A stretch of 58,283 bases of DNA. Origin: Nanobdellota archaeon. GTDB lineage: Archaea; Nanobdellota; Nanobdellia; Parvarchaeales; Parvarchaeaceae. The stretch covers positions 1 through 58,283 of the forward strand of contig JAJYRE010000019.1 in NCBI GenBank assembly GCA_021794235.1, given 5' to 3'. Shown in pieces: positions 1-58,283 of the stretch (position 1 is its first letter; each line of letters starts with the position of its first letter). The translations under genes were made by a program, and so were the position numbers. The notes under the pieces were generated by a model. The model made no database searches. It had not been told where the DNA came from and saw only the letters and a program-made list of their open reading frames with translations.

Positions 1-22
1 CCGATCTTTTTTCCAGGACGTC

Positions 23-1354
23 TCAGTTTATTTCCGGAACCTTGAAATTTTCCTTTCCCTTGAATATGTCTATCTCAGACAGCAGTTCCTTTGCCTTCTG
101 TTTGTTGTCCTCAACTTTGATGTTTTTATCATCCTTCATAAATTCTTCGATTGTACCGTCCGTGCCGTTGACAGTCATCTTGAATCCGTCCTTATAAACG
201 GCTTTTCTGAGTTTCTCGTACGTATTCTTTACGTATTCCTCCCTGTGCTTGTATCCGCCGGGAAGAACTATGACTGCGCCGTAGGCTTCTGCAAAAGTCG
301 TTTCGGAATAAAGCCGGGTGTCATCGCCCCCCTGTACTATGTCTTCTATAAACTTTGGCAGATAGACCAGATTCTGATATCCTTTCTTTTTCTCGAATTT
401 TTTACCGTTGGGATACTTTATTATCATAGGTATTCTGGAAAGTTCGTCATACAGATATGTGCTGTGCAGCATGTAACCGTGTTCGTTTATCGCCTGGCCG
501 TGGTCAGAGGTTATTATTATCATCGTGTTGTCGTACTTGCCGGCTCTTTTGAGCGTGGATACGAGCCTGCCTATCTGCTCGTCCAAGTACTCCATCTCCG
601 CGATGTACTCGCTTCTTACGTTATTTATCCCGGCCTGACTCATCTTTTTTATCCCGGTTACATTATCCCATACCTCCTTCGAATTATAGTTTCGGTATGG
701 TTCGTGAACTTCAAGGAAATTTACGAATCTGAAGAATTTTGACTCCCAGTTTCCGTTAGCAAGTATCTTATTTGTCAGGTCAGCTCCCTTGTCCATCGGG
801 AAATTGAGAGCGGTGCTTATCAGCTTCTCTCTCTTTCTAAGCCTGGCAAACTCCCTTATCTTACCGAACTTTCCCTGCTTTATCAGCTTTATCGCGATCT
901 CCCTCGGACTGGCTCCCAGTCTTCTGGCTTCCTGAAAAGTCTTGTCTTCCTTGCTTACGGGGAAGGGGTCGAGTGTGAAGAAAAAATCGAATCCGATATC
1001 GAATGCCGTCTGCGGAGACACCATTGGGTTGTTGGATATACCGAACGTGTTGTAGCCCATCTTAGAAAGACGCTCCGGAAGCCTCTCCTTCTGAAGGTTG
1101 ATGTTGAATTTTGTCAGGTCCAAAAGCTTGTCCTTCTCGGTTTCGTGCACACCGTGCTCATTAAGATACATCCCGGTGAACATTGAAACGTGCGAGGGGA
1201 ATGTCCAAGGTGAAGGCGCTATCGCATTATCGTATACTACGGAATCCTCGGCCAGTTTGATGAGATTTGGAGTCCTCGCCTCCCCTCCATATATCTGCAT
1301 TATATCCTTTCTCAGGCTGTCGCAGACAATGAGTAAAACATCAGGTTCCATCAT
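23..1354 (-). CDS. Sulfatase / alkaline phosphatase superfamily protein
   Basis: N-terminus PDVLLIVCDSLRKD...TPNLIKLAEDSVVYDNAIAPSPWTFPSHVSMFTGMYLNEHGV, later IIITSDHGQAINEHGYMLHSTYLYDE; typical sulfatase fold motifs. Confidence 0.88.
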   Translation of the reverse strand: MMEPDVLLIVCDSLRKDIMQIYGGEARTPNLIKLAEDSVVYDNAIAPSPWTFPSHVSMFTGMYLNEHGVHETEKDKLLDLTKFNINLQKERLPERLSKMGYNTFGISNNPMVSPQTAFDIGFDFFFTLDPFPVSKEDKTFQEARRLGASPREIAIKLIKQGKFGKIREFARLRKREKLISTALNFPMDKGADLTNKILANGNWESKFFRFVNFLEVHEPYRNYNSKEVWDNVTGIKKMSQAGINNVRSEYIAEMEYLDEQIGRLVSTLKRAGKYDNTMIIITSDHGQAINEHGYMLHSTYLYDELSRIPMIIKYPNGKKFEKKKGYQNLVYLPKFIEDIVQGGDDTRLYSETTFAEAYGAVIVLPGGYKHREEYVKNTYEKLRKAVYKDGFKMTVNGTDGTIEEFMKDDKNIKVEDNKQKAKELLSEIDIFKGKENFKVPEIN

Positions 1355-1372
1355 CTAATACTAACTAATAGA

Positions 1373-2404
1373 TTATTTAACGTTTTCATTGATGAGCGAC
1401 TTGTAAATGCCTTTCACAGCTTCTCTGTTGCCGTCCCATGTAAACTCTTTCTTGATTTTTTCGCTTTTTTCCAGATATTCCTTCTTAAGCTCCTTATAAT
1501 CCATAGAATCTATGTCATCTATTCTGTCTATCTCCATTGCGTATTTCCTGACTTCTTCAGGTATAACCGAATCCTTGTAGACGAAAGCAGGTACGCCACA
1601 GGCAATGGCCTCAACAAGCGGCAGCCCGAAACCTTCGTAAGAGGTGGGATACACGAAGTATTTGAACTTGTTTATAGTCTCGACCAGCTTGTCCTCCGCT
1701 ATTTTCTCCTTGAATATTATGCTTCCGAACTTCTCATACCTTTTCTTCAGTGACGGATAGTCTCCAATATTATCACCGTATATAACAAGGTGCACCTTGT
1801 TGCTAATGGCAGATGCTATGAAATCGTCAATCAGCTTTCCAACCCTCTTTCTTCTGTTGAAGCCTCCGAAGTATCCTATGTCTTCACCGTCTCCCTTGTC
1901 CTTGCGCGGCTTAAACTTCTCGTCTATGCCGAAATTTGTGACTGTTATTTTTTTGCTGTTTATGTCCAGTATAGATACCAATTCGTCCCTGGTCTGCGAA
2001 CTGTTTGTAAGTATTGCGTCCGCTCTCTCCACGGCATATCTGAACTGCGATCTGAATGCGGCCCCCCTGATTGTACCGTAAGCCCCCTTAATCCTCATCG
2101 TTCCAAAGACTGCCAGATCGTGGACCGTGAGCACTATCTTTTTTCCGTCCAGAACGTTGGTTTTTGGCATTACCTCCGGCTGCGTAAAGTGTAGGACCTC
2201 TCCAAGATTCGAGGAGTTTTCCTCCAGATACTTCCTTCTGCGGTAGAGTCTATTAAGCACCCTGTCAGTAGCAGTACGATTTTTCAGTTTCTCGGAAAAG
2301 TTGATTATGCTCTTAAACTCCTTTATCTTGCTTATCTCATAGTTATATCTGGGGATTCCCCCGTTGCTAGGGTCAAGAGTCTCAACTATCAGAGTCACAT
2401 CCAT
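1373..2404 (-). CDS. Glycosyltransferase family 4 (GT-B, group 1)
   Basis: GGIPRYNYEI N-terminus, ILTNSSQTRDEL, IGYFGGFNRRKRV, YPTSYEGFGLPLVEAIACGVPAFV. Confidence 0.87.
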   Translation of the reverse strand: MDVTLIVETLDPSNGGIPRYNYEISKIKEFKSIINFSEKLKNRTATDRVLNRLYRRRKYLEENSSNLGEVLHFTQPEVMPKTNVLDGKKIVLTVHDLAVFGTMRIKGAYGTIRGAAFRSQFRYAVERADAILTNSSQTRDELVSILDINSKKITVTNFGIDEKFKPRKDKGDGEDIGYFGGFNRRKRVGKLIDDFIASAISNKVHLVIYGDNIGDYPSLKKRYEKFGSIIFKEKIAEDKLVETINKFKYFVYPTSYEGFGLPLVEAIACGVPAFVYKDSVIPEEVRKYAMEIDRIDDIDSMDYKELKKEYLEKSEKIKKEFTWDGNREAVKGIYKSLINENVK

Positions 2405-2462
2405 ACAATTTCATTGTTTATACGTCAATATATAATTTGGTTGTAGTGTCCTCTTCATAAAT

Positions 2463-2483
2463 CCGTATATCCCCCATATACGG
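2463..2483. repeat. Perfect 8-bp inverted repeat, 5-nt loop (CCGTATAT-CCCCC-ATATACGG)
   Basis: Read directly in the divergent intergenic region between the glycosyltransferase and Nudix genes. Confidence 0.7.
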
Positions 2484-2493
2484 TAATGTGGTC

Positions 2494-2537
2494 TTGTAAG
2501 GGCCTTTGTATGGCTGGCACCCTACAAAGTCGTACAA
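2494..2537. repeat. Nested inverted repeats (TTGTA/TACAA outer, CTTTGTA/TACAAAG inner)
   Basis: 2494-2498 pairs with 2533-2537; 2504-2510 pairs with 2523-2529. Confidence 0.55.
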
Positions 2538-2620
2538 TCAGCGTATAACAGACCGTTCTTTTTCGGAAAGTGAATATCCACAGGCGCAGCAAAGTTTTTT
2601 AAGCCGGTTTTGGTTTGTTA

Positions 2621-3043
2621 ATGATTATGAACAGGAAAGTCCAGGTGATAGTTTTCAGGAGAACCCCCGAACTCGAGATACTTGTCCTGCACAAGACTCC
2701 GGAATCCGGCGGGATATGGCAGCCTGTTACGGGCAAAGTAGAGGAGGGCGAATCGGATAGGGAAGGTGCGCTCAGGGAACTTATGGAGGAGACTGGAATA
2801 TCGGGTGAATCAATAAGAGCTGTCATCGAACACGTTTATTCTTTCGATTATACCGGCAAGAACGGCGAAAATCATGAAGAAGTTTTCGGAGTGGAAGTTA
2901 CTCCGGATACCATTGTGGACATGTCAAAAAACGTCTACGTTGAGCACGATAAGTTCGAATGGGTCAATCCTGAGACCGCAAAGAAAATGATACACTGGGA
3001 CACTAATAGGATCGCACTAGCGGACCTTCTCAAGAAGGTATAA
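2621..3043 (+). CDS. Nudix hydrolase
   Basis: Nudix box G-x5-E-x7-REL-x-EE-x-GI: GKVEEGESDREGALRELMEETGI; ATG start preferred over the TTG start at 2615. Confidence 0.92.
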   Translation: MIMNRKVQVIVFRRTPELEILVLHKTPESGGIWQPVTGKVEEGESDREGALRELMEETGISGESIRAVIEHVYSFDYTGKNGENHEEVFGVEVTPDTIVDMSKNVYVEHDKFEWVNPETAKKMIHWDTNRIALADLLKKV

Positions 3044-3052
3044 AATAGTTTT

Positions 3053-3961
3053 TTATCCCTTTAGCAGCTTCCAGGACAGTACTATACTGATTGCACCCAG
3101 TATCGCTGCGAACAGCCCCAGATAAAGGAAATCGTACATAAACGGCACCGCAGGAGTTATTCCGAGCAAAGCACTTCTACCTATCTCTATAGTGAAGCTT
3201 ATCGGGTTTACGTTTGCTATCGCGCTAAGCCAGGATGGCATAGCTGATACCGGGAAAAATGCGTTGCTCATGAATAGTAGCGGTAGGCTAAGCAGGTTTG
3301 CCACGGCCATCTGCGACTGCCAATCCGTAGATCTTAATCCAAGAGCCACAAACAGTGACGACATTCCGAAAGCTAATAGGAACAGTGCACCGAATGTATC
3401 CAGCACCCCTACTAGTGTAAAGTTCGCCACGCTCATACCGAGCACTATGGCTATGATAAGCACCACAAGCGCCTGTACAAGCGCCCTTACGACGGAATTA
3501 ATTATCTTACCTAGCACTATCGATCCGCGTGATACGGGGGTGGTCAAAAGCTTGTCCAGGAACCCGAACCTCCTGTCCCAAACAACGGACATACCAGAAA
3601 ACATCGCCGTGAAAAGGACTATAAATGCCAGCATACCGACTGCTAAGAACGAGAAGTAACTGGTTGTTCCAAAACTGTTCAGAAGGAAAGTGTTTCCTAT
3701 CGTGTCAAGCACGCTTTTAGGTATGTTCAGACCTGGTATGTTAAAAGAACTGTTTGTAAATATTCCTGCGAGGTTGAATGCCTTTCCGAACAGGCCGAGC
3801 CAAACCACTGGCTGTATGAGCGAGATTATAAGTAGAACAGGCGCAAGGTACCACTTCTTAAGGTCCCTGTTCGCCAGCGACCACACACTTTTGAAAAAGT
3901 AAGCGACTTTGTGCTTTCCTATGTACTCTACACTGAAATTTTTGACAGACGTCCTTTTCAT
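3053..3961 (-). CDS. ABC-2 type transporter permease
   Basis: Six hydrophobic segments; MSVVWDRRFGFLDKLLTTPVSRGSIVLGKI is typical of DrrB/ABC-2 permeases; adjacent to the ATPase gene. Confidence 0.88.
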   Translation of the reverse strand: MKRTSVKNFSVEYIGKHKVAYFFKSVWSLANRDLKKWYLAPVLLIISLIQPVVWLGLFGKAFNLAGIFTNSSFNIPGLNIPKSVLDTIGNTFLLNSFGTTSYFSFLAVGMLAFIVLFTAMFSGMSVVWDRRFGFLDKLLTTPVSRGSIVLGKIINSVVRALVQALVVLIIAIVLGMSVANFTLVGVLDTFGALFLLAFGMSSLFVALGLRSTDWQSQMAVANLLSLPLLFMSNAFFPVSAMPSWLSAIANVNPISFTIEIGRSALLGITPAVPFMYDFLYLGLFAAILGAISIVLSWKLLKG

Positions 3962-3965
3962 ATTA

Positions 3966-4964
3966 TCAGCTCCTACTTAGCCTCATAGTTCTTCTGCTGT
4001 TCATCAAGTCTTCACCGCTACCTTGTTCCTCTCTCAATGATCTGCCGGTGTATTCCAGATAGACCTCGTCCAGTGTCGGTTTTGTAAGTGACAGCTTTGT
4101 TACCTTATAGCCTTTCCTGTTAACCAGCGATATCAGTATAGGTGCCAGAGTGTCCGCAGATTTGGCCTTTATCCTGTATTCTCTGCCGTTTTTCTTTACG
4201 TTTTTTACGTTTTTGACCTTCTTGATCATAGCGGTTATATCCGCTTTTTCATTGTCTATTGTCAGGGTTATTATGTCCCCGCCAACACTCTCCTTCAGCC
4301 TCTCCGGCGTGTCTATCTTTATTATCTTTCCGTGATCTATTATCGCTATCCTGTCACACAGTGAGTCTGCCTCATCCAGATAGTGGGTTGTCATGAAAAG
4401 CGTCATCTTATAGTCTTTCTTAAGTTTTTTTATGTAAGTCCAGACCGCACTTCTCGTTTGTACATCCAATCCAAGTGTAGGCTCGTCAAGAAAGAGCACC
4501 TTCGGATGGTTCACAAGGCCTATCGCGAGTTCCAGCCTCCTTCTCATTCCTCCAGAATATGTCTTTACCTTTCTTTTCGCCGCCGCACCGAGTTCCACAA
4601 GCTGCATCAGTTCGGCAATCCTATTTTTTGAGACAGAACGCGGTATATTGTACAGGTCTGCCAGTAGCAGCATATTATCGTACCCTGTGAGGTCTTCATC
4701 CGCTGTAAACTCCTGCGGAACTACGCCTATTATCGATCTTATCTCCGCCTGATTACGCACGATGCTCTTACCAAAGATTCGTGCATCGCCACTGGTCGGA
4801 GATATCAGAGTCGTTATCATCTTTATGGTCGTGGTCTTGCCGGCGCCGTTGGGCCCCAGGAACCCGAAGATTTCCCCCTCGTTTACCGAGAAGGACACCC
4901 CATTTACAGCTTTTGTTTTTCCGCCAAAAATCTTTGTGAGTTTGTTTACTCGTATGACTTCCAT
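3966..4964 (-). CDS. ABC transporter ATP-binding protein (DrrA/CcmA-like)
   Basis: Walker A GPNGAGKTTT, signature YSGGMRRRLELA, Walker B VLFLDEPTLGLD; start trimmed from 5075 to MEVIRVNKLTKIFGG. Confidence 0.92.
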   Translation of the reverse strand: MEVIRVNKLTKIFGGKTKAVNGVSFSVNEGEIFGFLGPNGAGKTTTIKMITTLISPTSGDARIFGKSIVRNQAEIRSIIGVVPQEFTADEDLTGYDNMLLLADLYNIPRSVSKNRIAELMQLVELGAAAKRKVKTYSGGMRRRLELAIGLVNHPKVLFLDEPTLGLDVQTRSAVWTYIKKLKKDYKMTLFMTTHYLDEADSLCDRIAIIDHGKIIKIDTPERLKESVGGDIITLTIDNEKADITAMIKKVKNVKNVKKNGREYRIKAKSADTLAPILISLVNRKGYKVTKLSLTKPTLDEVYLEYTGRSLREEQGSGEDLMNSRRTMRLSRS

Positions 4965-5169
4965 GAATCTACAGTGTAATACGTATCCTGCTAAGCGTGT
5001 ATAATCCGCCCATATTTTATATTCTCCTTTATCATTTATACAGTTTATATCTTTGCTAAGTAACAGAATAATCATTGGCCGCTAAATTTCCTTTAACGCC
5101 GTATCAATCCCGTATTCTTTCCAGAAAATCACAAAAAGTTTATATAAGATGTTTATTCTTTATAGTGGC

Positions 5170-5673
5170 ATGAAAGATGAAAATTATAAATTTTTTACCG
5201 GCGGTAAATCTAATGTTCTGGCCGTGCGGAGCGCAAGAAAGAACCTGGACAGCGTTTTGGACGATATAAAGTCGGGCGACATACAGGAGTCTTTCAGATT
5301 CCAACACGGGACATCGGATTACTTCAGAGAGATGGTGTTTCACAAGGCATCGGATCTTAGAGACTCGGGAAAGTTCCCCTTAGACAGGAAGACTTTCCAT
5401 GTCGGCCGTGCGCTGGATAACCAGATGATGTGGAGTGATGCACCTAAAGCCTTTTACTCCAGGCACATCTATGTAGAGCGGCCGCCATACCACCTGGGTG
5501 TGATATCAATAGGTGTAAAGGGAAACCGCGGCATTATTAGCTGCGCAGAGATTGACTATGCAAGAAATAAGATCCTAGTCGATTCTAGTTTCCTTAATAC
5601 AGCAAACTACGACAGAATAAAGGACGTAATAGTTGTTGCCAGCATGGTATACTCCGACAATGTAAGAGGCTAA
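5170..5673 (+). CDS. Hypothetical protein
   Basis: ORF 5149..5673; ATG at 5170 lies about 30 nt after a TATA-like box (gtttatataa). Confidence 0.6.
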   Translation: MKDENYKFFTGGKSNVLAVRSARKNLDSVLDDIKSGDIQESFRFQHGTSDYFREMVFHKASDLRDSGKFPLDRKTFHVGRALDNQMMWSDAPKAFYSRHIYVERPPYHLGVISIGVKGNRGIISCAEIDYARNKILVDSSFLNTANYDRIKDVIVVASMVYSDNVRG

Positions 5674-5750
5674 TCCTATACACCAGGCAATGTATTTTAA
5701 AAGTATTTATACTATTATTTGTCTTAAATTCTAATTAAAAAAGAGTCCTT

Positions 5751-6605
5751 ATGAGTAAGAAAAAAATTGAAGATTTGATAAGTTCGGTAAAAAGCGTACA
5801 CACCAATGGAGGTGACGTTGCACTATACAAAGAGGCACTCGATAAAGTCCCTAACATCGATCATTACGGAGTCGTTATGGTAGATAGACTGGTGAATGAC
5901 AATTACCCGAACGGAAACAAAGCCGGTAGATTCCTATATAATGATCTTTATCACAGCGGGGTTTTCGACCTTCATTTTAAGCGTCAATATGATCTAGTCA
6001 AGACTATAAATTCGATAATACCTGAGAACTCACAAAAACCGATAGCTGTACTGCATAATTCTGCCGATAAATGCGTAGGATACCTGGTCTCCGAAGTTCA
6101 CGGAATGCCGTTGGACGTATATCTGGAGTCGGGAGAGCTCATGGACATGTTAGCGATAGAAAGAAGAATGCAGTCGGTTTCTAGGGTCGAGAGCTTCCTC
6201 AGCGAGTCCGAAGTCTATAATATCCTTGCAAAGAGGGAACCATCGTATCTGGCAAGAACTTTTGACGATATCAAGAAATACAAGATATCATCCCAGGTAT
6301 ACAACGAAAGGAGGGCGGAGCTCAGTCAGGTTCTGACTAACCTGCGGAAAAGCGTAAACACACTCCACGGAAAGAACATTCATCATAACAGGATATCCCC
6401 AAGTAACATAATCGTCGACTACGACGGCAGGGAAACACCTGCAGTTTACCTTATAAACCCCCTTAACGGCGTGGACGCAGAATCTACGGCTGATAAGGAC
6501 GTATCAGATATGAAAGCTGTTGAGAAATTGATACTAAGGGAAATAGAAAAATCAAATTCAAAGGCAAACAAATACGAAGCGAAGTTAAAGCATCTTATAA
6601 AGTAA
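5751..6605 (+). CDS. Pseudokinase-like hypothetical protein
   Basis: LHGKNIHHNRISPSNIIVDYDG...VYLINP resembles the catalytic loop and DFG region of kinases with substituted catalytic residues; shares the INxxxPENxxKP motif with the 27926..28597 product. Confidence 0.5.
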   Translation: MSKKKIEDLISSVKSVHTNGGDVALYKEALDKVPNIDHYGVVMVDRLVNDNYPNGNKAGRFLYNDLYHSGVFDLHFKRQYDLVKTINSIIPENSQKPIAVLHNSADKCVGYLVSEVHGMPLDVYLESGELMDMLAIERRMQSVSRVESFLSESEVYNILAKREPSYLARTFDDIKKYKISSQVYNERRAELSQVLTNLRKSVNTLHGKNIHHNRISPSNIIVDYDGRETPAVYLINPLNGVDAESTADKDVSDMKAVEKLILREIEKSNSKANKYEAKLKHLIK

Positions 6606-6611
6606 AACAGC

Positions 6612-8978
6612 CTAAAAATTCAGATCTTTGTCCTTCTTTACAGACCCCGTGGCCGCTTCCAGTTCTATGCGCCTTTCCACCGATGCAACAAGTTCCCTGA
6701 CGTGCACGGCAGAATCGGGATTTACGGAGATGTCATCTATATCAGCCCTAACCAGAAATTCTACTATCTCATCGTACTGTGATGGTGCCTGTCCGCATAT
6801 CGATACTGTCTTTCCATCTTTGTGGGCCGTCTTTATCAAGTGATTTATGAGCCTCTTTACGGCGAGGTTTCTTTCGTCGAATATCTCGCTCATCAGACCG
6901 TTGTTCCTATCTGCTCCTAATGTCAGCATAGTCAGGTCGTTTGATCCTACCGAATAACCGTCTATATATTCATTGAATTTGTCCGCCAGAATTATGTTGC
7001 TGGGGATTTCAGCCATAAGGAATATCTTAAAGTCTTCCGTCCTCTCAAGGCCGTTCTCTTTCATTATGGCCAGGACCTTCTTCAGTTCGTCAACTGTTCT
7101 TGTGAATGGTATCATAACCCAGAGATTCTTCAGTCCGCTGCTCTCTCTGACCTTCTTTACCGCTTTCAGTTCCAGGATGAAAGCCTCCTCGTAACCCTTA
7201 TGGTAATAACGTGAAGCCCCTCTCCATCCGAGCATCGGGTTGGATTCATCCGGTTCGAACTCCTTTCCCCCCTTTAGATTCTTATACTCGTCGGTTTTGA
7301 AATCGCTGAATCTGAGTATAACTGGCCTTGGATTGAACGCTGAACACACTTTTCCTATCCCTTCCGCCAGCGTATCGATTATCTTCTGGCTTTGACCGTT
7401 CTTTATCATAGACAGAGGGTGTTCCCCTATCTGGGCCCAAAGAAACTCCTCTCTCATCAGTCCCACTCCATCAACCGGCAGGCTCGCAGATTTTTCCGCC
7501 ATGCCTGGTTCTGAAAGATTGACAAATATCTTGACGCCGGTTATTATCTCGGAAGCTTGTACACCAGCGGCAGCCCGGTTGGCCTCCTTTGGCTGCTCCA
7601 TGTTTATGTTTCCCCTGTACACCGTTCCATCCCTTGCGTTAACAGTGATCATCTCGCCGTTTTTTATTACCTCGGTCGCTTTTTTCTCAACCGAAGCAGT
7701 GCCGACTATACATGGTATACCGAGTTCTCTTGATACTATTGCCGCGTGGCAGGTCATGCCCCCCTCGTCTGTTACTATGGCAGAGGCTTTCTTCATCACC
7801 ATCACCCAGTCCGGTGTAGTCATTTTTGTGACCAGAACTTCCCCCTCCTTGAATTTGTCTATTTCATTCAGGTCCAGCAGCACTCTTGCGGTTCCGCTGC
7901 CTACGCCGGGCGAAGCCGGCAGACCCTTGGTTATCAACTCGGCGTTTTCCGTATTCCCCTTCTTTTCCGTGGCAGCGCCCTTAGACGCCCCTTTGCCGGA
8001 CCATGCCGTTTCACTTCTGGCCTGCACTATGAACAGCCTATTATTTCTTTCATCCAGCGCCCATTCTATATCCATGGGGTGCCCGTAGTGATCTTCTATT
8101 CTCTTACCGTATCCTGCTAGCTCCTTTATCTGTTCATCGCTCAGACACTGCTTCGACGCCTCATCAGGGCCAATCTCAACTTCCGATACTCCTCCGTCCT
8201 GTTTTCTGACCAATTTTTTGGATTTCTCTTTCGATATTATCTTTCTTGCAATTTCTCCATCCTTTTTACCTGTGTAATAAGTGTCTGGTGTAACGACTCC
8301 CTGAACTACATACTCTCCGAGTCCGTAACTGGCCTCTATCATTATTACAGACCTGTCGCCGTTCGATACATCGAGTGTGAACATCACTCCAGAGGATTTC
8401 GAGAACACCATCCTCTCCACAGCTACAGCCAGCGATATCTTTACATTCTTGAATCCCCTCTTTATCCTGTAGTATATGGCTCTGTCGGTGAAAAGGCTGG
8501 CGTAGCATTCCTTGACCTTCTGCAGGACGTCCTTGTCGCCCTTGACATTCAGGAAAGTCTCCTGCTGACCCGCGAAGCTCGCTTCGGGCAAGTCTTCGGA
8601 AGTCGCGGATGACCTTATCGCCACGAACTCCTCTTTTTCGTCCTCTACTAATTTGTGATAGTGTTCTATTATCTCCTTTTTTAGCTGTTCCTGCAGGTTT
8701 GCGGCAAGAACCATCGCCCTGATTTTTTTTCCGGCGTCATCCAGCGCGTTTACATCCTCCTCGTCTACGCCTTCGAGCGTCCCGCTTATCCTTTCCTCAA
8801 GGCCGTTATTTTGTATAAACTGATCGAACGCGAAGGCAGTGGTCGAGAAACCTCCAGGTACAGGTACATTAACCGACGATATCATCTCTCCGAGGTTTGC
8901 GGATTTTCCTCCGACGATATTTACGTTTTCTTTTTTTATGTCCTTCAGCCAGATCACTAGAGAATTTTCTTTGTTCAT
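6612..8978 (-). CDS. ppsA: Phosphoenolpyruvate synthase
   Basis: GGKSANLGEM, VAIRSSATSEDLPEASFAGQQETFLNV, TDEGGMTCHAAIVSRELGIPCIVGT, C-terminal PEP-binding TIM-barrel motifs; 788 aa. Confidence 0.95.
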   Translation of the reverse strand: MNKENSLVIWLKDIKKENVNIVGGKSANLGEMISSVNVPVPGGFSTTAFAFDQFIQNNGLEERISGTLEGVDEEDVNALDDAGKKIRAMVLAANLQEQLKKEIIEHYHKLVEDEKEEFVAIRSSATSEDLPEASFAGQQETFLNVKGDKDVLQKVKECYASLFTDRAIYYRIKRGFKNVKISLAVAVERMVFSKSSGVMFTLDVSNGDRSVIMIEASYGLGEYVVQGVVTPDTYYTGKKDGEIARKIISKEKSKKLVRKQDGGVSEVEIGPDEASKQCLSDEQIKELAGYGKRIEDHYGHPMDIEWALDERNNRLFIVQARSETAWSGKGASKGAATEKKGNTENAELITKGLPASPGVGSGTARVLLDLNEIDKFKEGEVLVTKMTTPDWVMVMKKASAIVTDEGGMTCHAAIVSRELGIPCIVGTASVEKKATEVIKNGEMITVNARDGTVYRGNINMEQPKEANRAAAGVQASEIITGVKIFVNLSEPGMAEKSASLPVDGVGLMREEFLWAQIGEHPLSMIKNGQSQKIIDTLAEGIGKVCSAFNPRPVILRFSDFKTDEYKNLKGGKEFEPDESNPMLGWRGASRYYHKGYEEAFILELKAVKKVRESSGLKNLWVMIPFTRTVDELKKVLAIMKENGLERTEDFKIFLMAEIPSNIILADKFNEYIDGYSVGSNDLTMLTLGADRNNGLMSEIFDERNLAVKRLINHLIKTAHKDGKTVSICGQAPSQYDEIVEFLVRADIDDISVNPDSAVHVRELVASVERRIELEAATGSVKKDKDLNF

Positions 8979-9103
8979 AGCCAGTCTATACTAAAGAATG
9001 TAGTTTATGGCTTAAATATTAGGATTTCTTTTCAAAAAAGTTGTAATAATTCCAGAAATTCACGTAAACTTTATAAGTGTAAAGCGTTCACTATAGAATA
9101 TAA

Positions 9104-9109
9104 GGAGGT
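9104..9109 (+). promoter_or_regulatory. Shine-Dalgarno site (GGAGGT) for the SOD gene
   Basis: taaggaggtttttttATG, 6-nt spacing. Confidence 0.75.
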
Positions 9110-9115
9110 TTTTTT

Positions 9116-9733
9116 ATGTCAAACTACGATGAACAATACGATGTCAAGGAAATAAAATACAAAGAGCTACAGGGGTTCTCGGAGAAGCAGATAAGCTTCC
9201 ATCACAATATACACTACGCCGGTTACGTAAAGAAGAGAAACGAAGTCCATAACAAGCTTAAAGGAGTCGACAAGGCTTCTGCCAACGCAAATTACAGCGA
9301 GTTCAGGGCACTCAAGAGGGAGGAGACATTCAATGCCAGCGGACAGTTGCTTCATGAGAGCTATTTCAGTACATTCGGGGGAGACGGTAAATACGCGGAG
9401 GACATGGATGTGATTAAAAAAATAACCGACGACTTCGGGAGTTTCGATAATTTCAAACAGGATATGATTGCTACGGCAAAGGCCGCGAGAGGCTGGGCAA
9501 TACTCGCCATAGACCCGACGGATGGCAGACTTAGAAACTTCCTGGCCGACGCACACAACGACGGCGCTGTCTGGGGTGCGATACCGCTCATAACACTGGA
9601 CGTGTACGAGCATGCATTCTACGTGGATTACGGGCCCGATAAGGCAAAGTATCTGGAACCTTTCTTTGCAAATCTGGACTGGAAAATAATAAACGAGCGC
9701 TATAATAAAGTCAAGGCCGTTTACTCAAAGTAG
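9116..9733 (+). CDS. Fe/Mn superoxide dismutase
   Basis: SEKQISFHHNIHYAGYVKKRNE, GWAILAIDPTDGRLRNF, LDVYEHAFYVDYGPDKAKYLEPFFANLDWKIINERY. Confidence 0.94.
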   Translation: MSNYDEQYDVKEIKYKELQGFSEKQISFHHNIHYAGYVKKRNEVHNKLKGVDKASANANYSEFRALKREETFNASGQLLHESYFSTFGGDGKYAEDMDVIKKITDDFGSFDNFKQDMIATAKAARGWAILAIDPTDGRLRNFLADAHNDGAVWGAIPLITLDVYEHAFYVDYGPDKAKYLEPFFANLDWKIINERYNKVKAVYSK

Positions 9734-9755
9734 ACTCCGGAATAACATTTCAAAC

Positions 9756-10091
9756 ATGGAAAAAACACTGTACGACTTTGCACCTAAGGTGCTGATGCCG
9801 AAGGAAGGCGATGCACTGAGCTGGGATATACTCTTTATGGGCAGACACGAGTCGCCAGTAAGAGCCGCCGGCGAAAAAGTCAGACAGAAGCTGCAGTCGA
9901 TACTGGACAATTCCGTAAGGAAAATGCAGGTGTGTGTGGAGGAGTATCCGGATAAGCACAAGTATTCCTTGATATTTGAGACCAGCCTTTCTTCATACGA
10001 GATAAAAGACATGATTAATAAGGCGGCGACAGAAAATAACCTCTGCCTGTACTCCAGGTCAAAACTAGTACAGGATGAGTACAATCTCTGA
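9756..10091 (+). CDS. Hypothetical protein
   Basis: 111-aa ORF co-directional with and just downstream of SOD. Confidence 0.55.
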   Translation: MEKTLYDFAPKVLMPKEGDALSWDILFMGRHESPVRAAGEKVRQKLQSILDNSVRKMQVCVEEYPDKHKYSLIFETSLSSYEIKDMINKAATENNLCLYSRSKLVQDEYNL

Positions 10092-10127
10092 AGATTGTCC
10101 CATCCGGTAAAAATTTACTATACACTT

Positions 10128-10463
10128 ATGAAATTGAATGAACTTATTGAAGCAAAAACAGTGAAGGGGGAGAAACCGAAAGCCATATGGAGAAACCTGT
10201 ATGACACAGTTATGGAATCCAGAAAGAAGCTAAAATGCGCCGATGGCCTGGAGAACCTTAACTACAACTCAAATCTTATCTGGAGCGAATACGGGGACAA
10301 ACAGCCAGACGCCATAAAAAGATTCGTAGATTCTTCGATAAGAAAGATGGGCCTTAAGTATCACTTTAATTTTGACCCTGGCGTGGAGGAAGAAGCCAAG
10401 ATAGCGGTTTACGGCTACGCCGTTCTATATACTTCCATGCACACGGATATGAGCGGATGCTGA
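10128..10463 (+). CDS. Hypothetical protein
   Basis: ORF 10095..10463; ATG at 10128 preferred. Confidence 0.5.
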   Translation: MKLNELIEAKTVKGEKPKAIWRNLYDTVMESRKKLKCADGLENLNYNSNLIWSEYGDKQPDAIKRFVDSSIRKMGLKYHFNFDPGVEEEAKIAVYGYAVLYTSMHTDMSGC

Positions 10464-10466
10464 TCG

Positions 10467-10967
10467 TCAGCTGTGTCTTTTTAGTACGCTTCCATACATG
10501 CTCCAAAGGTCGTTTGATGGGTCGTAATCAAACACCTTGAAACCATCCTGGCTTTTCAAAAGGTCATCGTGGAATCTGTTCAGTTCCTTGAGAGTATCTC
10601 TGTAATCTATAAGTTTCTTTTTCAAAAGTATCTCGAACATGTCCGGAGTCGACAGTTCCAGGTGCCTTTTTAGCAGTTTTATAATCGTAGGAAAAGGCTG
10701 TAGCTTTCTTACCCTAGTTTTGGTTAGTTCTTCCACCTCAGACTCCTTTTTCGCGTATACGGATTTTACGATGCGAACCTTTGTTTTTCTTTTCTTTACC
10801 AGTTTGAGCTGCTCGCATGCGGAAAGCATCGAGGCTGAAGGAGGGTTGTGTGATTTCATCCCGCTATTTATGGCTCTTATGCTTGCCTCCCCACCGTTCT
10901 CTTTAAGGAATGACAGAAACATGTGGATATCCTGCATCGATACGTTGACCGGAAATCTCCTGACCAT
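10467..10967 (-). CDS. Hypothetical protein, possible winged-helix N-terminus
   Basis: 166-aa ORF; no family recognised with confidence. Confidence 0.5.
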   Translation of the reverse strand: MVRRFPVNVSMQDIHMFLSFLKENGGEASIRAINSGMKSHNPPSASMLSACEQLKLVKKRKTKVRIVKSVYAKKESEVEELTKTRVRKLQPFPTIIKLLKRHLELSTPDMFEILLKKKLIDYRDTLKELNRFHDDLLKSQDGFKVFDYDPSNDLWSMYGSVLKRHS

Positions 10968-11036
10968 ATCAATACTAGCTGTCTTCTTTATAAAAGGTTA
11001 AAACAAAGCACGGATAGATTTGTTTGATCGAGGCGG

Positions 11037-11216
11037 ATGGATAAGAAATTTTATGTGATGGTTTTACCGCCGATAGTTGCGATGTCCGTGCTTTTCGGCG
11101 CGATAACAATCTATAGTCTTGGCAGCGGGTTCTACCCTACGATATTTGCAGTATCCGTTGAAATAGCAGTATACGGAATACTTTTCTACCTGTTTTTCGG
11201 ACATACACTTTCATAG
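11037..11216 (+). CDS. Small two-TM membrane protein (59 aa), absent from the supplied ORF track
   Basis: MDKKFYVMVLPPIVAMSVLFGAITIYSLGSGFYPTIFAVSVEIAVYGILFYLFFGHTLS*; open frame with two hydrophobic helices. Confidence 0.55.
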   Translation: MDKKFYVMVLPPIVAMSVLFGAITIYSLGSGFYPTIFAVSVEIAVYGILFYLFFGHTLS

Positions 11217-11279
11217 CTTTTCGGACCCCGGCCGAGCGGATTTTTCAGACTTAAATACAGCCATAATCTCTAATTTTTA

Positions 11280-11285
11280 GGAGGT
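11280..11285 (+). promoter_or_regulatory. Shine-Dalgarno site (GGAGGT) for the dodecin gene
   Basis: aggaggtggaaccttATG. Confidence 0.75.
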
Positions 11286-11293
11286 GGAACCTT

Positions 11294-11494
11294 ATGGGTG
11301 AAATAGGTAAGATAACAGAGTTTGTAAGCATTTCTAGGGTAAGCTTTGAAGATGCTATCCAGAAAGCAGCTGCACGTATCTCAAAAACCGAAGAAGACGT
11401 AAGGGGGATGAAGGTTAAGAACGTCTCCGTGAGAATGGAAGGCGGGAAGATAACCGAGTGGAGAGTAAACCTCAAGGCCTCTTCAAAGCTCTAA
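11294..11494 (+). CDS. Dodecin-family flavin-binding protein
   Basis: 66 aa; SISRVSFEDAIQKAAARISKTEEDVRGMKVKNVSVRMEGGKITEWRVNLKASSKL matches the dodecin pattern. Confidence 0.85.
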   Translation: MGEIGKITEFVSISRVSFEDAIQKAAARISKTEEDVRGMKVKNVSVRMEGGKITEWRVNLKASSKL

Positions 11495-11596
11495 GCTGAT
11501 TCGTTTTAGGTTTGGATGCTGTTGAGTTCTTAGTCCTACTGCTTATCAAAAAGCCTACAAAGGTATAAATACTTTCTGGAACAAACTAACTAGTTT

Positions 11597-12175
11597 ATGG
11601 ATAAAATCAAAATAGTCGGAATAATCGGAAGCCTCAGGAAGGATTCCTACAACAAGATGCTTTTCAACGCATCCAAAGAATTGATACCTGATGGCGTGGA
11701 ACTGGTAGAGGCTAACATATCCGACCTTCCTCTTTACAACGATGACTTGATGGAAAATATTCCGGAAAGCGTAAAGAAATTCAAGAATGATATTAAGGAT
11801 GCAGATGCATTTCTGTTCGTAACACCCGAATACAACTATTCTGTGCCGGGGGTCCTGAAGAACGCCATAGACTGGGCTTCAAGACCATACGATGACAACT
11901 CACTTTACGGAAAACCGGCTGCTATGATGAGCGCATCGGTAGGCATGCTGGGCGGGGCCAGGGCGCAGTATCATCTGAGACAGAGCTTCGTGTTCCTGAA
12001 CATGTTCACAATCAACAGGCCAGAGGTCTTTATATCGTTCGCGCAGGACAAATTTGACAAAGCCGGAAACCTTACCGATGAAAAAGCCAAGGAAATAATA
12101 AGAAAGCTGTTCCTGAACCTGGTTGACCTAACGAAGATCCTAGAAAGCGGAAAGGATATATTCAACAGGATATAA
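11597..12175 (+). CDS. NAD(P)H-dependent FMN reductase / flavodoxin-like oxidoreductase
   Basis: GIIGSLRKDSYNKML, FLFVTPEYNYSVPGVLKNAIDWASRP. Confidence 0.9.
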   Translation: MDKIKIVGIIGSLRKDSYNKMLFNASKELIPDGVELVEANISDLPLYNDDLMENIPESVKKFKNDIKDADAFLFVTPEYNYSVPGVLKNAIDWASRPYDDNSLYGKPAAMMSASVGMLGGARAQYHLRQSFVFLNMFTINRPEVFISFAQDKFDKAGNLTDEKAKEIIRKLFLNLVDLTKILESGKDIFNRI

Positions 12176-12220
12176 TCCGATATAAAAAAGGCTTTTATTC
12201 TGTTAATTTCTTACAGAGAT

Positions 12221-12457
12221 ATGGCCCTAAATCTATTTGGAAAAAAATTTAGATGCGAAGCATGTGGAGCAAAATTCAAGACGCAGGCCGAGCTTGATGA
12301 ACATGCGAAAGTCCACCAGGCTTCTATAAGTGCACCTGTACAGACTGAAACGTCAGAGGCGCAGGAAGTGGCTATGTTTGAATGTGAAACCTGCGGACAG
12401 CAGTTTAAGACTAAGCAGGAACTCGACGATCACATGAAGACCCATAGTGCGCAGTAG
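12221..12457 (+). CDS. Small protein with two C2H2 zinc fingers
   Basis: CEACGAKFKTQAELDEHAKVH and CETCGQQFKTKQELDDHMKTH, both C-x2-C-x12-H-x3-H. Confidence 0.88.
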   Translation: MALNLFGKKFRCEACGAKFKTQAELDEHAKVHQASISAPVQTETSEAQEVAMFECETCGQQFKTKQELDDHMKTHSAQ

Positions 12458-12535
12458 CTGAAAGCACGTTTAATGTGTATATAATAACCGCCAGTATTAT
12501 CCTCTATAAACTAGTAAATTCATTCTGAGAATACA

Positions 12536-13834
12536 CTACTCGTTATCCTTGTTCCCGTATCCGGTGTGCCGTCCGTGGAATCCTCTGTTTCTTCCGAACC
12601 TGTGTCCGTTTCCGCCGTGGCTTCTGCCGTGTCCGCCCCTGTTGGAAAAACGGTGTCCGAATCCGCCGCCGTACTGGCTGCGTCTGTGAAGATCCTCAGG
12701 AGAAGGTTCAGCCGACGTTCTGTACTTCTCAACGTCAAGTTCTATCTTCTCCATCTTTATCTTGGCCATGTTTTCTATTTCCCATACCAGATATTTTTCC
12801 TTTGCTATGAATATTGTAAATGCCCTTCCGTTAGCGCCCATTCTGGCCGATCTACCGACCCTATGCACGTAAACTGCAGGGTCCTCGCTGGCATCGAAGT
12901 TGATAACATCGGAAACATCCCTTATATCCAATCCCCTTGCGGCTACGTTTGTCGCTATCAGGAACTGAGTTCCCTTACGGAAATCCGACAGAGAGTACTC
13001 TCTTCGTGATTGGCTCAGGCCGCCGTGCATAAGGACTGCGTCAAAATTGTTCTTTTTTAGTACGCTGTATATCATTTCTGCACCCCTCTGCGTCTGAGAG
13101 AAGATAATCGCCTTCTGCGGCTTGAATTCGTTTATGTATGCCAGTAGAGTCGCCAGTTTTGAACTTCTGTCGGATATTGCGTAGTAGTGTGTTATTGTAC
13201 TGACTACAACCTCCTCCTCTCCTATCTTTAGGTGAAGCGGATTCTTCATGTATTTGTTAGCTATCTCCACAACTTCCTTCGGCATAGTGGCCGAAAATAG
13301 CATGGTTTGTCTGTTCTGTGAGGTTTTTGATATTATGTATGTGATGTCGTCTATGAAACCCATATCCAGCATAATGTCTGCTTCATCAAGAACAAGGAAT
13401 TTTATCCTATCAAGGTGGAGTTCGTTTCGTTTTATCAGGTCTATAAGTCTTCCGGGTGTGCCTATCACTATATTAACGCCCCTTCTTATCTCATGTATCT
13501 GTCTCTCTATCGATGCTCCTCCGTATACTGTTGCAACCCTCAAGCCGGCGTCTGAAGACAGCTGTTTTGCGACCGTTGTGACCTGGAGGGCCAGCTCCCT
13601 CGTTGGAACTATAACTATCGCAGAAAGATAGTCCTCCCTGCCCAGATTCTGTACTATAGGTATAAGAAATGCCCCTGTTTTGCCGCTTCCAGTCTTGGAT
13701 CTTACGACTACGTCTTTTCCGGAAAGAACCTCCGGAATCGCCCTTTCCTGAACTTCTGTAGGCTTTTCAAAATTAATCTTTTTAAGTGCGGACAACAGTT
13801 CCGGCCTTAGATTCATTGATTCAAACTCTGTCAT
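12536..13834 (-). CDS. DEAD-box ATP-dependent RNA helicase with G/H/R-rich tail
   Basis: RSKTGSGKTGAFLIP, VPTRELALQV, LVLDEADIMLDMGF, FSATMP, HRVGRSARMG; ATG at 13834. Confidence 0.94.
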   Translation of the reverse strand: MTEFESMNLRPELLSALKKINFEKPTEVQERAIPEVLSGKDVVVRSKTGSGKTGAFLIPIVQNLGREDYLSAIVIVPTRELALQVTTVAKQLSSDAGLRVATVYGGASIERQIHEIRRGVNIVIGTPGRLIDLIKRNELHLDRIKFLVLDEADIMLDMGFIDDITYIISKTSQNRQTMLFSATMPKEVVEIANKYMKNPLHLKIGEEEVVVSTITHYYAISDRSSKLATLLAYINEFKPQKAIIFSQTQRGAEMIYSVLKKNNFDAVLMHGGLSQSRREYSLSDFRKGTQFLIATNVAARGLDIRDVSDVINFDASEDPAVYVHRVGRSARMGANGRAFTIFIAKEKYLVWEIENMAKIKMEKIELDVEKYRTSAEPSPEDLHRRSQYGGGFGHRFSNRGGHGRSHGGNGHRFGRNRGFHGRHTGYGNKDNE

Positions 13835-13979
13835 GATATATCTTATAAGACACAAGAAAAATATATATTATTAATACTTATGTTCTGAATTCTTATGCTT
13901 ATCCTAGTATATATACATGATAATGGCTACTTTCCCATCCGTGTCAAAGCTATTAATACAATCCTAGTTTATCCAATAT

Positions 13980-14936
13980 ATGGCAGATATGGCAGAACCA
14001 TCTGTTCAGGCGATCGACCTGACGAAGAGGTACGGCCAGTTTACCGCCCTTTCAAAATTAAATCTGAAGATAGAAGGGTCAAAATGCGTAGGCTTCCTGG
14101 GACCCAACGGCGCCGGCAAGACCACGACACTTAAGATATTCACGGACATGATCAGACCTTCCGAAGGCAAGGCCCTTATAAACGGGATAGATGTCCACAG
14201 ACAGAAAAAGAAGGCCCTTGAGAACTGCGGGGCACTTATAGAAACCCCTGAGATATATCCATCTCTAACCGCAAAAGAGGCACTTATAATGATTGCAGAA
14301 ATAAAAGGCATTCCAAGGAAAAAAAGGGAGAGGGAGGCAGAGAGCGCACTTTCCCGAGTCAAGATGAGGGCCTGGGCCGATAAGACAGTGGGAAAATTCT
14401 CCAAAGGCATGAAGCAGAGGATCAATGTCGCGGCCGCCCTGCTAGGGGATCCGGAGGTCATTTTGCTCGATGAGCCTACGTCCGGTCTGGACCCGCGCGG
14501 CATGAGCGAGGTCAGGGATATCATAAAGAATCTCAAGCGTGAAAACAAACTGATATTCCTAAGCTCACACTTGCTCAATGAGGTTTCAGAGATATGCGAC
14601 GAAGTCGCTATGATAAATCACGGTAAACTCCTGGCTTACGGGAAGATAGAGGATATCGTCAAGAAGTTTTCAAAGGAATCTACAAACATAGTGGAAGTAT
14701 CATTCTCAAGGCCGCTTGCCAATTCCGTCCTGCATAAGATAAGAGGGATAAACGGAGTATCAAAAGTGGAAAGGTCAGGCCAAACAGATTTGAACATTAA
14801 TGTAAAGGGGGGAATACCCGGGCAGGAGAAGCTGCTTTCGAGACTTGTCTCAATGAAATGCGGAGTGATAGGGTTCAAACCGGCGTCATCGGCACTGGAA
14901 GAAACTTATCTGAATCTGTTCAAAGAGGTAACCTAG
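13980..14936 (+). CDS. ABC transporter ATP-binding protein
   Basis: GPNGAGKTTTLK, FSKGMKQRINVAAALL, VILLDEPTSGLDPRG. Confidence 0.93.
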   Translation: MADMAEPSVQAIDLTKRYGQFTALSKLNLKIEGSKCVGFLGPNGAGKTTTLKIFTDMIRPSEGKALINGIDVHRQKKKALENCGALIETPEIYPSLTAKEALIMIAEIKGIPRKKREREAESALSRVKMRAWADKTVGKFSKGMKQRINVAAALLGDPEVILLDEPTSGLDPRGMSEVRDIIKNLKRENKLIFLSSHLLNEVSEICDEVAMINHGKLLAYGKIEDIVKKFSKESTNIVEVSFSRPLANSVLHKIRGINGVSKVERSGQTDLNINVKGGIPGQEKLLSRLVSMKCGVIGFKPASSALEETYLNLFKEVT

Positions 14937-15788
14937 ATGAAAGCACAGCATACGTCAAAATCTGCGGCGAAGCTGCCGTCCGATGCGGCACAGGTTCTGA
15001 CTATAATAAAATACTTCTTCCTCGATTACTTCAGGTCCAGAAGATTTTTTGTTCTGCTCCTTATAACGATAGCAGTGGGTCTTCTGATAACAGGGGTAGT
15101 GGGATACTACAGACCCCAGAGTTTCCTTTCATCGGACCTTGCATTCCTTTCAAATTTCTGGGGCGAATGGGTTAGCTTTGTTATAGTTCTTTCGGCGGTG
15201 TTCTTCGGTGGGGACGCGATTTCGTCGGAATTTCAGAATAAGACAGGCTACTTCCTCGTCGGAAATCCGATAAGAAGATCTACAATATATATAGGAAAAT
15301 ACATAGCTGCGCTCCTTGGGTCAATAATAATCCTGCTGGTTTTCACTGCGATAACCGTCGGAAACAGCACATACTACTTCGGTTTCGGAGTCCCTTACGA
15401 ATTCTTTGAATCATTCCTGTTCTCCATAGTATACATTATCTCAGTCATGGGGCTGGCTTTCCTGTTCAGCTCCCTGTTTAAAAGCAACTCCGTCGCAATA
15501 ATAGTTACGGTTATACTGATGCTTTTTGTATTCTCACTAATCGAGACTCTGGTGGCCAATCTGGTTGTTACAGAACCGTGGTTCGTACTCACGTACGGGT
15601 CTGAGATAATACGGAACATCCTTATATCGCCCTATCCGCCAGCGCACACTTCATCCGCTCACGGCGTGCCTTTCTCAATAGCAACGTATAACGCGTCTGT
15701 TCCAGAGGGTCTAATCATAATGCTGGCATACTTTGTGGTTTCATTTATAGCGGGTCTTACAATATTCGAGAGAAAAGAATTCACTTAA
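14937..15788 (+). CDS. ABC-2 family permease
   Basis: Multi-TM; FFGGDAISSEFQNKTGYFLVGNPIRRSTIYIGKYIAALLGS; immediately follows the ATPase gene. Confidence 0.88.
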   Translation: MKAQHTSKSAAKLPSDAAQVLTIIKYFFLDYFRSRRFFVLLLITIAVGLLITGVVGYYRPQSFLSSDLAFLSNFWGEWVSFVIVLSAVFFGGDAISSEFQNKTGYFLVGNPIRRSTIYIGKYIAALLGSIIILLVFTAITVGNSTYYFGFGVPYEFFESFLFSIVYIISVMGLAFLFSSLFKSNSVAIIVTVILMLFVFSLIETLVANLVVTEPWFVLTYGSEIIRNILISPYPPAHTSSAHGVPFSIATYNASVPEGLIIMLAYFVVSFIAGLTIFERKEFT

Positions 15789-15825
15789 CTTTTATATCCG
15801 CCGATTACTTCTAAATCTCGAAACT

Positions 15826-16992
15826 ATGGCAAAGCACGATCGCTCTGGACTTGGGTCCTTGTTTACAACGGCATCGAACTACAAAAGCGTTGAACACAGC
15901 AGCGGTACCAAGGACAGATGCCGGAGAGTAATACTTCTAGTGGATATGGATTACTTTTTCGCAGCGTGCGAAGAACTGCGTCATCCCGAATTCTCAGGCA
16001 AGCCGTTGGTTGTCGGGGCCGATCCGGAGCACGGGACCGGCAGAGGGGTCGTAAGCACATGCAATTATACCGCCAGGAAATACGGGATACACAGTGCAAT
16101 GCCAATCTCCAGCGCTTACAAACTAAAGCCGGATGCGATATTCCTTCCAGTGGATTTTAGGTATTACAATAAAGAATCCGAAAAAGTCATGAGGATACTG
16201 AGAAGTCAGTGCGACAACTTTGAACAGATTAGTGTCGACGAGGCGTTTATGGATATATCGGGCAAATTCTCCTTTTACTACGAGGCGCTGGTATTCGCCC
16301 AGAAAATCAAGGACGAAATAAGGGAGAAGACTGGTCTGCCGTGCTCTATAGGGGTGAGTTTCAACAAGTTGCTCGCTAAGATGGCCTGCGAATCCGCAAA
16401 GCCGAACGGTATAAGGCTTGTTACAGAGAAGGATAAAAAAAGGTTCCTGTCCGGAATGCCGGTGGGTGAGCTATACGGAGTCGGACAAAAAACGGCAGCT
16501 CAACTGGAAAAGTCCGGGTTCAGGACAATAGGCGATATAGCGAAAACCGATAAGCAGAAACTGATCTCGAAGTTCGGAAAGTACGGACTCTCTTTATACT
16601 TCTCTTCAAATGGCATAGACGACAGCTCTGTGGAGGAGACCCGGGACATAAAGTCGGTTAGCCGTGAGACAACTTTCAAGAAAGATACCCTGGATAAAAA
16701 AACTCTGGATAGGACAATAAAGAAACAGTCCGTGGAAATAGTAAAGGAGCTAAATCAGTCACTGCTAAAGTTCAGAACCGTGTCTATAAAGATCAGGTAT
16801 TCGGATTTCTCGGAACATATCAGAAGTATAACGCTTAAGGAGGCTCTTAACGACCATACCATACTCTCTGAAACGGCAATCAATCTCTGCAAGGAATTCT
16901 TGCAACCGGGAAAGCCGGTAAGAAAAATAGGAGTCAGGGCATCCTGTCTGAGCGATGCAAAGGGAGATATAAAGCTGACCAGTTTTCAGTGA
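15826..16992 (+). CDS. dinB: Y-family DNA polymerase IV
   Basis: VDMDYFFAACEE, SVDEAFMDIS, GVSFNKLLAKMACESAKPNG, GVGQKTAAQLEKSGFRTIGDIA. Confidence 0.93.
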   Translation: MAKHDRSGLGSLFTTASNYKSVEHSSGTKDRCRRVILLVDMDYFFAACEELRHPEFSGKPLVVGADPEHGTGRGVVSTCNYTARKYGIHSAMPISSAYKLKPDAIFLPVDFRYYNKESEKVMRILRSQCDNFEQISVDEAFMDISGKFSFYYEALVFAQKIKDEIREKTGLPCSIGVSFNKLLAKMACESAKPNGIRLVTEKDKKRFLSGMPVGELYGVGQKTAAQLEKSGFRTIGDIAKTDKQKLISKFGKYGLSLYFSSNGIDDSSVEETRDIKSVSRETTFKKDTLDKKTLDRTIKKQSVEIVKELNQSLLKFRTVSIKIRYSDFSEHIRSITLKEALNDHTILSETAINLCKEFLQPGKPVRKIGVRASCLSDAKGDIKLTSFQ

Positions 16993-17033
16993 TCCTAAAA
17001 TATTAATACTAAATGTAGTCTTTGTTTTAAACT

Positions 17034-18281
17034 ATGGTAGACAGTTATTCGCAGCGGGTACCCAGCAAGGGGCTGCACGATCTCCACGCACACATAAGCG
17101 GAAGCGTATCTTCCAAGGATCTTTTCGATCTTATGGCCTCCAACGAAGGAAATCAGCAGTATCTGGAACGCCTCACCGCTTTAACCGGTAGTTTCTTTCC
17201 CGATTTTGCAAATTCTATCCTTACCTCCGGGTATACCGATAAACTACGACAGGAGTTTCATGAAAAATTTACATACGGCGAAGATAAGAAGCGCCTGGAT
17301 AAGGGCAACAGCTTTGTGAATATACTATCAAGATTTCCACTTATAAATTTTGTTTTGGAAAACGGAGATACAAGATCCGCAGCGGCAGAGAAGATATGTT
17401 ATACCGCCGTATCCGAAGGCGTATCCTACATCGAGCTCAGGGCTGATCCATTTTCACCCGTCAGGGCAGGCACTGCCAAAAATCCCGTTGACGTTATTAG
17501 ACAGTATGTTTCCGGTATAAAATCCGCAGTGGACAGCACGGATGGATTCGAAGCCAACCTTACCCTGTCCATCGCAAAGCAGCACTACGTCGACACCTCC
17601 GGCAGCCCGGACCAGAAAAGACTCTCAGAACTGGAGAACGGCCTTTATACCATCGCAAAGACCATAAACAGGGATGACGATCTAAGCAGATTCGTAGTCG
17701 GCCTGGACGCTGTAAACAGAGAAGTCCTCCCTCTGGGTTATCTTAAGAAATCTTTCGATTTAATGAGAGACGAGTGCGGGTTAGTATCCGTACCGCATGC
17801 AGGAGAGTCTCCGCGTAGCATCGAGGAGGGTCTGGAAAACATACTCTCATCGATTTATGACCTCGGTGCACGCAGGATAGGCCACGCACTCGCGGCCGTT
17901 GTCGATCCGTATAACTATATAGGAAAGGTAGACGATTTCGGCGTAAGATACACGGAGAAGAGGGCTGACAGAATATACGAGCTGCAGCAATTGACACTTA
18001 TGGAGATGGTATCATCCGGCGTGGCGGTTGAAACAAATCCGACGGCAAATCTGATGGTCTCCGACATGAAAAGCCTTAGAGATCATCCGGTGGACAGATT
18101 CATACGCAAAGGTATCCCAGTGGTTATAGGCACCGATGACAAGGGTATATTCGGGAAGAGCCTGGCTGAGGAGATTTACTCGATATCAAAAGCCAAAGAC
18201 TTTTCGCAGGAGACAGTTTCATCCCTCGTAGAAAACTCGAAGAAGTATTCGATCAAATCTTTGACTCCCGGCAATAGATAA
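17034..18281 (+). CDS. Adenosine deaminase-like metal-dependent hydrolase
   Basis: LHDLHAHISGSVS, SVPHAGES, ARRIGHAL, VETNPTANL, PVVIGTDDKGIF. Confidence 0.85.
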   Translation: MVDSYSQRVPSKGLHDLHAHISGSVSSKDLFDLMASNEGNQQYLERLTALTGSFFPDFANSILTSGYTDKLRQEFHEKFTYGEDKKRLDKGNSFVNILSRFPLINFVLENGDTRSAAAEKICYTAVSEGVSYIELRADPFSPVRAGTAKNPVDVIRQYVSGIKSAVDSTDGFEANLTLSIAKQHYVDTSGSPDQKRLSELENGLYTIAKTINRDDDLSRFVVGLDAVNREVLPLGYLKKSFDLMRDECGLVSVPHAGESPRSIEEGLENILSSIYDLGARRIGHALAAVVDPYNYIGKVDDFGVRYTEKRADRIYELQQLTLMEMVSSGVAVETNPTANLMVSDMKSLRDHPVDRFIRKGIPVVIGTDDKGIFGKSLAEEIYSISKAKDFSQETVSSLVENSKKYSIKSLTPGNR

Positions 18282-18295
18282 AGCCCTATACACCG

Positions 18296-19021
18296 CTAAC
18301 CCTGGTTTTTTAATAGCCCTACCCTGAGGCGATAGCTGTTAAGGTTGGTAAGTATGGATTTTGTCCCCCTTAAGTCGCCGCTGACGTATATCTCGTCTTT
18401 GTATATGTCAATAACTCTCGGCGATATGTACGTGTCGCCTTTTCCGGCGTTCGTCTCTACGATGATTCCGTTTGCGTTGTCCGGTATGAAATACATGGTC
18501 CATTCATTTACGCTTCCGTCCGATGAGGCATCCACGCTCTTGTGCATGAACTGGTATCCCGATCCTAGCAGGTTTTCATAATAGTCCACCTTCTCTTTTT
18601 TTGTCGGCTCTGCAAACATCGTCAGGTTTTTGACGTTATCATGGCTTTTTTTTGCCCACAGGACACTGTAAAGTCTTTTCTCGAGCGTAGAGATGTCGGA
18701 TAGATAATACTGGACGGAGTCATCTACATTAAATCCGCTGAATAGGAATTTTCCCAATCTGATGCTGTCACTGTTTTTGCTGGCCAACTTAATGCTCTTT
18801 ATATTAGACAGGTTACTGTCAGGATACTCGTGCGTAGTTACTATCAAATCCATTTTACTCATGTAGTTTGTTGTGCAGGCATAATCATTTGTTGTGTAGC
18901 ATCCGGTGGCCTTGGAACTTTTGATGGAACAATTACATCCATCCCCCTGTCCGCAGAGTATGGCTTCTATTCTGGCTTTCAATGGCTCCGGAAGGGCATG
19001 GGCCGTTTCATTCTTTGCCAT
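18296..19021 (-). CDS. Hypothetical protein with an N-terminal Cys cluster
   Basis: 241-aa ORF; CGQGDGCNCSIKSSKATGCYTTNDYAC. Confidence 0.55.
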   Translation of the reverse strand: MAKNETAHALPEPLKARIEAILCGQGDGCNCSIKSSKATGCYTTNDYACTTNYMSKMDLIVTTHEYPDSNLSNIKSIKLASKNSDSIRLGKFLFSGFNVDDSVQYYLSDISTLEKRLYSVLWAKKSHDNVKNLTMFAEPTKKEKVDYYENLLGSGYQFMHKSVDASSDGSVNEWTMYFIPDNANGIIVETNAGKGDTYISPRVIDIYKDEIYVSGDLRGTKSILTNLNSYRLRVGLLKNQG

Positions 19022-19072
19022 AAATATTATTATGGCTACAACAAGTTAAATATCTTAGAATGGCTGTCTGTT

Positions 19073-19651
19073 CTATCTCCTACTGAGCCATCTCATAAAA
19101 TTTTCTATGTTTCCGCCTCTTCCTACATCCTTCTGGTATGTCTTCCACTCATCCTCATTTAGCTCTGAAACTGCTCTCGGCATGTATTTTTCATACCCGT
19201 ATATGTTCATCAGGTCAGTCCAGCCGCGTTTGTTTCCGTCTCTGACTCCATCGACTACGAATCCGTGCTCTTCAGAAGTGAAAATCTTTGGTTTTTTCAT
19301 ACCCGGCTCTATAAACGCGAGACTCGATTTAAATTCAGCCCTCCTGTCTTTTTTCCCATCCATGAGCTTCATTATCCCGTCTACGCCGACATCATACAAA
19401 ACAAATTTGACCAGTGCGCCGGGGAATCCGTTTAACGCAGGGAGTGAAAACCCCCTGTCGTCTACGAACAGTGGCGCATTAATCCTTGAAAGAGCATACA
19501 GTGCCTTGGAACTTACTACCTGCCTTACGTCTTTGTCCTGCTTCTCATACAGCTCTAATTTCCTATTCTTGATCTTTATACCGTATTTCTTACCGTATTC
19601 CCTGGCCTGCTCTAGTTTGGCCTTGTTAGTAGTTACGAATGTCACTTCCAT
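19073..19651 (-). CDS. Ham1/RdgB-family non-canonical purine NTP pyrophosphatase
   Basis: MEVTFVTTNKAKLEQAREYG, VVSSKALYAL, PLFVDDRGFSLPALNGFPGALVKF. Confidence 0.85.
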   Translation of the reverse strand: MEVTFVTTNKAKLEQAREYGKKYGIKIKNRKLELYEKQDKDVRQVVSSKALYALSRINAPLFVDDRGFSLPALNGFPGALVKFVLYDVGVDGIMKLMDGKKDRRAEFKSSLAFIEPGMKKPKIFTSEEHGFVVDGVRDGNKRGWTDLMNIYGYEKYMPRAVSELNEDEWKTYQKDVGRGGNIENFMRWLSRR

Positions 19652-19737
19652 TCTGTATTATGCCTGGATTCAGATATATATGAATTTGCGGATATGTCAA
19701 CTTTTTATACTTAAAATAAATAATCTAATCATTAGCG

Positions 19738-22700
19738 ATGAAAGGAAAACGTAAAGTTTCGAAGAAAAGGGAAGAGTTTCACCAGCAGTCCGCCCTGGAA
19801 TACCTCATAAGCTGGGGCTGGATACTTATTATAGTTGCTGTATCACTTGCTATACTCTACAGTTTCGGAATATTCAGGGTTGGAGCACCACAGACTATAA
19901 TCAGCGGATTCCAGGGGTTATCCGTTACCAATGCGGAGATAAATTCGAGCATGTTTGTCATAGAGATAACCAACAATTTCGGTTCTCCTGTTAATATAAC
20001 TAACGTATCTGCTCAGATAGGAAGCTCAATATTCGATCATGCAGAGTGTGAACTGTCCATATTAACACAAGGCCGTACAACCTTTTGCAGACTGACGCTG
20101 GAAAATATATCAGGTACTGCCGTAACTTCAAGTGTAAATATTAATTTTGTCCCCTACCGTGCAAGGTTGGAACTTATATCCAACGGTACAGTAACCTCCG
20201 CCCTGATTACGGGTCCACTCGCCATCAATACACAGGTAACATACTTCATAGAGACCGGCCTTCCCGTCGGCAGCAATTTTTCCGTAACTTTCGGCGGTGC
20301 AACTGAATATCAACGTGTTTCCGCGGCAGGAGCAAACATAAGCTTTAACAAGCCATTCGGCACCTACCAATACGATGTCCCGCAGATAAATTATCAGGGG
20401 TGTGTAAGTGCGGCCACGCCATCATCTGGAAGTTCAGAAACAAGTACTGTAAATACCGTACCTTTCCTGTCAAACTGCACAACAACATTTATAGAGACTG
20501 GCCTTCCTTCGAGTCAGCAGTGGCATGTGGTGTACGGAGGGGTAAATTCCAGCGTTGCAAATACAGGTTCCAAAATACTTTTCACGCAGAACAAACTCAC
20601 CAGTGTCACATCCCCATCGGTTGTAGCATACAGCAATAATCTTGAGTGTTCATCTCCTACGAGTAATGTTCAGGAGGGCGCGACAGTAAGTTTGGGTTCA
20701 TGGACATGCACAACCACGTTTACAGAGTCCGGCCTTCCTTCGAGTCAGCAGTGGCACACGATATACGGAGGTACCAGCACAAGTAGCGTGAATACAAACT
20801 CGCCTATAACTTTTACACAGACTGGTGTAACAAACGTATCAAACTTTTCATCTACTGCGTACAGTAATTCTCTTTACTGCAATTCCTACAGTTCTCCGGT
20901 ACTATATCAGGGGGCTTCATACAATTTCGGAGCATGGAACTGTACTACAACTTTTACAGAATCAGGCCTTCTGTCAAATCAGCAATGGACTCTAAACTTT
21001 CTTGGAGCAAACTATACGGACAGCACAAATATCGCCAGTGGAACCCAGTCGGGTCCTATAACCATATTCCAGAGCGATATTTCATCCGTAGACACCACGA
21101 TCTCAACAAAAGCCTACAGCAACAGCCTTGCCTGTAATGAGGGACTGTCGCCGGTTTCGCAGGGCCAGACCCTTAATTTCGGCTCCTGGACATGCACAAC
21201 CACATTTACAGAGTCCGGAGTACCTCTCGGATCCAGCGGAAGCGGCATAAGCGGAACGTTAGGATGGTCAGGACTGCTTAACGGGAACAGTGTAGCCTCT
21301 TCAACATCCTCTTCCACTATAAGCTATGTACAGTCCGGTATAAGCACCATATCTTCACTAACAGCAGGAGCGGATACCAATGGACTTAACTGCGGAAGTG
21401 CGAACACCTATTCAATATACCCAGGAGGATCTGCTTCATTTTCCTCATGGAACTGTATAACATCTTTTTCAGAGTCCGGAGTACCTTTAGGATACTCCGG
21501 CGCGGGTTCCAGTACTACGGTTGGTTGGACTGCAGACTATCCCAGTGGAACGGCGATCAACTCTTCCACATCCAGCAGTTCTCTTACCTACAGAGAAAAC
21601 GGAGTTTCATCCATACTGTCCGCTAATTCGAATGCGGTAGTAAACGGTCTGAGCTGCAGCAGTTCAAACACCAACTCTCTTTACTACGGAGGGTCTACCG
21701 CCTTTTCTTTATGGAGCTGCGTGACAACGTTCGGATCGGGCATACCCTCATCGTACAATTCCTACACTTGGGGAATAAACTATGCTGGTCTTCCACCCAC
21801 TAGCGGAACCGGTGTCGGCAATGCAATATCGATTTCAACCACAGTCGGGACTTCAAACGGTCAATCCGCGACCATAAATAATCAACCAATCGATTCGGGA
21901 AGTCTTAGTGGTATAAGCTGCAGTTATAACGCTACAGGCAACTCGTACATGCAGGGTGGCAGTTTTACGCTTAGCGATAGCTACTGGGACTGTAAGACTA
22001 CATTTTCGGAATCGGGCCTCCCAAGTCCGAGTACATATTCGCCATACTATTGGAATATAACGTTCGGAAGCCAATTCCAGGGCGGGAATACCCCAACATC
22101 AAGCTTTACATTTAACAACATTCCTGCAGCAAGTGCAATAGGCTGGCGTACAGGGGGTACAAATTCACAGCTTGCACTTCAGACACAAGCTCCTTGGGTG
22201 GGTCCGATTAGCGGTACAGACGGCGCTGCATTTGGCGATACAAGCGGAACGCAGTCCATATCATTTACAGCTCCAACGTCAGCTGCGTACTACGGCCTTG
22301 TCGTTGTAATTGGTTCCGGTGTTCATGAGATAACCGCCGGATCCGAAAGCATAACTTCATCAGGGAGTACAAGCTCATGCTCTATCAGTTATATCAACGG
22401 TCCGACCGGAAGCATTTTCTCACCTTACGGTGAAACAGGGGCAGTTATCTGGTGCAACCCCGTTACAAACGGCGCGACTTACACTGTAAGCGTGACTGCA
22501 CACACCTCAGGCGCGTACATAGCAATTTCAGACTACTTTATACCCGAGTTAAACACCGCCCAGTATGATTACTTAAACTACTCCGGACAGGGCGGCCCCA
22601 CCGCAAACTGCGTCTCCGGCGGTACAGTGTGCCAGTATTACGCATACTCCGGAAGCACCATTACACCAGGAGGATTCACGAACACCGTTCAGTTCTGCGC

Positions 22701-23004
22701 CGGGGGCATCGGTGGAAACAGCGGTACCTACGAGACTAGCTTATCGATGTTCGCATTAAGCAGTCCTTATTACACTTACTCGATAGAGTCTGCAAACGGC
22801 AACTACGACGAGGCTATAACGGGACATTACAGCATAGGACCCGGTTCCCAATTGACCTGTTTTGCTAATGATGCGACGGAAAATACTGATACGGGGGAGG
22901 CAGTTGCCATGGTTGCGGCATATCCTCCGGGGTATCTAAGTTCAACTACAAGCGGGAGTTTGTATCCGGGGCAATCGACAACACTCTCATACGGACCGAC
23001 TTAA
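19738..23004 (+). CDS. Giant pilin-like surface protein (class III signal peptide plus about 8 ESGLP-type repeats)
   Basis: KKREEFHQQSALEYLISWGWILIIVAVSLAILYSFGIF followed by repeats such as CTTTFTESGLPSSQQWHTIYGG...YSNSLYCNS... Confidence 0.85.
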   Translation: MKGKRKVSKKREEFHQQSALEYLISWGWILIIVAVSLAILYSFGIFRVGAPQTIISGFQGLSVTNAEINSSMFVIEITNNFGSPVNITNVSAQIGSSIFDHAECELSILTQGRTTFCRLTLENISGTAVTSSVNINFVPYRARLELISNGTVTSALITGPLAINTQVTYFIETGLPVGSNFSVTFGGATEYQRVSAAGANISFNKPFGTYQYDVPQINYQGCVSAATPSSGSSETSTVNTVPFLSNCTTTFIETGLPSSQQWHVVYGGVNSSVANTGSKILFTQNKLTSVTSPSVVAYSNNLECSSPTSNVQEGATVSLGSWTCTTTFTESGLPSSQQWHTIYGGTSTSSVNTNSPITFTQTGVTNVSNFSSTAYSNSLYCNSYSSPVLYQGASYNFGAWNCTTTFTESGLLSNQQWTLNFLGANYTDSTNIASGTQSGPITIFQSDISSVDTTISTKAYSNSLACNEGLSPVSQGQTLNFGSWTCTTTFTESGVPLGSSGSGISGTLGWSGLLNGNSVASSTSSSTISYVQSGISTISSLTAGADTNGLNCGSANTYSIYPGGSASFSSWNCITSFSESGVPLGYSGAGSSTTVGWTADYPSGTAINSSTSSSSLTYRENGVSSILSANSNAVVNGLSCSSSNTNSLYYGGSTAFSLWSCVTTFGSGIPSSYNSYTWGINYAGLPPTSGTGVGNAISISTTVGTSNGQSATINNQPIDSGSLSGISCSYNATGNSYMQGGSFTLSDSYWDCKTTFSESGLPSPSTYSPYYWNITFGSQFQGGNTPTSSFTFNNIPAASAIGWRTGGTNSQLALQTQAPWVGPISGTDGAAFGDTSGTQSISFTAPTSAAYYGLVVVIGSGVHEITAGSESITSSGSTSSCSISYINGPTGSIFSPYGETGAVIWCNPVTNGATYTVSVTAHTSGAYIAISDYFIPELNTAQYDYLNYSGQGGPTANCVSGGTVCQYYAYSGSTITPGGFTNTVQFCAGGIGGNSGTYETSLSMFALSSPYYTYSIESANGNYDEAITGHYSIGPGSQLTCFANDATENTDTGEAVAMVAAYPPGYLSSTTSGSLYPGQSTTLSYGPT

Positions 23005-23006
23005 TT

Positions 23007-24284
23007 ATGAAAACTAAATCAGCGGTAATCATTGCGGTGGCTATAGTATTACTGGTCGGGCTTTTCGCGTGCTATGCTATAGCGTACATGCCTTTCGGAG
23101 GAACTCCGGCCACGCCTCTGCTTACAACTACATTCCTTCAATCCGGTCTTCCGCAGGGAAGTTCCTGGTCTATTACATTCAACAACGTTACCAAAATTTC
23201 TTCATCTAATTCAATAACATTCAAAACCATAAACGGAAGTTTCAAATTTAACATGTATGCGAATGAGATAAACGTCACTCCCATCAAAAACATAAGTGTC
23301 GGAGTCAGTCCGATGTGGATGACTTACTACCAGAACCTTGATGAGCTTCTTGTAACCAACGATGGCAGCAATACGCTCAGTGTTATCAACACAACAACGG
23401 ATGCGGTAGTTAGGACCGTTAAGGTTGGCTTATTCCCGGCAATACCGATTCTGGACAGTACACTTGGAGTAATATATGTAACCAACATGCATTCGGACAG
23501 CGTCACAGTAATCAATGCATCTAGTTTTAGTGTCATCAAAAATTTATCTACAGGATCCCTTCCCCTTGGCATCGCCCTGGACCCATCGAACGGATATCTT
23601 TATATCGGAAATTCCGGTTCAGGAACCGTCAGTGTAATAGACAGCGTAACCGGCGCAAATGTAACGACAATCAATGTAGGCGGTGCACCAAGAGGCGTTA
23701 CTTACAACCCGGCGAACGGTCATATCTACGTTGCCAATTACGACGAGAACAAAGTAAACGTGATAAACCCCGCATTAAATTCATTTTACAACATAACAGT
23801 CGGCACTAACCCTATGTGGGTCACATACGATCCATATAATCAGTACATCTATGTCGACGATTACGGGTCCAGCAATCTAATGTACATCTCCAACAATAGC
23901 GTCTTGGGTACGATACCTACAGGAATAGATCCGGTAGGTGTGGTATACGCAGGAAATCACCTGATTATGGAGATAAACTACGGATCCGGAACTGTCGGAT
24001 TGATAAATGACACAACAAACAGCGTTATGGTAAATCTGTATGTAAGCCTCACACCTGAAAAGGTTATCGGTAACTACACCAACCAAAACGGTACCTTCTC
24101 ATTCGTCACATACAAGAAGAACCTACCTATGTGGGCGATATACAACAATAATACGGGCCTGTTGTACATGACTTACTTCAGGACTAACTTCGTAAGGACA
24201 TTCAACATGTCTGTACTCCCGGATATGTATATCGGGATTTTATCTGCAGGCTCAAGCAGACAGATAAATTTTAGAAAGCCTTAA
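23007..24284 (+). CDS. Membrane-anchored YVTN-type beta-propeller protein with one ESGLP unit
   Basis: N-terminal TM; TTTFLQSGLPQGSSWSITFNN; repeated YLYIGNSGSGTVSVIDSVTGANVTTINVGGAPRGVTYNPANGHIYVANYDENKVNVI. Confidence 0.88.
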   Translation: MKTKSAVIIAVAIVLLVGLFACYAIAYMPFGGTPATPLLTTTFLQSGLPQGSSWSITFNNVTKISSSNSITFKTINGSFKFNMYANEINVTPIKNISVGVSPMWMTYYQNLDELLVTNDGSNTLSVINTTTDAVVRTVKVGLFPAIPILDSTLGVIYVTNMHSDSVTVINASSFSVIKNLSTGSLPLGIALDPSNGYLYIGNSGSGTVSVIDSVTGANVTTINVGGAPRGVTYNPANGHIYVANYDENKVNVINPALNSFYNITVGTNPMWVTYDPYNQYIYVDDYGSSNLMYISNNSVLGTIPTGIDPVGVVYAGNHLIMEINYGSGTVGLINDTTNSVMVNLYVSLTPEKVIGNYTNQNGTFSFVTYKKNLPMWAIYNNNTGLLYMTYFRTNFVRTFNMSVLPDMYIGILSAGSSRQINFRKP

Positions 24285-24365
24285 GAATCAGGGTGTTCTA
24301 CCCACAGAACTTTCTTCTGTTTGTGCCCTATATAAACTTTTTAAGCGAAAATATGGTATATTATT

Positions 24366-27197
24366 ATGCAAATCATTCCATCTTCCCATAATTCCAAAAA
24401 AGGCAGGTCTTCCCAATCGGCACTGGAATACCTGATAAGCTGGGGCTGGATACTTATTATAGTTGCTGTATCACTTGCTATACTGTACGGCCTTGGAGTA
24501 TTCAACATTAATAGTCCTAGCACTCTGATTACAGGATTTCAGGGGGTATTGGTAACAGAATCTGCTATTAATTCCAGTATGTTTGTTATCCAGGTATCCA
24601 ACAATTTTGGGACCACAGTTAATCTTACAAACATATCAATACACATCGGCACCCAGACATTCTCTGATTTTTCCTGTGAGATATCCATCTTATCACAGAG
24701 TGGGCAAACACTCTGCAGAGTTAATAATATAACTGCAAATGGGGGCAGCGTTTCCTCCAGCGTCAGAATAGATTTTTTACCCTACAAGTCCCCGCTTGTG
24801 CTGACATCGAATGGAACCATAGTATCCTCACTAATACACGGGAAATTGGCCATAAATACGCAGATAACGTATTTCGTAGAAAACGGGTTACCTATAGGCA
24901 GCAACTTTTCCGCTACTTTCGGCGGGACAACCGGACATAGTGAAGTACTCGCATCCGGGGCAAACGTCAGTTTTGAAAAACCATTTGGAATATACAACTA
25001 TTACATCTCTGTCGTAACATACAAAGGTTGTGTAAGTGATCCGACACCTTCTTCCGGAAGCTCGCGGACTAGTATTGTGAATCAAATATACTTTTCATCA
25101 ACGTGCACAACTACCTTTTCAGAAACCGGGCTCCCGTCCGGCCAGCAATGGCATGTTAAATACGGCGGTTTAAACTCTTCTTCCGGAAACACTGGTTCTC
25201 CCGTATCATTTACACAGACAAAAATAAACCAAGTCTCTTCCCCAGCGGTTGTTGCGTACAGCAATAATCTGACATGCAGTTCCACTTCTCAGAATGTACA
25301 GCAGGGCGGATCGGCCACCCTCGGTTCATGGACATGCACAACATATCTTAATGAGGACGGGCTCCCGTCCGGCCAGCAATGGCATATGCAGTTCGATGGG
25401 ATTAATTCGATCGCTTCCAATACCGGCTCCCTAGCTACGGTAAGTCAATCGGGAATTTCGACAGTATCCGCATACTCCTCTCAGGCTTACGCTAATAATC
25501 TAAATTGTTATTCCTCGACCCAAAATGCGCTTCAGGGTAGTTCAAATGTAAGTCTCGGCAGTTGGACATGTATAACAACCTTCTCACAGTCCGGCCTGCC
25601 AAGTGGATCCTGGTATGCAACATTTGATGGCACTTTGCCGACAGTCAGTACATCGTCGGGAACGACAGTTACGCAGAGCGGTATAAGCACCGTATCAGAA
25701 TATGTTGCAGAAGGGTACCCTACCGGACTTACATGCAACTCATACAATACCCCTTCGCTATACCAGGGTTCTACGTACACATTCAACTCGTGGGACTGCA
25801 ATACCACATTTACCGAATATGGTCTTCCGTCGAGCGAGCAGTGGTATGCAGTGTTTGGCGGAACAAATTCAAACACCGTAGCTACGGGCTCTACAGCTAC
25901 CGTAACGCAATCCAACATAGCTACGATTTCTACTCTTTCCGCCACTGCTTACAGTAACACTCTTGACTGCGCATCTAATTCTAAAAACGTAGAGCAAGGC
26001 ACGGCATCCCAAACTCAACTCGGCACGTGGTCTTGCGTTACAGACTTCCAGCAGATAGGTATGAATTACGGATCCGGTACCTACTATGTTAACTTTAATG
26101 GAACCGACACATCATCTGTAGCGTATAACACCGTTACTAGCGCTGTATATATGAACAACATGAATGTGGTAAACGCCCTGCCGGCAACAGCCTACAGCAA
26201 TAACTACAACTGTTATACGCCCACAAGTAACGTTTACCCCGGATCGCCGCCTGCACCATACGGCCAGTTCCATGGCTATGTCGTCATGACGAATTGGAGG
26301 TGTATCACTACCTTTAATAGCGGATTGCCCTCCCAGTACAGTGGCCTGATCTGGCAAGTTTCAGACGGCGGGAACTCTGCATACGGCTCAGCTACCAGTC
26401 CACTCCAGTTAACATTCACATCCTCATCTTTTCCCGCGACTTATTCAGTATCAGTAACCGGTTCTTCAACCCAAGCATCCAGCGCCGGAAAAGCCTTTGA
26501 CTGTTCAACCTCGGCATCCGTGCCATCCGGTCAGACATACTCCTTTAGTTCAAGTGATTGGACTTGCTATGATAAGTTTTATGAAACGGGATTACCAACG
26601 GGTTACACATGGAGTCTAACATTCGGGGGCGTCACAGGATCCGCATCTTCTGGTAGTTCTATAACACTCACAACAAATGCTGGTTACTTTGGAGATTCAG
26701 CGAAGGCGCCAGGACTGTCGTGCTCGCCAGCAACCAGCTTTACGACTCCGGCAGGCACTTCAGGATTGAATTCAAGTTTTGGTGAAAGCGGTATAGATCA
26801 ATGGGACTGCACAAATTACCTATATTTGACATCCGGGTCCCCTTTCCCCTCATCAACTTACACGGAAACTGCCACTAACAATTTCGGCTTTTCCGGCGAC
26901 TCATGTTCTACGTCATACACATTGAATTGGCAGAATAATAGGACTACTCTGCCCAACGGCGATGCGGGTTTGATATTCCAATCATGTCCTATCTACACCT
27001 CAAATACATATTCATGGAGCATCTGTGGCAGCGGAGGAACCACAAGCGGATGTGCGACTACGATTTTAGGCACCTGTGGCGACGCAGGGCTATTTTCAAG
27101 ATACGAGTGGACTCCCAACGTATCAAGTGCTAGCGGGGAGCCTTTGGGAACAAGTGATTTAATCGGTTTCTCGGTAAGTACGGGAGGGTGTACTTAA
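24366..27197 (+). CDS. Giant pilin-like surface protein, paralog of 19738..23004
   Basis: SSQSALEYLISWGWILIIVAVSLAILYGLGVF; same head and ESGLP-type repeats. Confidence 0.85.
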   Translation: MQIIPSSHNSKKGRSSQSALEYLISWGWILIIVAVSLAILYGLGVFNINSPSTLITGFQGVLVTESAINSSMFVIQVSNNFGTTVNLTNISIHIGTQTFSDFSCEISILSQSGQTLCRVNNITANGGSVSSSVRIDFLPYKSPLVLTSNGTIVSSLIHGKLAINTQITYFVENGLPIGSNFSATFGGTTGHSEVLASGANVSFEKPFGIYNYYISVVTYKGCVSDPTPSSGSSRTSIVNQIYFSSTCTTTFSETGLPSGQQWHVKYGGLNSSSGNTGSPVSFTQTKINQVSSPAVVAYSNNLTCSSTSQNVQQGGSATLGSWTCTTYLNEDGLPSGQQWHMQFDGINSIASNTGSLATVSQSGISTVSAYSSQAYANNLNCYSSTQNALQGSSNVSLGSWTCITTFSQSGLPSGSWYATFDGTLPTVSTSSGTTVTQSGISTVSEYVAEGYPTGLTCNSYNTPSLYQGSTYTFNSWDCNTTFTEYGLPSSEQWYAVFGGTNSNTVATGSTATVTQSNIATISTLSATAYSNTLDCASNSKNVEQGTASQTQLGTWSCVTDFQQIGMNYGSGTYYVNFNGTDTSSVAYNTVTSAVYMNNMNVVNALPATAYSNNYNCYTPTSNVYPGSPPAPYGQFHGYVVMTNWRCITTFNSGLPSQYSGLIWQVSDGGNSAYGSATSPLQLTFTSSSFPATYSVSVTGSSTQASSAGKAFDCSTSASVPSGQTYSFSSSDWTCYDKFYETGLPTGYTWSLTFGGVTGSASSGSSITLTTNAGYFGDSAKAPGLSCSPATSFTTPAGTSGLNSSFGESGIDQWDCTNYLYLTSGSPFPSSTYTETATNNFGFSGDSCSTSYTLNWQNNRTTLPNGDAGLIFQSCPIYTSNTYSWSICGSGGTTSGCATTILGTCGDAGLFSRYEWTPNVSSASGEPLGTSDLIGFSVSTGGCT

Positions 27198-27221
27198 AAA
27201 TGATAGACTATAAATACTGAA

Positions 27222-27833
27222 ATGGAACGAAGAAGCTTACTGATATCCAGTGTCATTATCGTGATAATCATCTTATTTGCGGCCTTTTATCTGGTCACAA
27301 CGCTAAATTCTAGCATTTATACAAGTAATAGCTCAAAAACATCCGAGTCCTATTACGCACCGTCTCTTCATTACTATAACAGTTCTTCGTTGGTGTTCAA
27401 CTCTACAAATCAGGTTTTTATAACAAATGTCACTAAACTGGGTGAGCAATTCCCTTATGACATTGCTGTTTTTATGTTGCCCAGATACGTGTATGGCAAC
27501 TATACAAATTCAGTTAATTTGAATGCGTCGAGCTACATAGAAGTTTTTCAAAATAAAACTAACGAAAGCATAGGGTATTACTACTCGGACATGATGCACA
27601 CATTAAGTTCATTGGGTATATCTAACTACAGCGTTAAAAATGGAACTACTTTAGGATACCCTTCTTTTTCTATGCATACATCGGTTAAGAACGCGCAGAT
27701 ATACCTAACCATAATAGGCGGACCGTATGGCAGATTTACATACATATCTATGAACAATCTGAATGCTTCGTTTTCATCTGAGATGAACAGTTCGCTGAAT
27801 CAAATTATGAGTTCACTTAACTTCTCGAATTAA
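27222..27833 (+). CDS. Hypothetical N-terminally anchored extracellular protein
   Basis: LLISSVIIVIIILFAAFYLVTTL signal anchor, many N-x-S/T sequons. Confidence 0.65.
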   Translation: MERRSLLISSVIIVIIILFAAFYLVTTLNSSIYTSNSSKTSESYYAPSLHYYNSSSLVFNSTNQVFITNVTKLGEQFPYDIAVFMLPRYVYGNYTNSVNLNASSYIEVFQNKTNESIGYYYSDMMHTLSSLGISNYSVKNGTTLGYPSFSMHTSVKNAQIYLTIIGGPYGRFTYISMNNLNASFSSEMNSSLNQIMSSLNFSN

Positions 27834-27925
27834 GGTTAATACCAGGATATTTTGGCTTGCTATCCAACGAATCCCAAAAGCAAGAGCTTTAAAATATAAA
27901 TTCCATTTTCGAGAGTTACGGTTAA

Positions 27926-28597
27926 TTATGTCCTGTATGACTTTCTCTCGTACTTCGAGTGTAGTTTCTCCAGATAGTTCGTTGTTTTCGTCAGATTTCT
28001 ATCCAGAACCTTTCCATTGCCATCGCAGAACGTCATATTCTGATTTGAATAGAACAATAGAATCTTTCCATTATCAGTGATGTACATATTATCTACGTCG
28101 AAAGTCCCAGTCGGTAGTTTATCGTACTGCCCATTCTTTTTCAGCGTGTCCTTTACAGCATCTAGCTGCGAAATAACGTCTTCAATGAGTTTCAGTTTGG
28201 ACAGTAACGAGTCCCTAGTCTTTTTACCATATCCCAGATGCAAAACTTCCCTTACGGGTTCGGCATTTTTTTCGTTTATAAGATATCCCCTGATATACCC
28301 TTTTTCCACCCCTTCGTCCAGTACCATACCTACCGGCTTCGAAGTATTCTCCGGAAGCATCTTGTTAATCTGTTTTAAGTTCTGGTACTCCTCCTTCATA
28401 TCCCTTGCTGGGAACGGGTTAAAAAGCGAACCAAATACACTTGGAGAGGTTATGGACAGGTATTGCGAAACGCGAGCATTGTAAGTCAGTTCGTCGATCA
28501 TTTTGTACGGGATGTCAGATAGGTTAAGATCCTTCATCCTAATGGCAATATCCTCGTTTATTATGCTATCAAGCCCTTTATCAGTTTTTTTCACCAT
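27926..28597 (-). CDS. Pseudokinase-like hypothetical protein (paralog of 5751..6605)
   Basis: INKMLPENTSKPVGMVLDEG...IRGYLI matches INSIIPENSQKPIAVLHNS...VGYLV; TGTFDVDNMYITDNGKILLFY in place of the catalytic loop and DFG region. Confidence 0.5.
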   Translation of the reverse strand: MVKKTDKGLDSIINEDIAIRMKDLNLSDIPYKMIDELTYNARVSQYLSITSPSVFGSLFNPFPARDMKEEYQNLKQINKMLPENTSKPVGMVLDEGVEKGYIRGYLINEKNAEPVREVLHLGYGKKTRDSLLSKLKLIEDVISQLDAVKDTLKKNGQYDKLPTGTFDVDNMYITDNGKILLFYSNQNMTFCDGNGKVLDRNLTKTTNYLEKLHSKYERKSYRT

Positions 28598-29486
28598 TTT
28601 TCTTCGCCTCCTTTCTTTTCATTGTCATAGAGTTCCATTTTGCCAGAACTCCAGCGAGTGCCAGTCTTCCTGCGTATGATGCGGTCTTTGAGGCCGATGT
28701 CACCTTTACTGCCATGGAACCGTAGTAATCTATGTAGTAGCCGCTTCCGAGCCTTGCCTGAAATTTGTACCAGTTGATTACATCAGTCGGATTTACAGAC
28801 ACGTGTCCCATCAGCATGCCTATAGGGTAATAGAAGATACTGTTAGCGGCCCATCCTACCAGACTAAGGCTGGCTAATGATTTCAGCGACCTTATCTTTT
28901 TGTTGAATATCATAGGTATCGCTGCGCCGGCGGCTAATACTCCAAATTTCCATATGCCGTAGCTGTGGCTCGTTGCCACAGGGCTGTTGTCAAGATATGA
29001 AAGAATAGTCGCCCCATACCCTGCAGTGAAGGCGTATGCCGGCAGGCTGCCAAGGTTGTTCTTTTTTATCTCAGGTAATCCGTCATTTTTTCCCGCGAAT
29101 TTGGAATTATATGCTTCCAGCAGCAAGTCAAAGACATTTTTTGATTTTACAGATACAGGTTTCTCTGGATAGTATTCTGTAAGTTTATCCTCTATGCTTC
29201 CTGCTCCTTTTTTGGAGTATTGTTCCACGTATATTCTCCAAGTCATTTCCTTTCCGTCGAGGGCGGTGTTCCTTAAGCCGATATAATAATAATTCCTGTC
29301 TTCCTTGTAAGCGCCAAGAACGATATCGATGCTGCTCGCATCGTCCAATCTAGCAGTGTATTCGAATCCTGCATCTCTGGCGCGTTTTAGAAATTTTTCT
29401 ACGTTTTTGTCAATCTTTGACTTGTCATGCATTTCTTTGTCGTCTGCATCTTTACCCAGATATGTCTCTAAACTTGTCGAATGCAT
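28581..29486 (-). CDS. Hypothetical membrane protein, operonic with the downstream pseudokinase-like gene
   Basis: 301 aa; overlaps the next gene by 17 bp; several hydrophobic segments. Confidence 0.6.
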   Translation of the reverse strand: MHSTSLETYLGKDADDKEMHDKSKIDKNVEKFLKRARDAGFEYTARLDDASSIDIVLGAYKEDRNYYYIGLRNTALDGKEMTWRIYVEQYSKKGAGSIEDKLTEYYPEKPVSVKSKNVFDLLLEAYNSKFAGKNDGLPEIKKNNLGSLPAYAFTAGYGATILSYLDNSPVATSHSYGIWKFGVLAAGAAIPMIFNKKIRSLKSLASLSLVGWAANSIFYYPIGMLMGHVSVNPTDVINWYKFQARLGSGYYIDYYGSMAVKVTSASKTASYAGRLALAGVLAKWNSMTMKRKEAKKNGEKN

Positions 29487-29642
29487 ATATTATTACTGGG
29501 ATATTCCTATATAAACCTTTTACCATTAAGAAATAACTAATTTAGTGTATATTATGTCTTTCCGGTCTCTTTACGTTCTCCCAGTACGTCCGATTTTGTT
29601 GTCCGATTAAAACTATAAATATACCAAATTTATCAATATTCT

Positions 29643-30941
29643 ATGAAAACTGCCCACGCAGCCGGGATATTAGTGATTGTCATCGCTGTTGTTGCTGTAG
29701 CAGTATTCTTCTTATACACACCAAGCGGTGCACAGAACAATGTCGTGGTTAGTCTTACAGACCCTGCAAACGTACCTTCTGGCACTCAGAGTCTTAACAT
29801 AACATATTCCAGCTTATCCGTTCACACTATAGGTGTTAACACAAGCGGCTGGACTAACTTTTCGAATACAGGTTCCGTCAATCTTTTGACGCTTGCAAAT
29901 TCAAGTATAACACTGGGTAGCTTTTCCGCTCCTAATGGCACTCTGATAAATCTGGTTAAGTTCAACGTTTCTTCCGCTAGCATAGCTATAAACAACACTA
30001 TATACCCGGTAACTCTTCCAAGTGGACAGATAGTGGCTCACATAAATGGTACTAAGATAGTAAACGGTACGGCAAAAGTGCTTATGGACCTTTCACCAAC
30101 CATCGTAACAATAGTCACGGCAAATTCAACCATATTCATAATGGTACCTTCGATAAGGGCGGTCTTGGTCCCCCATCCTGTAAGTGTAGACATAACGCCC
30201 GGTGCAATAGCGCAGCTGCATTCGCAGGATAGAATAAGACTTGAGGATATAACTCCTAATATCTCTATAACATCGGCATCTATATCCAATTTAAACAACA
30301 TCACAACCCTGCATGTGACTGTGAAGGACAACTCAAATACCAGCGTAGTTCTAAGGCACGTTTTGGTACTCGGTAACGAGTCATTGAATCTTCCAAAATT
30401 CAACATAACAGGAGTCCGTGAAGGATACAGGGGTAGCATAGAAGGCGGAGTCAGTATCGGACAGCCAAGCGGTATAACGATATCTGCTCGGGGTTACTCT
30501 TCAGATTTTACTAACGGCACGAATCAGACTTCTGGCAATCATTCAAATGAAACCATAGGAGCAACCAACGAAACCGAGATAGAGAACGAATTCATAAATA
30601 TGGGGCAGAACATTGCGAGAATGAGGACTCTAACATTCCAGATAAATTCAAACGGCACTCTTTTCATACCTTACCTGCAATGCACACAGCAAATTGGCGG
30701 AAATGGTGAGGACATAGGACCTACTCCTGCACATTCAGTGTGCCCTGCATACGTTAATTATTCTGCATTCAGGACAGGATTTGTTTTAAATTCCAATCAG
30801 AGTGTAACTCTTACATTCACCGGCTCACTGGTGCTCGGTGAAGGAAACTATCAGGTTAACGTAGTACCTGGAAACGCCTATAACCTAATAGTCCAGGGCG
30901 AAAACGGGGCAAGAGCCCAGACACTTGTCAACGCGACTTAA
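29643..30941 (+). CDS. DUF4382-like extracellular protein
   Basis: Signal anchor; VVVSLTDPANVPSGTQSLNITYSSLSVHTIGVNTSGWTNFSNTGSVNLLTLANSSITLGSFSAPNGTLINLVKFNV resembles the DUF4382 pattern. Confidence 0.65.
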   Translation: MKTAHAAGILVIVIAVVAVAVFFLYTPSGAQNNVVVSLTDPANVPSGTQSLNITYSSLSVHTIGVNTSGWTNFSNTGSVNLLTLANSSITLGSFSAPNGTLINLVKFNVSSASIAINNTIYPVTLPSGQIVAHINGTKIVNGTAKVLMDLSPTIVTIVTANSTIFIMVPSIRAVLVPHPVSVDITPGAIAQLHSQDRIRLEDITPNISITSASISNLNNITTLHVTVKDNSNTSVVLRHVLVLGNESLNLPKFNITGVREGYRGSIEGGVSIGQPSGITISARGYSSDFTNGTNQTSGNHSNETIGATNETEIENEFINMGQNIARMRTLTFQINSNGTLFIPYLQCTQQIGGNGEDIGPTPAHSVCPAYVNYSAFRTGFVLNSNQSVTLTFTGSLVLGEGNYQVNVVPGNAYNLIVQGENGARAQTLVNAT

Positions 30942-31009
30942 GTAGATTACACCGGATCAAGAAATTTTCTGTTTTAACCTTTATATAGTGGTTCTAATCA
31001 TCTAATAAC

Positions 31010-31531
31010 ATGGCCGTTAAGATATCAGCTTACAGGATACTCATGGAGGAACTCCTCGATCTAACTAAGGAAAGGCACCCCATAAACATGTTTAATCCGT
31101 TCAGAAGCGACCATTCACCGCTTTCAGACAAGGAATACATTAAGATATCCGGCAGTGTCAACACCTTAAGGTCCTTCATGAAGGGCGGTGCAATATATGG
31201 AAAAGGAGAGCCGATAAATACGGGCAATCTTGCGATAAATAACGTTTATACCATTACGGACATTCTTACAGCAAGAAAAGATGAAGTTCTATCCGAGCTT
31301 GAAAACGTTCTTGATGTGTTTAAATCCCATAAAATAATGCCGGCGCTATACGACACTTTTAACAAGGTTTTTGACCAGATGGACCTCGTACCCAGCAAGG
31401 ACACAAAGGATGCGCTGGAATATTTTGATTCCATAACCGACGACAATGATCGGATACATAGATGGTGGCAATACTCCTGGGAAGACATAAAGGAGAAAAA
31501 GGCAGCCGGCAGCAACTGGCATTATCATTGA
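31010..31531 (+). CDS. Hypothetical protein
   Basis: 173-aa ORF preceded by a TATA-like box (ctttatatag). Confidence 0.55.
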   Translation: MAVKISAYRILMEELLDLTKERHPINMFNPFRSDHSPLSDKEYIKISGSVNTLRSFMKGGAIYGKGEPINTGNLAINNVYTITDILTARKDEVLSELENVLDVFKSHKIMPALYDTFNKVFDQMDLVPSKDTKDALEYFDSITDDNDRIHRWWQYSWEDIKEKKAAGSNWHYH

Positions 31532-31545
31532 ACCTTGGCAACAGT

Positions 31546-32730
31546 TTACTGTTTGTAATCTGGAAAATCAGCAACCCTTATTGTGTGATACCTTTCATTA
31601 GGCATCTGCCATCTTCTAACTACATTTACGGAGGTGCTGTCCGCGTGTTCAAACGCCGGGTAGCCGAGTTTGAAGGTCCTTAGACCATCTTCGGTTCTTA
31701 TATTTAATCTTGTCCGTCTAGCTCCCAGCAGCGAAAAGAACTCCTCCGGTCCGGCACCGCCCAGCGTGAGGTAATCCGTGCCTATCTCTTTTGCCAAGTA
31801 TATATTGAAAAGAATGCCTGCCTTCAATGCACCTATATATCCGATAGTCGACCAGTCCATCAATCCGTGGTAATACCGCTTGTTTATGGTAACGCCCTCC
31901 AACAGTTCCATAAACAGGTGTGTGCTGCCCTGCCTGTCAACGCAGACAAAATCCCTGCCGAACCCAACAACTTCCTTATTCAGCGATACAGTATATACTA
32001 TGGTTCCGGAATTCTTTGTGAAGTCGTTGTAGGTGTTTATAGCGAGATTTTTTGCATCATCTTCTCTCCAGCAGATCCTGGATTTCTTTGCCATGTTCAT
32101 GACTTTAGTGTATTTATCCCTTGTCGATAGAACATTTATCTCATAGTTGTTGTAAGTTGCATCCAGTATTGCTTCCAGTTCCGGATCGTCCTTTGTATCC
32201 TGTCTTTTTATTTTTCCTGAAATCTCGGACAGCCAGTCGACTATATGCATCTCCGATTTCGGTATATTAAACATAGATAACTCCTTCAGCATCCTATCAG
32301 GGTAGCTCAGCATGCTTTTTTCATAGAAGTTAATCTTGTTGTTTAGGAGATTGTCGTATGCGACACCATCAACCGCGGATGTTACACCCGATTTTAACTT
32401 GGATATGGTATCCAGTGGCACCTCATCAAACAGGTATTCCGACGGTGTAAGGATGCGCATCGTCCATTTCTCATCGAATTTCTGCAGACTGGTTATCGGA
32501 AAGCCCTTTTTACCGAGTTTTTTGTACAGGTCAAGCACTTTGTCGGAAGAAGTGGATATGACCACGCCCTTTCGGTCCCCCATAAGCGCCAGTTCTCTGG
32601 AATCAGGAGAAACAAACAGTGATCTTAACCGGCTTCTTTTTCCCGAACTGTTGACTCTGAAATTCTCATCAATAAGAATACGTTCAAGGTCCTTTCTGAA
32701 CTTCTCTTTTCCGTCTGCGGATGAATACAT
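31546..32730 (-). CDS. Hypothetical protein, possible GNAT-like C-terminal domain
   Basis: 394-aa ORF; IVYTVSLNKEVVGFGRDFVCVD...GYIGALKAGILFNIYLAKEIGTDYLTLGGAGPEEFFSLLGARRTR. Confidence 0.55.
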   Translation of the reverse strand: MYSSADGKEKFRKDLERILIDENFRVNSSGKRSRLRSLFVSPDSRELALMGDRKGVVISTSSDKVLDLYKKLGKKGFPITSLQKFDEKWTMRILTPSEYLFDEVPLDTISKLKSGVTSAVDGVAYDNLLNNKINFYEKSMLSYPDRMLKELSMFNIPKSEMHIVDWLSEISGKIKRQDTKDDPELEAILDATYNNYEINVLSTRDKYTKVMNMAKKSRICWREDDAKNLAINTYNDFTKNSGTIVYTVSLNKEVVGFGRDFVCVDRQGSTHLFMELLEGVTINKRYYHGLMDWSTIGYIGALKAGILFNIYLAKEIGTDYLTLGGAGPEEFFSLLGARRTRLNIRTEDGLRTFKLGYPAFEHADSTSVNVVRRWQMPNERYHTIRVADFPDYKQ

Positions 32731-32826
32731 ACTTATGATACATCTGTTAGATTGGAAGGTCTATATATAATTTAGGCTTCACTTCAGACAAATTACTATA
32801 TAATATTCCAGTTACATCTAAATATA

Positions 32827-33045
32827 ATGATAACGGAGAAACTTACAAAATCCAAGAAAATAGCGCTGATGTCGGTAGTGATTACTTATTTTGTGGTCGG
32901 CTTTCTTCTGCTTGTAATATATCTAAGCTATCTTATCGGTGCAAATCTGGCCGGATTCGCATCCCTGATGTATCTTATACTCGGATGGTACATCATGATC
33001 AAGAAAAACGGCCTTTTTTACGTAATGAAAATAAAGCACGATTGA
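32827..33045 (+). CDS. Small two-TM membrane protein
   Basis: 72 aa, two hydrophobic helices, 6 bp upstream of the glycosylase gene. Confidence 0.6.
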   Translation: MITEKLTKSKKIALMSVVITYFVVGFLLLVIYLSYLIGANLAGFASLMYLILGWYIMIKKNGLFYVMKIKHD

Positions 33046-33051
33046 GAGTTT

Positions 33052-34008
33052 ATGGAACTATCCGAATATTTTTCCTTTAAACTAAAGCCGAGACCACCCT
33101 ACAACGTGACCCTTACTATAAAGAAGCCTGCAGGATGGGATCTTTTTACCCCAGAAGAGATGATGGAAGGGGATTCTCTCTACACCGCCCTGTATGTAGG
33201 CTCAGTACCTGTTGGGCTGAGGATATACGGGAACACGAACGCCAGGGATCCCGTTTTGAAGATCGTCGCATACACACAAAAACGGGCGGACAGCAGACTT
33301 AGAAGGGAGATCAAGGAATCTCTTGCGTTCCGTCTAAATGTAAACGGAGACCTGTCAGAATTCTATAGGTTCGCATCTAAAGACAGCATACTAAGACATG
33401 CTGTAAAAGACCTGTACGGAATGCACGACACTATAATGGCAAACCTTTTTTCAGCCTGCATACTGGGAGTGTGTCTGCAGATGGCCCCCCTGAAGAGGTC
33501 ACAGCAGATGATGGAGAATATACTGACAAATTACGGAAAGACTCTAAAGTTTTGTAATAAGACAATGAGACTGTGGCCGCTACCTTCTGATATACGGAAG
33601 ATAGCGACTAGTACGCTCGCCAAAAAATGTAAACTCGGATACAGGGCAAAATTTATTACGGGCATTTCAAGAGTCCTTAGCAAGGGAGACTTTCCCCCGG
33701 TAGAAATAATCAGTCAAATGACTGGCGAAGAAGCGAAAAAGAAGGTTATGGAGCTCCCGGGCATAGGCGATTACGCCTCGGACATAGTCCTTCCCCACGG
33801 CGGTTTTCCCATAGACGCATGGTCGGTAGAGGTATTCGGAGAACTGTTCTTCGGCAAGAAACCTAGCGAGAACAGATCGGCTATAGAACGCGTCAAAAAT
33901 GCGGGAATAAAAAGATTCGGCGGGTGGAGCTGGATGGCTTTCTTCTACGTAGTAAACGACCTTGGAAATCTTTCCAAAAAACTGGGCGTTAATCTACGGC
34001 TGGAATAA
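33052..34008 (+). CDS. HhH-GPD DNA glycosylase (AlkA/OGG-like)
   Basis: LGYRAKFITGISRVL...VMELPGIGDYASDIVLPHGGFPIDAWSVEVF; HhH plus catalytic Asp. Confidence 0.85.
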   Translation: MELSEYFSFKLKPRPPYNVTLTIKKPAGWDLFTPEEMMEGDSLYTALYVGSVPVGLRIYGNTNARDPVLKIVAYTQKRADSRLRREIKESLAFRLNVNGDLSEFYRFASKDSILRHAVKDLYGMHDTIMANLFSACILGVCLQMAPLKRSQQMMENILTNYGKTLKFCNKTMRLWPLPSDIRKIATSTLAKKCKLGYRAKFITGISRVLSKGDFPPVEIISQMTGEEAKKKVMELPGIGDYASDIVLPHGGFPIDAWSVEVFGELFFGKKPSENRSAIERVKNAGIKRFGGWSWMAFFYVVNDLGNLSKKLGVNLRLE

Positions 34009-34047
34009 ACAATGAGATATTTAAGTTATAGACTCTTAATTAATAAA

Positions 34048-34770
34048 ATGAACACGAACGGGTTGGTCAGCCTTCACTTTGATATGGGAGGACTGCCAAT
34101 GACCGACAGCTCGACAGATAACCAGCGGCCTAATCCCGACATCTCAGAACACAGAAGAACCCTGGATATATTACTGATACATTCCATGTCCTCAACGAAT
34201 AAAGATCTGGGACAGTTATACAATGTGCGGCATTCGTACGCTTTCCGCGAGCCGAATCTTTACAACGGGGAAGTGTTCGACGACGTGCGTATCATAACAA
34301 GGCGTGTGAACAGAGTGTCTACTATGGAAAATTTTCTAGGCTACAAGTTTAATTTTATGGATAGTGTGAATGTAACAGCACCAGCCAATCACCTTATAAA
34401 ATCAGAATATCTGATGGGCGCTTTTCCTGTCGATACTTACAAGAATGGGCGCGAGATCGTAAAGAAGTACGTCCTATTAAGTCACTTCGGGCTTGAATTC
34501 AGTTCCATGGACGCGACTATGAAAACCCATGACATAGACGTGACACTGTTCTATAGAAGAACTGGAAACACGCTCATGGCAAGGGTTGTTTACGACAGTG
34601 AACTTGTCATAAATGTTGACAGCAGAGGGCGCTACAGCATACGAAAAGCCGGGTTGTCAGGCGTCTTTCACAGCGAGTCTAGTGGAAACCTACTTTCTGA
34701 AAAAGACCAAACGCTATCCGTGGACACCGCTACTCCGATAAGGATAAGCGCCGAACAGGACCGCCTTTGA
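34048..34770 (+). CDS. Hypothetical protein
   Basis: ORF 34012..34770; ATG at 34048 lies about 25 nt after an AT-rich box. Confidence 0.5.
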   Translation: MNTNGLVSLHFDMGGLPMTDSSTDNQRPNPDISEHRRTLDILLIHSMSSTNKDLGQLYNVRHSYAFREPNLYNGEVFDDVRIITRRVNRVSTMENFLGYKFNFMDSVNVTAPANHLIKSEYLMGAFPVDTYKNGREIVKKYVLLSHFGLEFSSMDATMKTHDIDVTLFYRRTGNTLMARVVYDSELVINVDSRGRYSIRKAGLSGVFHSESSGNLLSEKDQTLSVDTATPIRISAEQDRL

Positions 34771-34774
34771 ACCT

Positions 34775-35557
34775 ATGTTAATAGCGTTTGTAGTAATACC
34801 TCTTTTTGCAATGGCTGTTGCATTCATAAGCAACATGGCGGGACTCGGCGGGGGCGCACTGCTGGTTCTCTTTTTCCTGTACTACCTCGGACTCGGCTCC
34901 GTAGCCGCCGGCGGCCTCAGCCTTATCAGCATAGCGACCAGCTCCATAGTTGGATCTTCATCCAATATAAGACAGGGTCAGGTAAGCATCGGATTATTCA
35001 AGGTTCTGCTTGTATTCTCCTCGATAGGGATAGTACTCGGATCTGTACTCAGCCTAGTGGTCCCAACCGACATATTCAAGGGGATATTCGGCTTCATTCC
35101 GATATCCGTCGGGATAGCGTCAATCATTCTTATCCTAAAAGACAGGAAATTCAAAAAATATACAGAACCCAAGTCGTATTTTGACAGAGGTGTAACTTCG
35201 GCCGCTCTGGTCGCTGGAACTTTGTCCGGATTCACAGGACTGGGCATTGGAGGTATTACCGGGACTTACCTGACATCCATGCGCAGAATGAAGCCAAAAC
35301 TGGTATTTTCAACAATAGTCTTTACCATGATAATCACATCCATGCTCGGAGGGCTCATACATCTCGGGTCATTTAATTTTCCCCTGGACACAGTACAGTA
35401 TATACCTCTGCTTATGGCCGGCGCCGCAGCAGGCGGTTTCATAGGGGCAAGAGTGTCGGGAATCGTAAAATCTAAGTCCCTTAGGATGTTTCAGGCGGTA
35501 ACTCTTATAATTATCGGTATAATCGCCGTTTCCATATATTTGGTTACTCACATCTGA
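34775..35557 (+). CDS. TauE/SafE (sulfite exporter/DUF81) family permease
   Basis: GLGGGALLVLFFLYYLGLGSVAAGGLSLISIATSSIVGSSSNIRQG; second half GTLSGFTGLGIGGITGTYL. Confidence 0.88.
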   Translation: MLIAFVVIPLFAMAVAFISNMAGLGGGALLVLFFLYYLGLGSVAAGGLSLISIATSSIVGSSSNIRQGQVSIGLFKVLLVFSSIGIVLGSVLSLVVPTDIFKGIFGFIPISVGIASIILILKDRKFKKYTEPKSYFDRGVTSAALVAGTLSGFTGLGIGGITGTYLTSMRRMKPKLVFSTIVFTMIITSMLGGLIHLGSFNFPLDTVQYIPLLMAGAAAGGFIGARVSGIVKSKSLRMFQAVTLIIIGIIAVSIYLVTHI

Positions 35558-35649
35558 CGTAGGCTGTTAAAAAATAAGTTATTTGGAAAACGTTATAAAC
35601 TAAAAAGTTGTATTTTTAGTATCATATCAATTATAATACAAATGATAAT

Positions 35650-38600
35650 ATGGCTAAACGCAGCAGACATAGTACTAAAAAACATTATAATGTGCATTTC
35701 ACAGCATTTTTGATAGTCCTTGTCATCATGTTTATTGCTTTGTTCTTTCTGGCTACTCAAAGCAATCTCTTGAACGTCAATGTACTCGGCCTTGTGACAC
35801 AGACTATACACAGCATTATCTCTCCACCGCAGAACATAAGCACTTCACCACCATCCAATACAACAAACACAACCCTAATCACCCCAAGGTTTACGCTTTT
35901 CTATGAAAAGGGTCTGCCATCATCCACATTATGGTCCATCTCCTCCGGTACAAACATCCAGTATTCCAACGTGAATCTGATAAACTTCTCTTCAACCGGG
36001 GCATTAGTATCGTTTACGGTCAATAAGGTAATAATAAACGGCTGCGTGTTTACACCAGTACCTTTTTCTGCAGCCACCGCGTCCGGCTCCACAAATCAGA
36101 TAGTCTTCTCATCCAGCTGTACAACTACGTTTACAGAGTTGGGGCTGCCGAATGATACTGCGTGGGGGATGTCTTACAGCAATCTAACCAGAAACAGTTC
36201 TTCGGATTCCATAGGCTTTGATACCGGCTATGGGACTTTCAATTTTAATGTATTCCAGTCATCAAATTCGAGTTGTGCGTATGCACCATATCCCTTATCC
36301 GGCAGTCTTCAGGCAGGATCGTCCAAAACAATAGTCTTCCTGTCTTTATGCGCAAATTCAACAAATAGCGGAGTAGTATTTGCAGAGACCGGCCTGCCAA
36401 CCGGATATAACTGGAGCGTTACTTATGATAACACAACTCTGAGTTCAGTTAATCCATTTATAAAATTCAGCACAGTATCAGGTCATATTTATCCCTTCTT
36501 CAACACATCATCAATCAATAGAAACGGCTGCGTGTTTACGCCAAGCCCTCAGAGCGGAGGAGCTATCCCAGGAGAAACTGTAGCAATAAACTTCACATCC
36601 GAGTGTAACACCTCATTTCAGGAGACCGGCCTGCCATTCGGCTTAAACTGGAAAGTGTCTTATAACGGCTTAACGGAATCTTCAAACAGTACCTCCTTAA
36701 ATTTCAACACATCCTACTCAACTTCTCCCGCAACAGTAAACAACGTAATCGTCGGTAACTGTACATACATCCCATCTTTGAATTATTCCGGTAGTATCGC
36801 ATCAGGATCGGCGGTCAGCGTACTCTTCAAATCCAGCTGTGTTTCAACTTTTACGGAGAAAAACCTGCCGAGCGGTCTATCTTGGACCGTAAATTATGAT
36901 AACAAGGTAGTAACATCATACTCTAACAAGATCCAAGTCATTACTCCCAACATAACAACTAACTTCACCATAGAAACAACTGTTAATGGCGGTTGCATAT
37001 ATACCCCTACTCCAAATAACGGGAACCTCAGCAGCGGTTCCGGACAAAGTGTAGTTTTCGCACAAGCGTGTCATACTGTTTTCACATCAACCGGTCTGCC
37101 ATCAGGAATTTCCTGGGCCGTAGAATACGATGGGAGCACAAGAGACGGCGGGTATAATTCTTCTATAGAATTTCCATACTACGCAAACACTACTTTTGGA
37201 TTCAATGTTTCTACAATACGCTTAGGCAACTGTACTTACACCCCTTCACCCCAGAATGGAACTATACAAGGGGGTGCACTCCAGAATATTGTATTCAGCG
37301 CGGCCTGCAGTACTAGTTTCTATGAGAGCGGCCTACCATCAGGGGACTCCTGGGCTGTAACATATGACAATAATACACTATCATCAACATCAACATCCGT
37401 TGTTTTCAATGGAATAAACGGATCCTATAAATACAATTTATCGGATGTCCCAATCTCTGGCGGCTGTTATTACGCACCAAGCCCTTCCTCCGGAACGCTT
37501 ACAGCAGGGTCGAATATTAGCATACTGTATAGTAACGTGTGTACTACTACCTTTATAGACCCTGGCCTCCCACAGGGGGCAAACTGGACGGTGACGTTTG
37601 CAGGCGCAACTAAACACACTTTGCAGCAGAATGTCTCATTTGTTCTATCACCTGGAAAGTATTATTATCAGATATCACAAACATCGTTCGGGGGATGTAC
37701 CTACGCACCAAATGAGACGTCCGGTTCCACGAGTGTCGGCCAGGATGTGCATGTTACATTCAACCTCACCAGCTGCGATACGGTATTTAGTGAGAGCGGT
37801 CTGCCTTCCGGTTCCTCATGGCAGGTGAAATATGACGGCAGCAGCGTTGACTCGCAGTCGAGTTCTATATCCTTCAACAATCTACCGGGCAATTACAGCT
37901 TCTCTATAAGTCCAATCGTGCTAGGAACATGTACCTTTGCGCCAAACGAGTCCAGCGGCGTCATCGGGGCGGGTTCAACGCCTGCAATTCATTTTAACAG
38001 TTCCTGCTACACTGATTTTTACGAGAACGGCCTACCATCAAAAAGCCTATGGACCGTAAACTATTCGGATAAAAACACATCATCAGTGGGTACCTCCATG
38101 TCAATAAGCACCCCTTACTCCACTTATCCATACTCTGTCTACAATATCAGCGCAGGCCCCGACTGCTATTACATACCACAACCTTCGACAGGAACGGATT
38201 CGGCCGGTACATCCGTAACAATAACCTATGTAAGGGAGTGCGTCTCTACCTTTAAGGAGACCGGACTCTACGCCGGAACTCCCTGGTCCGTTGTGTATAA
38301 CGGGATAAACGCATCTTCAAGGTCTTCCAGCATATCCATACTTGGGGTCCCAGGAAACTACTCGTATAAGATAGTAAATGCTTATGGCTACGGATGCGAG
38401 TTTGTCCCTAACGAGACCAGTTCATCACTCGTTTCTGGGAACAACGTCAGTCTGAGTTTCAACGCGACTTCGTGCACCACCACTCTAACTGAAAAGGGTC
38501 TGCCATCCGGACAGTCTTGGAATGCTACCTTTTTGGCATTTAATTCCACCAATAGCAATACAGTATCCTTTGTTACAGGAGCCGGTAATTACAGTCTTTT

Positions 38601-41600
38601 AGTTCCACACCTTAACCTCAGTAATTGTATATTCGAAGCCTCTCCCCCGTCTGTTATTAGGGCAGGCACATCACTCAATCTTCAATTCCACGCTACATGT
38701 TATTCGAATATAACAGAGAGCGGCCTTCCCAACGGAACCAAATGGACTCTGAACCTGACTCCATCGTACAACTCTCTCGGATATCAGACATATCCGGACC
38801 AGGTATACTCAACCCAAAAAAGTTATATAGAATGGATCTCGGTAAACAGCACAAGAAATTTTGTAATAGACACTATTCCTATAAATCAAAAGTGCCACTA
38901 TGAACCGCAGCCATCATCCGGAAGCGTCACTGCTGGACATAACATGCACATCTCGTTCTACAATAGTTGTATAACGAATTTCTATGAGAAAGGCCTGCCT
39001 TCAGGCTCAAAATGGGCCGTCGACTATAACGGGATAAACGCAACCTCAACCTCAACTATAATATCGTTTACTACAGCAGTCGGCGTCTATTCTTTCAGGG
39101 TATACGGCGTGATATTTGGCGGATGCTATTATCTGCCAAACATGACATCCGGAACGATAAATTCCAGTTCTACTATAGGGATAGGTTTTGTAAAAAAGTA
39201 TTGTACCACCCTCTTCACAGAGAGCGGCCTTCCAAGCGGATACAAATGGAATGTTACATATAATTCAACAGTGCTATCATCCACCTCCTCATCAATATCC
39301 TTTAATACAACGCCATCCTCTTCAGCATTGTCTTATGTAGTGTCACCTACACATCTCAGTTCTGGCAACTGCTACGTTAATATTACATCCGGAAACGGTA
39401 CGGCCGTTCCCGGTTCGACAGTGTCGCTGCAGTATATAAATTCATGTGAAACAACATTCACGGAGGCTGGGCTGCCTTCTGGTGATACCTGGACCGTAAG
39501 CTATGGAGGGTTCACTAACAGCTCATCCACTTCTTCCATTATAATATATGCACTGCCCGGTGCTCACACCTTTACCCCTTCCATCGTAGGTGCCGGCAGC
39601 GGATGCTTCTACCAACCCTCACCCGTTTCAGGCAGTCTGTCTGCAGGCAGTTCCTCTTCAATAACATACTCTTTGGAGTGCAATACGACATTCACTGAAT
39701 TGGGTCTTCCAGGATCTGCACGTTGGAGTGTGGACTTCGGAGGTTCTAACCATAGTGCGACATCTTCTTCGATAGTATTTACAACATCTACCGGCAGCAA
39801 CAGTTTTACCGTTCCAAGTGTAAATTTTGCTTCCTGTTCTTACCTGCCGTCCCCCTCATCCGGCACCAGTGTAGCAGGGGGCAACACTACAGTCTCGTTT
39901 ACAGAAAACACCTGCAATACTACATTTTATGAAAAGGGTCTGCCGACCAAAACTACGTGGACGATAAAATACGATGGTATACAGGTATCCCCTTCGAATA
40001 ATAATATCACACTGACGACACCTGCCGGCATATTCGTTTTGGACGCATACAAGGTAAAAATATCTGGATGTGTGTACTCTCCGAGTACCTATTCCAGTGA
40101 CATAGCTGCAGGATCGCAGTTCACTATCGACTTTACAGCTTCATGCTCGACAAACTTCACAGAGAGCGGCCTTCCTCCTTCAACATACTGGTTTGTAGAT
40201 TACAACGGCACATCAGTTTCATCAAATACATCTATGGTTTCAATACCCAGCCAGAACGGTATTTATTCATACAGCGTTGCATATGTCGGTAACTCCAGCT
40301 GCTACTATTCCCCATCACCGTCTTCCGGTAACCTGGTGGCAGGCTCGGCTCTCGGTGTAACGTATACCGGGGGATGTACGACAACTTTTTACGAGAATGG
40401 GCTGCCACTCAACACAAACTGGACCGTAAGCTATAATGGATCCTCCTTGCATTCAACTGCCAGAAGCATGCAGTTTGTAACGGGTCCTGGAAACCACTCG
40501 TACAGCATATCAAACATAACTGTAGACAACTGCCTATATGTCGGCGTGCCCTCATCCGGCAATGCATCGGCAGGATCAAGTATCACGGTGGTGTTCAATC
40601 AAACCGAATGTAGTACGGTATTCAAGGCCAGAGGCTTAGCCAGCGGACTTAACTGGACCATAAACTTTGGCGATTCCAATTACACACAGTCATCTTCATC
40701 AGTCACAGTGACAACAAGACCCGGTCCGGTTAATCTTACAGCATATTCGATAACTAGTAACAACTGTACATTCAACCCATCGCCATCGTCTGCCAAGATA
40801 GCTGCAGGATCATCGATATACATAAACTACACCTCATCCTGTATAACCTCTTTCGTAGAAAAGGGTCTGCCGTCAGGGATAACCTGGAGTGCCAAATACG
40901 ATGGAATTACAAACTATTCTTCTACAAGCGGCATTAGTATAACATCGATATATGGAAACTTCACTTTTAATATTCCGCGTATCCAGGTATCTGCTAACTG
41001 CTATCTGACTCCTAATCCGGATACCGGACATTTGGTTTCAGGAGGCGCCGTATCGGTCAATTTTTCTACGTATTGTCTTTCTCAGTTCTCGGAGAGCGGC
41101 CTTCCCACCGGTCTAAAGTGGTCGGTAACCTACGATAGCATTACAAACTCATCGAATTCTGCAGATATGTTGTTTAATGTACTGTCCGGAAATTATTCCT
41201 ATTCTATAAAAGCTATAAAGGATGGGAATTGCTTCTACACTCCTAATTCATCCAGCGGATATGTAAATGCAGGCGGATATACCAGTGTAAAGTTTACGGA
41301 ATCTGCATGTACCTCCTATTTCTCGGAGAGCGGCCTGCCTTCTGGAACTTTCTGGAATGTAACATTCGATTCGCTGATAAACACCTCCACAAAACCGATA
41401 ATACAGTTGAACACCTCCAATGGACAGTATCCGTTCTCGATACCAAGCCAGATAGTTGCGGGATGCACATACGTGCCTGTTCCAGCTTCTGGTGATATTG
41501 GTGCCGGTTCAAATACCTCTATTACATTCAATCGTGACTATTGCATTTCCCATTTCAATGAGATCGGGCTACCTAGCGGTTTTGACTGGAATGTTACATT

Positions 41601-44600
41601 AGGTCCATTCAATGAAGTCTCAAACACATCCGCGATTTCATTCAATACGACTTATTCCACTTATTCGTACTCTACCGCAACTATAAAATACGGGCAGTGC
41701 GAGTTTATACCAAACAGCACCTCCGGGTCTACCGCAGCCGGTTCCACCGTTAATATAGCTTTCCAGAGTATATGTAAGAACTATTTCTTTGAAAGCGGCC
41801 TTCCAAACGGTTACTATTGGCATGTTTCATACTACAATACCACTAAATTGCCAACCACATCAGAGGTTGAGTTTACAACGGCATACGGCAAATTCAATCT
41901 TTCCATATTACCCACTGTGGTAAGCAACTGCGGATTTACACCAAATGTTACTAGCAGATCTCTAGTGTCCGGATCAAACCTATCAGTTACTTTCGTTAAT
42001 TCGAGCTGTCAAGAACCTGTTGTCATCCCTATATCGTTTTACAACCAAAACAATGTAACCCTCCCCAATGGTTATCAGCAGAAACTTGTTTTCGATTCCT
42101 TTAATTATTCAAAATATGAAAACGCCAATCTGTCTAATATAATGTTTACTTATGCAAACGGTACCGTCGTACCATCCTGGCTGGAATCCGGCAACTCTAA
42201 CACCTCGAATGACACCGTATACTGGTTTAAGCTTGCAGGCATCCCATCGGAGCGGGGCCTAACCATACATATGATTCTCAACCAGTCCTTCAAAAAATAC
42301 GCAGTGGACTTTAACAACCGCACCACTGGAGAAGCACAGCAGCTCGCTCCTTCATATGTAAACTACAGTGATATACAAAACGTGATGAAAAGCGGCCTGA
42401 TTTACCAGATATACTACGATTCCGGAAGTACAAGCTCCGGTGTTAGCACCGCTCAGGAGTCAGCTCTTTATAATGCTTCGATATCTAGCAGTACTACCAT
42501 ATCAGTGGGGGGGCAGTCCTTTATATCATCCACTCCTCTGTTCGTCGTACCGGGATCTACAAGCTCCCAGAACGTAGATGGGACCACCAGGAATTATGTC
42601 ATCAACAACTTGCAGGGAGGGTATTCCGGAGGGGCAGGCTTTCCAAACCCTCCTGTTGCCAACTATGGAAATGCCTTTATGATAAAGGAAATAGGTTTCA
42701 TCGCTTTAAACAGGCCTATACAATTTTCCGTTGATATAGACGATGGAGGAGCACTGGGAATCTCTAATTCAACCGGCAATGCATATTCCTGGCTCGGAAG
42801 CAGTTCTGTAAATCAGGCAAATATCCTAAATGAATGGGTGTCAGAGAGTGCTACCGTCCATTCATCCAGCCCTGTCAAGACCGGCGATTATGGCCTTGAA
42901 TACAGCTATATAAACCAAGGAGGTCCAGGGTACTGGAGTCTTTGGTCAAACGCCTCTTTGGGCTATTATTATCCGCTTGTTTTGGTAGATAATCTATCGG
43001 CTGGAACTCTTGTTAATACCTCCCTTTACACTACAACTGTTACAGAGACTGGTCTCCCTGCAGGATATAACTGGACTGCCTCATACGATGGAATCAACAA
43101 ATCAACAACATCTGGTTCGATATCGTTCAGCACAGTTTCTGGCAGCCATAACCTATATATAAGAACATTATCAAATGCATCATCAACACCAAATTGCACT
43201 TCTACTTACACACCGAATATCACACATTCAACTGAAACTGCTGGTACTACTACTCAAATTAAATTCTTCTCATCGGAGTTTTGCACGACATTATTCTTAG
43301 AGAAAGGTTTGATAGGAAGCCCGGCAAGTAACTCATTTTGGTCTGTAGCTTTCGATGGTAAGAATATTAGCTCCGCTATACCCAAGGTCTCGGTTCCTAA
43401 GGATATAGAAAGCTACAAAATTTTAAAAATCAAAAATTTACAAAATGTCTCAACAGTTCCTCCTCTCCAGCAGATGGTCAATGTCAGTAACAACATCTAC
43501 TCAGGTCTAGCCGCATCAAACTTCCAGAACGTGGAATTCTTTTATATAAACGGTACAGTTATACCTAGCTGGCTTGAAAACTACAGCTACGGTAAATACT
43601 CTGTATACTGGCTTGACCTTGGCACTATACCAGCCAACTCATCTATCAGTATATATATGGGATTCGCCCCCAACTCAACAAACGTATTGAACAATCTTAA
43701 TACGAGTATATCCTCTCAGCTTGGCCCTTATCCGCAGCCTTCAACTGGTTCTCAGTTACCTGCACGGCTAAGTGAAAACTATACCTCTTGTGGTAATTTC
43801 TTTGATATGGAAGAGTACCCAAATGGTGGAGGTCCAAACCCTAGTCCGAACAATATGATATGCTCATGGGTCGGCGGGAATGTTAATATTTATATGGCAG
43901 GAGGGAGCGGTGGTTACTCAGGATTGGGTATAACCGGAGTTTCAAATGGGAAGAACTATTACAGTCATTTCTTTAATACGCCATATTGCCTTAGCTCTTA
44001 CGGTTCAGTTTATTTACCGCCCGGTCAGTATAAACTAACTACTTCTAGAGGAAATGGGGGCGGCAGTTGTGGTCCCGGTGGTTTCATACTCACGGCACCT
44101 ACTATACAGATTTCTTATCCCAACAATATCATGCCGACTGCATTATTCATTTATCCAACAGTGGCATTTGGTGATGGTGCAATAAATGGGGCAATAACTA
44201 TATCAGATACACCATATAGTAATTATACTGCTGCAGCGTCAACTAATCTGTCGTGCTCTATAGCACCTGCATCAGTTACGGCAGGTTCCACGTTTTTGTT
44301 TACTGGATGGAATTGTACGAGCACTTTTGTGACTTTGAATATTCCTAGTGGATATCATTTCTCCGTTACGTTTGATAATGTTACAAGAAGCGGCAGAACC
44401 GGATCACCCCTGAACTTATCTACAATATCGTATACCGGATTATACAACTATAATGCAAGCACGCCATCTATAGGGTATAACACTTCTGGAAAAACATATG
44501 CTGGTGTTACAACACAGTTGTCGGAATGGTCGGTAACCAAACAATTTATAGAGACTGGTTTACCTGTGGGGGCCACCTGGTACGTAAATTACAATGGAAC

Positions 44601-47600
44601 AAATAAATACAGTACTTCAGATTTAATAGATTTTATAGGATCTTCTCAAAACCTTTCATTTACAATACCTAGTGTAGTAACGGGTAGTGCTTACATATAC
44701 GTACCAAATATCAGCAGTGGATTTGGTCAATCCACTGAAAATACGAGTATCTCCTTCACCCGTGAGAACGCACTTACACCTGCAGCGGTAACATCATTTA
44801 TACCAATAAATATAACTAATTCTCAATCAACCGCAACTACTGCACCCTTCCAGCAGATGGTCAATTTATCTTATTCTACTTACAGTGCTTATGCAAATCT
44901 CTCAAGCGGCCACCAGTTCCAAAACGTTGAATTTTTCAATTTGACCTCCGGTACACTAATTGACTCCTGGCTGGAAAACTACACTAAGAATTATGCACTA
45001 TTCTGGATAAAGCTACCTAATGGCATACCATCTAAGCGTACACTTGATGATATGGCCGTCGGTTTTGCTCAAAAGAATGTTAGCTTATTCAATAAAATTA
45101 CAACAGGAGAAGCCCCGCAGCTGTCTTTGACAGGCAATTATACTCTCGGTCTCCCTGGCGGATCGTACGCGGAACAGACTAATGGATTCAAATGGATGAA
45201 TAATGCTACGCAGCCGTTTACACTATCGATATGGGTCAATCCCGCTTCTCCAAACGGTGTTATCATTGATGAGGCTAGTCCGACCGCCAGCTGGCATGAT
45301 AGCTGGGTAGAACTTGTAAACGGCAATATTGATATGAAAGTATGGAATTTAGGTTGCGTAAGCCTAGGGTCCATACCGCTTGATCAATGGTCAAACATAG
45401 TAATATCAGGTTCCTTGTCTGGAAGTACGATAAATTATTCTGGTTATGTAAATGGCGTTTATAAGGGTTCTGGGTCAGGTTCCAGGAGCGTGCCCGGTAG
45501 CACTAATTTAATGTACTATCCACTCGGTATATCCGACAGTACCAACTGCGGTTCTGCAGCATCTTTCGTTGGGAGTATGGAAAATTATCAGATATACAAC
45601 AAGTCATTAACTACGACTGCCGTTACAAAACTGTATTCCGAGGGAATATATGGTGCGCCTGTTAACTCATACGGCGTGTCTGCGTGGTGGCCCCTTAATG
45701 GCAGCGGTAATAATCTTATACAGAATAACTCCATAAAGCTATATGGTACTTCATCCTACCACAGACAGGATGGATACGCGAAATATGATAACGGCGGTGA
45801 TGTATTTACTAACTACTTTGACTTCAATGGAACCGCACTTCCGAACGGATGGACAAATCATAATGCCGGTTTGCTTTATCCAAGCGATGGATTATTCTGG
45901 GGGCAGGGTATCTCCGGATACAGCACAACAACTTTCAGCCCTCCGTATATAGCTGAGATGTATGTAAAGTCCACTTCATATTCCGGCGGTGACGATGGGG
46001 TTCTACTTATGGGTCCGAGTATAGGAAGTTCTAATTATTGGGTCGGATTTGGCGACGGAGGTTCAACAAATTCTCCTGTATACGGATACGGTGCAAACAA
46101 CGCATGGTTATCTAGCAACCTTCAAGCGCTCAGCTTAAATTTCCCGTATATATTTGGGTATGAGGCATTTAACACCAGCAAATCTCAATATTATTTGAAT
46201 TATGCACTGAAGGCGAGTGATGCAATAGCTGCAAATTCACAATATCTTGAATTATGGTCCAACACTGGCACCTCCTCAGTCTATAAAACTTACTGGATAC
46301 GTTTCAGACAGGTGCCTCCTAACAACGTTATGCCTGCGGTTTCTACCGGACAAAATTATACTGTACCTATCACTCTTGCTCTAAACGGCATTCGGAACGA
46401 GAATAGAACTTTATCATACGGGAATCAGAGCAATTTCACCGCCGTATTATCCAACACGTCCGAATACGTAAGACTTTGGAATAATATAAGTGGCGTGATA
46501 ACACCCCTTACCGGTTTTAGCAGGTCAAGATCTACGTATCTTGCAAATTTATCCGCAGGAACTATAACCGTTACTGCGGGAACAAATTCCAGCGGCATAA
46601 GAAACATCACCTATACTGAGACTATATCCAAAGCAACTCCGTTCTTAGCACTTTCAGTTTCACCGTCCATAAACTATACGTACAACGCAACCAATATAAC
46701 AGTGAAAGCAAAGGTTTCTACAATAAATAACCAGCTGAGTGCAGGACTTTACATAAACGGTAAGTTTAACCAAACCATAACATCCTTGAAAACAATAAAT
46801 CTTGGCAATTCACCCGGCGTTTATTCGGTAATTCTGAATATAAGTGGTAATGCGAATTATTCAAGCAGTTCAGTAAAAATTACAAGAGAGATCTACCCTG
46901 CTTCATCGCTCGTCAATTACTATATTCCTCTTAACATAACAAATAGCCAGCTTGCGGCGACACCGGCTCCTTTCCAGCAATTGATCAACTTGTCATATGC
47001 ACAGTACAAGGCATACATAAATTTGAGCAGCGACCACCAGTTCCAAAACGTTGAATTTTTCAATTTGACCTCCGGTACACTAATTGACTCCTGGCTGGAA
47101 AACTACACTAAGAATTATGCGCTATTCTGGATAAAGCTACCTAATGGCATACCCGCCTCAACAGAACTGAGCGACGTGGCAGTAGGTTTTGCCCCAAACA
47201 CCACCAACCTGTTCAATCAGAATACTGTGGGGGAAGCCCCGCAGCTTTCACCATCCTACGGACAGTATGATAACGGTGCGGGTATATTCAGTTATTATTC
47301 CAGATTCGGCGATATGTCTGTACTGCCACCGGGATGGAATGAGAACGGTTCGCCTACAACCTCTTTCGGCACTGACTACCTTAAATTGACTGAAACGAAT
47401 ACAGGTTCTTGGCAAGGCATATCCAAGCTCTTTCCTGCCGGCGTCAACAAAACCGCAGGAGTCTTTGAAATTTATGGGAATATATATAAATCTGGTACAG
47501 AGTCCAATTACCAGGTACTTGCTGGCGTAGGGGCAAGTATGCCTGCGGTGGCTGCTGCCGTGGGTGGATACGACGATGATACATCACAACATCCGTATTG

Positions 47601-49788
47601 GTTTACATCCTTACTATCGAATGTTAGACAAGGTGGTGCGAGCGGATCCGCACAGTTGTTAAATAATTCATATGTGTCTGGCATAGCTTACAACGGCTTA
47701 GGAACTACAAAGTCCAATGGTGTGGGGTACTTGAATTATCAGGGTCAGGGTACAGTTACTTCCACAACATCAGAAAACGTGGCTTACATAAGTGTAGGAT
47801 TATCTGGCTATGGATTGGAAAGCGTATATCTGTACTGGCTGAGATTGCGTGCCTATCCGCCGAATGGATCTATGCCTTCCGTTAGCTTCGGGCCCATCGT
47901 ACCGAAGAACATAACAAATTATGTAATGCTCACCATATCCAATAGTCAGAATAAAGCTACATCTTCTCCTTTCCAGCAGATGGTCAATGTAAGCAACAAA
48001 ATCTACGGTAAGATAGCTAATTCGAACTTCCAGAACGTGGAATTTTTCTACAAGAATGGAACGATAATTCCTTCGTGGCTTGAGAGCTATAAATATCAAA
48101 ATAGCGCGCTTTACTGGCTGAGGCTCGGTTCGATTCCTTCAAACGGCACCCAGATTGCATACTTAGGATTCGCATCAAACAGTACAGTTCTGTTCAATGC
48201 CAATACAGTCGGAGAATCCCCGCAGCTCTCCTCAACTTATGGCCAATATGACAACGGTGCAAATGTTTTCGTTGCTTATGATAATTTCACAAGATTAAAC
48301 TCGAGTATCGGATGGATAAACGCTATAGGAACCGTACCAAGCTACACTGTGAATGATGGTCTTACTCTACACTCTACATCTACAAATACATGGGAGGGGC
48401 TTGTTCTAAACACTACCTACAACGCGACAAAGTACGTTATGGATTCGTACGCCCACTTTAGCTCATTATCAGGAGTTGGTGAAGAAATTGACATGCAGAC
48501 CAACCAAAATAGCTTCTCTTCTTCTAGTACGCATCACATAGGCTTGACTGATGAAAATACCGTTTACGCTTCTCAGAATTATAACGGTTCCAGTAGCATA
48601 GTAAACACGCCTATAAACTCACTGAATTTCGGTGTTTGGTCTATATATGCCAATAACACCTATTCAAAGTTGTCTTTCAATTATACAAGTACAACAAATA
48701 ACGGTGTTGACTTGCCAGTCTTAAGTTCACTATACCCTAGTATGGAGAGCGCTCGTTCTAACATTAGCATACTTATTAGGTACATTCGTATACGAAACCA
48801 ACCCCCCAATGGAGTAATGCCGACTGTAAAATTTTCAACCCTAAAGTTGCCCAGTGGAATTACGAATTATGCTAAAATATCTATAGACAATGCGCAGCCA
48901 GTTTCTGAATCAAATTACCAACAGATGATTAATCTTTCAAGCAACACATTCAAGGGCTACGCAGCTTCAAACCTCCAGAACGTCGAGTTCTTCTACTCGA
49001 ATGGCACAGTAATACCTTCATGGCTGGAGAACTACACCTATTCAAAGAACGCGTTGTACTGGATAAAAATGAACATTAATGCCGATTCAATTGAAAACAT
49101 ATACGTGGGTTTTGCGTCAAACAGCACAAATCTGTTTAATTCAAACACGGTGGGCGAGGCTCCGCAGCTGTCTTCCACCTACGGACAGTATGACAACGGC
49201 GCAGACGTATTCCCTATTCTGTATCAGAACTTTGCCGGGACTTCGGTCCCGACCGGATGGACATCCACCGGCTCTATCACAATAAACAACGGCGTCACAT
49301 CCGCGTACTCATCTTTACTCACTACGAGCGCCTCCAGCTATGGGGATAACTCCAGCCAGATACTGGATTTTTACGGAAAGTTTCCAACACCAAGCCAAGT
49401 GGACAACCCTATGGCCGGATACGTATCAAGCAGCGGCTTTAGCAATAACAACAATCCGGGGTCTGGTTTTGATCTCAATACCAACATAGGCTCTGGTTTG
49501 GCTATAATCGTTCACACTTCCAGCTGCAATCCGTATATCAGCACTTCTTTCCCGCTAAACACAAATACGGTTTTCTCCATCCACACGGTCTCCGGCAGTT
49601 CAACGCAGTTTTCCTACAATTATGGTGCGGTCGACAGTTTGGCATGCGGTCAGACAACCCAAATAACAGTCGGTATTTCTAATGATGGGTCTACAGGACA
49701 GACGATTGGTCCATTTTACTGGTTTAGGATAAGGGTAAATCCTCCGAATGGAGTAATGCCTTCAATGATCTTTGGAGAGGTACAGTGA
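35650..49788 (+). CDS. 4712-aa giant modular cell-surface protein
   Basis: N-terminal signal anchor, 26 tandem ESGLP/C-x24-26-C units, six DUF2341-like modules, LamG-like and lectin-like modules; one uninterrupted frame. Confidence 0.92.
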   Translation: MAKRSRHSTKKHYNVHFTAFLIVLVIMFIALFFLATQSNLLNVNVLGLVTQTIHSIISPPQNISTSPPSNTTNTTLITPRFTLFYEKGLPSSTLWSISSGTNIQYSNVNLINFSSTGALVSFTVNKVIINGCVFTPVPFSAATASGSTNQIVFSSSCTTTFTELGLPNDTAWGMSYSNLTRNSSSDSIGFDTGYGTFNFNVFQSSNSSCAYAPYPLSGSLQAGSSKTIVFLSLCANSTNSGVVFAETGLPTGYNWSVTYDNTTLSSVNPFIKFSTVSGHIYPFFNTSSINRNGCVFTPSPQSGGAIPGETVAINFTSECNTSFQETGLPFGLNWKVSYNGLTESSNSTSLNFNTSYSTSPATVNNVIVGNCTYIPSLNYSGSIASGSAVSVLFKSSCVSTFTEKNLPSGLSWTVNYDNKVVTSYSNKIQVITPNITTNFTIETTVNGGCIYTPTPNNGNLSSGSGQSVVFAQACHTVFTSTGLPSGISWAVEYDGSTRDGGYNSSIEFPYYANTTFGFNVSTIRLGNCTYTPSPQNGTIQGGALQNIVFSAACSTSFYESGLPSGDSWAVTYDNNTLSSTSTSVVFNGINGSYKYNLSDVPISGGCYYAPSPSSGTLTAGSNISILYSNVCTTTFIDPGLPQGANWTVTFAGATKHTLQQNVSFVLSPGKYYYQISQTSFGGCTYAPNETSGSTSVGQDVHVTFNLTSCDTVFSESGLPSGSSWQVKYDGSSVDSQSSSISFNNLPGNYSFSISPIVLGTCTFAPNESSGVIGAGSTPAIHFNSSCYTDFYENGLPSKSLWTVNYSDKNTSSVGTSMSISTPYSTYPYSVYNISAGPDCYYIPQPSTGTDSAGTSVTITYVRECVSTFKETGLYAGTPWSVVYNGINASSRSSSISILGVPGNYSYKIVNAYGYGCEFVPNETSSSLVSGNNVSLSFNATSCTTTLTEKGLPSGQSWNATFLAFNSTNSNTVSFVTGAGNYSLLVPHLNLSNCIFEASPPSVIRAGTSLNLQFHATCYSNITESGLPNGTKWTLNLTPSYNSLGYQTYPDQVYSTQKSYIEWISVNSTRNFVIDTIPINQKCHYEPQPSSGSVTAGHNMHISFYNSCITNFYEKGLPSGSKWAVDYNGINATSTSTIISFTTAVGVYSFRVYGVIFGGCYYLPNMTSGTINSSSTIGIGFVKKYCTTLFTESGLPSGYKWNVTYNSTVLSSTSSSISFNTTPSSSALSYVVSPTHLSSGNCYVNITSGNGTAVPGSTVSLQYINSCETTFTEAGLPSGDTWTVSYGGFTNSSSTSSIIIYALPGAHTFTPSIVGAGSGCFYQPSPVSGSLSAGSSSSITYSLECNTTFTELGLPGSARWSVDFGGSNHSATSSSIVFTTSTGSNSFTVPSVNFASCSYLPSPSSGTSVAGGNTTVSFTENTCNTTFYEKGLPTKTTWTIKYDGIQVSPSNNNITLTTPAGIFVLDAYKVKISGCVYSPSTYSSDIAAGSQFTIDFTASCSTNFTESGLPPSTYWFVDYNGTSVSSNTSMVSIPSQNGIYSYSVAYVGNSSCYYSPSPSSGNLVAGSALGVTYTGGCTTTFYENGLPLNTNWTVSYNGSSLHSTARSMQFVTGPGNHSYSISNITVDNCLYVGVPSSGNASAGSSITVVFNQTECSTVFKARGLASGLNWTINFGDSNYTQSSSSVTVTTRPGPVNLTAYSITSNNCTFNPSPSSAKIAAGSSIYINYTSSCITSFVEKGLPSGITWSAKYDGITNYSSTSGISITSIYGNFTFNIPRIQVSANCYLTPNPDTGHLVSGGAVSVNFSTYCLSQFSESGLPTGLKWSVTYDSITNSSNSADMLFNVLSGNYSYSIKAIKDGNCFYTPNSSSGYVNAGGYTSVKFTESACTSYFSESGLPSGTFWNVTFDSLINTSTKPIIQLNTSNGQYPFSIPSQIVAGCTYVPVPASGDIGAGSNTSITFNRDYCISHFNEIGLPSGFDWNVTLGPFNEVSNTSAISFNTTYSTYSYSTATIKYGQCEFIPNSTSGSTAAGSTVNIAFQSICKNYFFESGLPNGYYWHVSYYNTTKLPTTSEVEFTTAYGKFNLSILPTVVSNCGFTPNVTSRSLVSGSNLSVTFVNSSCQEPVVIPISFYNQNNVTLPNGYQQKLVFDSFNYSKYENANLSNIMFTYANGTVVPSWLESGNSNTSNDTVYWFKLAGIPSERGLTIHMILNQSFKKYAVDFNNRTTGEAQQLAPSYVNYSDIQNVMKSGLIYQIYYDSGSTSSGVSTAQESALYNASISSSTTISVGGQSFISSTPLFVVPGSTSSQNVDGTTRNYVINNLQGGYSGGAGFPNPPVANYGNAFMIKEIGFIALNRPIQFSVDIDDGGALGISNSTGNAYSWLGSSSVNQANILNEWVSESATVHSSSPVKTGDYGLEYSYINQGGPGYWSLWSNASLGYYYPLVLVDNLSAGTLVNTSLYTTTVTETGLPAGYNWTASYDGINKSTTSGSISFSTVSGSHNLYIRTLSNASSTPNCTSTYTPNITHSTETAGTTTQIKFFSSEFCTTLFLEKGLIGSPASNSFWSVAFDGKNISSAIPKVSVPKDIESYKILKIKNLQNVSTVPPLQQMVNVSNNIYSGLAASNFQNVEFFYINGTVIPSWLENYSYGKYSVYWLDLGTIPANSSISIYMGFAPNSTNVLNNLNTSISSQLGPYPQPSTGSQLPARLSENYTSCGNFFDMEEYPNGGGPNPSPNNMICSWVGGNVNIYMAGGSGGYSGLGITGVSNGKNYYSHFFNTPYCLSSYGSVYLPPGQYKLTTSRGNGGGSCGPGGFILTAPTIQISYPNNIMPTALFIYPTVAFGDGAINGAITISDTPYSNYTAAASTNLSCSIAPASVTAGSTFLFTGWNCTSTFVTLNIPSGYHFSVTFDNVTRSGRTGSPLNLSTISYTGLYNYNASTPSIGYNTSGKTYAGVTTQLSEWSVTKQFIETGLPVGATWYVNYNGTNKYSTSDLIDFIGSSQNLSFTIPSVVTGSAYIYVPNISSGFGQSTENTSISFTRENALTPAAVTSFIPINITNSQSTATTAPFQQMVNLSYSTYSAYANLSSGHQFQNVEFFNLTSGTLIDSWLENYTKNYALFWIKLPNGIPSKRTLDDMAVGFAQKNVSLFNKITTGEAPQLSLTGNYTLGLPGGSYAEQTNGFKWMNNATQPFTLSIWVNPASPNGVIIDEASPTASWHDSWVELVNGNIDMKVWNLGCVSLGSIPLDQWSNIVISGSLSGSTINYSGYVNGVYKGSGSGSRSVPGSTNLMYYPLGISDSTNCGSAASFVGSMENYQIYNKSLTTTAVTKLYSEGIYGAPVNSYGVSAWWPLNGSGNNLIQNNSIKLYGTSSYHRQDGYAKYDNGGDVFTNYFDFNGTALPNGWTNHNAGLLYPSDGLFWGQGISGYSTTTFSPPYIAEMYVKSTSYSGGDDGVLLMGPSIGSSNYWVGFGDGGSTNSPVYGYGANNAWLSSNLQALSLNFPYIFGYEAFNTSKSQYYLNYALKASDAIAANSQYLELWSNTGTSSVYKTYWIRFRQVPPNNVMPAVSTGQNYTVPITLALNGIRNENRTLSYGNQSNFTAVLSNTSEYVRLWNNISGVITPLTGFSRSRSTYLANLSAGTITVTAGTNSSGIRNITYTETISKATPFLALSVSPSINYTYNATNITVKAKVSTINNQLSAGLYINGKFNQTITSLKTINLGNSPGVYSVILNISGNANYSSSSVKITREIYPASSLVNYYIPLNITNSQLAATPAPFQQLINLSYAQYKAYINLSSDHQFQNVEFFNLTSGTLIDSWLENYTKNYALFWIKLPNGIPASTELSDVAVGFAPNTTNLFNQNTVGEAPQLSPSYGQYDNGAGIFSYYSRFGDMSVLPPGWNENGSPTTSFGTDYLKLTETNTGSWQGISKLFPAGVNKTAGVFEIYGNIYKSGTESNYQVLAGVGASMPAVAAAVGGYDDDTSQHPYWFTSLLSNVRQGGASGSAQLLNNSYVSGIAYNGLGTTKSNGVGYLNYQGQGTVTSTTSENVAYISVGLSGYGLESVYLYWLRLRAYPPNGSMPSVSFGPIVPKNITNYVMLTISNSQNKATSSPFQQMVNVSNKIYGKIANSNFQNVEFFYKNGTIIPSWLESYKYQNSALYWLRLGSIPSNGTQIAYLGFASNSTVLFNANTVGESPQLSSTYGQYDNGANVFVAYDNFTRLNSSIGWINAIGTVPSYTVNDGLTLHSTSTNTWEGLVLNTTYNATKYVMDSYAHFSSLSGVGEEIDMQTNQNSFSSSSTHHIGLTDENTVYASQNYNGSSSIVNTPINSLNFGVWSIYANNTYSKLSFNYTSTTNNGVDLPVLSSLYPSMESARSNISILIRYIRIRNQPPNGVMPTVKFSTLKLPSGITNYAKISIDNAQPVSESNYQQMINLSSNTFKGYAASNLQNVEFFYSNGTVIPSWLENYTYSKNALYWIKMNINADSIENIYVGFASNSTNLFNSNTVGEAPQLSSTYGQYDNGADVFPILYQNFAGTSVPTGWTSTGSITINNGVTSAYSSLLTTSASSYGDNSSQILDFYGKFPTPSQVDNPMAGYVSSSGFSNNNNPGSGFDLNTNIGSGLAIIVHTSSCNPYISTSFPLNTNTVFSIHTVSGSSTQFSYNYGAVDSLACGQTTQITVGISNDGSTGQTIGPFYWFRIRVNPPNGVMPSMIFGEVQ
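35888..42009 (+). repeat. 26 tandem ESGLP repeats (about 78 aa each) inside the giant gene
   Basis: Each unit: F-x-E-x-GLP-x-G-x-x-W ... C-x-x-x-P-x-P-x-SG-x3-AG-x4-I-x-F-x3-C; 26 heads and 26 Cys pairs counted by eye. Confidence 0.88.
42013..42350 (+). other. DUF2341-like module 1
   Basis: LPNGYQQKLVFDSFNYSKYENANLSNIMFTYANGTVVPSWLESG...TTGEAQQLAPSY. Confidence 0.75.
43411..43730 (+). other. DUF2341-like module 2
   Basis: PPLQQMVNVSNNIYSGLAASNFQNVEFFYINGTVIPSWLENYSYGKYSVYWLDLGTIPANSSISIYMGFAP. Confidence 0.75.
43789..44100 (+). other. 'CGNF' domain shared with the 51361..52629 product
   Basis: CGNFFDMEEYP...CSWVGGNVNIYMAGGSGGYSGLGITG...LPPGQYKLTTSRGNGGGSCG. Confidence 0.65.
44791..45130 (+). 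other. DUF2341-like module 3
   Basis: TAPFQQMVNLSYSTYSAYANLSSGHQFQNVEFFNLTSGTLIDSWLENYTKNYALFWIKLPNGIP. Confidence 0.75.
45130..45660 (+). other. LamG/concanavalin-like domain
   Basis: QPFTLSIWVNPASPNGVIIDEAS...LDQWSNIVISGSLSGSTINYSGYVNGVYKGSGSGS...SMENYQIYNKSLTTTAVTKLYSEG. Confidence 0.65.
46912..47250 (+). other. DUF2341-like module 4
   Basis: NSQLAATPAPFQQLINLSYAQYKAYINLSSDHQFQNVEFFNLTSGTLIDSWLENYTKNYALFWIKLPNGIP. Confidence 0.75.
47911..48230 (+). other. DUF2341-like module 5
   Basis: SSPFQQMVNVSNKIYGKIANSNFQNVEFFYKNGTIIPSWLESYKYQNSALYWLRLG. Confidence 0.75.
48853..49176 (+). other. DUF2341-like module 6
   Basis: SNYQQMINLSSNTFKGYAASNLQNVEFFYSNGTVIPSWLENYTYSKNALYWIKM. Confidence 0.75.
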
Positions 49789-49956
49789 GCATCAAGTAAT
49801 GCACAAGACAGTCAGTAGCATGATGAATGCCGCCTGTAAAAATCTACAGCATACAACTAAATTTATTGCTTTCATCCTATGTTCTGAAAATTGCCCCCCA
49901 CGTATTCGATTTGATATTAATAAACTATTAATATAACTACTTTTTAATAATGATAA

Positions 49957-51222
49957 ATGTTTATAGAATTATTATCAGCTTTCGCGACCACTGCTTTCAC
50001 CGGGATCAATGCAGTCTGGGCTGGAAGCAATGTTTACAATTTCTACCCGTTGCTGAAGGTCCGTAAACTGGAGAAATCAGAGCATGTCGGAGTGGAAGAG
50101 AAACCAAAAGTGTCCGTATTGCTGCCAGCTTACAGGGAGGAGAAGGTCCTTCTGAACACCGTCAAAAGGATAGAAAGCAACAGATACAGCAATCTGGAAC
50201 TTATACTGATGACAGAAAAAGACGATTTCAAAACCGACAGGATGGCAGAATATCTTCATAGAAAATACAAAAATGTCATTCATGTACCGGTAGAGGACAA
50301 CGGAACGGCAAGAGGGAAGCCCAGAGCCCTCAACCAGGGCCTGAGCAAGGCGACCGGGGAGATCATCGGTGTTCTGGATGCGGAAGACTATGTATCCGAC
50401 GATCTCTTTGATACAGTCGCCTCATCGATAAAAGGCGAGGGATACGATGCGGTGCAGGGCCAGCTCAAGCTAAAGTCGGAAAAAGAGTCGTGGCTGGACA
50501 AGCAGTTCCGTGCTGAGTACGATTTCTTCTTCAGCGAGTACCTGCCTAGGTTATCAAAGCTGGATTATATACTGCCGTTTGGTGGCACCACAAACTTCTT
50601 CAGAAAAGAGCTTGTGGATGAGCTAGGTGGATGGAAAGAAGGCAATCTGACGGAAGATTATGAGCTGGCCGTGAGAGCAAGCATGAACTCGGCGAATACC
50701 AGCAAAAAATACAAGATAGGCATGATAGACGTCGTGACTACAGAGCAGACAACTCCGAATCTCAAGTCCTGGATGAAGCAGAGGACCAGATGGCAGCAGG
50801 GAAAACTACAGACAACAGTTGAGTATTCAAAGCGAAAATACGACCCCAAAAGCAAGGCAAAGATGTATATGGCAGGGTTAGGCGCGTTTTTCGGACCTAT
50901 AAACTTTACGGGTATCGGGATGAGTGCGTTATTTTACCTCGACCACCTGCCGGTTCCGCAGGTTATCAAACCGCTCGCATATTTCAATCTCTCATCCGCG
51001 GCTTTCTACTGCTATATACAGGGAAGATCCTACGAGAAGATTGCAAAGAAGGAAAATAGAAGCCACCCTTATCTAAAAGGGTTTCTGATCGGGGTTACAA
51101 CACCCGTCTACTGGGTGCTCCAGTGGGCCGCAAGCACAAGGGCCGTTTTCAGGGAACTGAAAAACATGAAGAACTGGGAGAAAACCGAACACACCCCTAT
51201 CGATTACTCAAAAAAGAACTAG
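49957..51222 (+). CDS. Membrane glycosyltransferase family 2 (processive/cellulose-synthase-like)
   Basis: VSVLLPAYREEKVLLNTVKRI, DAED, TEDYELAVRA, QRTRWQQGK, C-terminal TMs. Confidence 0.88.
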   Translation: MFIELLSAFATTAFTGINAVWAGSNVYNFYPLLKVRKLEKSEHVGVEEKPKVSVLLPAYREEKVLLNTVKRIESNRYSNLELILMTEKDDFKTDRMAEYLHRKYKNVIHVPVEDNGTARGKPRALNQGLSKATGEIIGVLDAEDYVSDDLFDTVASSIKGEGYDAVQGQLKLKSEKESWLDKQFRAEYDFFFSEYLPRLSKLDYILPFGGTTNFFRKELVDELGGWKEGNLTEDYELAVRASMNSANTSKKYKIGMIDVVTTEQTTPNLKSWMKQRTRWQQGKLQTTVEYSKRKYDPKSKAKMYMAGLGAFFGPINFTGIGMSALFYLDHLPVPQVIKPLAYFNLSSAAFYCYIQGRSYEKIAKKENRSHPYLKGFLIGVTTPVYWVLQWAASTRAVFRELKNMKNWEKTEHTPIDYSKKN

Positions 51223-51360
51223 TTTTATCCGATGACTTTTACCCTGACAGTCTGGATAAGGCCAAGCCTTTCAGGAGGCTGGCTCAACAAGCCGATACCA
51301 CGTTATAAGGGCTTGAGAACCATAAAAAACTTTAAATATAACAAGTTTAATTCATATAAA

Positions 51361-52629
51361 ATGAGCAATGGGGGCGACAATACTTCTATAAACCCTGCCG
51401 ATTCGGCCGAATCTGGTAAATTGCCGCCGGAATCTAAAATTAATACACAACTTATTGTATTGATAGGTATAATCATAGCGGCCGTGGCAATCCTGTATGT
51501 CCTATACCAGTTTAATGTAATCGCCGGGATAAGTTTTCTAGGCAACGCTCCGGTAACGACGTTTTCATCCGCCAATAGCTCATCACAGGCGACGTTTGAC
51601 GCGTCTAATATCTTTAAATCCAGCAGTAACTTCAATATAAGCTATAATTACTCTTCAACTGCGTACTCTTCTGTATTAGGCGTCAATCACAGTACCACTA
51701 CCTCTCAAAGTGCTTACATAAGCAAATACGGTGAATATTTTAAAAATGTAATAAATAATTCAGGAATCGTTAACACTACTGTCTATAACGGATCAGGCCT
51801 AACAGAATGCCTGAGTTTTCTAGGACTGCCAACCTGCACTTTTACCCCAGTTTCATCCGATGCTATAAATAAGTCAGGTATTTTTTCGCAGCTTTTCAAT
51901 AATAGCGCGACATCCAACTTAATGGGCTCTGTAAAAAATTCCAGTTTTAAAAATTTAGGTGAGAAAACCTACAACGGCAATAGGTGTACAATGTTTGGGC
52001 TGTCAACGGTCCTTAAAAACTACTCCGTGTCTTTCGGCATCTCATCCGCCATAAGCGGATACATAGACGAAAACATCTGCATCTCCGATGAGTTTGGCGT
52101 AATATTATACGGAAATATAGGTTATGAAGCCAAGGTAGTGACAAACTCGAGTTTTATCGGAACTGCAGTAACGGGCGGAGTCGTAGATATAACGTCAAAG
52201 TTAGGTCCTGCCCCCACCCAGTCTGAAGTCCTTAGTCTGCCTAATAGATCCTCATCCGGTTTCGGTACCGGCTCATATAACGGAACTATACCCGGCATAC
52301 CATCCAATCCGAATACCGTTGACGTTAACGGTACATCCTGCGGTAACTTTAGCACGTCAACATACCCTTCCAGTCATATTGAGGGAACCTGCAACTGGAC
52401 GGGTGGAATCATAAATATAAGCTACGCTGGAGGGACTGCAGGCTATGCTTCTGTGACGTTGACGGGAGAGAACAGTAAGGTATACTATTCCAACAGCACT
52501 ACACTGTGGTGCTCATCCGATCCTGCGTATTCCATCATAAATCTTCCAGCTCAGCAGTATACTGTCAGGCTGGGTGCAGGACGCGGCGGTGGAGACTGCG
52601 GTGACTCGTACGTTAAACTCAGCGGATAG
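51361..52629 (+). CDS. Membrane-anchored extracellular protein with C-terminal CGNF domain
   Basis: ORF 51232..52629; ATG at 51361 follows aactttaaatataa; TM INTQLIVLIGIIIAAVAILYVLYQF; C-term CGNFSTSTYPSSHIEGTCNWTGGIINISYAGG...GRGGGDCG. Confidence 0.75.
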   Translation: MSNGGDNTSINPADSAESGKLPPESKINTQLIVLIGIIIAAVAILYVLYQFNVIAGISFLGNAPVTTFSSANSSSQATFDASNIFKSSSNFNISYNYSSTAYSSVLGVNHSTTTSQSAYISKYGEYFKNVINNSGIVNTTVYNGSGLTECLSFLGLPTCTFTPVSSDAINKSGIFSQLFNNSATSNLMGSVKNSSFKNLGEKTYNGNRCTMFGLSTVLKNYSVSFGISSAISGYIDENICISDEFGVILYGNIGYEAKVVTNSSFIGTAVTGGVVDITSKLGPAPTQSEVLSLPNRSSSGFGTGSYNGTIPGIPSNPNTVDVNGTSCGNFSTSTYPSSHIEGTCNWTGGIINISYAGGTAGYASVTLTGENSKVYYSNSTTLWCSSDPAYSIINLPAQQYTVRLGAGRGGGDCGDSYVKLSG

Positions 52630-52638
52630 ACCCTTCCG

Positions 52639-53265
52639 CTAACCGAGTAGTTTCAGAATTTCATTCAGGTCGGTGATATTTGCGTTGGCTATGTCCAGTT
52701 TTTCGCCGTCTCTGGAGATAAATACGGTGAAGGAACCTATCTGCTTTCCGGGTATTATATCGTTGTAGCTGTCGCCAACCACCATTCCCTTTTTTGGATC
52801 AGTGCCTATCCTTCTGAATGCTTCTACAAAAATCGCCGGGTCAGGCTTTCCTCTTTCGACTATGTCTGAGCTGATTATCGAATCTGCTAATTTGTCTATG
52901 GAGGTTATCTCTATCACCTTTGTAAGCAGGTCCTGCCCAAGGCCGGTTGCAACGGCTATTTTTATGTGTCTTTTTCTTATATCCTGCAGCACCCCCACTG
53001 TTTCGGGGTAAAAAAGAGGGCTGTTTAGCAGTTTGACGGCTTCGTCCCTTCTTTTTGACACAAGCATTTTTGCTGTGGACTCATCTGCGCCCGGAAGGTA
53101 TTTTTTTATTATATCTCTTGACGAGACTCCTTTTGTTTTTTCGTATAGTTCATCCGCTGAAATCTGAAGACCGCCCTCCTTGAAAGCATTAGACCATGCA
53201 ATTGACAGTGTCCTAGCGGTATCTATAAGCGTCCCGTCAAGGTCGAACACTATGCCGTCAATCAT
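52639..53265 (-). CDS. HAD-superfamily phosphatase (phosphoglycolate phosphatase-like)
   Basis: IVFDLDGTLIDTA, IAVATGLG, RGKPDPAIF, VGDSYNDIIPGK. Confidence 0.9.
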   Translation of the reverse strand: MIDGIVFDLDGTLIDTARTLSIAWSNAFKEGGLQISADELYEKTKGVSSRDIIKKYLPGADESTAKMLVSKRRDEAVKLLNSPLFYPETVGVLQDIRKRHIKIAVATGLGQDLLTKVIEITSIDKLADSIISSDIVERGKPDPAIFVEAFRRIGTDPKKGMVVGDSYNDIIPGKQIGSFTVFISRDGEKLDIANANITDLNEILKLLG

Positions 53266-53444
53266 ATAAGTTTCTATCCGTATAGGATTAAATAGTGTAG
53301 GCTTTTTGGATGCTTTCTACTGGAAACCATGCAATTAGAAGATCCGGCAATTTCTAAGTGGACATCCACCCATATGAGAGTGTAAGATGGAATAGGAAGC
53401 ATGGCTTAACTTTACAGATGTGTTGAGTTTGCATTATAAATATT

Positions 53445-53467
53445 TATATATGGATATATCATATATA
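53445..53467. promoter_or_regulatory. Operator-like inverted repeat TATATATG-n7-CATATATA upstream of the MNT gene
   Basis: 8-bp perfect arms, between the TATA-like box (ttataaatat) and the ATG at 53473. Confidence 0.5.
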
Positions 53468-53472
53468 AAAAT

Positions 53473-54060
53473 ATGGCAAAGAAGACCTATAAACCAACTA
53501 TGCTCACGCAGGAAGCCTATAACACATTGAATAACGCCAGAATATATCTGCAGAAACGAACTTCCAGCAGGATAACATTTAACGATACCATATCCGAGTT
53601 TATAGGCAAAAAGCTCGCTTTAATGGAGTTAGAACCGACTCTAAGGGAGTATATCTTCAGTTTCGTAGAACAAATATCGAAATCAAGTGAAATTCGTGGA
53701 GTTATCCTGTACGGTTCTGTAGCCAAAGGCACGTCCGGTAAATTTAGTGATATCGACCTCTTTATTATGATAGAAGGGGATGAACAAGCCTTTTATGAAA
53801 AAACCGCCAGGGCGGCGTTTGAAAATACCGAAAAAATCCACAAAGAACTGTTGTCAAAGGGGATTTACTCATCTATAAGTCCATTAATCCTGTCTTTGAA
53901 AAGATTATCAGAGTTCAGTCCGCTCTTCCTGGATATATTAGATTACGGAATAGTCCTTTACGATAGGAAAAATACTGCAGATGACTTTTTATCCTCGTTA
54001 AGAAAAATAAAACACAAGCGGCTAAAAATCGCAGGCGTGGAGGTTCTGGAATGGACGTAG
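53473..54060 (+). CDS. MNT-type nucleotidyltransferase with N-terminal RHH/antitoxin-like segment
   Basis: GVILYGSVAKGTSGKFSDIDLFIMIEG; N-term TMLTQEAYNTLNNARIYLQKRTSSRITFNDTISEFIGKKL. Confidence 0.82.
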   Translation: MAKKTYKPTMLTQEAYNTLNNARIYLQKRTSSRITFNDTISEFIGKKLALMELEPTLREYIFSFVEQISKSSEIRGVILYGSVAKGTSGKFSDIDLFIMIEGDEQAFYEKTARAAFENTEKIHKELLSKGIYSSISPLILSLKRLSEFSPLFLDILDYGIVLYDRKNTADDFLSSLRKIKHKRLKIAGVEVLEWT

Positions 54061-54458
54061 AGAAAGTAAAAGCCGCCTTAGACAATTCGGATACGTGGTT
54101 GGGCTCCGCAAAAAGCAACTTCAGAGACGGTCAGTACAGTGCCGCCCTTTATAGTCTGGAAATGGCCGCTGAGATAGCCCTCAAATCTGTATTGCTGTCG
54201 ATAAATGTAAACGTTCCAAAGGTGCATGATATCTCTTCTTTAGTCGTAAAGTACGCGGAGGAAAATAAAAAGCTAAACATAATAAGGGAAAATGAGAAAT
54301 TCATAAAAGAAGTCTTCTTGGACCTTCTTACCTACAGGAATTCGGCCGGTTATATGTTTGAATACAGAAAATCCGAGAATGAATTTAAGAAATTGGTGAC
54401 GGAGTACCTGCCAAAAACAGAAAAGCTTATAGACATCTGTAGAAAGACAGCGCATTGA
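54051..54458 (+). CDS. HEPN-domain protein
   Basis: WLGSAKSNFRDGQYSAALYSLEMAAEIALKSVLLSINVNVPKVHDISSLV; 10-bp overlap with the upstream MNT gene. Confidence 0.82.
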   Translation: MDVEKVKAALDNSDTWLGSAKSNFRDGQYSAALYSLEMAAEIALKSVLLSINVNVPKVHDISSLVVKYAEENKKLNIIRENEKFIKEVFLDLLTYRNSAGYMFEYRKSENEFKKLVTEYLPKTEKLIDICRKTAH

Positions 54459-54468
54459 TTAGAATTGT

Positions 54469-54660
54469 TTAATAGGAAGCTTCACAATGTGTTCGTTCTC
54501 TAGACGACAAATGAAGTTTGGATTGAAATTTGTAGATCGGTGCATTTCTCATATAATTTCTACATCGTAACACAGTTCGGGAACCGCATATTTTGTAAAA
54601 TTTAGGGTAGTTTGCGGCATTTGTAAATGCGGGTTTTGCGTATAATGTTTTCTTATCCAT
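54469..54660 (-). pseudogene. Possible decayed zinc-ribbon (DUF2321-like) short ORF
   Basis: NYPKFYKICGSRTVLRCRNYMRNAPIYKF looks like PKFCxxCGxxTxxxCxNCxxxI with Cys-to-Tyr changes. Confidence 0.3.
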
Positions 54661-54696
54661 TTATAGTTAGTTAAGATGCCTTTTTATTTATGAAAA

Positions 54697-56127
54697 ATGT
54701 CCTATTCTATGCGAGGACGACAGGACACCAGCGGTATTACTGAAAGCATAAACAATGCTTCTCTGGGCCTTTTCCATTACAAGACGCTTCTTATATCCGG
54801 AATGGGCTTTCTGACGGATGCGTACGATCTTTTCATAATAAGTACAGTCCTTAGTCTACTACCCCTTGCAGGATGGAGTATCAGCGTAGGACAGACGGCT
54901 CTGATAGGCTCGATATCCCTTCTTTCAGCTGTCATAGGATCCTCAATGTTCGGAGTCTTCCTGGACAAATTCGGAAGGAAGTCCGTGTACGGCATAGAAC
55001 TTATACTTCTAATCGGCGGTGCTCTGGGCAGTGCATTCGCCACACCCTTCAATAACGTGTATATACTGGCAATCTGGCGTTTTCTACTTGGGTTAGGGAT
55101 AGGCGGGGATTACGCCGCAAGTTCCGTTATAATGTCCGAATATTCGAATACGAAGAACAGAGGAAGACTCCTCGGGATGGTATTTTCCATGCAGAGCATA
55201 GGTCTTGCGTTGGGCCCATTGATAGCTCTCGGGCTGATCTCTTCCGGTCTTTCCGCAGCTATAGTCTGGAGGCTGCTGCTTGCGATAGGGGCAATCCCTT
55301 CGGCGATAGTGATATACTACAGGAGGAAGATGCCGGAGACTCCAAAATATGCGGCTAGAGTAAAGGGAAACATAGGGCAGATAGCGGGAAAGCTAAAGAA
55401 CTACACAGGTCTGAAGATGGTTGCAAGATCAAGGAACTCCAAGCTTGTAAAGGCCAACTGGAAAACACTCTTTACGGACAGGCGGCTTCTTCTTATACTA
55501 CTGGCGACCGCAGGAACATGGTTTGCCATGGACTGGTCATTTTATGGGAATACGATAATGGGCGGAAATATCTATAAAGCGCTCATTCCAACAGGCCTGT
55601 CGGCGATTCAGGGATTGATACTGCACACAAAATACGAGGCGCTGATCTTCGGAGTCGGTGCCCTTCCAGGTTACTGGCTGGCAGCGTTTACAATCGACAG
55701 GCTAGGAAGGAAGTTCATACAGATGCTGGGATTTGCCATGATGGCTGTATTGTTTTTCATAATATACGCATTTCCTTTCCTCGCGGCTGCACAGTACATA
55801 TTCGATTTTATTATAATATACGGCTTGAGTTACTTCTTTGTAGAATTCGGGCCAAACATGACTACCTTTATCTACCCGCCGGAGGTCTTCCCGGTTTCTC
55901 TTAGAGGATTGGGTAGCGGATTAGCAGCGGCGGGTGGAAAAATAGGTGCGTTTATAGGAACGGCTGTTGATGCATTTCTTTTCGCACAGGCCGGTGGTAT
56001 AGGAAAGGTGATGCTGATATCGGTAATTCTTTCAATTATAGGGCTACTGTTGACGATATTCATCCTTCCTGAGACCAAGCAGAGAGATATAGAAGACACT
56101 TCTCAGGAGAGCCGTTTTCAGACGTGA
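54697..56127 (+). CDS. MFS transporter (sugar/phosphate:H+ symporter-like)
   Basis: DAYDLFIISTVLSLL, FGVFLDKFGRKSVYGIEL, RFLLGLGIGGDYAASSVIMSEY, TIDRLGRKFIQ, VFPVSLRGLGSGLAAAGGKIGA. Confidence 0.9.
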   Translation: MSYSMRGRQDTSGITESINNASLGLFHYKTLLISGMGFLTDAYDLFIISTVLSLLPLAGWSISVGQTALIGSISLLSAVIGSSMFGVFLDKFGRKSVYGIELILLIGGALGSAFATPFNNVYILAIWRFLLGLGIGGDYAASSVIMSEYSNTKNRGRLLGMVFSMQSIGLALGPLIALGLISSGLSAAIVWRLLLAIGAIPSAIVIYYRRKMPETPKYAARVKGNIGQIAGKLKNYTGLKMVARSRNSKLVKANWKTLFTDRRLLLILLATAGTWFAMDWSFYGNTIMGGNIYKALIPTGLSAIQGLILHTKYEALIFGVGALPGYWLAAFTIDRLGRKFIQMLGFAMMAVLFFIIYAFPFLAAAQYIFDFIIIYGLSYFFVEFGPNMTTFIYPPEVFPVSLRGLGSGLAAAGGKIGAFIGTAVDAFLFAQAGGIGKVMLISVILSIIGLLLTIFILPETKQRDIEDTSQESRFQT

Positions 56128-56184
56128 GGGACCGGTTTTCGGCTATGGAAGCTTTAAATAGGGGCACACTTCATAAATATTAGA

Positions 56185-56631
56185 ATGGTAATGGATTCCA
56201 AAAACCTTGACAGCATTCTGGATAAACCAAAAACACTTCTTTCTAGGGTTTCAATAGCTAACAACGAAGAATTAAAATATCGTGGTTATAACGTTTCTCT
56301 AGCAAACGGTAAAAATTTGAAATATCAAGGTTCGTGGTTGTACTCGTCAAATGGCGAGAGCCCGTACACCGGAAAGAATGTAGAGGTTCTTAATCAGTAT
56401 ACTCACGAGAAGGAGACTGTTAGGCTAAACCTGCATCAAAGAGTAGCATTGGCCCTGGGTCGCCCTGTAAAAGAGAGTGTACGCAGATACGACGGTTGGG
56501 GGAAGGAGGGCCTAATATTTTATGTTTTTAAGTACAAGGACAAGGGGCATACATTTCTGATGCTTGATTATCCCCACAGTCATGACTACCATTTCCATAC
56601 CGATTACCGCGGTAGCGACGCAGTCCAGTAG
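56185..56631 (+). CDS. Hypothetical protein
   Basis: 148-aa ORF preceded by a TATA-like element. Confidence 0.55.
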   Translation: MVMDSKNLDSILDKPKTLLSRVSIANNEELKYRGYNVSLANGKNLKYQGSWLYSSNGESPYTGKNVEVLNQYTHEKETVRLNLHQRVALALGRPVKESVRRYDGWGKEGLIFYVFKYKDKGHTFLMLDYPHSHDYHFHTDYRGSDAVQ

Positions 56632-56704
56632 ATCTGATCGGGTTCTGAACGGTAATTTTTATCAGTCCTTCGCGGATAATTTCGCATTTTAGTCAGTTTC
56701 CCAC

Positions 56705-56850
56705 TATTTTTATATAATGATATTATATCATTATAAATAATATTATTTATATAAGTACTATATCACAAATTAAATTTAATATCGGAAATATACTATATGA
56801 TATTATTATATAATTATTAAGTATAATAATTATAATTATATAACATAATA
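56705..56850. repeat. Extreme AT-rich island with two AT inverted repeats
   Basis: TATAATGATA-tta-TATCATTATA at 56713..56735; TATAATTATTA-agta-TAATAATTATA at 56809..56834. Confidence 0.75.
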
Positions 56851-56941
56851 AGCGCAATAGTTTGCGACGTTTTTCTTCTTTTTTATACAATATATATGGG
56901 AAAATGCCTAAAAATAAATAGGAAGAGACCCCTAATTAAAT

Positions 56942-57340
56942 ATGCGTCAGAAAAGAATGCACGGTAGCGACATAGAAAAAGGGCTGAATATGCTCGGCTT
57001 CCCGTTTAGAGTCATATTTTCATTCATATTGGTGATGTTCCTGATCCTTGTTTTTTTATCGCTTGTATCGCTCGGGTTTTACTATAAATTTAATACGCCG
57101 ATAAACTGGCTTGGGAACGCCTGGAGCGCCTGGGGCGGCCTTTGGGTCGTACTGGCGGTAATATTCATATTCTTCCGGCCATGGTGGAGATGGTCATACT
57201 ACTGGAATGATTACAGGCACAGGGGACTTGATGAAGGCATCTCCACGAACATCGCAATGCACAGGGCAAGGATGAGGTTTGCTTCCGGTGAGATCTCCGA
57301 AAAAGAGTACAAGAATATAATAAATAACCTTAAAAATTGA
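56942..57340 (+). CDS. Two-TM protein with C-terminal SHOCT-like motif
   Basis: Two hydrophobic helices, then ARMRFASGEISEKEYKNIINNLKN. Confidence 0.75.
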   Translation: MRQKRMHGSDIEKGLNMLGFPFRVIFSFILVMFLILVFLSLVSLGFYYKFNTPINWLGNAWSAWGGLWVVLAVIFIFFRPWWRWSYYWNDYRHRGLDEGISTNIAMHRARMRFASGEISEKEYKNIINNLKN

Positions 57341-57364
57341 TAGCAATAATATTGTTATTCTAAT

Positions 57365-57874
57365 TTAATGTTTATAGTGCTCAGCAAAGTATCTTTTTTC
57401 GTAGTTTTGGTGGTTTTCAGCCATCTCTGCATGTGCGAGCGGTTGCGGGTATGCTAGTTCCTTTGTCCGATCATCGTAATAGTACAGCTGCTCCCTGGCC
57501 TGTCTTTCCACCCTCTCTAGGTTCCTTAGCCTGTTCTCTTGCTCCCGCTTTACCGATTCCCATGCACGCTTAAGGTCCTCCTCTTTTTCCTCTTTTCTGA
57601 TTAGGTGCATCCCCGCTAATCCGTAGGCTGCCATGATGGCTACACCGGTTATCTCTAGACCGTTTCCAAAGCCGGATGAACCGTTGCTATTCGCATACGC
57701 TCCTCCAAGAAACAAAGGGAGCCCATACAAAAACCTCATAAGAAAATTATTCGGAAAATCCTTTGATTTCCTGTTGCCTATGAATATATTTTGTAACCCT
57801 TCTTTTAGTTTGTAGAATCCACCGTTCGCGTCAGTTGTTACTGATAATTGCTCCTCTAATTTATGACTGGCCAT
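57365..57874 (-). CDS. Hypothetical membrane protein with charged C-terminal coiled region
   Basis: ORF 57365..57940; ATG at 57874 (MASHKLEEQ) preferred, with ttataaattt upstream. Confidence 0.55.
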   Translation of the reverse strand: MASHKLEEQLSVTTDANGGFYKLKEGLQNIFIGNRKSKDFPNNFLMRFLYGLPLFLGGAYANSNGSSGFGNGLEITGVAIMAAYGLAGMHLIRKEEKEEDLKRAWESVKREQENRLRNLERVERQAREQLYYYDDRTKELAYPQPLAHAEMAENHQNYEKRYFAEHYKH

Positions 57875-57954
57875 TTTATTACTAATTCGGCTAAATTTAT
57901 AATCTTTATCGTATCCAAAATCAACTATATAAGCGAACAAATACTTTGTATTTT

Positions 57955-58278
57955 ATGGTTGCGTTCATAGACGAACTGGCGTATTATCTGTTCGGTATAG
58001 CCTTCGCAGCCTTTTTACTTGCTTACTTAGCATCCGTAATGTACCTTTCCTACCGTAAGGATAGGATGGATATGCGCAGCCATCTGGAAGACATGTCTGT
58101 ACCTCTGGGATTCCTCGGCGGATATCTCCTGGTAATGGGTGCAATCTCCCAAATGACATGGTTCCTTCCGGGCGCGTATAATATATTGTTCTATGATCCG
58201 ATGGTATCATTGGGCCTTTTACTGTTGATATTTGCGTTTTCGATAAAGATGAAGTTTAAGCTGCAGTTTACCGGCTAG
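57955..58278 (+). CDS. DUF981-like membrane protein, probably truncated at the contig end
   Basis: MVAFIDELAYYLFGIAFAAFLLAYLA...WFLPGAYNILFYDPMVSLGLLLL; the stop overlaps an adapter-like 3' heptamer. Confidence 0.6.
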   Translation: MVAFIDELAYYLFGIAFAAFLLAYLASVMYLSYRKDRMDMRSHLEDMSVPLGFLGGYLLVMGAISQMTWFLPGAYNILFYDPMVSLGLLLLIFAFSIKMKFKLQFTG

Positions 58279-58283
58279 ATCGG

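What the first reader, a model, noticed from the sequence alone, without database searches (positions are those of the whole stretch)
19738..52629. Dispersed modular surface apparatus built from one repeat family (ESGLP) in four different architectures
The same 'F-x-E-S-G-L-P-x-G-x-x-W ... C ... C' unit occurs after class III pilin signal peptides (19738, 24366), beside a YVTN propeller (23007), and 26x plus extra copies in the 4712-aa protein (35650). A DUF4382-like protein, a processive GT2 and a CGNF-domain partner lie nearby. Established knowledge: ESGLP-like repeats, YVTN and DUF2341 occur in archaeal surface proteins. Inference: together they form a coordinated adhesion or cell-cell contact system, possibly for host or biofilm attachment.
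Basis: partly seen in the sequence, partly recalled or inferred. Interest (0 to 1): 0.85.

Follow-up and report, generated by a model that had tools for sequence, protein, structure and literature searches.

The report
Disulfide-locked stalk domains of acid-mine archaea
A tiny acid-mine archaeon of a host-dependent lineage builds long cell-surface stalks from one small protein domain that it shares with the larger Thermoplasma-type archaea of such waters, but in its own lineage the domain carries a pair of cysteines and is anchored at the opposite end, and in one giant protein exactly 26 copies in the same order are kept in every related species with a complete copy.

Summary
A ~78-aa ESGLP unit occurs 26 times in tandem (plus a few later copies) in the 4712-aa protein, about 5-8 times after each of two class III pilin heads, and once inside the YVTN protein; the genome has 69 units on eight contigs. 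The organism belongs to a Parvarchaeota-like DPANN genus of acid mine drainage. Units occur in 31 of 32 genomes of its family, about 2 of 248 others of its class, and 70 of 200 Thermoplasmata-class genomes. They are predicted beta-sandwich stalk domains (pLDDT 96). New findings: (1) only the Parvarchaeota form has a Cys pair (90/125 units; Thermoplasmata 0/178; Micrarchaeota 0/11), best explained as pairing within one domain; (2) Parvarchaeota anchor these proteins N-terminally, Thermoplasmata usually C-terminally; (3) the giant's array is exactly 26 units in all six species with a complete array, colinear one-to-one where compared; (4) the only prepilin peptidase gene detected lies beside an ESGLP pilin in 8 of 13 congeners, and one such gene run ends in VKOR, a disulfide-forming enzyme; (5) pilin head, units and propeller are fused in one protein in five congeners. 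The GT2 link is refuted. Adhesion to hosts or biofilm is likely but unproven.

The parts
19738..23004 (+). Class III pilin-headed ESGLP protein 1 (1088 aa): pilin head (residues 1-170, QSALEYLISWGW) and about 5-8 ESGLP units
23007..24284 (+). N-terminal TM + one ESGLP unit (about 23124-23276) + YVTN beta-propeller (425 aa)
24366..27197 (+). Class III pilin-headed ESGLP protein 2 (943 aa)
27222..27833 (+). Small N-TM protein (203 aa) that also follows an ESGLP pilin in congener G011 (51% id)
35650..49788 (+). Giant N-anchored protein (4712 aa); one hydrophobic segment, at residues 13-31
35887..42039 (+). Array of exactly 26 tandem ESGLP domains, 52 Cys (2 per domain)
42130..49785 (+). Distal part: six DUF2341 copies found by Pfam (strongest at 48025-48189, the others weak on their own), two clear and two weak further ESGLP units (clear: about 43030-43275 and 44542-44763), CGNF domain, lectin-like module
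43762..44049 (+). CGNF domain (Cys-rich) in the giant, shared with the ORF at 51232
45205..45624 (+). Laminin_G_3 / concanavalin A-like lectin domain in the giant
   Evidence: E 8.8e-13
51232..52629 (+). N-TM protein (465 aa) with a C-terminal CGNF domain
49957..51222 (+). GT2 glycosyltransferase: neighbour only, not linked to the giant in relatives (listed because the finding names it)

Best explanation
The ESGLP unit is a ~78-residue all-beta stalk domain that forms rigid rods when repeated in tandem. In this Parvarchaeota-like genus most domains carry two cysteines that most likely form a disulfide inside the domain (middle Cys to the Cys that ends the same domain), so the rods are covalently stapled outside the cell. 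VKOR, present in nearly every congener and in one genome encoded directly behind an ESGLP pilin, is the likely source of the disulfides. The rods are anchored at the N-terminus in two ways. Class III (type IV) pilin heads, cut by the prepilin peptidase, put rods with or without YVTN propellers on pilus-type assemblies. A signal-anchor giant carries a fixed 26-domain rod and presents DUF2341, lectin-like and CGNF modules on its distal part. The most likely job is attachment to neighbours: Thermoplasmata hosts, or biofilm matrix. Shown by sequence: homology, domain content, counts, Cys pattern, anchors, gene neighbourhoods. Predicted: fold. Inferred: disulfide formation, rod geometry, assembly, binding target.
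For: Units real and genome-wide. AF2 of three units: mean pLDDT 96.1, all beta, with one long strand running across each domain boundary. Best PDB fold matches are Gram-positive surface proteins and pilins, E 7e-9 to 1e-4. Cys pairing: of 201 interior units 198 have both the middle and the end Cys, 3 neither, 0 one (phi 1.0), against phi 0.15 for the preceding Cys; first and last units agree (phi 0.76 and 0.68). Cys pair in 90/125 Parvarchaeota, 0/178 Thermoplasmata and 0/11 Micrarchaeota units. VKOR in 14/15 congeners against 2/9 other-family genomes; in G002 the order is prepilin peptidase, ESGLP pilin, small protein, ESGLP pilin, VKOR on one strand, with VKOR starting at the pilin stop. The only Peptidase_A24 match is next to an ESGLP pilin in 8 of 13 congeners, own genome included; T2SSF platform genes present. 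Head-unit-propeller fusions in G004, G005, G008, G013, G037. N-terminal TM in 48/50 and C-terminal TM in 1/45 Parvarchaeota unit proteins. Array of 26 in six species, order 1:1 in the four relatives compared, own units only about 34% alike, no DNA-level repeat. Lectin-like module.
Against: No expression, localisation or binding data. Foldseek TM-scores are low (0.2-0.35), so the fold class is approximate. The pilin-head model was poor (pLDDT 55). Some Parvarchaeota units (24/125) lack both Cys. VKOR's main copy sits among housekeeping genes; VKOR next to an ESGLP pilin was seen in one genome only. YVTN propellers and lectin-like folds can also be enzymes or S-layer parts.
Confidence: 0.6

Rival explanations
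1. The giant and the ESGLP proteins are structural cell-envelope (S-layer-like) proteins that protect an acidophile cell; the array is a fixed-length spacer or pillar, not an adhesin.
For: Fixed length and order of 26 domains suits a structural spacer. Many N-glycosylation sequons, 197 in the giant. An acidophilic micrarchaeon has an S-layer (PMC8975820), and surface-layer candidates of the ARMAN-2-related Mia14 include YVTN proteins (PMC5498576).
Against: The giant was not found in many congeners' assemblies while shorter ESGLP proteins persist. Class III pilin heads linked to prepilin peptidase do not suit an S-layer. The lectin-like distal module suggests binding.
Confidence: 0.2
2. The proteins are host-interaction factors that specifically engage the homologous ESGLP proteins of Thermoplasmata hosts (like-to-like contact between symbiont and host).
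For: The domain is shared by Parvarchaeota, Micrarchaeum and 70/200 Thermoplasmata-class genomes, and is almost absent from the rest of the DPANN class. Propeller architectures occur on both sides.
Against: Shared habitat, common descent or old transfer explains the pattern equally well. The unit tree puts DPANN units together apart from Thermoplasmata, not interleaved. No binding data.
Confidence: 0.12
3. Repeat-rich decoration with no dedicated role: copies expand and drift, and the clustering of modules is a by-product of domain shuffling.
For: Unit numbers per genome vary from 0 to 89 among congeners, and many different architectures exist.
Against: Exactly 26 colinear orthologous units with conserved odd-length units 13 and 15, near-perfect Cys co-retention and peptidase linkage in 8 genomes point to selection.
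Confidence: 0.08

Closest known systems
ESGLP-bearing secreted proteins of Thermoplasmata (often with YVTN/NHL propellers, PKD, Sortilin/BNR)
   Same: Homologous unit with the same FTESGLPSGxxWxV core; association with beta-propellers
   Different: Thermoplasmata units lack the Cys pair (0/178 with both) and their proteins usually end in a C-terminal TM (36/44); no class III pilin motif in those examined
Archaeal type IV pilins with class III signal peptides
   Same: Q-S-A-L-E-Y-L motif and hydrophobic segment; prepilin peptidase and T2SSF in the genome, peptidase adjacent to an ESGLP pilin paralogue
   Different: 900-1700-aa proteins with stalk arrays and propellers instead of short pilins such as the 152-aa frame in G025 of another family; 5-31 head copies per congener genome
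Gram-positive fibrillar adhesins and sortase pilins built of Cna-type Ig-like stalk domains with intramolecular isopeptide bonds (surveyed in PMC12617251)
   Same: Fold similarity by Foldseek; tandem beta-sandwich stalk with an internal covalent lock (inferred to be a disulfide here) and a candidate binding module
   Different: No conserved Lys for an isopeptide bond; a Cys pair instead; N-terminal anchor; no sequence similarity found
RTX-type giant adhesins with long extender arrays (e.g. MpAFP, PMC4083281)
   Same: Very long single-chain array of Ig-like domains holding out distal binding modules
   Different: MpAFP has roughly 120 identical repeats (abstract); here 26 domains only about 34% alike, fixed in number and order across species
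Surface-layer candidates of the ARMAN-2-related archaeon Mia14 (PMC5498576)
   Same: Acidophile DPANN organism with YVTN propeller and PKD surface proteins proposed for cell-cell contact
   Different: ESGLP units, the Cys pair and pilin fusions are not mentioned in the passages read

Membership tests
ESGLP surface-repeat family (as in Thermoplasmata) | Homologous ~70-78-aa unit with F-x-E-S-G-L-P-x-G-x-x-W core | tested here: met
ESGLP surface-repeat family (as in Thermoplasmata) | Cys-free unit on a C-terminally anchored secreted protein (typical Thermoplasmata form) | tested here: not met
   Cys pair in 90/125; C-terminal TM in 1/27 and 1/45 Parvarchaeota proteins
Archaeal type IV pilin (class III signal peptide) | Class III motif with hydrophobic segment near the N-terminus | tested here: met
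Archaeal type IV pilin (class III signal peptide) | Prepilin peptidase and assembly platform in the genome, linked to the pilin gene | tested here: met
   (linkage seen for the paralogue on own contig C4, not for the two window pilins)
Archaeal type IV pilin (class III signal peptide) | Assembly into a filament | not testable with these tools
   needs microscopy or biochemistry
Cna-type isopeptide stalk domain | Intramolecular Lys-Asn/Asp isopeptide bond | tested here: not met
   most frequent Lys column 6/23
Cna-type isopeptide stalk domain | Cna-like beta-sandwich fold | tested here: inconclusive
   significant Foldseek E-values, low TM-scores
Fibrillar adhesin | Anchor + tandem stalk + candidate adhesive domain in one polypeptide | tested here: met
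   (giant: N-TM, 26 domains, Laminin_G_3)
Fibrillar adhesin | Demonstrated binding | not testable with these tools
   none
YVTN beta-propeller proteins | YVTN repeats above the TIGR02276 cut-off | tested here: met
   (151.9 bits, cut-off 27.85)
PgaC/IcaA-type processive GT2 (for 49957) | Equivalog score cut-off TIGR03937 | tested here: not met
   (88.6 against 422.3 bits)
S-layer protein | Paracrystalline lattice, high abundance | not testable with these tools
   none

The most novel reading that the evidence does not exclude
A host-dependent DPANN lineage re-engineered a surface domain shared with its Thermoplasmata neighbours: it moved the domain onto its own type IV pilins and an N-anchored giant, added a disulfide staple with VKOR as the oxidising partner, and holds a 26-domain rod at fixed length as a molecular spacer that sets the contact distance to the host.
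Probability: 0.25. Interest if true: 0.82.

Novelty: new variant of a known kind. Interest (0 to 1): 0.62.

Why it matters
How Parvarchaeota and other small acidophilic DPANN archaea hold on to their hosts is open; pili-like connections were seen by microscopy, but I found no molecule named for them in the papers read. This work gives named genes, a domain boundary, a Cys pair that can be tested in one gel, and a predicted rod of fixed domain number that can be looked for in tomograms. It also suggests a disulfide doing the job that isopeptide bonds do in Gram-positive pili, and shows a surface domain shared between DPANN archaea and the Thermoplasmata group that contains known hosts of acidophilic DPANN archaea.

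Tried and rejected
A genome-contig scan with the whole giant found no relative, and a first alignment was too diverse to search with. Giant-GT2 synteny was tested and rejected. Conserved pilin-YVTN-pilin gene order was not found; fusions were. The pilin-head structure model (pLDDT 55) was too poor to use. Pfam and PDB sequence searches of the unit gave only chance-level matches; I judge the ribosomal L24e match spurious. Isopeptide bond rejected. Disulfide between neighbouring domains (preceding Cys with middle Cys) disfavoured. Recent transfer between Thermoplasmata and this genus is not supported, since the unit tree keeps DPANN units apart; the tree is short (78 columns) and poorly resolved. 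Micrarchaeota Cys pairs: those seen came from contig L164, whose units are identical to contig L168 of the Parvarchaeota-like group (misbinning), so they were set apart. The literature search for ESGLP gave one irrelevant paper, and ESGLPSG none. The A_DKE S-layer paper is not held.
Full report
Observation. An HMM made from the giant's own units finds 26 tandem copies at 35650-49788, two further clear and two weak copies, about 5-8 in each pilin-headed ORF (19738, 24366) and one inside the YVTN ORF (23007); reversed ORFs give none. The own genome (714,732 bases in 25 contigs, 78% complete) has 69 units on eight contigs. The window is therefore one part of a genome-wide family.

Organism. The published lineage Ca. 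Parvarchaeales was first found in acid mine drainage and is described as host-reliant (PMC10134863). Host dependence of this particular genome is inferred.

Distribution. In the own class 33 of 280 genomes match: 27 of 28 of the own genus, all 4 of the own family outside the genus, and 2 weak matches among about 248 others. In the class of Thermoplasmatales archaeon E-plasma 70 of 200 genomes match. Candidatus Micrarchaeum A_DKE also has units. Within the DPANN genomes searched the domain is thus nearly confined to acidophile lineages. The unit tree separates DPANN units from Thermoplasmata units and does not reject one DPANN clade (p-AU 0.94), but has only 78 columns. I read this as an old sharing whose direction is unknown.

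Structure. AF2 on three tandem units with 27 rows gives mean pLDDT 96.1, all beta, with a single long strand running from the end of one domain into the next. The nearest solved folds are the B. anthracis TIE protein and Gram-positive pilins and adhesins (E 7e-9 to 1e-4, TM 0.2-0.35); phage tail and baseplate proteins appear in the viral library. No sequence relatives were found in Pfam or the PDB. The units lack a conserved Lys, so an isopeptide bond of the Cna type is not supported.

Cysteines. The giant's array holds exactly 52 Cys for 26 domains; the five relatives with complete arrays have 50. In 201 interior units of this family the middle Cys and the domain-ending Cys are both present in 198, both absent in 3, and never one alone, while the preceding Cys is only weakly linked (phi 0.15). 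First and last units of arrays, which separate the two hypotheses, agree with pairing inside the domain. The pair is in 90 of 125 units from named Parvarchaeota/Nanoarchaeota contigs, in 0 of 178 Thermoplasmata units and in 0 of 11 Micrarchaeota units. VKOR, from general knowledge an enzyme that makes disulfides in exported proteins, is in 14 of 15 congeners tested and 2 of 9 genomes of other families. In G002 a second VKOR copy begins at the stop codon of an ESGLP pilin, at the end of a run of genes that starts with the prepilin peptidase. That arrangement was seen in one genome only.

Anchors. Parvarchaeota unit proteins have an N-terminal hydrophobic segment (48 of 50) and almost never a C-terminal one (1 of 45); Thermoplasmata ones usually have a C-terminal TM (36 of 44). 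In the genus the N-terminal anchor is often a class III pilin head. Heads occur in every congener searched (5 to 31 copies), while other families of the class mostly have one to a few copies or none. The only detected Peptidase_A24 gene lies next to, and on the same strand as, an ESGLP pilin in the own genome (contig C4) and in G002, G003, G005, G009, G010, G011 and G014, that is 8 of the 13 congeners where it was found. T2SSF platform genes are present. So the pilin heads are very probably real substrates of the pilus system; filament formation is not shown.

Architecture. Head, units and YVTN propeller are one polypeptide in G004, G005, G008, G013 and G037, and adjacent ORFs in G010. The pilin neighbourhood is partly conserved: the 203-aa ORF in G011, the 27926/28581 ORFs in G018, and 28581 in G015. 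The giant's distal part holds DUF2341 copies, a Laminin_G_3 domain and a CGNF domain shared with the ORF at 51232. GT2 homologues at 53-55% identity lie on other contigs than the giant in G014 and G002.

Fixed array. Complete giant arrays from G002, G003, G014, G018, G169 and the own genome all have 26 units in the first tandem run with nearly identical spacing, including the long unit 13 and the 81-residue unit 15; G005 is cut by the contig end at unit 22 with the same spacing. In G002, G003, G014 and G018 reciprocal best matches are colinear (Spearman 1.0, 24-26 pairs), and nearly all of these units are closer to their orthologue than to any paralogue. Own units are only about 34% alike, and no tandem repeat is detectable in DNA. 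The array is old and held at a constant number. Selection for length or for position-specific surfaces is the natural reading.

Mechanism and verdict. The best-supported account is a family of extracellular, N-anchored, disulfide-locked beta-sandwich stalks that hold propellers or lectin-like modules away from the cell, in part on type IV pilins. Attachment to hosts or biofilm is the likely job, and is inferred. The pieces (archaeal pilins, YVTN, Ig-like stalks) are known kinds; the combination, the lineage-specific Cys pair with VKOR, the reversed anchoring and the fixed 26-domain rod are, to my knowledge and in the papers searched, not described.

Noticed in passing
L241 (G002:C25) 181-11094: On one strand: prepilin peptidase, ESGLP pilin (11 units), 212-aa ORF, ESGLP pilin (8 units), VKOR starting at the pilin stop codon.
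   Followed up: yes
L230, L243-L250, L052, L196: A conserved run of two to four single-TM proteins of about 300-345 aa, a diphthine-synthase-like gene on the opposite strand and the prepilin peptidase is shared by most congeners; the single-TM proteins may be minor pilins.
   Followed up: partly
G010:C18, G014:C8, G002:C10, G018:C8, G021:C15, G006:C14: A second giant family of about 2800-3050 aa with 3-6 ESGLP units coexists with the 26-unit giant in G002, G014 and G018.
   Followed up: partly
G004:C15 (L042): A 4021-aa protein with ESGLP units interspersed with YVTN propeller stretches and no pilin head seen in the part read.
   Followed up: no
L164 (JAKACK010000026.1): A contig labelled Micrarchaeota carries units identical to contig L168 of the Parvarchaeota-like group; it looks misbinned.
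   Followed up: yes
L126, L138, L158, L169, L177: MAGs titled 'bacterium' (DX1.bin10, clean3188) carry ESGLP units of the Thermoplasmata type; the genome of L138 (G047) falls in the Thermoplasmata class search.
   Followed up: partly
window 5149-6605 and 9116-9733; G014:C5, G018:C19: Small ORFs and a superoxide dismutase-like gene near the giant in G014 and G018 lie about 26-30 kb from it in the window, so the giant's locus has been rearranged.
   Followed up: no
window 34775-35557: A TauE/SafE sulfite exporter-like permease (PF01925, E 2.4e-27) directly upstream of the giant.
   Followed up: no
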